A stretch of 64,000 nucleotides of DNA, taken from positions 45,085,050-45,149,049 of the forward strand of contig OY292277.1 of the NCBI GenBank assembly GCA_958496175.1, given 5' to 3'. Origin of the DNA: Sisyra terminalis. Its lineage: Eukaryota; Arthropoda; Insecta; Neuroptera; Sisyridae. The number at the start of each line of letters is the position of its first letter. The first letter of the stretch is position 1. Below the pieces are notes generated by a model, which made no database searches, was not told the DNA's origin, and was given only the letters and a program-made list of their open reading frames with translations. A program made the translations under genes and the position numbers. Shown here one piece after another: positions 1-64,000 of this stretch.

Positions 1-3000
1 CAATGATCCATACAATGCATTGATCCAACGATCCAATTTCACGTTGGGATCGTAAAAGAAATACGCCAGATATTGTGTAAAAAGGCAAAGGATTATCACC
101 GAGACATAAGCTAAATATGTCTGCCACTGAAAATATAACATTTCATGACATTTTCATTAAATAGTTAATCGAAAAATTCGTTTCATACTTGACTGATTTT
201 CAATTGACGCTGCCTAATGCGATATAGAATATATCCCATAAAAACTCCGACCATATAAGGACCACCTCGAATGTGAGATGCCACATAAACGTTTCGGAAA
301 TATTCACTGGTGCCTGGTAAGTCTCTTACAATGCTAAAATATATTATTATTTTTAAAAAAAATCGGTGGAAAAGAAAGAAGAAACCATACTCTTTGTAAA
401 GAAATAAGATTGGATCGACTTTTTGGAAGAATATTACGGCAAACGGGGATGCAATGGATAGGATGAATACCAAGGCTAATAGTACTCCTCCAGTTTTGGG
501 CCAACGCCAAATTATGTAGACCAGGAATATTGAAAGTATAAACCAATGTGTGTCGACCGATAAATACCACGTTTGGAACATACACTAGAATTTTGTAGAG
601 TTTATTCTTTTGCTAGTTATTTAATTAAGAAGCTATTAATTTATATATTAACTAAATATTCAGACTTTTGTTGGAAAACCGGCAATTATTATCTAACTAT
701 CTTCGAAATATATGACAACATGAGGCTTAGAGTTTTGTTTTTTATGTTCTTTTTTGTCAAGTCACGTTAGTAAAGTAACAATTCATCACTTTAGATCCAA
801 ATTGGAACTATTTGCCAAATATTTATTTAATTTAAAAGTTTAGCAAATCAACTTAGTCATAGTTACGTATTAACTCTAAAGTAATTTACCATTGATTCCA
901 CCCGTAAATAATTATTCAGATACAAAATATTCAACCACCAATTCTGTCGGCATCGTTCGCTTTCCTTTGATACGACTTCTGGCCACAAAGGACCCCATCC
1001 CAATTTATCAAAGACGGTTGCATGAAACCACACGACCATCAAATAGACGGGGGTCAAACGTACGAAACGGTAAATCCAAACCATGAATGGATTAAATTTA
1101 GATTGTTTTCGTTCTAGCTCAACCGATAGGTAAAATGAGGTGAGCAAACCGCTGAAGACAAAAAAGGCATCAATTACAAGCATTCCGTTCAATAAAAACA
1201 TGAAAATTGGCGAACGATAGATCATGTCCGAAAAATGATCATTCATTGTTGGGCCACTGTACGTGAGCATCACTCGATGTCCTCCAATCGTCAAGATCAT
1301 GAAGAGTAATCTCAAACCATGAATACAATCGAAACCAGTGTTCGATAGCTTTTCATCTGTGGTTAGACATTTAAGATTTCGGCGAATTGAAAAGCACAAA
1401 ATTATACTTTGGAAAAGACTTCTTTCTACAAAAAGTAAAGATTTGGTACAATATACAATGGAAGTAATACGTTTTGGGTTTGTTACCTTTAGTGCGGGAA
1501 ACTGTTTGTGAAATTGTTCGTTTTTCATCGGGGATCACAACAATGTCCATAAAAGTACTAAGCAGAGCCAACATAACCAGCCCGGATACTGTAATACTGT
1601 AAAATTATCTGTTAATATCATTTTTTAACAATTATTTCAATTCTAGTTTACCAAAACAAAGCATCTGAAACGGAAAAATCATATTTATCGTTTGCTCTCG
1701 ATTGGCAAGTTTGTTTCCGAATATGGCCTCGTAATTTGACGTTGGTGTTAAGGCCTGCGAAAGCACTATTTGTTTGCAAAGTTTTCAATGTTTCGTTTAG
1801 CAAAGTTTGGATTTCTGTTGCTGAACATGTCGAAGGAACACAAAGTGCCCATTGGATTAAATCTTTTCGAGAAAATCTTGGATCTCCATCGTACTATAAA
1901 TATTTAACAGCGACAAAAGGATTATTTGAGTAGCATAATATTTCTTAAAAAGTTGTATATGAAGTATTTGTGCTAATATATTCAAAGTAATATCCTGTTA
2001 AAGAAGACATGTAGAGGTATTTTGAAATCGTTACATTTAAAATGTCTTTAATAACTTTAAACGACTTCTAATGGCTTTTTGAATATTGAAAATGCCTTTA
2101 AATACTTTTTTAATAGGGTAAAAACTGAATATATATTTCTTTAATCATTTCTAAATTAAATTTTCAAAAAAATTAAAATTTTTGTGTTCTATTTAATCTA
2201 ATCAAGGTGATGTTCAATAAATATAAATTGTAATAAACTATTACATCAATTTTTTTGATAAAATCCCTCACTATGAATAACAAGCCCGCATTTAGATTTG
2301 GAAAGCTCTAGGCAAACTTTGTGGAAAAGATATCGAAGATAAAACCAAAATTTGCATAAAATGGAGAAAAGTGACGTAAAATGAAGAAATGGAATCTTTA
2401 TAGTTATAGAAATACAACTTTAGTGATCAATTGCGAAGCCAAATCTGGGAGTAAGTAATATTTTACCATGTTCAAGAAAGTATTTCATGAGACTTCATAA
2501 AATAATTAAACATGCCTCAGAACTGAGAAAAAAATCATATAAAGATGAGTACGTAGAACAAAATATTACATAATAAATTTTCATTTTTGATTGAAACTAT
2601 GATATTTGGTTTTTATTAAAAACCTTTTAAGACGAATTTAGGCAATTAACATTACAATCGTTCAAGTAGCGGTTGAGGAGGTTCAATTTTTAATTTTACT
2701 TAATCAAACTAATTAACGCTAATTGCATTTAAATTTGTTTAAATTTAAATAGTAAAAACAGAATTAAACTACAAAGACCAAAACTGTTGAGGTCTCTTTA
2801 GCAGGTCAATCTTGAGGTGTCTTAAAGAATTTTAATAAGATCAAGTTTAAGAATCAATTCAACAATCAATTAAAAAGGATAATTTTCTGGGGAACTAAAT
2901 AATTACCTTTCCCTTAAATAATTTTAAACAACTTTTATTGGGTTTTTTGAATATTTAAAATTCCTTTTTTAACAAGAAACGTTTGTGGTAATATAATAAC

Positions 3001-3864
3001 AAATTTTGATGTCTAATTTCATCCTTCTGATTATATTTAACATATAAGCTTTCCAATTTATAATTGTAATTGTCATTAGATTAAAATTTGTAATTTTTTT
3101 CTATTAAAAGCTTCGTTAAATACGCAAAACATAAAAGTTTACAGAATTGAACTACTTTTTCCATGTTGGTCCAAATTAACTGCACCCTGTTAAAAAAAGA
3201 CATTTAGAGGTTTTTCGAAACCATTACATTTAAAATGCTTTTAATAACTTTAAACGATTTCTAATGGGTTTTTTTAACATTTAAAATGCCTTTTTTAATA
3301 GGACAGCTTTTAAACTCCTTGCATATCCATTAGGTTTAAACATTTTTACTTATTATAAATGTAAAAACTATTTACAATGATAGATTTCCAAGCGGATTCT
3401 TGTCGATCAATCGATTGATTTTTAAATTTTGCTACTTTTAGCTCAGACGAACGCTTCTCGTGAGAAACAATAAGTTCGGCCAAACAATATTTGCCATTCA
3501 CACCCGAAGAACTTTCCATTCCAATATTTGTACACTCATCGAAATTGCCAAGCTGATATGAATTCCCAGCCAATATTCCCACAGGATATTTAGCAGTTGC
3601 ATCCAACACTATTTTTTTACAAATGAAAATCAATTTACAAGCAAATTATTCATTTAACACACTTTAAGTCAACCACTTACTTTCAACTGCCCATTTCGAA
3701 AAGTTACGTAATTCATTTACAAATTGAATATTTTGGGTTTTACATTTTCCGTTCGGTAAATAATCGCTATAAGACTGAAGAACTGGCAAAGATGGAAGCC
3801 ATAAATGACTGGTAACAATTTTGGCACAAAAAACAGTTAAAATTAACAATCGTGTTAGAAACAT
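1..3864 (-). CDS. NRF-6-like (nose resistant to fluoxetine) acyltransferase-3 membrane protein, 3' end outside window
   Basis: Eight exons are readable on the minus strand, 5' to 3': 3864-3681, 3608-3376, 1893-1652, 1596-1487, 1425-890, 584-391, 333-189 and 126-1 (continues off the window). Phases agree across all junctions, giving 590 codons. The start MFLTRLLILTVFCAKIVTS is a signal peptide. Exons 2-3 form the extracellular NRF domain (GNFDECTNIG, GKYCLAEL, then LCVPSTC near the end). Exon 3 is short and was found from its splice sites and the LCVPSTC motif. Exons 4-8 form the multi-pass acyltransferase-3 part (DCIHGLRLLFMILTIGGHR, DAFFVFSGLL, FQTWYLSVD, YDPN). Known members of this family are multi-pass proteins; C. 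elegans nrf-6 is linked to lipid and drug uptake in gut and hypodermis. The real substrate is unknown. The 57-bp intron 334-390 is inferred because it removes an in-frame but unconserved stretch. Confidence 0.85.
1994..2117. repeat. Small palindromic MITE-like element, copy 1 (NRF intron)
   Basis: About 125 bp with inverted ends CCTGTTAAAGAAG and CTTTTTTAATAGG. A second copy in the same direction lies at 3186-3302 in the same intron, and a partial third resemblance lies near 2930-2985. No clear target duplication is visible, so the transposon class is unknown. Confidence 0.5.
3186..3302. repeat. Small palindromic MITE-like element, copy 2 (NRF intron)
   Basis: Same family as 1994-2117: shared stretches include GACAT.TAGAGG and TTTAATAACTTTAAACGA, with ends CCTGTTAAAAAAAG and TTTTTTAATAGG. 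Confidence 0.5.
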
Positions 3865-4297
3865 CTTTTATGTATGAACTTTATTTTCTGTTTGAAGAAT
3901 ATTACCTTAGTTCTTTTTGCATTTTTGGATTCTAACTTCAACCTTGTCATAGATAAATATTAGTATTGGGGTTGGGATTTAAATTGAGATCAAAGACGTT
4001 TACTTGGATAAATCGTTTAATTTCTTCCAATTTTAAGATTTTTTTTACATTTTTTTTTTATTATTTAATACAAAATTATCAAATTAATAATTTACATATC
4101 ACTCCAATAACAACAATACATAAGTGTATTCATAAGACTTCCAAAAAATGTAAGTATAATAATCGATCGTAGTACAATCATATAATGTTTTAAATAAGGA
4201 AATGTACCAGTCTGAGAACAAGTTTCTCTCTAATACTAAATTAGGAAATAATTAAAGTGAAAAGATTTATTTATTTACTGACATAGAAAAAACGGTT
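3865..4297. other. Intergenic region between the NRF-like and SNAPC3 genes
   Basis: Must hold the NRF promoter/5'UTR and the SNAPC3 3' end, since both genes run leftwards. Apart from the polyadenylation signal near 4266-4275 I see nothing specific. Confidence 0.5.
4266..4275 (-). promoter_or_regulatory. Likely polyadenylation signal of the SNAPC3 gene
   Basis: On the minus strand the sequence reads AATAAATAAA about 23 bp after the SNAPC3 stop codon, that is two overlapping AATAAA hexamers. This would give a very short 3'UTR. Confidence 0.55.
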
Positions 4298-6000
4298 TTA
4301 GAATATGCTATTTTCGTCGTAAAACAAAAATGCTTTAAAATCGCCAATTTTTTTGCCGTCAATATACAAGTATGACTTAAAACAAACATCGCACAACAAA
4401 GCTGGGTCATTTGGTAAACGGTCACAATTTTTTATTAAAACCCGGGCAATGGCATGTCCACACATCATGCATTTCTTTGAAGTTCTAGACGACCGAACTT
4501 TGTACAATGGATAATCGTTAGAATAAGGAGAATCATATTCATTCCACAATCGTACGTCGCTAAATGTGAAGAGATGTTCACATTCGCCTTGATGCTGATA
4601 TACGTATGGATATCCCAGTCGTATAGTTAAGTCATTTAATTTTACCTGAAAAATAAATAATAAACACAGTTATTCATTGCTATCGTAAATTTTTTTGGTG
4701 TTAAAACTAACATCGGCCATGTTTTTCACTTCGAAAGGTCCAATTTGTGGAATATTTTCACTCCATTTAATTATAGTATCTGAATAATTTGTACTTGGAG
4801 AGAATCGTAAATCTTCATATAACACTCCATTAACGTAAATCAAACCAGATTTATAAATATCCTAGAATTCCAAAGAAAAGGTAATATTAAAAATAGAATG
4901 GACTAGTTTTAAAGCAAAGGACACTAAGCCTAAAGTACGGAAATTTCAAAAGTATTAACTAAAATTGGCATATGTGATTACGTAGTATGGTAGTTAAGGA
5001 TATTAATTTAAAATGTTAAGCAAATATTTTTTATTGTTTATCTTAAAAAAATCTGTTCTCATCGGGGCAAAACTCTGGATCCGTTATAGTTCAAAACTTT
5101 AGTATATTTGGGAAATTAATGAAATTGATTATAATCCAACAATAACTCTTTAATGTCCTTTTAACTAAATATTTTTGTTATCTTTTCATAGACAACATAC
5201 TTTGGCCATAACTCCACTGAATGGTTCACCAATATCCGGGTTATCGCTAATGTCTTTATTTATTCCCATATCGATGGGGCATACTATTTTATCTCGCAAA
5301 TCGGCTAAGGTATTCGATCCCAAAAGTGCAAGGGCGAAATTAAATCTTGGTTTTCTATCAAGTCTATTTCCTGCGATAAATCGAAATGGGGCATACACTC
5401 GAACAATGAATATAATTTCTCGATTTACAGAAGTTAAGTCTGGTGTTCCCGAGCTCTTGTATTCATCCTGTGAAAAAGAAAGTACGTCGCAATAAGATTT
5501 TTATATATGTGTGGAGAAATAATAAGCTTACGATCATAATTTCAGAGCGATATTTCAGACTACAGGTATATTTATCAGCTCTTTTCATGCATTCAAGTGC
5601 TCGCGTACGAGTTATTAAACTATCAATAATACAAAGTTTTTTAGCTTCGTCCGTGATGGGTGGAGGTGAATAATTTTTTCGATTTGCCAATAACTCTTTG
5701 ATGGCAGTAAGTTCGATTTCATTATCGACAGTTAACTTATCCTCACTGAAACAAAAAATATTTTTGATATACATTACATAAATTTGATTTTGAATAATAC
5801 CTGCAAGTTTCTGTTAATTTTGTCGCTGTTGTATTATCCAAATCGACACGCATTAATCGAAAAATTTCTTTTTCTGTCGCTTCCTTATCGGTGACATCCA
5901 CATTGCTATCGGCGACTAATTTTCGAAATTCTCCGAAATACTCGGCGGGATTAACTAATTCAGAGGCAAAAGTACCTCCCGGATCATATATTGCGTCCAT
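4298..6000 (-). CDS. snRNA-activating protein complex subunit 3 (SNAP50 / Pbp49 homolog)
   Basis: Five exons on the minus strand: 6000-5801, 5745-5532, 5467-5201, 4861-4712, 4645-4298. Phases agree and give 392 aa ending at TAA. The C-terminal half carries the family hallmarks: GYPYVYQHQGECEHLFTFSD at the start of exon 5, then a zinc-binding pattern with two CxxC pairs (CMMC and CDVC) in residues about 327-365, then KIGDFKAFLFYD at the end. In exon 4, IYVNGVLYEDLR matches the usual wording before it. Family role: SNAP50 is the DNA-contacting subunit of SNAPc/PBP, which binds the proximal sequence element of snRNA promoters in the nucleus and recruits Pol II or Pol III. The N-terminal exon is poorly conserved, as usual. 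The start is the only ATG opening this frame in exon 1. Confidence 0.9.
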
Positions 6001-8370
6001 GGTTTTGAAACTTTTAAATTTTCCTCCAAAAATAAATAATTGAATAATGGCAATTTAAAATTGGCATCATTTTGTATGACGGATTTGGCACATGCGTTAA
6101 AGGTCCACGCGATTCTTGTTTTATTCCAGACTGCAGTCCAGAAATGTGATCTCAGTAAACTTATTACGCATATTTTTGAAACAACAAGAATGTGAGATAT
6201 GCGATTGCGTTATAAGAAAAGAAACACAAAACAAATCGTTTATGTTCTGAAGAACCGTAACCTAAATCAATTTAAAAGGAAATTTATTTAAATTTTTAAT
6301 AAACGCTAACGATCTTAACGATTCTAACGATTCATCTTATTTTAATAAGTTCTTAAGCCAAAATTTTCACGAAAATGTGAATAAGTATAGGCTGGTAATC
6401 CTTGTATCGCTAATAGCATTGAATTAATTGTAAGATTAAAATAGCTAAGAAATATTAAAGGATAGGATTTAGTTTTAAGGAAAAATAAAGTGGTGAAACA
6501 CCATTTGCTAAAGAAAATTTAATTTTGCCAATTTCAAATATTTTAAACGCTTCAAATATTTTATTATTCTAATCATTCTAATTAAAAAAGTTTTTAAACA
6601 AGTGGTGTATAAAAATGCAGCCCGGTGTACACCTGGTGTAGAAAGTTTTGCCTATTTGAAATGTAATTGTCGGAGTTGACGAACAGTTGCGGCGAAACCG
6701 CGAAGCGCGAACGTTGTTTATGTCCGGTGGTGTTTGGTACAATACTTGTTGACGAGTTGTTTGATACAATTTTGCAACATGAAATGTTTCAAATAAAGTG
6801 AATTTTACGATTAAATTGCATTAGTTGTATTTAAAATAAATAGTACACTATACAAAAATAAATCAATCGATTGATGGTTTTGAGTGGCGTTTAACGTATT
6901 TCTAAGGAGAGACTATACAAACACTACACAGGTATGTCCACCTTGTGCATTGTAATTTACTTAACTCCATTCTGGGCGTCAACCGAATGTGACTCAGCCA
7001 CGCATTATACTAATTTGTTTATAAATTTTAAACGAATGCATCTTAAATTTAACAACAAATAAACAAAATTCCTTAAAAGGAATATAATTAACCACATTTA
7101 AATTCCATCTTTCAAATATTTAAGATAAAAATGATAAGGTGTAGCCAACTTGATCTTAACTTAAGTCAACTTTAATTAAGCCAAATAAATCGTTAAATCT
7201 CCCATATTCCTTGTAAATCCCATTTTTTTTACCAATCAATCCTTTTAAACAACTCAATCGAACCACTATCCCAACAAATTTTCCATAATTATCATAAAAA
7301 TATGTTAAGGTAGATAAAGGTTAGAATTTCACCTGTAAATAGGCTTGGTTGTTTGTTTTCTATTCCCCTAGCATATATTTTTAATGGTAGAATTTTTCTT
7401 ATGAAAAGTGGGTTAAATTGGAATGCATCGTTTTCCAGGAATATAATATACATGGAAGCATGTTTTAGGAAAATTATCGACGATTTTCCACCCCCTTTAC
7501 TCCCTTGCCATTGGCCTAAAGAAACATTCATTCAAGTTATTCACACAATGGTGAATTAATCAATATTTTTACGGAAGAAAAATAATTTCGCTAGATTTAT
7601 TTTCGTGCATAGATTTTCTTTTTGTCTGTTGAATATAATTAAAATTGGTAATGGAATTTATTTGTGGTAGGAATTAAAGTAAAAAAAAAATGAAGATCGG
7701 CATTCTTTGCAGGTAACTGTAATTGTAGTATCTTCAAATGGCGCCTGATTTGAAATTATATTTACAAGTAGATTTTGGGCATTAAAAGTGGTTATACAGG
7801 ATAATACACATTTATGGAAATGAAAATATTTTATTTTTTTCCTTATTTGATTTCTAAAAGTATTTTTCATTAACACCTCCAAACCTATTACTGATATGGT
7901 GATTTACACGAAAATTCTCAAAGCATTGATAATTTTGCCATTTTCTCCAATAATTTTTGATAAATTTGACTTCTTTTTCGTTTTCTTTAACATAATACTA
8001 CTAAGATTATAAAATATTAACTTAGAAATGGTATTTTTAGTATTGGTTACTTTTGTTTAGTTTAAGAATTGTTTAAATAAGTTAACTTCTCGAAAAATTC
8101 CAAGAAAAATCGACCGTTATTTTTTCCACTAATAAACTTGAAAAATAAATCCGTTCCCATGGATTTCTTTGTATAACTTTTGCCAACTTTTGCTTTGAAA
8201 ATCGATTCCCCGAAATTTAAAAACCATTTCTGGACTTAAAATTATTTTTTACAACCAAAACCAAATTTCGGTTTATTCGGCAATTGCAGCCGAAACCGGC
8301 TTCTTTCCCTCGTAAAGGATTAAATATAGGAAATGTAGACTAATTTTACAAAAAAGGTAGACTTCTTATA
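6001..8370. other. Gene-free AT-rich region
   Basis: Upstream flank of the SNAPC3 gene. Only short spurious open frames, no recognised domain and no clear repeat. The SNAPC3 promoter must lie at the left end, but no core element stands out. Confidence 0.5.
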
Positions 8371-9245
8371 CCAGTATAGGAAGGGTATTGATTCCCATTT
8401 TTTATTTGGCCTATCCCACTTTTATTTATACCAGGTATTCCTTTTTATTCCCTGGTTGGATGAAATCAAAACTGCGAAAAATTAACTTTAAAAGCCACTT
8501 TTTGTATTTACTACCGCGAATATTTGGAGATAAGTTGTTTTTTCAGAGCTTAAAATTCGTACATTTGTGGTTTTTGGGATTGACCATTATGGCAGAAAAA
8601 AGTATTATATTTCTGCTATTTATTTCCATTCCCACTCTTTAAAATCCATTTTGTTTTTTTTCATTATTAGTGTTTTTGTGAAACATTCGCCCAAACGTTT
8701 GATCCAATGTTGGGACAATCATTCGTATAATTGTGTATACCACGCTATTATAGGATGGGTATTGGTACCAATCTTTTATATGGCCTATCCCACTTTTATT
8801 TATACCAAGTATTCCTTTAATTCCCTAGTTAGAAGAAACCAAAATACGAAAAATGAACTTTCAAAATCATTTATCTAATTAACATTTCGCGAATATATGA
8901 GGATAAGGGGAAGCTTGTTTTTTCAGAACTAGGAATTTGTACATTTGTGGCTTTTGGGATTGACCATTAGGGCAGGAAAGAGTATTATCTTTTTGCTATT
9001 TATTCCATTCCCATTCCTTAAAATCCATTTTGTTTTCCATCTTTAATGTCTTAATGATTGGACCAAACGTTTGATCCATCGTTGGGACAATCATTCGTAT
9101 AATTTTATATACCACGCTTTATATAATAAGTATATACGTATACCACCCTATTATAAGAAATAAATTGGTACTAATTTTTTATATGGCATATCCCACTTGT
9201 TTATACCAAGTATTTCCTTTTATTCCCTAGTTAGAAGAAACCAAA
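8371..9245. repeat. Local tandem duplication, about 2.2 copies of a ~375-400 bp unit
   Basis: The phrase CTATCCCACTTTTATTTATACC recurs near 8411 and 8785 and, diverged, near 9187, with matching flanks in between (for example ACATTTGTGG.TTTTGGGATTGACCATTA near 8559 and 8938, and ACGTTTGATCCA.(C/T)GTTGGGACAATCATTCGTATAATT near 8694 and 9066). Open frames inside (8388-8642, 8567-8878) are low-complexity and are not genes. Unit type unknown. Confidence 0.8.
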
Positions 9246-11725
9246 ATATATGAATATATGAAGAATAGTTGAACCTTTACAAATAATAACATAAACAAAT
9301 AAGCACTGAAATATATGTAACCACACGCCTATAAGATAAGCCTAATGGTATTAAATCTGAAGAACTCAATGCCTTTTATTATTATTAGAAAATTTTGGCT
9401 TTTATAAAATTGGTTACGAATTCTAGGAAGTATTTCAAATTGTCATATTCTATTAGATTGTTTATTTAATTTTTTGGCTTAGGAATTCTTAGTTTTGGCT
9501 ACTAAAAGTGTCTACGTGAATTTTTCTATCAAATCTCATCATTGTACATAGTGTAGTTATGTGGTAGATTTTATTTTTATGTTTCTTATAAAATAAATCG
9601 AGAAGATAAAGAGGAAAACAATTTTAACGTCAATGTTCGATTACATAAAAATTCATTGAACTTCTGGCAAAAAAATTGCGAACTCAAGTAGACTATAAAT
9701 AATATGATGAGGAAAGTATTATAAAAATTCAAAAATAAAATTATGACAATTTCAGTCCACCTTTATAGGTTTTTATCAAATCGATAAATTATTCCCAGTC
9801 CAGACATTTTGTATAATTTATGAGCGTAAAATAAATGGATAGCAATAACGATTTATCGTTATTCTTCGGCAATGATACAATTAGAGTGTAGGAAGAATTG
9901 TACAATTTTCCTCCCTATTTGTTTTGAGGAACTTGTTCGATTTCCTATTATGTACAGATATTATTTTTCGGTTTAGTTTAAATTGTAATGATTCCCCATT
10001 TGAACAACCCTTGTACACGAGGGAAAACGGTCGAGAAAGATTAAATCAAATAGCGTTAATCATGAATATTGGTATTGGTTTCGAATTGGAATAAAAATGA
10101 GTTGGTGTAATCGGATTTTCGTGAATTTTCAAGTTAAAATGGTATATCCTTATTGTTAGGGTGATTTTAAATAATATATAGAAAGATTAGGTTGCAAGGT
10201 TTTATGCTTATAAGTCATTGACTTATTGTGAATTGGATTCAAATCTGATTCGATTCAAAATTTAAGTTTTTGATTTGGAAAAAAGTTTAATCAGCAAATC
10301 TCACAATAAATGATCTATAAGAACAAAATGATTCATTCATCTTCAAGATAAAAATGTTACATACGAGTTACTCGATAGAGATAAGGTATCGCATTACATA
10401 GTAGTAAGATGAGGATAAAGTACATTTTTTTTTTACTTCACGTTTAATTAACTAATAAGTCAAGACTCGAGTATATGATACATAAGAGGTCACAGGGCAA
10501 ATAATAAATTGTGAATATGTGGTTCAACCCAATATTTGTTTCATCTTTGCACGAATGGGAATGATCTTTTTGTTGTTCCAAGACTGTTGCACTGTGGCAA
10601 TAAATAGAATTTTAAAAATACACTTCGTTCGCATTAATGTGGAAAAATATAAAAACAAAAGGAAAATTTGTTTTCTCCAGAGAGTGTGCCGTGATTATTA
10701 TAAGTATTTTAATGTATTTGGGTATGGATGGAGAGTTTATTTTGAAAAAGAAACAAGTCAAATACTAGAGGTAATTAAAACAGTATGTGGCTTTATAAAG
10801 GGTTTAACCGGATCTGGCGAGTTGGTCCCCAAATGGGAACCTATATCGAAACTTATGTTAAAATTTCGCGACCAAATTCCCCTTTGACTTTAAGATATGG
10901 GCAAAAATGTCCACCAGTTTACTTATGATTTAAAGTTATATTTCCCAAAAAAATAATTTAGCTAGAGAAATGAAACCAATGCGAAACTTAAAGTTACTTT
11001 ACACAGTATATACATTTTTTTTAAGGGTCTAAGGAATTTTTACTTTTAAGGGACTGGAAGTATACTGGGAATGTTCCTGTTTTCCTTAGTACTTCCTTAA
11101 ATATAATATTTGTTTTATGCGCCAAACGACGTCTTTTGAAAATAACTGTTATATTTTTGAATATTGGTCAAGGGTTTTTAGAATCATTGTCTATGCCATA
11201 AACTAAGGAGCATAATGGATCTGGTGGTGCGACCAATTGTGGCAATTTTACTTTTCCACCAGCACATTATAACCCAGTAGATTGACTGCTGTATTTTAAC
11301 GCCTTACAATATTGACAAATAATTGTCATTTTCCCAATTGTTACAGATTACAATAAATATTAAGTGAAATATGTAAATATAAGTAAATGGCAGTACTTTT
11401 CCAAAATCACAAAGCCAAGAAATGATATATTCGTTTGTTGTCAAATATTCGAACCGTTTATGTTGAAAGTGAGTTAAGTCCATTTCAAGAACAATCCCTA
11501 TAGTAATATCATTTTTAATCATAGGAACATAAGGTACTAAGAAGGAGGGAATAATTGGCGTTTTTGTTAACAACTAAAATGAAATCAGTAATTTCTGAAA
11601 ACTTAGCAGTTAAATAATTAACATACTTTGTTCTAGTTACAAGAAGAAGAATCACCATATAGACCGTCCTTGAATGGACTTACGCCACTTTCAAAATAAA
11701 CGAGTCATTTATTGGTGTCAGGTGA
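9246..11725. other. Gene-free AT-rich region
   Basis: No recognised gene. A 122-codon open frame at 10519-10887 is the longest here, but it matches nothing I know and has no splice or promoter context that would support it. Confidence 0.45.
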
Positions 11726-12437
11726 AGTTAGGATGCATTTCCGAAATGGCCCGCAATATCATTTGGGTTGGCCACCTCTGACTTCAAGTATGCTGATATC
11801 TCGATATCTTAAAAAAGAACATAGATTTTTAATTAAAAGGTCCCATTTATATCCATTAATGGGTGTCCGTTTATTTATTTTAATCAGCCTTTTTCTGAAT
11901 GCTACTTTTATTATTAACAATTATACGTAAATAGGCAACCTTTTCTTCCGAAGAAAAATTAGTTTAACTTGATTATAAAGTTTCTATCAAATCAGTAAAG
12001 CTGTCTTTAAATTGGAACCATAAGTGAAATCAGAATAAAATATTGGTACAACTATTTAAATTAAACTTGTTTGGGGCCTTCAAAAATACAGTCGAAATTG
12101 ATAAACCTCTTCTTGAATTGTACGAAAGAATGTAGGTAGAAAGATATTTACGTTCATATTATCAACCTTTGTCCGATAATGATCAATATTGTGAGCAAAA
12201 CTGGATAAATTCCTAACTGGTGTGAAATTGCACGGAATTTTACTTGCTCTTAATTAGTGATATGAAATAACATAGTAAAAGCTTGAAGGTCAAAATATGA
12301 GGAAAAAGGCAGATTCAAAGGTGTCACTAATGGATTCGGAAACAGTTGTAAATGTTAGGACAATTGACAACAAACAATAAATACCTCAAACTGGTTACAA
12401 ATTCCTAATTTTCATATTTAAACCTGCCATTCTCTCG
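11726..12437 (+). repeat. Dispersed repeat, copy 1 (about 710 bp)
   Basis: Homologous and collinear with 41602-42354. Both begin near GTGGCCCGCAATATCATTTGGGTTGGCCACC, which is the right end of a hAT-type MITE, and continue past that end through AAGTATGCTGAT.TCTCGATATC to CTGCCATTCTCTCG. Shared sequence beyond the hAT terminus means the duplication unit is larger than the MITE. Confidence 0.8.
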
Positions 12438-14294
12438 TACACTCTGGTAATTTTTAATTATTAAATTTCTAACTGCTAAATAGAAGTAAGAGTCGTACAG
12501 CGTTTTGTTTACAATTTTCTCATACAAAAGAATGTCACGAAGTACAAGGATCAGTTTCAAATTTTGAACAAATTTTTGCTTTCTTTCCAAAAACATTTTA
12601 GACGTAAACAAAATTACCTTCAGACTTAAGTTTAGGAAAAAAAATATTTCTACATTATTATGTGATCTACTATTATAACTATATCACAGTAAATTAGTAC
12701 TAGCACACAAAAACTAGTACTTTTTTTGGCCACCAGACGTCGTGACCAAAGTGGTCAGTTCCCAATTACCAATTTTGGTCATAGGCTACCATGGCTTTTG
12801 TTACGAATTTAGCCTCTTGAAACTATTTCATTTTTGTGGATGAAGTCCCGAGTAAAAATACGATTGCATCAGTAAAAGAAATCATGTGTTAGACATATTA
12901 TAACTGAAACTTAAAACTTTGTATATTTTTTTTTAAAATTTCAATGTTTAAATTAGGTCGATAATGATATGCTTTTCTGTCACAATAATTTAAATAAACC
13001 GTATAGCTTCTAAAAAAAAGGCAAATAAATTTAAATTAATTGAAATACATAAATGTAATTGTTTATTATTTCGGTCTTTATTGACTCTTGAAAATTTTCC
13101 ACATATTGATAAGCCACTCCATATATGCTGGCACGTATTTGTAATCAAATATACAGAGGTAGTTAAGGGGTTAATATCCGCTGCATTATTTGTGAATATT
13201 TTCCCATTTTCCCGTCTGTTTGTGCATTTGTGGAGCTTCTCCAGACGCCCCCGACTATTTCCCGTCTCCAAACGTTTTTTGAACTTCGACTTAAGAGCTT
13301 AAATGAAATATCCCATAAAACAATACCAGTGGAGTGTGGCACTAATTGTAGATTTTTTCCACACCTAAATGACATTCTCGAAAATAAATTTTCAAAATGC
13401 ATTTCTACAAATTCCTCGACTAATCCTCAACGTTTCTATTTACATCTGCCATTCGCGTGCTTCAACGGGTCAAATGGGTCAAAGAAATAATAGGCAAAAC
13501 TAGGAAATTTTTCACCCCATATGTTTTTTTTTTTTGAAATGTGCGACATATGCATTAGAATGCGTTGCCAAGGATTTCGAGAAATTCGAACAAAACGTAT
13601 CGCCCTTTTGGGTCCCTGGGTATTGTAAAAACCGCACATTACTGGAAAATCACACCCTAATTTAATGGTGATCGAATTTATTATAGCAGACACGCGGAAT
13701 TGGTTATCGAGGGGTTGTACAAGTCAAAACGGCGTTTTGTCAGCTGTTGGAAGTGCAATTTACATACAATTAAACTTCTGCATTTTTTTTCAAAAAAAAA
13801 AAAGCTTAAAAGCATTTATGGAATAGTTCTTGTGCATTTAATGCGGATGTGACATTCGGTCGAAAAAATAAGATATGTAGACTGTTAACATTTAAGTATT
13901 GTAATGAACTCGCGTACTTAAATGTTTATTTTTAAACTTGAGAACGTTTGTTTTTGCTTCACTTTATGACAAAGCAGAAAAAAATATATTTAGTGTATAT
14001 ATAAATATAACAAATATCTTCAATTCTTAAACGTGACAATGATGTTTTTATACGGTGGGAATAAATCTTTTTTTTTTCTTCAACGAATAAAACCACTATC
14101 ATGTGTGAGAAATTTGAACACTTCATTAAGTCCTCAATGAAGTGAATATCTACGCAATTTAAAACACCTTAAAATATCTTCGGTAGTGTATATAGACGAT
14201 ATATTATAAATAGAAGAGCCAATAATCTATAGCAGTATTTACCTTTTTGTATTGATCAAAAATTTCATATAACTTCCAAATGCTTTATTTAATA
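12438..14294. other. Gene-free region with a less AT-rich block
   Basis: No gene recognised. About 13080-13700 is less AT-rich than its surroundings and contains several short overlapping open frames on both strands, none resembling a known protein. It could be conserved regulatory DNA, but the sequence alone cannot show this. Confidence 0.4.
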
Positions 14295-14333
14295 AATAAG
14301 AAGACATTTGAGGTTATTTAGGATGGTTTTTTT

Positions 14334-14369
14334 TTACGTTTCGTTACGTATCGTAACTTCATCAGGCTT
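14334..14369 (-). ncRNA. Hammerhead-ribozyme-like core, family B copy 1
   Basis: Minus strand: CTGATGA, an extra A, stem II GTTACG-ATA-CGTAAC (perfect six-pair hairpin), GAAA, then CGTA. The expected stem I partner AGC before the core has no complement after the cleavage position here (run of A), so this copy is probably not active. Confidence 0.6.
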
Positions 14370-14573
14370 CTATAAAAAATTTAAATAATTACAAAATTTG
14401 TCAATCATACGTAAATTTCAAAACTATAATAATATAGATATTATAAAATAATTGTAATTAAATAATAATAACTAACACAAAATTTCAAAATTTGCCAAAT
14501 ATTTATTTAAATAAGAAGACAATTCAGGTTGTTTAATATCGGTTTTTTTATTTAATATTTTTATTATTTAATT

Positions 14574-14610
14574 AGCTACGTTTCGTTACGTATCGTAACT
14601 TCATCAGGCT
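14574..14610 (-). ncRNA. Hammerhead-ribozyme-like motif, family B copy 2, all core elements present
   Basis: Minus strand: stem I strand AGC, CTGATGA, extra A, stem II GTTACG-ATA-CGTAAC, GAAA, self-complementary ACGT followed by A (predicted cleavage after GUA), then GCT, which pairs with AGC to close stem I. Stem III would be only the ACGT palindrome, which fits a ribozyme acting as a dimer, as known for small hammerheads of Penelope-like elements. Activity is inferred from structure only. Confidence 0.68.
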
Positions 14611-14682
14611 TCTATAAAACATTAAAATATTTACAAAATATGTCAATCATACATAAATTTCATAACTATAATAATATACATA

Positions 14683-15694
14683 TTAGACTGATTCAAAAAA
14701 AAATGATTATTTTTTTTTCTTAATTATATCGAAAATATTGTTGGGAATGGCAAAAAAAATCTTGTGAAAGTTTAGGCTCTTAATATTAATATTAAGAGGT
14801 GCCGCATCGCAAATTTCGATTTTCCATTTAAATAACATGGGAACAATATTCTCTTGCACTTTGAAATTTTATAGCTCACGTTGGTGACAATATTTCGGAA
14901 TGTCCAAGGTATATTCTTGTAGAAAATTGAACGATCTACAAAAAAGGTCTCGAACAAGTTTTTGATATATTTATTCCTGCCAAAGTTATTCGAGGTCAAA
15001 GTTGAAAGAGAAATTTTAATATTTTTTCAATTTTTTGACGCTACCATCAAAATTTATGAGAAAATTTTATAGGACTTTTTTTGTAGAGCACTTTTTTTCC
15101 TATAACTTATCTCTATAAAAGTTTTTGATATTTTTCACAGGTCCTAAGTTATTTGCATTAAATTGAAAATTCCCTGAATTATTATATTTTTTAACATATT
15201 TTTTTTATTTCAATTAAATAACTTAGGACCTGTGAAAAATATCAAAAACTTTTATAGAGATAAGTTTTAGGAAAAAAAGTGCTCTACAAAAAATTTGCTA
15301 TAAAATTTTCTCATAAAATTGATGGTTGCGTCAAAAAATTTAAGAAATATTAAAATTTTTCTTTAGTTCAACTTTGACCTCGAATAACTTTTGAAGGAAT
15401 AAATACATCAAAAGCTTGTAAGAGACCTTTTTTGTAGATCGATCGTTCAATTTTCTACAAGAATATACCTCAGTCATTCCGAAATATTGTCACCAACGTG
15501 AGCTATAAAATTCCAAAGTGCAAGAGAATATTGTTCCCATGTTATTTAAATGGAAAATCGAAATTTGCGATGCGGCACCTCTTTATATTAATATTAAGAG
15601 CTTAAACTTTCACAGGATTTTTTTTTCTCATTCCCAACATTATTTTCGATATAATTAAGAAAAAAAAATCATCATTTTTTTTAAATCAGTCTAA
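14683..15694. mobile_element. Large palindromic foldback element with TA target duplication
   Basis: A 1012-bp near-perfect inverted repeat. Ends are TTAGACTGATTCAAAA and its complement AATCAGTCTAA, flanked by TA at 14681-14682 and 15695-15696. Each arm is about 480 bp and the centre is near 15165-15212. Matching arm phrases include TTTTGATATTTTTCACAGGTC / GACCTGTGAAAAATATCAAAA. TA duplication suggests mobilisation by a Tc1/mariner-type transposase. No coding capacity. It interrupts the family B hammerhead repeat. Confidence 0.85.
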
Positions 15695-15770
15695 TACGTA
15701 TAATATAAAAATAATATAAAACCGATCTTAAACAACCTGAATTATCTTCTTATTTAATAAAAGCTGAGAT

Positions 15771-16379
15771 CTGAATTGTATCATGTGTTTTATTTAATTG
15801 TATTCCGTTACATTATTACCACATAAATCCATACCGGAATTACTTACTTAGCTATAAGGATAAAAAAAATCGAATTGCAACTTTGTTGCTAATAGTTCAT
15901 TGTAATATTAAAACAATCAAGTCGTCAGTGGATAAAATTGGAAATGAATCATTTACCTGCAATAATAAATATTCAAATATGTACTACACATTGCATATTC
16001 CGCAATTAATGTACTTATATAAAAACCACTTAATGTAGTATGGAAACTTTTGATAATTCAATCGTTAATATTCAAGTAAAACCGATCTAAAATTGCAACA
16101 GCTACCCACTTATAATGCATTGAAGATGTAAAGAAAATTTTATTGAATTTTCTTTAATAAATAATAAGCCAAAGTATCATTAACGATACCTGTTATTCTA
16201 GACAATTTTCCCTTGGGAAATTAACGGATATCCTTTCATAATTTGTAAGCTGCAATATCTTTATTGTAAATTGTTATTAAAACATTTAACGAATTTGTTT
16301 TATTCTTATCAGGAAAAATAAAATGTTTTATCAAGTAGGTTTTTCTCTGTAACTTCTGGTTTTCTAGTAGAAATTTTAT
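15771..16379. other. Gene-free AT-rich region
   Basis: No gene or recognised repeat seen. Confidence 0.4.
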
Positions 16380-16383
16380 TTTA

Positions 16384-16783
16384 GGACTTATTTTCCGCCA
16401 GTAGGCTAATAAATTTTGCCGCTCCTACTAACGTCTAAAATTCGATACCCTATTTCGTAAACATATTAATTACATTTATTCCATCAATGGATTCGCAATT
16501 TGAGCTCTATCGTTGTTATTACATCAACTTTTCCTGTGACTAGAAACTTTTTTGGCCAAATTTGCCACCCTAGGTTTCAGCCTATTTTTGTTTCGATGAT
16601 ATATTGTTCAATTCTGACCTCTGAAATTCGACACCTTATTTCGTAATCATATTAATTACGTTTATTCTATGAATGGATTCGCAATTTGTGTTCTATTGTC
16701 GTTTTGACACCAATTTTTCCTGTGACTAGCAAATTTTTAGACCAAGCTTCAGTCTATTTAGCCTACTGGTAAATCCGCCACTG
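16384..16783. mobile_element. hAT-like remnant with internal 186-bp direct repeat
   Basis: The right end reads TTAGCCTACTGGTAAATCCGCCACTG, a hAT-type terminus (complement CAGTGGCGGAT). The left part carries CGCCAGTAGGCTAATAAATT in inverse orientation. Between them a segment starting TTCGATACCCTATTTCGTAA at 16441 recurs at 16627. No transposase seen. Confidence 0.5.
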
Positions 16784-16902
16784 ACTTATAATTCTGTTTA
16801 TCTTCGATGATATATATTTAAAGTCCAAGTAGTCCAATTCCTTGTTTTTAACGGATTTGAAGATTGTGATTCTTTTCTTATATGATCTCTCAATGTTTCT
16901 AA

Positions 16903-17072
16903 AGCAGGCCTTTCACGCTTCTTGCAGTACTGCTAGTCGGACTACTAGTTGGATCGCCTAAATGATCCGAATAGTCCGACTAGACTTCCAATTTCCAACA
17001 ACACCATTCATGGTCCGACTTTAGATCCAACTTCGAAAGTTGGACTGCAAGTCGGAACGTGAATGGCCTGCT
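16903..17072. mobile_element. PIF/Harbinger-like MITE, copy 1
   Basis: A 170-bp element with inverted ends AGCAGGCC.TTCACG / CGTGAATGGCCTGCT and 3-bp target duplication TAA (16900-16902 and 17073-17075). Internal text is rich in GTCCGACT/AGTCGGAC. A second copy in opposite orientation lies at 28458-28630. The TWA target duplication points to the PIF/Harbinger group. Confidence 0.85.
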
Positions 17073-17075
17073 TAA

Positions 17076-18200
17076 GAAGTTTTACCTTTTAAGTTCCTCT
17101 GCACTGCATTCTGGAAAGACTAATGTATCTCAGTACTTTTCCTAGTTCCAATTAGTCAAACCTGCTTCTGAGGTAAATGATTGGGTCTCTGAAAATTTCC
17201 CAAGTTATGCTTACGTGGTACTATATAGTACTATGGTGATTGTAATAAATGGATAATCTTCTTCCTCTTCACATTTCTAGTTCAGTAATCTTACTAATTT
17301 CACCTCGGAATTTGAGATACTACTAGCAAAAAACCCATAGGAAACGAGATATTGGAAAAAAATGTGCAAAAAAAAAACGATTTTTGAGACCTTGGACCTC
17401 GGATTTTAATAGATGCGTACTCCCTACCATATGCATGTTTTGGGGCAACTTTTAAGATGTCAAAATACAAATTTACAACTGGATATATCAAATTCCGTGA
17501 TACATAGCTAATGTTGATTAAGATGATTGGACTATTCTTGCATAAATTTCATTCGATATTTACCCCATTAGGATGAAGATATTTTATGGTGATTCCCAGG
17601 TTTGAGAATCTTATTGGGAATCTTTTGTTATCTTCTATTATTTTATGGGAACCTGGTAGAAGTATCCTGCTAAGTAATTGTTTCATGATTATCTTTACTG
17701 AACTATAAAACCTATTGCTTTGCATTTTGACTTATACCAGTTTCTGGACTCATGAATTACATATATGATCCTACCTTAACCATAAGATCAGCTTTCGCAT
17801 TTCCCCTAATGCCACTAACAGTAATAATTCTATAGTGCCAAGTTAATTTCAATTTACTAGTTATATAAGGTTGTCATGAGTTCTGAATCTTTTATTACAT
17901 AAACTTCAAACTAAAATAACTTTGGAAAATTTATCGTATTTAATCGAAATTTGCGGCAATAAATTCGAATAACGTGATTCAATATAATGCACCTGAATTT
18001 TCTCAATGATAATGCAACCTTTCTTGATATAAAAACTATTATTGGAGATCTTTCTGTAGGTTTTACGTTTCTCAATATTTTTACTGACAATGAAGGGTTC
18101 TTGAAAACTATTGTTATGTTGTTACGACTATTTATATTGACGGATTCGTTAAAATTTGTTTTCGGACCTAAAACTATAATACATTTCTTTTTAATACACA
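17076..18200. other. Gene-free AT-rich region
   Basis: Short open frames on both strands, none recognised. Confidence 0.4.
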
Positions 18201-18720
18201 CACGTTTATTATTATAATTATTTATTTATTTTAACGGTTGTAACTATTTCGTAATTGATACTTGTCGTAACTTTTTCGATACTGATTCGATGATGATCGA
18301 TTACCCTATTTACGAGTATATTCCCATTTCCAACTTCTGGAAGGTTCGAGACTGTTCCAGGCACTTCTCGTGGTTTGGAATATTAACTATCTCCTTTCTA
18401 CCTCACTTTAAATCTCACGAAGAATGTTCTAAAACGTCTTCGTCTCTCTTCAATCCAATTGTATATTCGAAAATTATAATACAAACACGTTTATTATTAT
18501 AATTATTTATTTATTTTAACGGTTGATGATCGATTACCCTATTTATATTCCCATTTACAGCTTCTGGAAGGTTCGAGACTGTTCCTGGCACTTCTCGTGG
18601 TTTCGAAAGTTAACTATCTCCTATCTACCCTACATTTAGATCTCAGGGATGTTCTAGAATGTCTTCGTTTCCCTTCAATCCAATTGTACATTCGAAAGTT
18701 TTAATAATTAGAACTTTCCA
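18201..18720. repeat. Tandem duplication of a ~285-bp unit
   Basis: CACGTTTATTATTATAATTATTTATTTATTTTAACGGTTG starts both units, at 18201 and 18486, followed in both by GATCGATTACCCTATTTA, CTTCTGGAAGGTTCGAGACTGTTC and CTTCAATCCAATTGTA. The second unit lacks about 50 bp. Class unknown. Confidence 0.75.
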
Positions 18721-19880
18721 ATGTTCCAAGACCGCAACACTATTCTAGGTTTTCGTTTTTTCGAGAAGCTTTCCAGGACATCCCAAACTTTGAACCTTTT
18801 GATTTCTTTTAGTACTATAGCTTGTTTCTAAAAATAACTAAAATAAATGGGTTTTATCTTCACTCTTTTTAGAGATATTCAGTAACTTCCGGAATTTCGA
18901 ATTGAAAACCTTAATGTTTTCATGTAAATGCTATTTTGTACGAATGTATTTTGCAAAGGATTCATCTCCCTCGTGTTAATTCAAGTCCTGTTTGGAAAGC
19001 ACACTGTTTAAAATATGCGTATCCTGTCGCATTTAGTGACGACCTTCAAACACCCCATATCCACCCTTAAAATAAAATACGTACGCATGGTCGTGGTACA
19101 GTTTTGATTCGTTCGGCCAAACCAACTCACCTACCCTTATCAGCCACCGTCCAACGCCCGGCTCCAACCACCCCATGCGTATTTGACTACATTATATAGC
19201 AACTCACTGTTTCAAGCCTCAGCACCTAATGCACCCCGCGCCTGTCTAACTCGGAAAATGTGCGTAATTTTCCCCCAGTCATGAATATGTGTGTGTGTGC
19301 TTTTTTTCGGACTCAGGCCAACAAACGTACATTTAATATCTCTTTCTTTCGCGTTTCGAATTTGATGGATGTGTGCCATATGACCGGGGTTGGAAATGAG
19401 GGGGTTGTTTTTGGAAATAAGGGATGATGAGGCAACGCGTAAAATATCCAACGACAGCCACAATAACGATAATGATGATGCTGATGCTGATAACAAACGA
19501 CAACCCTTCTTTGCATTGTATGGAGCGAATTTCGAGAATGTATTGTAAATTAAAGCCCTTGAGTCGGCTTGTTTCGCTTTATGTGTTTGGATTAATTTCA
19601 TATTACTGCTGAAATTTGTTGCTTGAATTATTGGCAAGAGTTTCGATGTGTGTTGAATTTAAATGAATTTGTTGGAGATTTGGGATTTCAATGACTATTA
19701 ATTTTCATATGCTTCTAAAAGCTTCTATCGCATTTTTAGATTATTTTTTTTTATTCGATTCTTTTAACTGGATTGTAGTTTAAGTATATAATAGTAATTT
19801 GATTCCAAATTTAATTTCCAAAAATAAAACTCCAGGTATATCAATGCAAAATTCCCCTATCAAAATCAGAAATATTTAAT
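18721..19880. other. Gene-free stretch with an unusually GC-rich block at about 19000-19470
   Basis: The block holds C-rich phrases (CAACGCCCGGCTCCAACCACCCCATGCG), a TATATAG near 19193, GT-repeats near 19290 and GA/GT-rich text. The 141-codon minus-strand frame at 19212-19637 has no recognisable domain. Base composition differs sharply from the AT-rich flanks, so a promoter, enhancer or CpG-poor unique island is possible, for example a distal 5' exon of a neighbouring gene. Not provable from sequence. Confidence 0.35.
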
Positions 19881-19934
19881 TACTAGTAGCTACTCGTGAA
19901 ATATTCACAGCCAACACTGACACAACTAACAAAT
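19876..19934 (-). mobile_element. Terminal fragment of the element also seen at 25089-26260
   Basis: TTAATTACTAGTAGCTACTCGTGAAATATTCACAGCC.AACACTGACAC matches, in reverse, the right end near 26208-26256 (GTGTCAGTGTTAGGCTGTGAATATTTCACGGGAAGTTACTAGTTAA). A solo LTR is inserted directly after it. Confidence 0.6.
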
Positions 19935-20371
19935 TGTAACGTGACGTCTCAAAGCTGTATTGAGATGGCGTTTATTCGTTCTTTTAATTTCTTTTGGAAA
20001 TAACAATCACTTTTTTTATTACATTTGGATACACTTTTTATTACACAATTACACTTGTCAAAACAATCACTCAAACGACAATAATCACTTTTAAATCAAA
20101 TCACACTAATAATCGCTTTGTTGTAACAGAAATTCACAACTGAATTTCTATACAGAACTGTCCTGTTGTTTTGAACTGAGCGCCTTATATACCCGCAACC
20201 CAACATTCTAGAATATACTCCAATGTTCGCCAACGTTCCACCACCTATTAAATGTTTCTAGAACAATCTATATGTACATTCGCATTGGTGGGAGAGAGAA
20301 AGAAGTCACTCACCCAATCGCGTGCCGATATGGCACAAAGAGAGAGACAGACTTTGTCCCTTTCTGTTACA
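19935..20371 (-). mobile_element. Solo LTR of a gypsy-like (Ty3) retrotransposon
   Basis: A 437-bp unit with ends TGTAAC...GTTACA and a perfect 4-bp target duplication AAAT (19931-19934 and 20372-20375). On the minus strand it reads GGGTATATAAGGCGCTCAGTTC, a TATA box followed by an initiator-like TCAGTT, then AATAAA-containing text before the end (GAACGAATAAACGCC). No internal region or second LTR, so it is a recombined solo copy. The 4-bp duplication favours Ty3/gypsy over BEL or copia (usually 5 bp). Confidence 0.8.
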
Positions 20372-20873
20372 AAATGATAAAAACCGTCAATTGAATGAAA
20401 TTGAAATGACAGTTGAAACAAATGACAACAATCAGTTAACTCAAGTTTGAGACAATGATTATAATATTTGGATTTAACTCACACGTATATGTTTACATTC
20501 TTTGTTCTTTGTCCATACCGAAATATGGTACCTTTGCTTATTAATATACTGATTTTCACTACTAAATGACAAAAAGTTGAATAAAAAGCCGGTGAAAGGT
20601 TGCAATTTTTCTTGTCTATATTCTCATGTAAACAGGTTACTCTAATTCAATATAAATTTCCTGCAATTGCATATTTTTTTGGATAAACAACTTTCTTTTT
20701 AAAAGGGTTGTTTTACGACCCTTCGTAAGTAGTTGAAGGTATTAGATTCATAGCTACTTATGATCAGGACGATAAAAACATCCTAATAATGCATTTTTAA
20801 TTATGAAAAATCTTATAAAAAGAAGTAGAAATTCCATCTAAACAAAGATCTACATGTGTATACAATACATAGA

Positions 20874-21110
20874 ATATATTGCGGTCCAATTTATGTAGTA
20901 TAATTTAATATAATAATTTATAAAAACCATACCATAAACATAATTTTGAACAGAAGTTCAAACAAAAATATTCATGACGTATTGCCCAGATACGTATTTC
21001 GATTGCCAAGCGATCCTTCTCAGTGGTCATCAAGTAGTTTGGATCACTCCGTAACTGCTTTGTGATGATTCACAAAATAATCACAAAGTCAGCGAAAAAA
21101 TCTTATTTTT
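20874..21110 (-). repeat. Dispersed repeat with hammerhead-like core, family C copy 1
   Basis: Homologous to 35097-35336: shared phrases ATATATTG.GGTC, AGTTCAAACAAA, TACGTATTTCGATTGCCAAGC.ATC.TTC, CAGTGGTCATCAAGTAGT and GTCA.CGAAAAAATCT.ATTT. Confidence 0.75.
20986..21026 (-). ncRNA. Hammerhead-like core, family C copy 1 (catalytic box mutated)
   Basis: Minus strand: stem I CCA, then CTGAGAA in place of CTGATGA, stem II GATCGC-TTG-GCAATC (one G-T/C mismatch), GAAA, palindromic ATACGTAT, C, then TGG that would pair with CCA. Stem III and cleavage site are intact but the catalytic box is not, so it is probably inactive. Confidence 0.55.
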
Positions 21111-21119
21111 AAAGGTCTA

Positions 21120-22610
21120 CATATTTTTGTAATGGTTATAGAAGTCAATGAATTTAAAAGTACCAAGTACACCATATTCGGATTATTCATTCTTTTAAAT
21201 ATGTAAACAACAGTTTTTATGGCAATAATATCTCAAATTTATTTAACTTTACCCAGTCATTGGATAGGCCTGATTAATATCAATTTTTTAATTAAATATG
21301 TAATCGTTAAATATTTATTTTTCGCTGTCAAACTATATGAGCAATTATTATTAGCCCTTTCGTTAAGTCCCTTTTCAGCTTTGTTGTTTTACGTCACCAC
21401 AAAGCGATGCATCCACCCTATTATTATAGTTAAGGGTGCGTGCATTTCAATTTTATGATAGTTTTTTTTTTCGTTATTTTTATATTGCAATCAATTTTAA
21501 TGAAACCAGCTATCACGAATTCAACGGTTTAGTCTTTAAATTATGGACTAATATTTAATTAGCCAGACAACAAGGTAACGAGTAGCATTTGCGTTGAATG
21601 TTTAGTTTTGATAAACTTAAGGGTAGTTCATTAATTATTTGTTCCGGGATTTGTCTCGGGGGATTTGTAAATGGGATAAAGCATTTGGAATACATGGAAT
21701 ATTATAAATTTTTTGTGAAAGATAAACATTTAGAGGTAGGGGTGGTAAGGGGTGAGAGGTACGTTTTGGAAATGTGATATTTTTATCATATTTTCTTGAT
21801 TCAGTGTGAATTCAATGCAATTTATTTACATTCACTGTTTTTCTGGGTTTCCGAGTGGAAAAGTTAAATTTGCCCCATCCCTTGTAGATGGGGTTTGTTT
21901 TCTTCCTGGTAAAGACCGACAGAGGCGTCCGAAACATTTTTATAATTTTCATGACGTGTTAGTAGAAAAAAAAAATATTTAGTATTTTTACACTCATTTC
22001 ATGGCTTTATTTAACATGGTACCATCCATTTCTTTATATATCAATTAATATCAATTTTTCGATTACGAATTGCCATTTTAAAAAGCAAATTTTTGGGCTA
22101 TTTTCTCGAAATAACTTTTCCTTATTGGCGAAAAATTAAGATACTTAAATTTCACAAGCATTTCTTGAAACCAATTGTACACCATCAAGAGCGTTTGTCA
22201 GAGGAAAAACAGCTGACAGTCGATTGGTGCCAAGTCCAAAACTTTCAAAGTTGTGTGGAAACTGGGGTTGTTTTGGCGGAACCCAATACTTCTTCGACTG
22301 GCCTGACCTCTACTGGTAAATTGGTCCAATTTCGAGCAAAAGAGGTCTGGAATTAATTTCTGATTATTGCATAGCGACTCATGGTGCACGATATTCTTCC
22401 AGTCCTATCAGACGCATAGTAAAATCTTCCAGACCGTTTATCCTTGTTTAGTCCTTTGAACCACTTTACCAGCCCTCGACCATTAACTTATTCCATTGAT
22501 ATTTTTGTATGGGATTCATTCGTCATTGCCTGTTACTACTTGTCCTAGAAAAAAATCGAATTCTTTTCATGTGGCCAAAGATTCGCAAATGAAAATTTGA
22601 TTCAATAAAT
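21120..22610. other. Gene-free region
   Basis: Several short open frames (for example 21219-21458 and 22093-22356), none recognised. No repeat structure noticed. Confidence 0.35.
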
Positions 22611-22616
22611 TTTTGC

Positions 22617-23000
22617 GTCAACGTTAGGCTTGGCCCAACCTTGGTAATCTTCGAGATTAGCCCAAACTTAATTGCTAAGTATGCCCAAACGTATTTTTTA
22701 ATAATAATAAATAAATAATTGTTAGCTGAATTATTACATAAAACCAACTTAATGTCGAAGTTAATGGTCAAGTTATAAGGCGGGTAACCCTACGTTGGGC
22801 CAAGCTAAGGTACCCGTTATCTGGCCGAAGTTAGATTCCCCAATCTTCGACCAAGCTTGGCTTATTTTGGCATGGCCAAGGCTAGATAACCCTACTTCAA
22901 ACCAAGCCCAGGCCACCTTTAATTGGCCAATTTTAGGCTCGTCAATCTTTAACCAAGCTTGGCCCAATCATTGGCATGGCCAAGACTTTCTATCCATTTG
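22617..23000. repeat. Composite repeat built of CCAAGCTTGGCC-type units
   Basis: ACGTTAGGCTTGGCCCAACC near 22620 is inverted as CTACGTTGGGCCAAGCTAAGG near 22791, and the right half carries two ~112-bp direct units (ACCAAGCTTGGC...TTGGCATGGCCAAG near 22850 and 22958). Both strands stay open for over 190 bp because the units lack stop codons. Not a gene. Confidence 0.65.
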
Positions 23001-25088
23001 TAACCGATAGGTATACTACAGTTGTAGTCCAAATATTGGTCCAATCATGACTCCGTCGTTTAACTTTGAAGATTCCTGAATGGACAAATGCAATTTTTTC
23101 TGTAAAGATTATTAACACAACCCTTTAAAACAGTAGTTCCTAAACTGATTAATGCTTATTTTGTAGTCTATTAACTAAAATTATAATGTCAGATGACTTA
23201 ATAAAAACGATTGTCACGAAAATTGAGGGGGGTGAATTTTTTTAAGGGAGAAGCATAGGTACACATATTTAGAAACGATTGCTTTAAAAGGAATAAGTAA
23301 GTAGTAAGAACGACTCTTAACATTTAAGTAGAGCCGTACTTACTATTACTTAAACCTTTGGTTGAAAACCCTATTTATCGTGGTTCAAAAAAACCCGTCC
23401 TGGTATTTAGCATCTTTGTCTAACTAATAGCGTAGCGCGATTCCTCTTTATCACTTTATTTTCAATACCTAACATCTTTAAGGGCAAGAAACTTCGATTA
23501 GGATCTTTTTATTAAAAGCAGCTTTATAACATTAAATACAAACTATAAATGAAATAAATATACGTCATGAACGAAAAGTTTACACGAAAGTGTACACCTG
23601 GGTGCGTAGAAGTTGAGGCTAAAGAGTCAGCGATAATTGTGACTTTTATAACCTTTTAAATACACTGTTGTGAAGTAATATAGGTTTTATTAGCATACGA
23701 TGTAAAAGAAATGTTTCTCCAAAAGCCAATTAATAATATTTTAAGTAATAGTACTGGCGTGCAATTTTTAACAGGTACCTTATGGAAAATGAATCCACCT
23801 CACTTGTAAAAATATTTAAAAATTAGATTTTATTATCTGTATTATTCATGTACTAATTTCTTATTTTTGTTTTCAGGTAAGAAATGACCAACACCAACAA
23901 ATTATTGATCTACATTTTTAAGTATTGTAAGTTAAATTTTTCATTTAATTGGTATAAGTTTAATCCCTATGATCATTAAATAAGTTTAATTTTAAGAATT
24001 ATGAAGTTTATTCAACTTTGTAACGATCTACGAAATTTGCTTCCCGAACGGCACTGGTTTTTCCATTCCTTTTTTCTCATCTAAGATGTTCCACAATTTT
24101 CCCGTTTCTCTCTCTCTCTTTTACATGGGACGATCCATCTGCATGTTCGACAACGCAGAAAATTTCATGAAAAACTTCTAACTAAATGGTTGTTATTACG
24201 ACATAAAGCACGCGAGAATCCGGCAAGTTTTCAGCATTTTTTCCGGACAAGATAAACGTTCTCGGATGAAAATACCTATAACTCTTTAGCTCGTTACATT
24301 TATAAATTAAATAGTTCCAAAAAAAAAACTACATATATACATAAGTCTTTAGTGTTGGGACACTAATGGTTATGGACTGGTGAAAAGGTTTGTGAATCTT
24401 TCATTGAGTTTGCAATGATTGCACGCCAAATAAATCATCCAACGAAATTCATATATCTGTCATTGATAAAAGCCTTTTACAGATCAAAAGGTCGTAATTC
24501 GAAACAGTTTTTTCGGCCATTATCTAAACGACTTATATTCAAACATCAGAATCAATTTGTTACAATTTTATTGTACCAAATGCTCAGATAAAACCATCAT
24601 TGAGATCGTAAAATTCACGATTCCTAAATCAAAACGCACATTTCGGTCATTCGAGTGGAAAATTAAAACTTTTTACTTGGAAAAAATCTATTGAAGATCA
24701 GTCGTTTACATGTAGATGTTTCCAATGTCAGTGTCAGGATAATCTTTGTCATTATTTTCAACAAATTAAGTGTAAATTTGGTTTCTTCCACACTTCGTGT
24801 GCAGTATTTATTATTCAATTAATCAATTTTCCTCCCCTAGTAGGAGTCGTAAATTTTCAGAGGGTTATTTCAAATTTTTCTATTTTACCCTTCTGATTTA
24901 TTACATTAATCATTTTTGTCCGATTAAATGAAACTTTTGGAGGGCTAATTTTAGGAGGTGTGTAATAAGTCTGTAGTTAACTATACTATGGACAATAAAC
25001 TGATATTTATACCGGAAAAACGTGATACTCAAGCCAAACTTGAAATTTACGTAAAAATTAAAACTAGGCGAATTAAAGGGAAATTCCA
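23001..25088. other. Gene-free AT-rich region
   Basis: No supported gene or repeat. Contains a short CT run near 24110. Confidence 0.4.
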
Positions 25089-26260
25089 GTAGTGTATATA
25101 TTACGAGTAAAGTTAGATTGACGAGTAAACCTAGGTTTACCCAGGTAAACTGTGGATTACTCAAGAAACATGGGCAAAGTAAGAAATATTACTAAAATTG
25201 GACATGTTTCGCACTTTACCCGGGTAAACTACGTTCCACCCATTTTCACTTAACGAGTAAAACTAGGTTTACCCAGGTAAACTGTGGATTACTCAAGAAA
25301 CATGGGCAAAGTAAAAAATATTACTAAAATTGGACATGTTTCGCACTTTACCCGGGTAAACTACGTTCCACCCATTTTCACTTAACGAGTAAAACTAGGT
25401 TTACCCAGGTAAACTGTGGATTACTCAAGAAACATGGGCAAAGTAAAAAATATTACTAAAATTGGACATGTTTCGCACTTTACCCGGGTAAACTAAGTTC
25501 CACCCATTTTCATTTGGTTAAAGTTGAGTTTAGGAACTATTAAAGTTATCAAATTATATCTCCGTTTGTGTGAAGGTTGCCAAAAGAAAATTAAATTTGT
25601 CAAGAAAGGACTTGTGGTTAAACCAATGGTGTTTTCGGAGATAAACAGATAACATTCATCATGGTATATCAAGACCACTTGACAAAATTTGTTCAAATAC
25701 CTGCATTGAAATCGAAATGGGCTAGGGAGGTTGCTAGGAACCTTATTGACATATTTTGCCTTTTTGGGGCTCCATCTATACTCCAATCAGACAACGACTG
25801 GAAATTTGCAAACCTTATCATTGAAAAGTTATGTTCCATGTGGAGTGTCCTCAAAATAGTACATGGCAAACCGCACCACATTCACTTATCTTGCTTGAAT
25901 AAATGAATTATAGCATCCTTAACTTTTATAGAACAGTTTTTATGTTTTCACCCATATTTTGGTAGATTGACTTTTCAGAAATAAACTTTTCAAACATTTC
26001 TGACCTTGTTCTTTTTGTTCCACCCAACTTTAACCAAGTGAAAATGGGTGGAACGTGGTTTATCCAGGTAAAGGAATATTTCGTACTTAACCCATGTTTC
26101 TTGAGTAATCCGTAGTTTACCCGGGTAAACCTAGGTTTGCTCGTCAATCTAACTTTATCCGTAACATTTATACAACATTCGTAGTTCAAGTAAAAGCGAT
26201 GATTCTTTGTGTCAGTGTTAGGCTGTGAATATTTCACGGGAAGTTACTAGTTAAATTATT
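25089..26260. mobile_element. Inverted-repeat element with 132-bp tandem subterminal repeats and a captured integrase piece
   Basis: Left arm: three tandem 132-bp units (CTAGGTTTACCCAGGTAAACTG at 25131, 25263 and 25395) ending near 25517. Right arm: one inverted diverged unit at about 26020-26175 (CCCGGGTAAACCTAGGTTTGCTCGTCAATCTAACTTTA). Both arms end outward in ACGAGTAAAGTTAGATTGACGAG-type text. The core holds a degenerate integrase fragment. A terminal piece of the same family lies at 19876-19934. The palindromic ACCCGGGT may be a transposase-binding motif. Confidence 0.7.
25565..25900 (+). pseudogene. Retroelement-type integrase core fragment (KRBA2/gypsy-integrase-like), broken
   Basis: Translation shows GLVVKPMVFSEIN, then after a stop and a deletion MVYQDHLTKFVQI, LIDIFCLFGAPSILQSDN and LKIVHGKPHH. 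These match the rve integrase core around the first and second catalytic Asp of the KRAB-A-domain-containing-2-like family, a domesticated/gypsy-type integrase common in arthropod genomes. The stretch that normally joins the two halves is missing and the reading frame is lost after HGKPHH. It is a dead fragment inside the inverted-repeat element. Confidence 0.75.
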
Positions 26261-28272
26261 TTTTAGTTACAGAATGGATAACTTTGGAATCGTTGGTAGT
26301 AAAAAATTTTTTAAAGCTTTCTTGGTACTTCCTTTCATATATACCTAAATTATCTCTAAACTGAATTGAAAAGAAAAAAATTAAAAACGAACAATAATAA
26401 GACACGATTTTCAAGTTGGTGTCAAGCTTACGAATAACGCAATTCTAAATTTGTCTTTGAACCAAAAATATGTACGCAAATTATTTGAAGTTCAAAACCT
26501 GCAGTATACTGTAGAAAATCTTCAGGTGGTTAAACATAAAAAAATCATAAAAAATAGATTTTTTTTTCCGTTACAAATGAAATTTATAAAAGTACAAAAA
26601 AAAATAACTACATTTGCTCTTATTAAATGATTAAATTTATAGTTTCAAATTATCCAAAATGTTTTTATAGCTCCCTTTCTCCAACTCAATCGGGTACTTT
26701 CCAACAAATGGCACACACCGAATTTTATATCTGCCACCCCAACGCGTCCAACTCACCCCTACAACATTCACATTCAATTCCAGCCACGCACCCTCTTATA
26801 TTCCGATTTGACATCTGAAAACTTTAGAAAAGTCCTCACTCACATATAACATGTCATAGTAAAAACCATCCCATTTCCTCAATGAAATAAGGAAATCCTG
26901 GACTCCTTTTGTCCAATTACCACTCCTGGAAGATTAATTTTGACGTTTCAGTAGATTAGAGTTTAAATATGTAAAACGAAAAGAAAAAAAAACGTGGACA
27001 TAAATATGTATGGCATAATACGAACTACAAGTTTAGAAATCTCACCCTTTATACAGTACATAAGTAGACTAATCATGTAGCACGTGCTATTTGTCACTAA
27101 TCTTAAATATTGTCTCCGATCCCTCGAAATTGTTTAGAAAGGGGAACCCTAAATGGTGATTTTTTGTATTCCACAATGTGCATCAGTTTCGATCAGTGGG
27201 TCTTAAACTTTTATTTATTGGCTCATAAATCCTGTCGAACGTCGTTAAAACTGTTATGATTTTATGATTTATATGCGTTAAAATCGGTTCATAACGACAA
27301 AGATAAAATGACTCTTTGAGTACTTGTTTTAATTTTTGACTGAAGAAAGATAAACACTTGAAAGAAATCCATTATGTACTTATCTAAACAAAATAATTAT
27401 TTTGGGATGTTCCTGATAGTTTTATCGATAAATTATGATATTATCGCACGTATTGAATTATTATTTACAAAAGTAAATAAAAATGTTCTTAAAAATTTTG
27501 ATCTATTTTGTATTCAAGTACTAATAAGCTTTAAAGTAAAAGATTTACAAATCAATAGGTATGATTTTTTATGGTTGGCGCCATCGTTATCAAGTCTAAC
27601 CAAAACTGTGGACAAAATATTGTTTATTTTTTTATTACTGGTTTTAAGAAATTCATATTCTAATCATTTGATTTTTCTAATATTTATTTTTTGAATTATG
27701 CCAAAAGAGTTTTACTTCCAGAAGTATTATCAATATATTTTTATAATGATATACTTACTTGCTATATTTTGTCTTCTGATGCTTTTTCCAACACTTTGAA
27801 TCAAGGAAATCTACTCCTCCCATATTCCCAGTTTATCTTCAATTTTCGTTAAGAATTTTACCCAACTCCTTAACTCGAAAATCGTTCTTTTGTAACTCTT
27901 CTCCAAAGATTTGAGTTTGTAATCCTATCCTTCCATTTGATTTTGTTTATTTTTCTCCAACACATTATTTGCATAGGGTCCAGTGATCAAGGAAATCTGG
28001 AATATCAGAAAACTTTATTAGATTACGCAACATGCAGGAAATTTTTAACTTCTTCATATATCTATTAGTATTTAGATTGGAAAAGATGTAGTCCTCATTG
28101 AAAATAAGCATATTAGCATATAGTAAAGAAGTTTTTTTTATAGTTAAGATTAGAAGGGCAAATCGAATTTTGATTTGGAAAATTAGTGAATTTGTGTTAA
28201 AGAAAAAAATTGGATACCCAGATTTTAATTCTCTTTCGTAGATTTATGTTTTTCTCGATATAGTACATGCAC
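26261..28272. other. Gene-free AT-rich region
   Basis: No recognised gene. The 106-codon frame at 27374-27694 is low-complexity. CAGTGGGTCTTAAACTTTT near 27197 looks like a lone hAT end. TAGCACGTGCTA near 27078 is a perfect 12-bp palindrome around an E-box. Confidence 0.4.
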
Positions 28273-28457
28273 TAGGGATGCAAACGATAACAATATCGAT
28301 ATAAATATCGATGTTTTAACATCGATGTTGAAACTCTAAACATCGATGATATATCGTTCTTTACAAGCTATGTTTTATGAACGATATTTTATCATAGCAC
28401 CACCTTACATTCCGATTTATGATCTACAGCTACCCATATAAGCAGATACCTCTCTTA

Positions 28458-28630
28458 AGCAGGCCATTCACGCTCTGACTTGCAGTCCGACTTTCGAAGT
28501 TGGATCTAAAGTCGGACCGTGAATGGTGTTGTTGGAAGTTGAATGTTTAGTCGGACTAGTCGGATCATTTAGGGGATCCAACTAGCAGTCCGACTAACAA
28601 TACTGCAAGTCGGAGCATGAATGACCTGCT
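28458..28630. mobile_element. PIF/Harbinger-like MITE, copy 2 (nested)
   Basis: Inverted relative to copy 1 at 16903-17072. Ends AGCAGGCCATTCACG and CATGAATGACCTGCT, with 3-bp target duplication TTA (28455-28457 and 28631-28633). 173 bp, no coding capacity. Confidence 0.85.
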
Positions 28631-28653
28631 TTAGTTACAGGCGTAGATTTGTG

Positions 28654-28752
28654 AACTTCGTCAGTTTATAATATAACACGTGAGATTATAAATTAACAAT
28701 AGGTTTGGTTAAATTATAATCTAATGTCGTTAAATTATAAACTGACGAAGTT
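28654..28752. repeat. Small hairpin repeat
   Basis: Perfect 19-bp arms AACTTCGTCAGTTTATAAT (28654-28672) and its complement (28734-28752), with further pairing inside (GATTATAAATTAAC / GTTAAATTATAATC). Confidence 0.7.
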
Positions 28753-29225
28753 TAAATTTTTACGGTATAGTATTTAATTACTTAAGAAATATTTTAAGTA
28801 AACATATTTAAATGATGGTAAAAACTATCGAAAAAATCGATATATCGTTCATAAACTTTGATGTTTGACTTTTAGAAAAATCGATGTTTTTATGAGCAAT
28901 ATTGCATCCCTATATGCCACCCATATCTCTTTAGAATTTCAATAATTTTTGCCTAAAATAGACTTTTAACGCTTTTGATTTCATCAGTAAAATATATGCT
29001 TCCAATGATGATTAGGACTGTATACCAAAGTTTCTTTATGGTGCCTTATAAAATTATTAAGGTAATTTTTCTGGGAGAAAAGTTGTGATGCTGCGTCTTG
29101 TTTCTTCCTTGCTTTTCCGGAATTTTATCATCTTCCGTTGTTTTTCTTCTCTTCATGTTACATTTTCCTTGTTTGTCTTCACTCTTTATGATAAGTTTCT
29201 TCCCTGGATGTCCTTGGATACAATA

Positions 29226-30250
29226 GGGGGACCGGAAAGTAATGTCGTTTTTTAATATAAAATTAAAACACAAAATTTTAAAATAAGTTTTGAATATCAT
29301 TTAAGTTTTCAATTCTTTTACCCCTTAGAAAATATTTTAGCATTTAAAATAAATAGAATTTTGACGATTATCGTGGATAAGGCAATATCGCCCATTCTTT
29401 GTTCTGCAGAGGAGTCTGACTTTATCGTAATCAAGTTTTCTCTACTGGCAGTTCTTTGAAACTCTTGGGTACTTGGTTAGTCAACCAATATTGCTTTGGA
29501 ATATTTGATATATCTTCGACTGTTTGCCATGGATTTGATATGACTTCCTCCCTTAACGTCTTATTGATTAAAGTTTTTATCACTCTTGGTTGGTACTAAT
29601 TGGAGAACTCAAAATTTTCGATTCAAACTCATTTGGCATTAATGAACATCCAATGCAATTGAATAAATATTGAAAATATTTGTGGTAACAACTTTATGTT
29701 ACTAATCTGTCAAACTTAAAGAGAATACAACACCGAATTGGTATTTCTTCGGGTATTTAAATACAAATTTCAGAAAAGTTAATAATTTTTAACCTTTTAC
29801 AAACTATCCTAATACTCGAATCATAAAATGTCTTTAGTACGATTTGAAATAACTTAAAGGTTCTATCAATGTGCAGAATACTAAATCGAATGGACTCAAA
29901 ATGAACTAATCAAATCCTGAAATAAGTACTCAAGAGGAAAATTCTAAAAGGGGATGATAAAAAAACCTCTGAAAAACCAAGACTTCTGAACCTCGGAAGA
30001 AAGGATCCCAAAATGCTAGTGGGTCTGCTAATTTGACATCTGGACATGAGCTGGGAAACATAACAAAGATCCTATTGACTGCCAACTGAAATTTATCTCA
30101 GAAGCTGACCTGACCAATTGGAATTAGAAACAAGCTTTAGGATGCAATAGTCCTTTTAGGACGCAACGCAGAAGAACTCTTAGGAAAGGTCCCCAGAGTT
30201 AAGACGAAGAAGTCTATAGGTTCAGAATCGACATTACTTTCCGGTCCCTT
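29226..30250 (-). mobile_element. Decayed mariner-like element, copy 1
   Basis: Inverted ends GGGGGACCGGAAAGTAATGTCG and CGACATTACTTTCCGGTCCC lie beside TA at 29224-29225 and 30251-30252. The right-end family text (AAACACAAAATTTT, GTCAGACTCCTCTGCAGAA, on the minus strand) matches 38701-40050. The transposase is too decayed to read. Size is close to the usual 1.3 kb less deletions. Confidence 0.7.
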
Positions 30251-30483
30251 TAATATTGTCATTCTACTAAGATCCTATTAACTAAAATGGATAGTCTGGA
30301 TGTAAAATGAGCTTTAGAAAGTTTTTCCTTCTTTTCTTTTCATACAAGTTCCTATATTTTGCTGTATATCAGGCCACATTGCTTTTTCGTAGACTATGAC
30401 TTTAGGTTACACAGGCTAACGCAGGCTTTACCAATTGGAACTGGAAATAGTGTTGGGTCTCAATAATCTTTCTAAGGTAGAGA

Positions 30484-30663
30484 TGCCCCAAGGTTTGTAA
30501 ATTACACAGGTTGCTCTATTAGAAAAAAAAAAATGACGTCATACGAAGAATTTTGAAATTGATCAGTCTGAAGATATGTACGAATTTCTTCTGGATACGT
30601 CACGTATCCATCACGTAGTCACCATGAGGCCACCTGTGTATTTTATAAACCTTGGGGATGCCC
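30484..30663. mobile_element. MITE with imperfect inverted ends
   Basis: Left GATGCCCCAAGGTTTGTAAATTACACAGG and right CACCTGTGTATTTTATAAACCTTGGGGATGCCC are inverted complements over about 30 bp. About 180 bp. Class unknown. Confidence 0.6.
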
Positions 30664-31816
30664 ATTGTCCAACATGATTTTATGGAGGGCCTGATTTAAA
30701 ACTTGTATTTCTACAGCGGGTCGAAGAAAATTTTCAATAGTTAAGCAATACCAATAATTATACATAGATGGCTTAAAATTATGTTGGAATATGGAGTAAA
30801 GTATGTTAAATAGGCCAATCTAGGGTGTAAAGTACATAGGTCTCGGAAATTTATTGATTTATATTTGTGGAACACTATCACATATGTTTTTGTTATCTAC
30901 CTATTGAAATTAAATTAAATACTTTGGGACTTCTGGTATATATTTCAACACACCGAAATATACATATACTATATGATAAATGTGTGTATATACAAATTTG
31001 TCGCTACCTAACATCATTACTTATTCAGTTTAGGACATATTTATATTAGAGGGAGTGAAAAATAAATAAGGTCTCGAGGAATTTATTTTTATAAGTCTAA
31101 CAACGGTACCCTGTCATATTTATATAGTGTGAAAGTGAAATAATAATAATATTTAAACTTGACAATATTTTAAACAAACAAACAATGAATTCATTTCGGT
31201 TTAAATGTCCATTCGATATTATATAATGGAAATAATTCATTTTTTCCTACCTCAACTAATCCAAGCATAGATATATATTACACGTAGAAGTATAGGCTAA
31301 AGCTAAAGCTATTTCACGCTACATTTTTCGGGGTTATGAGGTGTAAAAATGAAAATTTTAATTAATCGCGATGAAATCAAGCGGTAGATTATTGTTGACA
31401 TTTTCCATTTCATCCTACAATTTTGTTTTATTAAAACTTATTAATATTTATGGAGTTAAAAATAAAGTTACAAAGTATCAAGCAAATAAAATCAATAGGT
31501 TGTATCAATAGGGGATGGTTATGGAAATTTTTTTTTTCAGTTTTTTTGTGTTCTAATTATTTTATATTGGGATTTTGGCAAAAAATATGGTCAATAAGTG
31601 TTATGCATTAATTTTAGGGATTAATAGATTACGGACATTTTATAATTAATAAAAAAAATCAACCCTTTTAGCTAGTAGGTATGTACCTATATCGGTGCTT
31701 TCCATACTAATTTAGTTATTATTTAAATTTTTTTAATTGGTATTCCTGCATAATGGTTTGTTACTATCGCGTTTTGCATCTGTTATAGATAATTAATATG
31801 CAAACCAAAGAAAAGA
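30664..31816. other. Gene-free AT-rich region
   Basis: Nothing recognised. Confidence 0.4.
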
Positions 31817-32784
31817 ATGATTTTAGATATAAGGGAAACAAATTGTGCTTTTAAAGCTACTTTAAATTAAAATATAGGGAATTAAATTAAAAGCCTTGAA
31901 AAGCTCAATATTGCTTGTCCTCGACAAAATATTTTGCCTTTTTTTTAATAAGTTCCTTTTGGAATATCTAATTTGAGCTTTTTACTTCCAAAATCGATTA
32001 TCATTTTTTGTTTCCGGATTCTCAATACTTCTACGTCCATTTGATTTTCTTCATCCTTCTCCAACTTTTCAAAGCTCTCTAGAAACTTCTTTCCTTGTTT
32101 TCTCGATACTTTTCATTTATCTTTTGTTTTGAAAACATTTTTTTTCAAGGCTACCTACTCAAATAAAACAAATTTGGCGCGTAATTTAATTTTAAATTAG
32201 ATTTTTATGACGGTGGTAAAGTTAAAAAAAAAGGTGTACTACATCTGAAATAATGTTAAGGGTTCATACCCCTCCGTGAGTAGACTATTTTTATAGAATA
32301 GATTACCATGATTTTAGATATAAGGGAAACAAATTGTGCTTTTAAAGATACTTTAAATTAAAATTTAGGTGATAGGTGATTAAATTAAAAGCCTTGAAAA
32401 ACTTAATATTGCTTGTCCTCGACAAAATATTTTGCCTTTTTTTAATAAGTTCCTTTTGGAACATCTAATATGAGCTTTTTGTTTCCGGATTATTCTCAAT
32501 ACTTTTACGTCCATTTGATTTACTTCACTCTTCTCCAACTTTTCAAAGCTCTCCAGAAACTTATTTCCTTGTTTTCTCGATACTTTTCATTTATCTTTTG
32601 TTTTGAAAACATTTTTTTTCCAAGGCTACCTACTCAAACAAAACAAATTTGGCGAGTAATTTAATTCTAAATTAGATTTTTATGACGGTGGTAAAGTTAC
32701 AAAAAAAGGTGCACTACATCTGAAACAATTTTAAGGGTTCATACCCCTCCGTGAGTAGACTATTTTTATAGAATAGATTACCAT
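31817..32784. repeat. Tandem duplication of a 491-bp unit
   Basis: Unit 1 is 31817-32307 and unit 2 is 32308-32784. Both start ATGATTTTAGATATAAGGGAAACAAATTGTGC and end GTGAGTAGACTATTTTTATAGAATAGATTACCAT. Differences are few, so the duplication looks recent compared with other repeats here. No coding content. Confidence 0.9.
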
Positions 32785-35096
32785 AATCATTTCCTTGACA
32801 CCCCCTAAAATAAAGGAAGGACGTCTGCCAGCCACGTGACACACACCCTTACGACACAGAATTCAAACATTAATCTAATTATAAATTATGATCATAATCA
32901 TTAGGACATGCAATATGTACAAACTCCGCATTCACAAATCTCTATAGAATTTTCGGCTGAACACAACCCTTAAGCCCCGTTTCCGCTTAAAGCCTACCCC
33001 AATGGAAATAGTCCAGGTATTGACTGGCTAGAATAAACGGAATTGACGTAAAATAATAGTGGTATAAGTACTAATGTAAATGTTAATTTTAACATCCCTT
33101 AAATGAATAGGGACACAAAACAGGAATAGAAACTCGAAAGGGAAGTACCGGTTTGGGGATGTTGGTATGACACTAAAGCCCAGGTATATTTGTTATTTAG
33201 TTTTCGAAAATTTAAAAAAAAAAGCTTTAATATAATTTGTAATGAGGCCAACAGGAAATGTCTTGTGTATTTGGAAGGGTAAAGTTGTAAATGTATGTAC
33301 TATAGAGGGATGAAACTTTTCCATTATTATTCAATCCAATTATAGAGCATTGACTGGAGGGAACAAAGAGCCTTTTTTAGATTAGTTTATGTTGTAATTT
33401 AATTTTTTCACTCGTCAACTAGGAAATTCAATTGGAAATCCTTAGATTTAATAAGCGGGAAAATTACATTTTCTTATTTTAATTAAAACGAAACACATAT
33501 TAAATCTAATAGTAATATCAACGATTTATAGTGGGATGAAGCCATTGCATTGTCTTCGAAAGGGATGGGGGTCTTATGTTGGTGGTTTGTTAGGAATATT
33601 TGAAGAAATTTCAAAACTGATTTTCGTGTAAGGGATGCCATATAGATGAATATTTTAGCAGGCGCGTAATTTACGCGCCGATTTGCCTACAAGATAATAT
33701 TCCGTTGAAAGAAAATGGGCTGGAAGCGAAGGGATGAAAGGATTTTAAGGGAATAAATGGAAAGGAAGTGAAGCGAACAGATTACACAATTGTGCTTTAT
33801 TCAAATATTGATTATTCAATTTTTGGTTAAATTCAATGTCACTTATCAATACTTGGTAGTAGTAAAATTTTGCGAAAATTTATTTACTCGAAACAAAGAT
33901 AAATCTTCCTAGAGGGCTGAATTCTTACTACATCGTTGCATTATATTTAATATTTATTTTCCAAAATATTAACGATGTGATTATATGCTTCGACATAGTC
34001 CAGACAACAACGCGAAAATTACCTATGGCTTTTTATTTTTATCCCGAAAACGTTAGTCTGGCGTCCAGATGTAAATATAAACACATAGTAAGTCGCTTAC
34101 TTGATAATTAAACGCAAGTCTCCTCAATTAAAAACGATTCTGGTTTTTTTCTTTGAAGAGCTTTTCGAAATAAATCAATCGAAAAATAGAAGGAAAATAG
34201 ATTGAAACTAAACAGACATCTCTTTCCAATCCAACACTGCGATTGTAAACAAAAGCCTAATAAAAATTTGTTACCGGAAAATGAGCTTTTATGATAGTTT
34301 CCAATTCAATAATCAATTTATTAAGATCAATAATCACTGACCAAAAGTTTATTTGATTTATAAAAGATTTTGCGTTTATTTTAGACTAGGAAAGATCTAT
34401 AAAATCAAACTTGTTTTGATAATCGAATAGATCCTTATGCAAAAAAATTGCATAAACTACTTATGAAATTTATTCTAGATGAAAATATTTTCTACTTTTT
34501 AACTTTGGTCTTCATGAAAAAAATAAAATTTCCCGAAATTCTAGAAAATTTTCTTGTCTCTTCAAGTCTTAATATCTTCTAAAAGTGGTTTTAATGCAGC
34601 GATATAAATTTTTTTCATACCGACAATAAAATTCATTATTACTGTAATTTATTGTTGACATCTGCCTTATTTGATCGGATATTGATCTTTGTTAAACGTC
34701 TTTAAATTGCATACGTACTCGTGTTCATCCCTTATGGGATGTTTCGAAAGTGAATTGCATTCAATTGAATCTTTGATCATTTCTCAAATTTGGGTTTGTC
34801 AAGTATCATCATATTGCAATAATGGGGACCAAACTTCCCCCTTATTTTTACGTCTTATTCTCGTTATCGCCTTAATTCACTTTGCGGAGTGTTGACATCT
34901 TATTCACGTTTCACTATTGCCTGTTGTGCTTCCCCTATTCAAAAGTGGATGTTTTCGAAATATGAATAGTAATTGCATTTTCTGTTCAAAATGATATTCA
35001 ATTTCAACGTGTTTCAGGCCACCCTATAATACCTTAAACCGAAAATACATTCATGTTTTTTTTTTCAAATATTTTCTTGTTTTTAAGATATAAAAA
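32785..35096. other. Gene-free region with some less AT-rich text
   Basis: No gene recognised. Contains an E-box CACGTG near 32835 and the GC-rich palindrome at 33661-33679. Confidence 0.4.
33661..33679. repeat. GC-rich perfect palindrome
   Basis: GGCGCGTAA, one T, then TTACGCGCC: nine-base perfect arms in an AT-rich background. Could bind a dimeric regulator; no further evidence. Confidence 0.6.
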
Positions 35097-35336
35097 ATAT
35101 ATTGTGGTCTTATTTATGTAAAATAATTTACAAATATAAACATAAATTTAAACAAAAGTTCAAACAAATAAATTACTTACGTATTTCGATTGCCAAGCAA
35201 TCTTCATCAGTGGTCATCAAGTAGTATTGAATTGCTCAGTAACTGATATGTGATGAGTTACCAGACAGTCACTACACAGTTGTATATACTGTATAAAAAG
35301 TATAACTGTTCAAAGTCAACGAAAAAATCTAATTTG
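35097..35336 (-). repeat. Dispersed repeat with hammerhead-like core, family C copy 2
   Basis: Homologous and collinear with 20874-21110. It has an extra segment (CAGACAGTCACTACACAGTTG) near 35262. Confidence 0.75.
35175..35213 (-). ncRNA. Hammerhead-like motif, family C copy 2 (catalytic box intact)
   Basis: Minus strand: CCA, CTGATGA, extra A, stem II GATTGC-TTG-GCAATC (perfect six pairs), GAAA, then TACGTA. Copy 1 has ATACGTATC-TGG here, whereas this copy reads ATACGTAAGT, so the cleavage-side strand is damaged while the catalytic box is kept. The two copies complement each other in showing the ancestral motif. Confidence 0.6.
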
Positions 35337-35538
35337 AAATATTTTCTTGTTTCTTATTGTTGGAAATGTCTCCTAATCAGCTTGCATATGAAGCATATAT
35401 TGGGAACTGCGTTATCTCCACTCTCTCTTAACTGAAAGCGGTGCTTACAGGATAAAAGTAGTCTAAACTAAGACACTAAAAGGTGCGGACGTTTATTTTA
35501 ATTAACAGTTTACTTTACAAAATATATGTGGTTTTATT

Positions 35539-35786
35539 TTAACGAATCCCTAACTCCACCATAACTCTAACACTTATATGAAATATTAACTTTTTCCCGC
35601 GATTTCGTTCGTGTCGAATAGTTATTTTCATTGATCTCTCCGAATTTGAACTAATAGTAACAGTAAAATTTAAAAGAAATGTTTTTCCAGTGCCTTCCGG
35701 GCATTCAAAAAGAACAAGCTTTCTTCGCCGTTTACAATCTTTTGTAAAAGAATCAATCATCAAATCAAGAATCAATCTTTTGTAAA
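35539..35786 (-). pseudogene. Helitron-type PIF1 helicase fragment
   Basis: Minus-strand translation contains RKLVLFECPEGTGKTFLLN, a Walker A motif in the wording typical of the Helitron/PIF1-like helicase (usually GPGGTGKTFL). Only about 80 codons remain, without the rest of the SF1 helicase motifs. The foldback element 35787-36119 abuts it on the upstream side and may have cut it off. Confidence 0.65.
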
Positions 35787-35850
35787 TTATTTAATTTTTA
35801 GCAGGAATATGGACTTAAAGGATGTAAATCTATATACTAATAATTCATTC

Positions 35851-35888
35851 AGCGACGTTTCGGTCCTTTATTTGACCTTCATCAGGCT
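35851..35888 (-). ncRNA. Hammerhead-ribozyme-like motif, family A left arm, all core elements present
   Basis: Minus strand: stem I AGC, CTGATGA, extra A, stem II GGTC-AAATAAAG-GACC, GAAA, palindromic ACGT, C (predicted cleavage after GUC), then GCT pairing with AGC. Stem II loop AAATAAA resembles the loop of known schistosome hammerheads. Predicted to work, if at all, as a dimer because stem III is only ACGT. Confidence 0.7.
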
Positions 35889-36017
35889 TCTAAAAAATCA
35901 TATTTAATCATTCTTAATTGTTATTATACTTTATATTAAGGTAAATAAACAATTTAACAATTAAGAATGTCCTGAAAAGTTCTGTAAACATGTGTTTGTA
36001 TTAATATGATTTTTAGA

Positions 36018-36055
36018 AGCCTGATGAAGGTCAAATAAAGGACCGAAACGGCGCT
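36018..36055 (+). ncRNA. Hammerhead-like motif, family A right arm, cleavage site mutated
   Basis: Plus strand: AGC, CTGATGA, A, GGTC-AAATAAAG-GACC, GAAA, then CGGC where the left arm has CGTC, then GCT. The T to G change destroys the NUH cleavage triplet, so this arm is probably inactive. Confidence 0.65.
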
Positions 36056-36469
36056 GAATTAATTATTAGTATATGGATTTACATCCTTTAAGTCCACTTT
36101 CCTACTAAAAATGAAATAATATTATGTAAAGTATGCAACAAATTTATCTTTTGAATAACATTACCAAAGACTAATATTTGTTCTGGGCTCAAAAGTAGAA
36201 CTACCCCCGTTAAATTTCCTTACCATGTAAATATAGTAAGTATGGACAAATTTGTTTGGCTTTCCATACGAATTTTCATCCCCTATATCACACTCATTTA
36301 GGTCAAAATTTTCAAAAATGCATGAACAAATGTTTATTTATTTCTTATCAAATGTCCAAATACAAAGTTTCATTGTTTTATCTACAAAAAATAATTACAA
36401 ACTCCCATATACACTTTTATACTTTATTTCAACGTGACAAAAAGTAGACCATGTTCTTCTACAAGGTTT

Positions 36470-36575
36470 AATCTATCTTTGTACCAAATTTCATGAAAAT
36501 CCATTTAGCGGTTTAGGCGTGAAAACGCAACACACAGACAAAGGTATTTTAGGGTACAGTAGGAATTATAATCCT
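36470..36575. repeat. Piece of a widespread insect repeat tail
   Basis: TTTGTACCAAATTTCATGAAAATCCATTTAGCGGTTTAGGCGTGAAAACGCAACACACAGACAAAGG is the type of phrase seen in many insect genomes near transposon ends. I recognise the wording but cannot assign the class safely. Confidence 0.4.
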
Positions 36576-36599
36576 TAATTTCTACTGTATAAAAAAATC

Positions 36600-37780
36600 A
36601 AGTTTTATAAGTGATTTTATTGAAATCTAGAACATTTGAATTTAAGCTCTTTCCATTTTTTGAAAATAACATTCTTTCTTTGCGGTTATCCTGTATTTTT
36701 TAAATCAGTTGAATTGTGTGTTGTTTATAGTCCAACTGCTTTAAATTTTAAGTTTAGATGTCATATTTTTGTTATCTATAGTATTGTTTTTCTTGCTGAT
36801 AATTTTATCCTATTTTTAAGTGCTGGTACAAAAGGGAAATGTGTAAGTTGGAGTATTTGTAACTTGAAATGGTTTCACACGATTTATGTATCTATACTAT
36901 AATATACCGTACTAGATTGCTATATTTGTATGAATAAATTTGGAGAAAACTAGAATTAAAAAAAAAAAAATTTGAATGTTTTATGTAGGTTTTTGAGGAT
37001 AAGTTTAATATCCTATAACTGCAAAGTAAAAGGAATCTCTGTAAATTTGAAATTTCCCTTAATTTACATAAAAGAAAAACATTTTATATAGCCCAATTTT
37101 CCAAAATTTTTAATTTTTTACCACGCAGATACGATGGGCTGGTATGGTGTTTATATATTGATGCGAATGCAATTTATTTGCAACATTGGCGATGCAAAGT
37201 TTACTTTAGATTATTTTTTTTTTGCTTAAACTAAATGAAACAAACCAAAAGCCCAGTGCAATGAGAAAGTGAATGCACTTATTTACATTATATAAATAGA
37301 AAGCTAAACAAACTTATCGTCTACCATAAATATTTTGACGTGAGAAAATTAATAAGAAAACTGGGAAAAATTTATTCATCAAACAATATTTTACATGTGC
37401 GGTTTTCGTTTGAAACATTATGACTGAATTACCCATATCAAATATTATACTATGTATAATGTATATTGATAGCAAATATTGCGTTTTGAAGTCAATATTT
37501 TCCTAGAATTTCCAGAAAATCATTTTTCACCTATTCAACCTCTGTAAACAAAAGAGACATACGTGATATCTCCAAAATACCAACTAGTTTTTCAAAAAAC
37601 CTATAGGTGTTTATTTAATAATACCTTTACGGTAAATACGTTTAATATTGTATTTTATTTATTATTATGTTTAGATTTTGAATGTTTTATGAATGGTTAT
37701 AATATTTTCGAACATCAATCCTCATCAATCATCTAATATCAATTCTAATATCATTCTTTTTTCATTTTTAACTTTTATGA
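36600..37780. other. Gene-free AT-rich region
   Basis: Low-complexity open frames only (for example 36636-36902). Confidence 0.4.
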
Positions 37781-37784
37781 TCTA

Positions 37785-38410
37785 CCATTTGGAATCTGTG
37801 GAGGAGATTGTCATTTGCCATTTGCCGATCGACAATCATAATTTTGGTTTTCTTTACGTTTATTTTATGTCCACATTTATTGCACTCCGTTTCTAGACGA
37901 TTTAGAAGATCCAACACTTTATCTTCTGATGTACCTATCAGAGTTTAACCGTCTACATATCATCTATTTCTTGAATTACCAAAAGGCGTTTGATTTCATC
38001 AATTGGAAAATGTGAAAAATTCTCCAAGAAGTGGGTGTCAGCAGAACACTTAATTTCGTAATTAACAATACGACCAAAGTAATAATAGAGAACCAGAGTT
38101 TGTCAGAGATGTATATTCTCTCCAGATCTGGAACAAATTCTGGAACCTTTTCCCGTTACAAACCTTAAGATATCTGGCGATCTAGATTGGTTTCCAAACG
38201 CCTTTTAATAATTCGAAACAAAATTTTGCTCAGATATGATATCAACGTAATGGTAGGGTAGTTATTACACTTTGTAGTTTCACCCTTCTTAGGTGTTCAT
38301 ACGAATATAGAAGTAGATCATTCTTTGAGCTATTGCTTCCATATTAAATTATGTAGATCGGTTAAGGTTTTAATGTTTTAGTATTGATCTAAATTCTGCA
38401 AAAGTTCTCG
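37785..38410 (-). pseudogene. Non-LTR retrotransposon reverse transcriptase remnant with an inverted inner segment
   Basis: Minus strand, in RT order: PTITLISYLSKILFRIIKRR and LETNLDRQIS (finger region, about 38260-38160), then TGKGSR (about 38150-38130), and later YVDG-stop-TLIGTSEDKVLDLL and CNKCGHKINVKKTKIMIVD (YADD box and following, about 37945-37815). The expected motif A piece is on the opposite strand: plus-strand YQKAFDFINWKM and ILQEVGVSR at about 37975-38050. Stops and frameshifts throughout. Belongs to the Jockey/CR1-like group by wording, but the clade is uncertain. Confidence 0.75.
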
Positions 38411-38700
38411 CTTTATATTGTCGTAGACTGGATATTTTCCTACTTTAAATTGCTTCTTCTTCGAGGATTCGTTGTTTGAACATCGGAATTGTTGTATTCT
38501 TGAATTTCTGTGCAATATTGTTTCCACGTGTCAATACTTCAATATTCCCAACAAGAATGCAGTGCTTCTTTACCTCTAAGAAATTATTTTCTTTGATAGA
38601 ATCTTTTTTGAGTATCTCCCCTTCTGTACGTTTTAAAAATCATCTATTTCTAAATATCATATGGGCGATATCGTCTTAGGTAAAGAACATTTATACAGTA

Positions 38701-40050
38701 GGTGTACCGGAAAAGAATATCGTTTTAACCCAACAGTCTTTCAATTGCCATTTATCTGCTTATAAGTTATTTCAAAGTGGTACTAAAGACATTTTATGAT
38801 TAGAGTAATTTATCAACTTAGTAAAAATTACAAAATATTTTTTATTCTGAAATCTATATTGAAATGGTAAGACCAAAAACCTGAAAGAATATAAATTTGG
38901 TGTTGTATACTCATCGAGTTTCACAAGATAGCAACGCAAAGTTGTTACTAAAAACATTTTCAATGTTTATCTAAGTGCATTAGATGTTTATTAACGCCAA
39001 ATGAGTTTTTATAACTTCAAATTCGATAATTTTCATTTCTCCAACTGATACTTACGAAATATGACAAAAAATTTAACCAATAAAAAGTTAAAGGGGAAAA
39101 TAGTATCAAATGTATCATTGTATGCCAGAAAGTCAAAAAGCTGACAAATAATCTTAATCGATCGGTCAAATTCCCAAAAGTGTCCAAAACTGTTAACAGA
39201 TACAATTCTATGCTGCAACACGATAATGGAAGACTCCTCTGCAGAAGAAAAGCCTAAGAAAAAACTAATTAATTAAGGGAGAGGTTATATTGCCGTGCCC
39301 TAATAACTATCCAAAGTTATTCTATCGGATTTCTATTTACTTCAATCGTTAATGTTTGCAAAAAAAGATAAGACATATTTCTTCTAGTTTCACAGGATAG
39401 TGACGCAAAGTTGTTACTAAAAACATTTTCAATGTTTACCTAGATGTTCATTAATGTCATATGAGCTTTTTTAAGTTCAAATTCGATAATTTTCATTTCT
39501 CCATCTAGTACCAACGAAATATGACAAAAAATTTAACCAATAAAAAGTTACGGGGGAAATGGTGCCAAATGTATGCCAGAAAGTCAACTTGCTGTTAAAA
39601 AATCCCAATCAATTTTAGTTGATCGGCCAAATACCCAAAAGTGTCCAAAAATTGTTAACAGATAAAATTCTATCCTGCAAAATGGTAATTCAAGACTCCT
39701 CTGCAGAAGAAAAGCCCTGGAAAAAACTAATTACTTAAGGGGGAGCTGATATTGCAGTACCCCAATAATTATCCAAAGTTGTTCCATCGGATTTCTATTT
39801 ATTTCAATCGTTACCACATTTACTAAGTGGTAAAAAAAATTAAAGCTTAAGTGATGTTCAAAATGTATTTTTTTGATATTGTCCTTAGTAATCAATTGAT
39901 TTTTACTAATATGGCATTAAAAATTTGCACATTTGATGTCAAAACGTTGATACTATCGAGACTGATTATATCATTGATTTAAAATCAACAGTAACTAAAT
40001 TTTGTGTTTTAATTGTATATTGAAAAAACGACAATACTTTCCGGACCCCC
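38701..40050 (+). mobile_element. Decayed mariner-like element, copy 2, with internal tandem duplication
   Basis: Ends GGTGTACCGGAAAAGAATATCG and CGACAATACTTTCCGGACCCCC, with TA at 38699-38700 and 40051-40052. Inside, about 470 bp is present twice (from about 38917 and about 39387): GTTTCACA.GATAG.GACGCAAAGTTGTTACTAAAAACATTTTCAATGTTTA to AAGACTCCTCTGCAGAAGAAAAGCC. Translation around 39213-39330 gives LQHDNGRLL and after a stop LREVILPCPNNYPKLFYRISIYFNR, matching the mariner wording HDNAR..., EVLPHPPYSPDLAPSDYHLF. The second unit reads QNGN in place of QHDN. Confidence 0.75.
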
Positions 40051-40052
40051 TA

Positions 40053-40946
40053 ATAGAAATTATTTTATAAGACCGTGCATTGTCTGTTATGTTAAAAAAA
40101 CACCTTTGTGCACTTACAGACTGACGTCGGTGGATTTCAAAGGTATACAATTTGTACGATATTGGCATTACTAAACACTTATACATACTTACTCAAAAAA
40201 ATTGCATATAATACAATTAATTCAATATGCAACTGAAACGTACCGACACATTGGTTAGTGTGGATATTTTTCAATATTCCGGGTGCAAATTTATTGTTTT
40301 CTTATTTTTGAATTGTGTTTTATGACGGCAGGAAATATTTTCAACGGAAGTCCATTGTCAAATATTTCTTTTTACTTTTTTTTTCTCGTTCTCAAACGAA
40401 ATAAATCCTAGTGGCCATATAATTTTTTCTTGCCATTGATTTATGTGCTCCACACGGCATATTTACCGTCTTGATTGCAAAAAAGGGTAGGTACAAAATT
40501 TGATTTTTTTCCCTCTTTGTAAATCGGCTCTTAGACCCCTTGTTTCTTCGGCAACAATGCCCATTTTACGATTGAACTCATTTAAGTCAAAAGCGTTGAA
40601 AGTGACGAGAAAAAAGTATCAAGCTCCACCAGTGGACCATAAAATTGAATGGGAAACATAATAAAAACAGTGCACACTGCACACGCCTATAAAAATTTTA
40701 GTTTAGCGGTTTCGTTTGTACAAATGTTTATGTTAACAAAGGAAATTTCTATGGAAAAATGTCATTAAAATATTTTTTACTATGGTGAATGAATTTGAGT
40801 AATATATTGTGTTGTAAGCAAAGAAAATGTATATGGATTTGTTCATGAGCCTTCTTCGGTCGTATACTGATTTCAAAATGTAAACAATTAATTCATTCTC
40901 AAGTAGGAACTCTAAAAATTATTAAACATAGTTTTTATATACACCA
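40053..40946. other. Gene-free AT-rich region
   Basis: Nothing recognised. Confidence 0.4.
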
Positions 40947-41370
40947 TTAGCTGAACCCGGCAGACGTTGTCTTGCCAGCCTATGGTTGTAAATAAATAAA
41001 TTGAATTTAGGAAAAAAAAATTGTGAATTTTTAGAATAACCTCCCTTATCAATCTGCAGCATCCCATGATGTATCAATTATAACTTAGCTTCAAGATATA
41101 CATTTATCAATTTGGTTTTGAGAAAATTTGCTCTACCTCTAAAAATCACTACACAATCATAACAATGAAGTATTGCCAATTAGCGGCTATTGTATTGACC
41201 GTTGAAAAAGCCGTTTTTTTGTGGTTGCAGGTATGTCACCGACGCAGGAAAAAGATAAAAAAAATCATTAAAGCGGATTGTATATCATCACAAAATTTGG
41301 ACTAAATCGATACCGAAATTTTTGAGTTTTTGAAATCTACACAAACCAATATAACAATTTTATATATGTA
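40947..41370 (+). repeat. Dispersed insect repeat beginning TTAGCTGAACCCGGCAGACGTTGTC
   Basis: The start phrase, with CCCGGCAGAC.TTGTC.TGCC, is a wording found at the ends of widespread insect repeats. The segment also holds CACAAAATTTGGACTAAATCGATACCG near its far end, of the same general type as 36470-36575. A related start (ACTAGCTGATACCCAGAACTTCGCCTGCG) occurs at 42533. Class not assigned. Confidence 0.45.
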
Positions 41371-41404
41371 GATAAAATATAGATTATGCATTGTTCATTT
41401 AAAT

Positions 41405-41655
41405 CAGAGGTGGCCAACCCGCGGACCGCATAAGGCACATCTTGACAATGTTTTCCACCCGCGAAATGCATCAGACTTTTATAAAATTTATACATTTTAT
41501 AATAACCAAAGTGGTGACAACTACTATATTAAAAAATGTTTACAGTGTATCTAAATTTAGTATGGAAAATTTGAGATATAACTTCAAAAGTGGCCCACGG
41601 AGTTATAATGCATCTCCGTAGTGGCCCGCAATATCATTTGGGTTGGCCACCCCTG
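41405..41655. mobile_element. hAT-type MITE
   Basis: 251 bp with ends CAGAGGTGGCCAACCC and GGGTTGGCCACCCCTG. Flanks ATTTAAAT and ATTTCAAG agree at 6 of 8 positions, as expected for an aged 8-bp duplication. No coding capacity. Confidence 0.75.
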
Positions 41656-42354
41656 ATTTCAAGTATGCTGATTTCTCGATATCTTAAAAAAGAACATAGG
41701 TTTTTAATTAAAAGGTCTAATTTATATCCCATTAATGGTTGTCCGTTTATTTATTTTAATCAGCCTTTTTCTGAATGCTACTTTTATTATTAATAATTAA
41801 ACGTAAATAGGCAACCTTTTCTTCTGAAAAAAAAATAGTTGAACTTGATTACCTACAAAGTTCCTATCAAATCAGTAAAGCTGTCTTTAAATTGGAACCA
41901 TAAGTGAAATCAGAATAAAATATTGGTACAACTATTTAGATTAGACTTGTTTGTGACCTTTATACTGTTTTGGCGAAATACTAAGAACTACCTGAAAACA
42001 AAATATTATCAAAATCAATAAACCTGTTCTTGAATCGTACGAAAGAATGCAGGTAGGCCGAAATTTACATTCGAATTATTAAGCTTTGATCTATAATGAT
42101 CAATATTGTGGTCGAAACCGGCTGAGTTCCAAGGTGGTGTGAAATTGCAAACGATTTTCTACCTGGTCTCAACGGGTGGTATGAAATAGCATTATAAATG
42201 CTTGAAGGCCAAAATGTGTGAAAAATGTAGATTGAAAGGTGCCACTAATGGATTCGGAAACAGGTGTTAATGTATTTATAATTGACAACAAATAATAAGT
42301 ACCTGAAACTGGTTCCAAATTCTTGAACGACATATTTATATCTGCCATTCTCTC
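41602..42354 (+). repeat. Dispersed repeat, copy 2 (about 750 bp)
   Basis: Collinear with 11726-12437, overlapping the right end of the hAT MITE and continuing through AAAGCTGTCTTTAAATTGGAACCATAAGTGAAATCAG (present in both) to CTGCCATTCTCTCG. Confidence 0.8.
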
Positions 42355-44241
42355 GTTATTATTTTGGACTTTAAGCTCTTACTATGTTATTTTATATCAC
42401 CAGATGAAAGTACGATAATTTGCATTCCATACTAGCTAACGAGTAAACTGGTTTTGCACTTAACGTGTGGAATCCATACTGACAAAAGCCATAACAAAAA
42501 TGAAAAGTATTTCAATTTTCATTTTATCCCTTACTAGCTGATACCCAGAACTTCGCCTGCGTGACGTCTATGATGGTATTATTTTCTTTTGAAATTTGCT
42601 TATCTAAGAAAACTAAATCTATTACACATAAAAGATGAAATATAACACTCCGAAAATATAAATTCCGAACAACATTTAATAAAAGAAGGCATGTTTACTT
42701 GCATATGACGTCATCGAAGTTACAACCAATCACAAATCGTTCTCGTTCCCGTTAAAATTTCAAAAAATTTCTATTTTTTCATTTATAAAAACTATAAATA
42801 ATTTAATGTGTAATATGCTTTTTCGCGTTATTTTAATAGAATTACAACAATTTGTACTATGTTTTCAATGTTGTCAAATACCCTATTGAAAAAAATTTAA
42901 ACATCATGATGTTCTCGTTGACGCATATTATTATGTAAAGAATGTCCAGTAAAATGTACATTAAAAATCACAACGTTGTTTGTTTTTATTTTACTAACTT
43001 TTGGAGCAAAATTGATTTAAATTTTAAGTCGGGAATTTTTTATGAAAATAGCTCGTTTTCGTCTGGAAAATCAAGGAAATTGAATTAACTGGACACATTT
43101 CAATCTCATACGCAACAAATTTTCCACAATTCTCGTTTTAAATATTTTTCTAAAGCCTAGACTCGATAATGATCATAGAAAGCACAAAAAACGATAAAAA
43201 ACAACCATTGAAAAATGAGAAAATTTGATACTTTTTCCATGTTTTTGTGAATTTGACGAACAATTATGTTTTGTTCAAGAAAGAAATTCAAGCAATTCTT
43301 TCAATTGTAAAAAGATTTATGAATCATTCCGTAATTGTATTAGAAAATATCTATCAGAAGCCAAACTAAAAGAAATAATACGTCTAAATACAAAAGTAAA
43401 CGAAAATCTTCTCACTTAAAAGTTAATGCGAACAAATCTTTCAACGAAAAAAAAAAACATTTTTAAAAAAGTCCTAATGACTTCAACTTTAATCTGTAAA
43501 ACAAACATTTTACTCGAAAAATCGTTTATTTTAAATTCTTTTCACTTTTCGGTAGAACAAACGACAAAATGCCTTACGGCTACAAAAACCATAGTGCTCT
43601 AATTGACATGACGTCATTAAATTTCCACTATTAGAAAAGTAAGGTACAATTAAATATCTTATAATAATTCTTCTATAAGTCCTTTGAAATCAATTGTAAG
43701 ATTAAAGCTTTTAAACGTTTATTTTTTAAGATTTTTGATTTAATGTGTTTGGATGGATTTTTAGTAAACTGAAGATAAATGTGCAGAACGGAATGATAAA
43801 TGAAATGCTATTACGTTATACTAATTGAGCTAACAACCGATCAATGGCAAATATCCAAATTGAAAACTATTGTCGGAAATGTGAATGAGTTATGGATATC
43901 AATCCATCAGTCTCCACAATTTGGAAATACTTGTTTTTTTCCACTAAAAAAATTCTGATATGAACGCCAAATGATTTTTTCTGCAGATTTCTTTTAGTCT
44001 TAGAAGTACTTTGGAGCCCCAGCGCTATTCCTAATCCTTATTGGTAAAATTAGCTTCTAAAATAAGTTTCTAAGGATAGGCAACCTCTATTACTATGTGT
44101 AACACTAATTGCCTACACAACATTTTATTATATACTTGTCTCAAAGCATACCCTTAAATGAAAAATATTATTAAGTAAAGAATGTGGACATATTATTTAT
44201 TTTCTAATAGATTATTTTAATTTTTTTCCTCTTTTTTCCAG
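42355..44241. other. Region upstream of the Mcr-like gene
   Basis: No coding exon recognised. The Mcr exon starting at 44242 follows a polypyrimidine tract and AG, so a 5' noncoding exon and promoter must lie somewhere upstream. The 64-codon frame at 43225-43419 is unrecognised. Confidence 0.4.
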
Positions 44242-44246
44242 GAACT

Positions 44247-47200
44247 ATGGCAGCTCTAACGACAGCTAAAAGAAAATCGCTACGGAACTCCTTTTTACTA
44301 ATTGTGTTAATAGTTTTCTACTCGATAATATCGATATGCAATTGCCAAATAATAGATCCAAAAGATCCGCGTTACAATCCACAAACCAATCCCAACTACA
44401 ACTATAATCCCAATCAAGACCCATATCGAAACCAGAATGATCCATATTTCGCATCTGGCGGCCGTGGTAATTTGGGGAACTTAGATCCGAATTTGTATAA
44501 TTCGCAAAACAATCCGTATGGAAACAATCCTGATTTAAACAATCCTTACGGATATCCCACGGATCAATTTGGCAATCCGGTGCTTACGAATAACGAAAAT
44601 TTTCCGTATAACGATCCGAATGTACCGGGAGGTGTATTGAATACCCGTACTGGTTTTACTCAGCGCCCGAATACAAATGCCGGGGGACTAGGAGGAAGAA
44701 ACTATGATATTTACGATACGAACAAAAATTTGCAAAACAATAATGTTATTATTAATGAAGCGTAAGTTAACAATTAATTAATCGTTACAAACAATTATAA
44801 TTTTGTTGCTTTTTGCAGGACATACTTTATTGTGGCTAGTCGAATGGTTCGTCCTGGTCAAATTTATCGGATTGCTGTTACAATATTGCAATCCGCTCTT
44901 CCTTTAACAGTTCGTGGAAGTATTGAACGTGATGGGGTTGAAATGGCCGCCGACAGTAAAGACTGCAAAGAGGGAATTCCCGAAACTTTAATTATGAGAG
45001 TAAGAATATTGATTTAAAATTTATCTTGAGATTTTTTTTTATTTTATTTTTTTATTAGGTACCTCCTACAAGTGTACCTGGTGAATACAATCTCCGCGTT
45101 GAAGGACTTTATGACAGCGTTTTGGGTGGTTCTGCATTCTTCAACGAATCAAAACTATCTTTTTCGATCAGATCCCTAACGATTTTCGTACAATTAGACA
45201 AACCCGTTTATAAACAAGGCGAATTAGTCCGATTCCGAGCCATTCCCATCAATACAGAACTAATGGCTTTCGATAACGTTATGGATGTGTACATGTTGGA
45301 TCCTAATCGGCATATTATGAAACGTTGGCTTTCGCGCCAATCCAATTTAGGAACTTTGAGTTTAGACTATCAACTATCAGATCAACCGATTTTCGGCGAA
45401 TGGATCATTCAAGTTAAGGCTCAAGAACAAATTGAAGAAGCTACGTTTTTGGTTGAGGAATACTATCAAACGCGGTTTGAAGTCAATGTTACAATGCCAC
45501 CGTTTTTCTTCAACACCGATGAATACATCCACGGTGTTGTCAGTGCTAATTATACAAATGGTGCTCCTGTCCCAGGAAATTTAACGCTTAAGGCTATAAT
45601 TCGACCCATACGTCCTCCAGGTGTACCTGAATACTATGCTGATTCCCGACCACCAATTATTAGATATTTGGAATTTGTAAGTTTTTCTTAACATTGTGTG
45701 AACTAAGATTTAAGATTTACCTTCCGATTTTCAGACTGAAGAATATCCGTTTTGGATTCCAAGACCTGAATATTACTATGATAAAAGACCGTATTTAAAT
45801 TATGTAAGTATAACAACTTGTTGGTAATTGTATTTACACAGGGTTTCTTTCTTGTGGTTCAAAAGAAAAACAAAACCTTTCTTGATAAAGTAAATGGAAA
45901 AGTTTTAATATTCTCTATTCAAATCAGCCCTTAATGAAACAGTGACCCCCTTTCATATGTAACTAATCTAAAAATGTTATTTAACCAGCTTGCGATAAGA
46001 ATGTATCTAGGGAGGGTCATTGAGGTCATAGTTCCTTTCCTAGACTTAGTCTAGGTCAGTGGTTCTTAATCTGGGTTCAATCGAACCCCAAGGGTTCGGT
46101 AAGTCAATCTCGCGGGTTCGAAGGAAGCCACGGGTTTTGAATTCAAAAAAATACTTTTTTTCCAATTAAAAAGGATTCGGTGAATGCACATATGAAACTG
46201 GTGAGGTTCGGTACCTCTAACAAGATTAAGAACCACTGTTCTAGTTAGACTGCTGATAATTTGAGAAGAATTATTGATTTTTATATTCAATTAACTATTT
46301 TGGGCGTAAAATAATAAAAAATGTTTCTTTTTAAACAAATTTATGACAGTAATCGAATGGGAACCTATTCTAATTAAATTCCAATTATTTGACCCAATTA
46401 GTGACCACATTTCTTCTTTCCAAGAATAATTACATTTTCATTATATAACATTTATATTTTTTTTCTTTTATAGTTTTCTGGAGTGTATCATTTCCAATAT
46501 CCTATGCGTGAATTGGAGCAATATATTCCTTCAATTCAAGGTATGGAAGTTACAATCGTAGCCACTGTCGGCGAGCGGTTTTTGAATGAAATAATCGAAG
46601 GATTTTCGACTACACGAATTTATAATTCATCAATAAAAATTGCCTTTTTGGGTGGATCGCCTCAAGTACTCAAACCTGCGATGCCTTTCAATATTTATGT
46701 AAGAATTGTTTTATATTTTTTATATATTGAACCAGTTTAAACAAAATCTATGCAGTTTTCCGTCTTATTGATATTGTTTTTGAAAATCTATCTTCTATTA
46801 TATTTGAATTATGGGGAAAATTCTTAGACTATACAGTGCTTAGGTATAGGAAATTATTGAAAGCATGGGGACCACAGATGATAATCTCATATAGTGTCGT
46901 TATTCCAAAATTCATGGGGGTCTTCTGATCGCACTTAAACGTGCGGTATTGTGGAGACGTTATTAAGTTTGTTAAGTTATTAAGTAATCAGGAAATATGA
47001 AATGGAATCTTCACTATATGACGTCATTATCAATGCCTATATCTTGTAGTCAGCAAATGGTTGACTTTGAAAATTTCTTGTTTAAAGTAAAGTTTTGATA
47101 TATTTTCTCACGAATTTTAATTACAGCTGGTCGCATCTTACCATGACGGCTCACCTCTACCTGAACAACTATTACGACTCAGTCGTATGGAACTTCAAAT

Positions 47201-50200
47201 TAATGCCGACATGCGAGAAGGTGGAGGTCGCACAATTGAAACCGAGGAGTTAATCATGGCTCCCGAACAACCTGGCGTATGGAAATCGAAAATTGATCTC
47301 AGATCCAAATTAGGCCTAGACGAAGACGTACGAGCTCGTGAAATCCTAAACTCAGTGCAAGCCGTCCGAATTTCGGCGTATTTCAAAGACAGTCGAGGTG
47401 AACGAGCCCATGCCGAAGCTCTTTTCCTGTCACATTTCTCACCAGGAAACCATCACATCAAAGTCACCACATCGACCACGCAAGCCAAAGTTGGGGAATA
47501 CATTATTTTGCATGTGCAAAGCAATTTTTACATCGAAATATTTAACTATGTAATTCTATCGAAAGGAAGTGTACTGTTAACAGGACAAGAAAATATGCAA
47601 AATAATATCAGAACATTTGCTATAACTCTTAGTGCAGAAATGGCACCGGCCGCTACTGTTGTCGTTTGGAATGTTGGACGTTATGGAGATGTTGTCGCTG
47701 ATAGCTTAACATTCCCGGTGAACGGAATTTCAAGAAACAATTTCACAGTTTTTGTTAACAATAAAAAAGCACGTACCGGCGAAAAAGTTGAAGTTGCTAT
47801 TTATGGTGAACCTGGTGCTTATGTTGGATTGTCTGGTATTGATAGGTCATTTTATACAATGCAAGCCGGAAATGAACTAACTTATGCCAATGTAATTACA
47901 AAAATGTTGTCCTTTGACGAACAAATCAATGGAACTCATAAACATACCTGGTATTTCCATGAAGGTGATCCGGACGATTTAATTTATTTCCCTTCATCAA
48001 CTTTTGGAATTGATGCTAATAGAACGTTCGAATATGCTGGTTTAGTTGTGTTTAGCGATGTTTTAATCGCCCGTCGTCCAGACATTTGTAATGCAACCTT
48101 AGGATATGGAGAATGTTTAAATGGACGTTGCTATCGTTTGGATAAACGTTGCGATTATTATCTGGACTGTGAAGATGGTACAGATGAACAAAATTGCCAC
48201 ATTGATAATGGAACAGAATTGGCCAATTTCCGGAAACATCGATTTAATCGAATCCAACGTCAGTATGAAAATGTTTGGCTTTGGAAAGATATCAATATTG
48301 GACCGCACGGCCGTAATGTTTTGACTGTGGATGTCCCTCGACGACCGGTTCACTGGATGATATCTGCGTTTGGATTCAGTCCTACTTTAGGATTTGGAAT
48401 GATTCAACGTGCTATTGAGTATGTGGGAGTTTTGCCGTTTTTCATTAACGTGGAAATGCCAGAAATCTGTCGTCAAGGCGAACAAGTTGGAATTCGTGTG
48501 GCAGTTTTTAATTATATGACCAGTGATATTGAAGCCACTGTGGTTTTGAATGGATCTCCTGATTATCAGTTTGTACATGTTGAAATGGATGGTATTGTTC
48601 GGTCGTATAATCCTCGAACATCTTTTGGAGAACATCAATTTTTTATTTACATCAAAAGTCAAGATGCTGCACTTGTATTTTTACCAATCGTTCCAACAAG
48701 ACTTGGTGATATCTATATAACAATTCATGCTTCTTCGTTAATTGGTAAAGATCAAGTTACTCGAAAACTACACGTTTTAGCCGACGGCTTACCACAACAT
48801 CGTCATCAGTCAATTTTGTTGGATCTTAGCAATCGAGCTTACGCTTTCCAATACATGCATGTGAACGTAACTGAAGATCCAATTATTCCTTACGATATCG
48901 ATCGGTACTATGTTTATGGATCAAACTATGCTCGTGTTTCGGTGGTTGGTGATGTTGTTGGGCCAATTTTCCCAACTATGCCCGTCAATGCCACATCATT
49001 ATTGAATCTTCCAATGGATTCGGCTGAACAAAATATGTTTAGTTTTGCTGCAAACTTGTATACAACTATGTACATGCGTTGGATCAACCAAAGAAACAAC
49101 ACCTTGGAAAAATACTCATTCCATCACTTAAATATTCAATACCAAAGACAATTATCATTCATGAATCCCGACGGATCTTTCAGTCTCTTCCGAAGTGATT
49201 GGAATCAATCATCACCAAGCGTTTGGTTAACAGCATACTGCGCTAAAATATTCCAAGAAGCCGAGTTTTACGAATGGGAAAACTTCCTCTACATCGACCC
49301 TCAAGTGATATCAAAAGCTGTGCGTTGGGTTTTGCAACACCAAAATCCCGAAGGTGCTTTTTACGAAGTTGCGTGGTTACCTGACCGAAAACAAAATCAC
49401 TCTCTTAACTGGCAAAACGATCCAATACGGCAAAGAAATATATCATTAACGGCCCACGTACTTATTACACTGGCTACTGTTAAAGATATCAGTGAAGGCT
49501 TAGCGGCGAAAGTTTCAATCGCCCAGAAAAATGCAATTCTTTGGCTTGAACGAAATATGAAATTGCTGGACCAGTTTGGCGAACCATATGAAATTGCTAT
49601 TGTTGCATACGCTTTGATGTTGAGTAAAGCATCTAATGCGGAAGCCGCCTTTGGGCTATTGGCACGACATTCGAGAAAAGAAGGTGGGTTATTTTATCTA
49701 CTTGTATTATTTTTACGGTCTAATTGTTGAATTTTAGGTGAATATATCTACTGGGGTCGCGAACCTGTACCTTTGCCACCAACAAAAATTGAAAATCAAA
49801 AACCGTTCTTATTGCCACGGCTTCCTTATAAGTACGATGCAGAAAATATTGAAGCAACAGCCTACGCTTTATTAACATATGTAGCTCGACAAGAACCAAT
49901 CGTTGATCCAATTGTTAAATGGTTGAACGCCCAACGTTTAACCGATGGAGGATGGGCATCGACTCAAGTAAATAAATTTAAGCAAAATTGAAAACGTTTT
50001 ACTATTTTTTTTTTATTTTTATTCAAGGATACTGGAGTTGCAATGAAGGCTTTGATTGAATATACTTCTCATTCTCGTCTACGGGATGTTTCATCTTTGA
50101 CTATATCTGTCGAAGCTACATCTCTGCCAGGTCAAACGAAAACTCTTTACGTTACCGACAAAAATTTGGCTCAGTTACAATCGATTGAGATCCCGCATGC

Positions 50201-51522
50201 TTGGGGTACAGTGAAAGTACATGCCAAAGGAGCCGGTTATGCTATTTTGCAAATGTCTGTTCAATACAATGTTGATATTCAAAAGTTCCAAACCGAACCT
50301 CCAGTTCGAGCTTTTGATTTACAAACAGACGCTCGATTCCACGGCAGAAATCAGTCTCATATTACCTACACAAGTTGTCAAAAGTAAGTTAAATTTCTAG
50401 AATTAAGCCTCTCTTCGAGGCAATTCAAGATGTGGCCAGTTAATTTTTCTACTATGAAGTCTAGGATTTCAATTCTTTTTATTGTCCTGGATATTTCCAT
50501 CTTAAAATTAAGTTTAAAATTTTCAAAAAATCTCCAGTTTTTTCAATGCACTCGATCAAAAGCAAGTGAAGCAAGGATATTAATGGTTTGATTTACAAGA
50601 GTGTTAAGGACCTATGGGGCGAAAATGAAATATATTCATACTGCAGACAATTTATATCACAGTACAAACATTTCCAGTAAAATAGGTTGTAAAGACTCCA
50701 AGCTCAAAGGGGGTAGATCTAATGAAAAGCCAAGTTTCTAAGTCCTAATTCTATCAAACCAATTTGATCAAAAAGTATGGGTTGACTTTACATGAATAAA
50801 GATCAGTTAGACCATCGTATTCCAAGAAAAACAAGTCTTAAATTTGTATGATTCAGGCAAAGTTAGGAATACGGTTGTTAAAAGAAATAATTTTCAACAT
50901 ATTTCAAAAATATTTAATACTTTTGCAGGTGGACAAATGTAAATGAGTCTATACGCTCAGGAATGGCTATTCTCGATGTAACTATCCCTACTGGATACAT
51001 TATTCAACAGCAGGACTTGGACGCGTACATTTTATCAAGACAAGTACGAAATTTACAAAGAGCTCGATTCTTAGAACAAAAAGTCTTGTTCTATTTCGAT
51101 TATGTAAGTTAAAACATTTAGTTTCCCAAATAATTTAGTATTCTATATAAAAATATTTCTAGCTGGATGAAGAAGCGACCTGTGTTAATTTTACGATAGA
51201 ACGATGGTTCCCTGTCGCTAACATGTCTCGGTACTTACCGATTCGGGTCTACGATTATTATGCTCCTGGTACGTAACAATTAAAATATTAAACCACAAAA
51301 AGTTATCATAATTTTTTCATTACAGAACGATTTAATGAGACAATTTTCGATGCCTTACCAACATACTTGTTGAACATTTGCGAAGTATGCGGTAGCAGTC
51401 AATGTCCGTATTGTCCCATTTACAATATGGCCATCACTTTACCAATTCCCATTCTCACTTTATTAATCGTCGTCTTTTTCCACGTTTTTCGACATCTAAG
51501 ACAGCCACACACGTTTTTATAG
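44247..51522 (+). CDS. Mcr: Macroglobulin complement-related protein (Mcr/TEP6-like), thioester site lost
   Basis: Eleven coding exons: 44247-44761, 44819-44999, 45059-45676, 45735-45803, 46474-46698, 47127-49683, 49738-49967, 50028-50383, 50929-51103, 51163-51268, 51326-51522. Phases agree and give 1742 aa. In order: signal peptide (about 1-33), an Asn/Pro/Tyr-rich stretch (about 35-165), macroglobulin domains (VQLDKPVYKQGELVRFRAIP near 275), an LDL-receptor class A domain (residues about 857-893, six Cys, DCEDGTDEQNC), the alpha-helical TED domain, and a C-terminal hydrophobic segment (ITLPIPILTLLIVVFF) after a CEVC.SSQCPYC cluster. In place of the thioester GCGEQ it has DSAEQ (residues about 1167-1171). 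LDLa plus lost thioester identifies the Mcr branch. In Drosophila, Mcr is needed for septate junctions and is linked to phagocytosis. The upstream AG at 44240-44241 shows a 5'UTR intron. Confidence 0.93.
46057..46238. mobile_element. hAT-type MITE in Mcr intron 4
   Basis: 182 bp with ends CAGTGGTTCTTAATCTGGGTTC and AAGATTAAGAACCACTG. Flanks GTCTAGGT and TTCTAGTT agree at 6 of 8 positions. GGGTTCG-rich interior. Confidence 0.8.
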
Positions 51523-52913
51523 GAATTTGTAAGGATAAAAATGTTATATGTTAATGTACAAAAGAAAGTAGATCTTAATTTTTTATATTTATGGAGGAGA
51601 TTTCGGAATCTCATTTATTTCGATTGGAACATTTTTTATAATGCTCGTTAAGAATCTCATACGATTGAGAATTATTTTTATATGAATGATACGGTCAGTA
51701 ATGGTCTTTACATTTGTAAAAGAATCGAAAGAATCCCAATAGAAATTGAGAATAATTTAATCAAGTTGAACATAAGACGCATTGTCATGTATGTATTTTT
51801 AATTTCTGGTGCAGTTTTTATTTGATAATTTAATCCAACTCTTGTTTGTACCCTTTGGAAATTGCATTCTTTTTAAGCTCATCAATTTACTTATTCAAAC
51901 TTACATCAATTTTTATTGTTGATTCTACTTTATTAATTTTTTTTAATAGTTTTTAAATAACGCTGCCATTTGTAAGTGGTTTGAAATTGTAAAGATCTAA
52001 CGCATCAAAAGTCCGAACAAAATGAAGATCTGATATTTTAGTCGATTTGTATTTGCAATTGTTTTTCTTTCTTCTAAAGCTAAACCTTTTTTTAATCTAT
52101 AAGTAATCAATTTCAATTAAGGTAGTTCGAGCATCGCCCTCTATCAAAAATATTTCATTAATCTATTCCTTTCCCCATAAGATCAACGTTAAATATGTCT
52201 TTGAATTTTAATATTTTATTAACAACTCGCATTCTACCTGGATAATTTTTATAACCGGTTTGGACATATTGAATCTATGTTTACAATAAATTAAGAACAA
52301 ATTTCTGCGAAGCTCATACTACCGTAAGTTAATATAAACGGTGTCTTTCTAAAACTCCTACAAGTCTTCCAAAGAAGAATTTTCTTTTATTTTTTTTTTT
52401 CAAAAATTGTTTACTTATAGGTCATAATAAAATTTCTTTCACCTAAAATAGTATTGTAAAAAAATCGTAAGTTTAATTTTCTCTCAAATTTTTCAGTTTG
52501 TTCAAATTTTAACTTAACTCATATTAAGGTAAACATATTGTTCAAAGTTAAAAAATTTAGATTTTAAATGTGTTATATATAAAAATTGAGCATTTTTTTA
52601 AAATTAAATTTGCTCATTAGTCTCAATAAAAAAAGAACCGTCCAATAGTAATTATAGTCATTTGAGAAATTAGGATAAGTTAGAGTGATCCAAATTCATA
52701 AAATTAATTTTTAAATAAAACAATTATTTGTACAAAATATAAATATTTTTATGAATTTGAATCGATTCAATTTTAATTATATTAAAATTCTTTCTATATA
52801 AATATATTTACATTTTTCTGATAGCCTTTTTATATTGTGTACATTTTTCATGTTTTTTTTTTAATATTATAATTTTTTTTACTAGACAGAAATATAAACT
52901 TGGAACACCGATG
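51523..52913. other. Intergenic region between convergent Mcr and RBFA-like genes
   Basis: Holds the 3'UTRs of both genes. AATAAA occurs at 52285-52290 and 52426-52431 on the plus strand and could end Mcr transcripts. Otherwise strongly AT-rich and featureless. Confidence 0.45.
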
Positions 52914-55078
52914 TTACTTTGAATTTTTGTCCTCAATTTCCTCGATATAATCGTTATCGTCCAATTCTATATTTTCGTCATTTTCCACTTCCTCCATCAA
53001 ATGTTCCACGTAGGCACTATTTTCCGTTTTTGGCTTTTTCAGTTCGCGAATTGCCTTCATTTTATCAATGTACCGTTTCCGCAAAAAGCTGGCTAGCGCT
53101 TCCCTTTGACCGGCAATCGTTCCGTTCGGCAATGTAGAGTAATTGGGATCACTACGCCAAGAATTGTCTGGACTAGGATTGGACTCCTTGCGGTGAAGTG
53201 CTTGAGCTTTTTTCACATTCCTTTTTATCTGCGAGAAAAAAAGGTATGAAAGTCAAAACATTAGGCCATAAGAACTATTAGGAATAAGGAAATATACGTG
53301 AATTATAAATCAAATCCAGATCATGTATAATCTGAATTTTTCATAACACTACATACTTTTTCCATTATAAAATAATGATCCAACCCGAATATATCATGGC
53401 GCATTTCAGGTAATGGTTCGTCTGTTTGTTCTAACTCTTCAGATTCCTCGATTTTTTTAATTTGATCTTTAACAGCTTCGGGCAAAGTTGTGTTTAATGT
53501 AAATTCCGATTTCAAGCGATGACCAAGTTCTACAGGGATATGATCCTCCCCAAAGTCAGCTTTAGCCAAACGCACATCTACTTCGGCTATTTTTGCATAT
53601 TCCTTATCTAGAATTTCAGATATCAATATCATAAATCGGAAACTTAAATTTATTGCGGGTAAGTTTAACCTTTGACAAAGTTAATTTTTGGAACTACTCC
53701 CATCACTCGTAATTGGGATAATTCATGCCGTAATGCACCAGCATTTTTCAACAATGTTTTATCAATATTTTCATCAATTTCAGTTCCTTTAGCCAACCAA
53801 AATACGTTAACTTCACTGAAGTTTGGAGTTATTTGAACCTAAGAACATAAGCAATTTAAAATGATATGGTTTAAAATATTAAACAAATCAAGATTCCAAT
53901 GCCGCCAAGCCTGCATTATTGGAAAATAATTTTTATAACCGATGCTATTTAAGCTATATACATTAATATATATTCACTTTATACTACGTTCTTGGAACCC
54001 AAGAGTTATCAATTATGCCTGGAAAACGAGGAAAGCTGATTAGATCAAGGAGAGTTCAATGAATTTCGCTAAAATTACGATGAAAATTTTCTCAAAAAGA
54101 AAGAAGTTATATGAAAGAAAGAAAGAAGTTATATGTTTCAAGGATTAAATAATTCTATGATTATCTAAATATCATCTAAGTTTCAAAAGAATCTTTGAGA
54201 AAATCTTATTTGAACATCCTTATAGGCAGTAAGTAATCATACAAACTAGGTGGTGACCCTCTGCTCACTTCGCTCGTTAAGTCAAATATTTGAACGTAAA
54301 ATTATATTATTTAAATTAAGAAGATTATACTTCTAATATTTTATTTTTAATTATATCTCATTTTCTTTCAGTTGAATTCTGTTGTCATAGATCTTAAATT
54401 CATCGTACAACAATTGATTCTTACACATTATGCTAATAAAAGTAATTGTTTTAAAGCCTGTATGCCACTGTTATGAAAACAGGAGCATGTTGCTCTTCGT
54501 ATCAACCACGTAATGGTTGGAGATGAAAAAAACCTTTTTTTAAATCATAAAAAACAATACAACCCCGTGACTTAAATGCCCATACACCACGTATTCGAGC
54601 TTCTTAAAGTTCTGTAAGCCTGGCGGCTCTGGATAGTAGTCTTATTATCAGTATTTTATATTTACTCTTGAAACTTCGATTCCTTTGCCTAGAAATTCAT
54701 GAGACATACTCCCTGTTGCCATTATATCCGTAATATATCTCATAAACAACTTATTAAGAACAGTAATTCGCTTCGCATTTATCGATTTACCTCCTTCGAG
54801 TGCACCTTTTGTTAGAGCACTTGCCGTTGGAAGAACCGGCGGTGCTTGATTTTCGGATGCCAAATACCATTTTCTATATAATTCAAAATAAAAATAAAAT
54901 TCTTTTCTTTAAAATATATATGGGGTTCAATCAAAAACTACCTTTTCTTCGAGGAGATACCAAGTATTTTATTTAGGAGTTTTCCCTGACGATTTGAATA
55001 TTTGTTGTTGTTAACATTACTAGTTGAAATTAATCGCACTAAAGTACAACTGGAACATTTTAGTAAACTTAAATTCAT
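52914..55078 (-). CDS. Mitochondrial ribosome-binding factor A (RBFA-like)
   Basis: Five exons on the minus strand: 55078-54942, 54873-54666, 53838-53670, 53607-53357, 53228-52914. Phases agree and give 359 aa ending TAA. The N-terminus (MNLSLLKCSSCTLVRLIST) is basic/hydroxylated without acids, as in mitochondrial targeting peptides. Residues about 85-190 form the RbfA KH-like fold: ITVLNKLFMRYITDIM, then GIEVSRVQITPNFSEVNVFW, then GALRHELSQLRVMGVVPKINF. The C-terminal part is acidic (DENIELDDNDYIEEIED). Family role: RBFA binds the small-subunit 12S rRNA and helps its maturation in mitochondria. Exons 1 and 3 were placed by splice signals. The donor of exon 3 (GTTAAA) is unusual. Divergent from Rbf. 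Confidence 0.88.
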
Positions 55079-55474
55079 TCTTTAGCAATAAATATTTTGC
55101 GTTTATTTTAAAAATAACTTGAGTTATTAAAGGATCTATTTGAGGTTACAATAACTAATTTTTTCATAAATTGATTATATTTTAAGAAAAGTGGTTTTTC
55201 ACAATTTCTAGTATTAAAACTACGATTAAAGGATTAATAGTTCATTTTGTACAGGATTTATTAAAATTTAAATAAAATAATTCTGCCGGGAATTATTTTA
55301 AAATAGATTCATTCTTTGCATATATATCTTTTCTTTTTTAATGAATAGATTATTCGTATGATAGATAAAGTAAGACGATTAAATGTACGTAAAAATCGAA
55401 TGCATGCGAGGTGTTTGTAGTTGCAAGTTTCGACGCTGGTTAGCGGTAGTGATTGATAATTACAAGTGATAAAA

Positions 55475-55483
55475 GTTGGCGCG
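55475..55483. promoter_or_regulatory. E2F-like site 1
   Basis: GTTGGCGCG, preceded by AAAA, resembles the E2F consensus TTTSSCGC. It lies 361 bp before the Rbf start codon. Confidence 0.45.
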
Positions 55484-55660
55484 ATAAAATTATTACGTAA
55501 AAATAATTGTTAATTAATGCAATTATTGGCATAACATTATTTTGAAAAATAAATTCAAATAATTTGAAGATTCTTTTTTTATCGGACGACCAACCGTTAG
55601 GCAGTGATAAGAAATAGCGTTATTAAATGTGGCATTTCTATTGATTGGCGTTGTATTACT

Positions 55661-55671
55661 TTTGGCGCCAA
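55661..55671. promoter_or_regulatory. E2F-like site 2 (near-palindromic)
   Basis: TTTGGCGCCAA matches the high-affinity palindromic E2F site TTTGGCGCCAAA except for the last base. It lies about 173 bp before the Rbf start codon. Vertebrate RB1 and p107 promoters are known E2F targets. Confidence 0.6.
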
Positions 55672-55843
55672 TTCATCTTCACAAATAGGCACACCCATAA
55701 AAATTGCCGCATTTTAATAGTTCTGTAGGAGTTTACGTTTGGTGGCAATTGAGTGAGGTTGTTATCAGTAGTTTTTATGTTATTTGTGTTGGAAAAAACA
55801 TTTTCTACAAAGGAAAGATCGTTTTTAGGAAACCTGAGTAAAC

Positions 55844-58800
55844 ATGGAGTCATCAGTCACCCCTGTGGTCGACAAAAATGATCTGAAAAGTAAATTTGAT
55901 GAAATCATTCGAGCGTTGAATTTGGACGCAGAATTGGGAAAAGATTCTTGGACCACTTATCTACGAATAAAAGAGAACTATGTTTTAGATGTAAGTAATT
56001 TATTTTCTGTTATAACTTAAGATATTCCTTTAATGACAAATTACTAATTTAGGGTGATCAAATTCTATGGCTGGGCTGTGCTTTATATATAGCTTTACAA
56101 AAAGTTACGACTCCACCAGTGGGAAATTCAAATAGTTATGCTCATGGAAATGGAGTCAACTTAAATCGACTCTTAAATCTTTGTAATTTAAGGTATATAA
56201 ACTATTTTTGTTATTATATTATATACAACACACAAAATTAAATTAATGATTTTTCTTAGCTTGGACATCTTTTTTAATAAATGTCAATTATGGATGGATA
56301 TGTTGAATATGCCTGTGGAATATCGAAAATCCATGGAACAATTGGAACGTAATTTTCAAGTTTCAATTGTGATTTTCAAGAAATATCAAAGAATATTCGG
56401 CGACCTGTTCGTAAAACCCACTACAAATCAACCAAACTATACGACTTCACGTAAAAAGAAGTATGCATTTCCTTTTTATCTATACAAAATTTTTTAAAAT
56501 TTATTATAAATAAAAATCATTAAGTTATTTAAAATCAGAGTCCTCGAAAGACCAATTGAATAAATCAGGTTATTTAATGAGTATAATACGCTCACAATAA
56601 ATGGTTATTTTTAGCTCTTCAAACGTAGGTGCTGAATGAAGGGTTTTGTTTTATAATTTTTTAAACATTCAAAGAAAACCACTGTATGAAAATTAGCTAC
56701 AGTACCTACTTACAAGAGAGGGATGTACTGTCCCTTCCCGTTGGGAGCTACTAATCTAAAGTTACATCTCGAAAAATAAATTTTTAAAGTTTTATGGATC
56801 AATTTACTTTATTGTTTCTCAATTTCGCTATCGTTTCGTCACGTACCGTGACTTCTTTAGCCATGTAATACATAAACATAGAAAAGACAATACAATATAC
56901 AATTTGTACCTTGAAATAATAAATATAAAATTAACACAAATGCCAATGCAAGTATAATTACAACAAAAATTCAATTTATCAGACTGACTAATGTCTATTT
57001 ATTTATTTGAATTGTTGTTGCAATTATAATAGAATTGATATTTGTGTTAATTTTTATTTCTTATTTCAAGGTACAAATTGTATTATCTTTTATATGTTTA
57101 TGTATTAGATGTCTGAGAAAGTCACGATACGTGACGAAACGTACCACGGTAAAAACAGACGAAACGGTAAAAACAGAAATATAGAATTTGGACGAATTAT
57201 TGTTTCAACAGATTGTATCTCAAAAATATTTTTCTTAGAACTGATTAAAATCTGTAATCAAGAAGTTTTATTCTTATATCTTTTATAAATAAGGCCGAGA
57301 AAGGCGAATTTTGTCTGGAAAGCTAGAAAAATTTAGGAAATTTGTGTTGAGGAAAAAAACGGGACACTGCATTACAGCATGCTGTTACATGTGCGATATG
57401 TTCGTTCGGTTTTTCCGGTTTAGGGAAAAACGACTGAGAAATTTAATGTCTTTAGCTTAAGAAACTTTATTGATTTTTCATTTAGGAAAATTATTTAATG
57501 GATTCGGCTTATTTTTTAGAACCCAACCGTGCAATAGTAATCAACTCTTCGAGTTTAGTTGGACATTGTTCGTTTTGTTAAAAAACAATGCACCCGATTT
57601 GGTTACGTCATATCATTACCTTTTGGCCTGCTGCAGTTTCATTTATATCAACGTTGTAAAATCCAATCGTCTTGATTTGTTAAATCCAACGTTTCCAGGT
57701 TTGTAAATAAATAAAATAAAATGCTTTTATCTAACCATTATTCTGAATTAACTTTTTAAGGTTTCCCTAAAGACTCGTCAGATGTTGATGACAATACTCA
57801 TTCCATTTTGAACATAATAATCGAAAAGTATGATGGAAGTTCGCTTGATATCAAGGATGTTTATGAGTACTTTTGGAAGAAACAAATTTCTTCGCTGATG
57901 CTAAATAAAAAAGCAGTTTTGCGAGGCGATTCTAAAACGTTAACAGGCATTTTAGATCCGGTGATATTTGATCAAAATTTCAAGTCAATCAGTGATCATT
58001 ATGGAGAAAAAATTTTAAAGAACGGAAAGTTCGATGAGCGAATATTTTTGGGTACATATTTTTCCTTATTTGTTTCCAACGTTCTTTCCTTTGTCAAATA
58101 CAGTTCCTTCTCTATCGATCACTCATTTTAAAATATTATTTTACATGATTGCTTTTTTAGGTAATGATTATATTGTACAAATTGCATCTCTTATTCGTCC
58201 CAAAGATAATGTTAATAATACTCCAACTGCACCAATTACAAATTTGGCTGTAAGTATTTATCTTCCATATAATGTCAATAAAAACCAGTGATATTGGCAT
58301 ATCATTTCAAAAGTTGTGAAAAATAATGCCTTAACTTTAACAACCAGTAAAATACTACTTTTAATATATTAAATATCTTTACTATGTTTTCACTACTTTT
58401 GAAATGACATATAAAAACATTACTGGTTCTCCATCTAAAACTTCTAAACATTTTTTTTTTCTGTAGCATTTAACTATTGGTACACCTTTAAGTAATCTGA
58501 GCTACGTCAACAATTATCCTAGATGTGCGCCTTTGTCGGTGTTAACGACATCAGCTAATAATGTCGCCAATTTATACACTTTAGTCGGAGGACTTTCACC
58601 TGAACCATCTGAAGTCCTCAAGCAATTTGTCAGCAAAAGCTGTTCTAAATCTTCAAATGAAAAATGTTTGGAAACTGTTCAATCTGTTTACGATAGTTTA
58701 GCTCAATCGTTTTTTGCAAATTCAAATAGTGCAAAAATAAAATTGAATCCTGCCCAAAAATTGTTTATACAGAAGTTATTTTACAAATTCTTGGAATCAA

Positions 58801-61800
58801 TAGTAATAGATGAACCGAAAAAACAATCTCATTGTGTTGTACGTATACTTATTTTTATATACATGTAAAAAAGTAATAATTTAGATATTATAAATGGCTC
58901 ATAGTCCCTTTTAGGTCGGCCAATATCTGGCGACGTTGCATTTTCTACTTTGTTTTTAATTTAATTCAAGAATAAATCGGCCCATAATGAAAAATTAGTG
59001 AAAACGAGGAAACTATAACACATTAGAATTGAATTAACAAAAAAAAAACAGAACAAAAAATCTAACGTTGCCAAATATTGACCGACCTTAAAGGGACCTG
59101 AGCCTTATAAATATAGATAATGACTGAGTCATTTAATTGAATGGCTAGTTATTATATACCGAATGTCCGTTTAATTTGGGATATCTCAATATTTCAAAAA
59201 TATACTTTATTACAGTATCTTAAACAAAAGTTATTGGGTGCTGAAGCCATAACAAAGTAATAGCATTAAAAAGGACAATAATGATTCGTTTAACAAGTTA
59301 AATGAATTATTCTGTACAATATCGAATTTATCACCTTACATGTATCATTTATCAAATTGAAAAAAGAAAACTAATAATTTTATTTATTTTTAGCTTGATT
59401 TTATAACAAGAGAAGTGTTCATCAAATGTCTATTTGGGTGCTGTGTAATAATTTTTCTACATGCGTACAATTTCGAAAAGAAAATTTATATTGATGTGTT
59501 AAAAACATTAAATTTATCATACTTTCATTTCTATAGAATTATTGAACTAGTTGTCAGTATTAAGGATCATTTATCGAGAGATATTGTTAAATACTTAAAT
59601 TATGTACGTTTGCTTATTAATATCGTTGAAGAATTATCTCATTTATTTAAAGAAATTTTAGGTTGAAGAATCTATTTTGCAAGAGAAAACGTGGGAGTCA
59701 AGCAGTCCATTGTGGACTGTTCTTAAGGGTAGTAATCAAAGTATACCAAACTGTGACGATGTTTTACTTAAGGATATTACGGAAAGTAATCGAGAAAATA
59801 TCAACTCCAATGAACAAGCTATGGAACAGATATTAAATAGAGGTATGAAATCAATGTGTATACAATTGTTTTATGTGTCATTAAATGATAAAGGGAGGAT
59901 TACAGTGGTTGATTTGATAGTATTCACAAAATATGGTCTCATGCACAGATCTGTGCATTTTAGTAGTTAGATATATTATACATTTTGCCTCCAATTTTAA
60001 AGTAATTTCAAACCGATTAATATGTCAAATTTCTTATCGAATAAACGTTTTAAGCTTAAAAATATACGTAAAAACACATTACGTACCATTCATATATCAA
60101 GGTATCCAGCAGCCAAAGATATTTGTAAAGTTAAAATTTTTTATTGCATGAAAGAACTTAATGAAAAATTATAGATTTTAAATTTGACGTAATAATTAGA
60201 TTGGGAAAGATATCGTAAGCATAATGAGTGAAAATTGGCCAGTTTCTAGGCGAGAGATTTTTTTTTAAACAAGGCCACGAAAACATACGAATTTGGTCTG
60301 GAATGTCTGGGGATTTGAAGCCAGACCTTTATATATGGTACAAAAGTATGCGTATATATTTATATGATCACTATTTGAAACTAACGAACAAACATATAAG
60401 CTAAAAAAAACATAAAAAGTAACAACTGGGAACTTGAAGGAATCGAATCTTGGAGGCTAATAAAAATAAAATTAATCAAATACAAAATTACTCACTTTGG
60501 AGTCGAAACTTGAGAATTCACCTAGAATTTTATGTATTTCAGAAGTACTACAGTCAGCTACTACTTCTACATCTGCTGCGGATCGTTTTCAGCAATCACC
60601 AAATCCAAATGCCACATTATATTGTTATTCTCAAAATGCTGGAAATGCTATCGTACTTCCAGTAGCCAATTCTACTTACACATACTCGAATAATACGCCT
60701 CAGAGAAATAATGTAGTTCAAAGACCACGACGTGGTGGATCAACAGGCTTATTCTTCCGAAAGGTAAATAAAATTAAAACAAATTTTTCAACACTACAAT
60801 TACGTTTTAAAAAGTAAATTTCATGAGGTGAATTTAAAATGGTTTTGGAGACAATAACCGTATCAAATTTTCAAAATGTTCATTATTGTGTATGTTTGTT
60901 GGGTGAGAATAAAAATTGAGCATATTTTTAAATGCTACTTAAAGTAGTTTTTAAAAAGGCTCATGTCCCTTTTAGAACCATCAAATCTGGAAGCGTATTT
61001 TCTATTTGCGATTATTTTTTTTATTAATTCAACTCTAATATCGTATAATTACCTCTTTTGTTGGTAAATAATCATCGTTGACCGATTTATTCACGAATTA
61101 AACTTAAAAAAAAAGTAGAAAATGCAACGTTGCCAGATTTGATGGTTCCAAAGGGGACATGAGCCAAAAATTTGTAAGAAAATAATTATATCAGTTTATG
61201 CATTCGTCATCTGGAATTTATTGTATATGAAATCATCCAAAGCAATTTCTTAAATTTTAGATTAGATTTAAATATTCTAGAGTTCCATATTGATATTTCG
61301 CAAGTAATACAATTATCCACTAGTTAATAGCTATTATCAACTACCCACATAGTTTTTTTTTAAAGTTAAACGATGATAACTTATTTTTGACTCAGTTACA
61401 TTTTGTTCTATCTTCTGTGCTTACACTTGATCTCTATAAAAGGATTTAACCGTTTAGGCATATAGTGCCAAAGATATAGTGACCATTTTCTTCATGGTCA
61501 ATTTAAAAATGAACCAAATTTACATAGTTTATACTTTTTACCTATTGAACATTAATTTCACGGAGTATATATAGAAGTACTCCAAATATAATGTTATAAA
61601 AATGGCATAAACAAAGTCCAGTACCAGTAAAGCGCGTTACACTTCACAAAGATCGCACTTGAATCATACGCGGGAAGTGTTGTTGTTATTAGAAACAGTA
61701 AATTCCAATCTTCTGCACAATAGAAACTGTGTTAAGATATGGTACTGCCACAAGTGTGTCTGGAGTACTAACTTATGTTACCATAAGTACATAATTTCGA

Positions 61801-63869
61801 TTTGAGTTAGTACTGCAAACACACTAATGACGGCGCCACATCATGACACATTTTCCTTCATGCCTTTAAAGATTGGATTACCTTCTTAAAATTTTAGTGG
61901 ATTTTAGTACGTTCTGAATTCTTACGCTGTTAGTGACAGAAAAGAGAACTATGATTTAGGTCTGTTATTGTGTACTTGAATATTGGGAAAAAGCCTATAC
62001 CGTTCGAAATCCTTATATCGGAACACGGGGTGGAATGGGGTACCGGGGTGGGATGGGAAATGGAATTAGCGCTTGCTACAGGTGACAAAAACGCGTAAAA
62101 ATCATATTCATTCAGAAAGGTCAGAAGATGCAGAGATAATCTACTTATACGGTCAGAACTTATACTCCAAATCTAATGAAAGCTGGTGTTCCTGCAGTAT
62201 TTGTCAAAAATGGGCACATTTGGCATGTGCTGGGCTAAACACGACGATGGCAGTGTCTTAATCTGCGAACTATGCCAATAACAAGAACCCCATTGCACTC
62301 CAGGCTCATTTCCCGTTGTGCCCCAAGGGATGGGGCAGAATGAGAAATTTCCATTTGTTTTTGAAATCTAACTTTTTAATATTAATTATTAATTTAAATC
62401 AATAAAACCTTTTTTTATTTGTAGAAAATAAATTAAATAAATATATAAATTACAAAACAATGAGATTGTTTCTTTAAACTTCTCGTAAATTGTAATTAAA
62501 GTTTAGGAACCCCGTTGTGCCCCAGGTTCCCCTATCTATACTCCGTGATTAAATCATAAAAATCACAACCCCAAATTTAGTACACTCTTAATAGGTTCCA
62601 AGTTGTTAGTGATTAGTTATTTTTATTCCTTAATGATGCATCCAAAAATTAAAACTGAAGCAAAATTGGATGATTTCATATAGAATGACTTAAAAATAAA
62701 ATAGTCCAAAGTTAAAGTTTTCATAAAATATTTTTTTTTTTAGTTTTACCTCTTGATATCGTTACGACTGACTGATCTTTGTAACAAATTAAATATTGAA
62801 GGTGAATTACGAAGAAAAATATGGACTTGCATTGAATCTACAATTGTGCAGAACATTGATATAATGAAAGATCGGCATCTGGATCAAATTATAATGTGTG
62901 CTGTGTTTTTGGTTTGCAAATTGGAAAATACCAATATGAAAATTGTCAATATTTTAAAAGCGTATCGCCAGCAACCACAATCTGAAAGTCACGTGTATAG
63001 AAGTATAATCTTAACTTCTAATGAGAATCGTGTAGAAAATAAAAACCACGATTTACAACTCGAACGAAACAATGATGTAGTAGCACCAAATGAATTGTCC
63101 GTTTCCTCGACAACCTACGGGAATGGTCAACGGGGCGATTTAATTCTTTTCTATAACTCAGAATATCTTAAATATGGAGCCATCACGTCGTTTATCGCGA
63201 AAACGAGAAACTTGACGTTACAATTATCGCCGTATCCTAAGAAGAGTGCGATAAAACCATTGCAGTGTCGAAGAGTCACAGGCAACATAACCGTTCGTGC
63301 AATGAACAATAATTTCTCACCAAATGCCCAATCCGAAGGAACGATCTCTTATCAATTCAATCGTAGCCCTAGCGAAGTAAGTGTTACAATAAAATTTTAC
63401 TTTAACACATAGCATAAGTGCCACAAAAATATTTTTTAAATATTCATAATCATCTTTTAAACGTATATAACATTGACAAATTTAGGGTTTTTAATAGTAT
63501 TGTTAGAGATACCATGTAGTGTGGGAGATTTACATTGACAAAACATTATGAAGTTGAAACCCTAACAGGTCTCCACCTGTTTCAGGGACCACTAATCTGA
63601 TATCAATGATATATATTTTTAAGCAATGAGAATCAAATTCAAGATCCTAATGAGAACTCCATTAAAGTTTCACTAACCAAAAATTATTATCTTATTTCTT
63701 TCAGGATCTTTCGAGTATTAATTCTATGGTCAAAGGAACAAATACTGAACTTATACAGGGAAAACGATTACTGGGAGATGATGATGCCGAAACAGATGCT
63801 CCTCCTGCAAAGTCTGTTTATCGAAGACTTAATTCCATGATAAGTGATCGAGAAAAATTTAAAGAATAA
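55844..63869 (+). CDS. Rbf: Retinoblastoma-family pocket protein (p107/p130/Rbf-like)
   Basis: Twelve exons: 55844-55990, 56053-56192, 56260-56450, 57486-57698, 57761-58051, 58161-58249, 58467-58838, 59394-59603, 59662-59842, 60543-60763, 62744-63376, 63705-63869. Phases agree and give 950 aa. N-terminal Rb domain (LLNLCNLSLDIFFNKCQLWMDM, then LFEFSWTLFVLL and NRLDLLNPTFPGF). Pocket A is about residues 358-570 (TPLSNLSY, PLSVLTTSANN, LSRDIVKYLN). Pocket B is about 675-770 (GLFFRKFYLLISLRLTDLC, RRKIWTCIEST, DRHLDQIIMCAVFLVCK, YRQQPQSESHVYRSIIL). The C-terminus (SVYRRLNSMISDREKFKE) matches p107/p130. Family role: binds E2F/DP and represses S-phase genes, controlled by cyclin-CDK. Exon 3 must end at 56450; a nearby GT at 56461 would break the frame. 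Introns carry transposons. Confidence 0.93.
56834..57139. mobile_element. Foldback element with degenerate hammerhead-like arms (family D), Rbf intron 3
   Basis: Inverted arms: left GTTTCGTCACGTACCGTGACTTCTTTAG...ATACATAAACATA...CAATTTGTACCTTGAAAT, right its complement ending GTCACGATACGTGACGAAAC. Stem II is GTCACG/CGTGAC in both arms, GAAA is kept, but the catalytic box reads CTAAAGA (left, minus strand) and CTGAGAA (right, plus strand) in place of CTGATGA. Probably dead ribozymes. Confidence 0.7.
58896..59104. mobile_element. hAT-type MITE, copy 1, Rbf intron 7
   Basis: 209 bp with ends GGCTCATAGTCCCTTTTAGGTCGGCCAATAT and ATATTGACCGACCTTAAAGGGACCTGAGCC, and a perfect 8-bp target duplication TTATAAAT (58888-58895 and 59105-59112). 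Confidence 0.9.
60958..61165. mobile_element. hAT-type MITE, copy 2, Rbf intron 10
   Basis: 208 bp with ends GGCTCATGTCCCTTTTAGAACC and GGTTCCAAAGGGGACATGAGCC. Same family as 58896-59104 (GAAAATGCAACGTTGCCA shared). Flanks are A/T runs, so the target duplication cannot be judged. Confidence 0.8.
62050..62532 (+). pseudogene. pogo/Tigger-like transposon 3' fragment with PHD-like zinc finger
   Basis: Translation from 62112 gives SERSEDAEIIYLYGQ, WCSCSICQKWAHLACAGL and, after a frameshift near 62243, DDGSVLICELCQ-stop. This Cys/His pattern is the C-terminal finger seen in many arthropod pogo/Tigger-type DDE transposases. The right end GTTGTGCCCCAGGTTCCCC abuts TA at 62533-62534, fitting the TA target of this group. 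The DDE core and left end are missing. It lies in Rbf intron 10 and is not part of the Rbf coding sequence. Confidence 0.65.
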
Positions 63870-64000
63870 TGTTAAAATACAATTCGTATGCCTTTATAAT
63901 AACTTTGGAATACCCAATGCTACAATCCTAGCCAAAATCATTTAGAAATATATAAAACACGTTATAAAGGCACTTATAAAACACGTTGTATGTGTTTTAT

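Follow-up and report, generated by a model that had tools for sequence, protein, structure and literature searches.

Inverted hammerhead-bearing repeats in a 64-kb stretch of the Sisyra terminalis genome: probable Penelope-type insertions with one tailed arm

Small repeats with hammerhead-like folds recur in a 64,000-nt stretch of the genome of Sisyra terminalis (Neuroptera, Sisyridae; GCA_958496175.1, contig OY292277.1, 45,085,050-45,149,049 of the forward strand), and they raise the question whether they belong to Penelope-like retroelements (PLEs) and, if so, how they came to be inserted. The whole stretch is called the window here, and positions in it are counted from its first letter. We propose that the repeats are probably pLTR insertions of endonuclease-type PLEs, whose sense RNA, often spliced, would be copied from two sites and whose cDNAs would be joined into a palindrome.

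The pattern CTGATGA-A-(paired stem II)-GAAA, which an earlier note had read from the letters of the window, was recovered at 14607, 14365, 35885 and 35210 on the minus strand and at 36021 on the plus strand. A descriptor composed of CTGANGA, a stem II of at least 4 bp, GAA, A15.1...U16.1-H and a stem I of at least 2 bp matched four window sites, of which two also had a short stem III, as compared with means of 0.24 (max 2) and 0.05 (max 1), respectively, in 100 shuffled windows. The hammerhead-like folds are real, as had been claimed, but among the window copies only those at 14607 and 35885 are intact: judged by their letters, these two possess the CUGANGA and GAA boxes, the paired stem II, the UH site and the stem I of predicted type I hammerheads. 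The free fold of the former is compatible with a hammerhead; the free minimum-energy fold of the latter is not a hammerhead, and its core is partly paired otherwise. The extra A before stem II was confirmed in 7/7 aligned window copies, two of them with broken cores, and so was the mutated catalytic box at 57 kb, where the cores of both arms are broken. The self-complementary ACGT follows GAA in both intact copies. At 35210, in a copy without stem I, ATACGTAA stands and not ATACGTAT. The latter occurs in the sister copy at 20.84-21.11 kb as ATACGTAT-C-TGG, which is able to pair with CCA as stem I; this sister copy was absent from the earlier list.

The window copies are not matched by any curated covariance model of the hammerhead. 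The Rfam hammerhead models, a search with which had been suggested as a check, gave no match in the window at E up to 1, and nothing was found at E up to 10 in 14300-14680 and 35140-36130. The other Rfam matches, mostly plant microRNA models fitting a long hairpin, all lay far under the family cut-offs and were discarded. Free dimer folds mostly paired long A/T stretches and are no test of double hammerheads.

What had been overlooked is the layout, namely inverted repeats at 14.3-15.8, 35.8-36.1 and 56.8-57.1 kb (Table 1). The first insertion is flanked by TTTATTTAAT at 14284-14293 and 15789-15798, which consists of A and T only and is weak as a target duplication, and the second by the 8-bp ATCTTTTG at 35775-35782 and 36146-36153, as read from the sequence. 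The tailed right end of the first matches the T family over 15700-15784, and the tail match of the G family extends over 36052-36148. The count of four families, or at least four lineages, had to be lowered: there are at most three unrelated groups in the window, the 57-kb repeat being kin to the 14.6-kb repeat (76% over 71 nt, E 3e-7). According to the alignment the arms of the 57-kb repeat stop at the ACGT preceding the cleavage site; these arm ends and the deletion at 14.34 kb sit at the same edge, next to the predicted cut. In agreement with the earlier statement that an autonomous element is missing from the window, none was recognized among its 19 frames of at least 110 aa, 10 of which were scanned with Pfam.

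Table 1. Repeat and ribozyme features of the window
Feature	Position	Strand	Remarks
T-family inverted Penelope-type insertion	14294..15788		ends approximate; inner arms 508 bp, 91%
T-family insertion, left arm	within 14294..15788	-	two ribozyme units 242 bp apart
T-family insertion, right arm	within 14294..15788	+	tail present, ribozyme absent
Second hammerhead unit, stem I lost	14335..14369	-	alignment: 27-nt deletion directly after cleavage base
Minimal type I hammerhead, intact	14575..14611	-	AAGC-CTGATGA-A-GTTACG/CGTAAC-GAA-ACGT-A-GC; descriptor scan
Predicted cut of the 14607 hammerhead	between 14577 and 14576	-	
Sister of the 35.2-kb repeat	20843..21108	-	GAA-ATACGTAT-C-TGG; CTGATGA box broken
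Degenerate hammerhead-like repeat, another family	35066..35350	-	CTGATGA-A-GATTGC/GCAATC-GAAATACGTAA; kin to 20843-21108
G-family inverted Penelope-type insertion	35783..36145		right arm tailed; arms 111 nt, 94%
Minimal type I hammerhead, intact	35852..35889	-	AAGC-CTGATGA-A-GGTC/GACC-GAA-ACGT-C-GC; descriptor scan
Predicted cut of the 35885 hammerhead	between 35854 and 35853	-	
Likely unspliced 76-nt intron	35941..36016	+	AAG/GTAAAT...TTTTTAG/AAGC; compared with spliced and unspliced genomic copies
Partner hammerhead in right arm, U16.1 to G	36017..36054	+	sequence
Old inverted repeat, two degenerate hammerhead-like units	56832..57141		stem II GTCACG/CGTGAC; arm matches 94 nt at 79% and 48 nt at 85%

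The core pattern was matched 4345 times in the host genome and its reversed form five times; two pattern scans of viral contigs returned 0 and 4 matches, with a paired stem II in none of the 4. In 71 loci, for which the presence of the motif was the sole selection criterion, 60 head-to-head (divergent) inverted pairs were counted, while direct neighbours amounted to 3/65 (2 ++, 1 --); close neighbours were divergent in 27/29 and direct in 2/29 cases. Exactly one arm bore an additional tail, about 30 nt long, in 52/55 readable pairs of these loci, and when all 91 loci were considered 67/75 pairs had one tail, 5/75 two and 3/75 none. Target duplications of at least 8 bp accompanied 16/25 pairs as against 7/107 mismatched controls. 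At a single locus (L079) the motif and pLTR are preceded upstream by a putative Penelope-type endonuclease fragment, 5'-truncated and comprising the C-terminal part, which is related to PF01541 or PF26215 proteins, is without the GIY-YIG signature and was not called by Pfam; PF01541 was found in the genome at one place, outside the loci studied. As far as the available text of PMC3846280 and PMC11167929 goes, PLEs have inverted pLTRs, one of them tailed, and target duplications of 8-12 bp, given as 8-10 bp in PMC3846280. Since inverted pairs, duplications, a one-arm tail and, should the fragment be what it seems, a linked endonuclease are published PLE hallmarks, the identification as PLEs, proposed earlier from small hammerheads with a minimal stem III, holds. 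The lengths of the arms vary widely. Among the truncated arms 4/19 start 2-5 nt past the predicted cut, all 4 in the G family; this count is small and post hoc, and it is not claimed that arms starting at the cleavage site are products of cut RNA.

The letters in front of the ribozyme core suggest a GT-AG intron whose end is only 4 nt away from it. Spliced-like and unspliced-like genomic copies coexist in two families, which argues for a sense, spliced RNA as template. The splice state agreed within 46 + 15 pairs and was mixed in none (0). Stem I pairing was better in spliced than in unspliced copies; for G-family arms the free fold was better than the hammerhead fold in 4/4 among the examples listed. 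If the intron interrupts stem I, its removal would bring in the exon strand complementary to the letters that follow the cut on the 3' side, and the active ribozyme would be favoured in the mature RNA. It is conceivable, and we put it forward tentatively, that splicing completes the ribozyme, the intron lying inside stem I and its removal favouring the active form, and that each insertion represents a single RNA copied twice from two fixed starts, which would give a palindrome with one tail.

The more general reading, copying from two sites followed by joining of the cDNAs, would involve the following steps. The pLTR carries a predicted type I hammerhead of minimal size whose stem III is self-complementary, stem II being preceded by a single additional A in the copies counted; the element RNA would be sense and often spliced. 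The cut target DNA would prime reverse transcription at two fixed sites, which are spaced by about 30 nt and follow the ribozyme closely on its 3' side. Every insertion would use each start site once, on one RNA or on RNAs of one source; the two cDNAs would end near the same point and get joined into a palindrome. Since the ribozyme stands 5' of both start sites, arms spanning it would come from uncut RNA, and cutting by the ribozyme, if it takes place, would shorten the template. Some of the data do not fit easily: besides the failure of the Rfam models and the free folds of the 35885 copy and of the G arms, the nearest neighbour of a T arm was its own partner in 18/44 cases only, the pair similarity in the G family (0.901) was not above the best re-pairing, one insertion (L040) has arms from two subfamilies, and pairs with two tails or none do exist. 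In favour of the reading, the similarity of arms within pairs was 0.890, as against 0.789 after re-pairing. In the lizard PLE, whose ribozyme depended on a PLE protein, the choice of start site was equal for both strands in vitro, according to the available part of PMC11167929. Splice concordance could alternatively come from gene conversion between arms, or from one source locus and not one molecule.

The palindrome might also originate by snap-back: a cDNA begun at the tail site would, once it has come to the 5' end of the RNA, turn round and serve as its own template until the copy halts at the inner start site. This modifies the self-priming model put forward in the accessible portion of PMC3846280. 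The centre loops of at most 20 nt at 29/62 junctions, the near-symmetric arms and the single template for both arms indicated by splice concordance are in line with it. We consider it unlikely, since snap-back should copy through the tail, yet two-tail pairs are few (5/75), the inner end is already known as a start site in the lizard PLE (PMC11167929, in the text available) and L040 requires two templates.

Two further origins of the repeats were weighed. Animal retrozymes, that is small non-autonomous hammerhead circles inserted as direct tandems, would account for the direct repeat of 242 bp at 14.3-14.7 kb, in which two ribozyme units lie, and the available sections of PMC7761336 describe direct repeats of 150-300 bp in which animal retrozymes carry type I hammerheads; but this tandem is itself part of a single arm belonging to an inverted insertion, the few direct neighbours are opposed by 60 divergent pairs, so that tandem arrangement is not what the loci display, and the tail and the putative endonuclease link favour PLEs, which leaves a retrozyme origin very improbable. 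That MITE-like inverted-repeat DNA transposons contain the motif by chance is scarcely credible, in spite of the inverted arms and the short target duplications, since the ends are unequal, with one tail, in 67/75 pairs, the arm lengths spread widely and an RNA stage is implied by the exact loss of a GT-AG intron in two families.

If the repeats are PLE insertions copied from two sites, they bear on matters which the available text of PMC3846280 leaves undecided, the PLE template, sense or antisense RNA, and the origin of head-to-head palindromes; the thousands of motif copies in the Sisyra terminalis genome are test material for both. The exactness with which the GT-AG intron is missing from copies in two families speaks for sense RNA that was spliced before it served as template. 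With arms that share their splice state and a single tail in each pair, the possible mechanisms are narrowed to two initiations, at two fixed sites, on the same RNA or within one source. Should the ribozyme be assembled by splicing, RNA maturation would be linked to a ribozyme cutting its own template. As the copies are missed by the Rfam models, a model made from them should be useful.

Minimal dimeric PLE hammerheads, reportedly treated by Lunse 2017 and by Cervera and de la Pena 2014, are said to be of type I with a reduced, self-complementary stem III. Set beside them by the descriptions in reviews, the present copies are alike in type, in stem III and in the PLE link, but they are mostly inverted and not tandem neighbours, so that the common genomic arrangement does not place a double hammerhead within a single transcript; the extra A before stem II may be a further difference. 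The single extra A resembles A10 of the CChMVd plus-strand hammerhead, located between A9 and G10.1, with which the trans-cleaving rate is moderately lower in the available part of PMC3705267; CChMVd carries the ribozyme of a viroid, and the likeness implies no homology. Animal retrozymes, as the available portions of PMC7229834 and PMC7761336 present them, are alike in having type I hammerheads in small animal-genome repeats and differ in that they form direct tandems and have neither a tail nor inverted arms. The closest correspondence is with Penelope/Poseidon-type PLEs in the accessible text of PMC3846280 and PMC11167929: head-to-head pLTRs, junction palindromes, a tail of about 30 nt on one arm, a hammerhead lying immediately 5' of where copying starts and, probably, an endonuclease fragment upstream are common to both, and the two internal start sites of the lizard PLE (PMC11167929) bracket the tail, both strands being extended. 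Compared with what these sources describe in the parts available, nearly every readable pair here has exactly one tail, motif copies run into the thousands, the arms of a pair share their splice state and no full-length element was encountered. The apparent intron next to the ribozyme core and the splice-state agreement between arms go beyond the published PLE hallmarks.

The window has about 31% G+C and contains exons of three genes, namely SNAPC3, retinoblastoma and an alpha-2-macroglobulin protein that includes an LDL-receptor repeat, a content indicating an animal, probably an insect. It carries three inverted repeats whose ribozyme strands face outward (table). CTGATGA by itself is not rare there (8 matches, 5.4 expected). 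The full descriptor (CTGANGA, paired stem II, GAA, cleavage-site bases, stem I) found four sites, of which 14607- and 35885- also possess a short stem III, while 100 shuffled windows gave means of 0.24 and 0.05 for these two classes, respectively; the other hammerhead copies in the window are damaged, and scanning the window with Rfam models left the hammerhead copies undetected. The single extra A which the earlier note placed between CTGATGA and stem II was present at both sites; a viroid ribozyme offers a precedent, in which the A moderately slows cleavage (PMC3705267). Stem III is self-complementary in every group (ACGU; ACGUGU, with G-U pairs; AUACGUAU), which fits the dimeric type that reviews report for Penelope-like elements (PLEs). 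Hammerhead-like cores with different stem II and flanks occur at loci L017, L033 and L067, so the genome has more families. As the hairpin of the 35.8-kb insertion exemplifies, palindromes from inverted insertions can resemble microRNA precursors.

Inverted insertions and other repeats of the window
Position	Feature	Details
14.3-15.8 kb	Inverted repeat, T family	Left arm: two units 242 bp apart; right arm: tail present, ribozyme lost
35.8-36.1 kb	Inverted repeat, G family	Tail on right arm; ATCTTTTG flanks both sides
56.8-57.1 kb	Inverted repeat	
35835-36072	Hairpin of inverted insertion	65 bits against plant microRNA family MIR2630 (cut-off 144)
25121-25512	Three near-identical 132-bp tandem units	Contain CCCAGGTAAAC and CCCGGGTAAAC
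26.0-26.2 kb	Weaker relative of the 132-bp units	Inverted
38911-39813	462-bp unit in tandem	About 1.9 copies, 81%; inverted relatives at 29.2-29.9 kb
11726-12438 and 41601-42356	Dispersed repeat of about 750 bp	The two places are 81% alike

The inverted layout also prevails among the motif-bearing loci sampled in the genome. In 376.6 Mb of host sequence (11 contigs) the core pattern CTGATGAAGN{3,20}CGAAACG gave 2136 + 2209 matches and the reversed pattern 2 + 3; a stricter G pattern gave 241 + 278 against 0. Among the first 100 core-pattern places listed (C1, 0.43-9.98 Mb), 29 neighbours lay less than 2 kb apart, 27 of them divergent, two direct and none convergent. BLAST with the family arms over the 71 loci containing these 100 places found 60 divergent pairs, two convergent pairs and two ++ and one -- neighbours. 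With 20 G-family loci, partly picked for visible pairs (11 of 20 regions), the 91 loci held 82 divergent pairs, and one arm or none at 13 loci; all were selected by the exact motif, and motif-less solitary repeats lie outside these counts.

Within a pair, the tail is borne nearly always by one arm only. Reading the ends by pattern gave one plain and one tailed end in 23 of 27 pairs, the remaining four being L030 (one arm tailed, the other end unread), L064 (a tail on each arm), L068 (unreadable) and L069 (none by pattern, though a degraded tail is visible). By BLAST, the 71-locus set had 55 readable pairs, of which 52 carried exactly one tail and the other three carried two; over the 91 loci, 75 readable pairs had one tail in 67 (left in 34, right in 33), two in five and none in three, and seven more were unreadable. 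Since unpaired motif copies are evenly divided (20 tailed, 20 plain, 6 unread), random pairing would put one tail in about half of the pairs; for the 67 of 75 counted, P is 5e-13 with copies treated as independent. Target duplications of at least 8 bp flank 16 of 25 pairs (the 27 less two with unplaced ends) and 7 of 107 mismatched controls. At L064 the arms stay homologous outside the two tails and into the flanking DNA, resembling a larger inverted duplication.

Upstream of the T ribozyme two forms exist, ...GTGAATCAAG|AAGC-CTGATGA and ...GTGAATCAAG|GTATTTTATT...TTTTTTATAG|AAGC-CTGATGA; the G family has the same junction and a different, shorter putative intron. The 5' junction was traceable in 12 of 46 unspliced arms, where the intron measures 204-209 nt in six T arms, 244 nt in one, and 61-62 nt in five G arms, and starts with GT in all except L022 (AT). 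Of 162 arms, 112 were spliced, 46 unspliced and 4 unscored; 46 pairs were spliced on both arms, 15 unspliced on both and none mixed, where about 23 mixed pairs among the 61 would be expected had the templates been independent (21 of the 82 pairs, with a truncated or unread arm, were unscored). The coexistence of both forms without mixed pairs favours a template of spliced sense RNA, splicing being read from genomic copies. PLEs reportedly retain introns, as noted in the early 2000s.

In spliced copies the exon strand is predicted to pair with sequence 3' of the cut, lengthening stem I. Constrained folds, scored as z against dinucleotide-shuffled 5' strands (35 arms skipped), averaged -1.25 in spliced (n = 46) and +0.38 in unspliced T arms (n = 14; p = 5e-7), and -1.68 (n = 16) and -0.88 (n = 15) in G arms (p = 9e-3); because the copies are related these p values overstate the evidence, the independent evidence being the two families. 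Free and hammerhead folds were equal in five T examples, and the free fold was better in the four from the G family; among these four, L026 had its cleavage site placed wrongly. Unspliced RNA retains the exon strand, and looping out of the intron might still allow it to pair.

Two initiations in every insertion, each from its own fixed start site, give the best account of the one-tail rule. If a single cDNA instead folded back at the RNA 5' end and copied itself, symmetric arms would be accounted for, but not the absent second tail. Centre loops at 62 junctions are at most 20 nt in 29, 21-60 nt in 14 and longer in 19. Arm similarity bears on whether both initiations would use one template. It was 0.890 within T pairs against 0.789 after re-pairing (maximum of 2000 re-pairings 0.833), but just 18 of 44 arms had their own partner as the closest relative; the five G pairs (0.901 against 0.862) equal their maximum re-pairing, 0.901, and lend no support to one template. 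L040 joins arms from two subfamilies within a single 12-bp duplication, so an insertion may occasionally draw on two templates. Agreement in splice state would follow equally from one RNA molecule, one source locus or later gene conversion between the arms. Because both start sites are 3' of the ribozyme, arms spanning it derive from uncut RNA. Of 19 truncated arms, four, all of the G family (L049, L070, L085, L097), start 2-5 nt past the predicted cut and could be copies of cut RNA.

L079 contains a frame on its minus strand (785-1105) that has a match to a Polistes protein (E = 9e-15, 52% over 79%); among the 27 proteins listed for this Polistes protein, PF01541 occurs in six and PF26215 in two. 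The frame has a terminal repeat (pLTR) downstream in the same sense, a PLE-like arrangement; the frame has no GIY-YIG signature, and a Pfam scan gave no family call.

That PLEs have hammerheads, tails, duplications and inverted pLTRs is already published. The near-strict one-tail rule, the splice-state agreement and the proposed splicing-completed stem I were not found in the open-licence papers searched. According to the rotifer report (PMC3846280), Penelope elements there have inverted pLTRs with palindromes at head-to-head junctions, duplications of 8-10 bp and a 31-bp tail that one of the inverted pLTRs may carry; that work favoured an antisense option, which our splice-state evidence opposes. 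For the lizard PLE, PMC11167929 describes a protein by which both strands are cut and extended, and copying that begins at internal sites bracketing the tail, with the hammerhead immediately 5' of them; ribozyme mutants still inserted, in agreement with uncut RNA as template.
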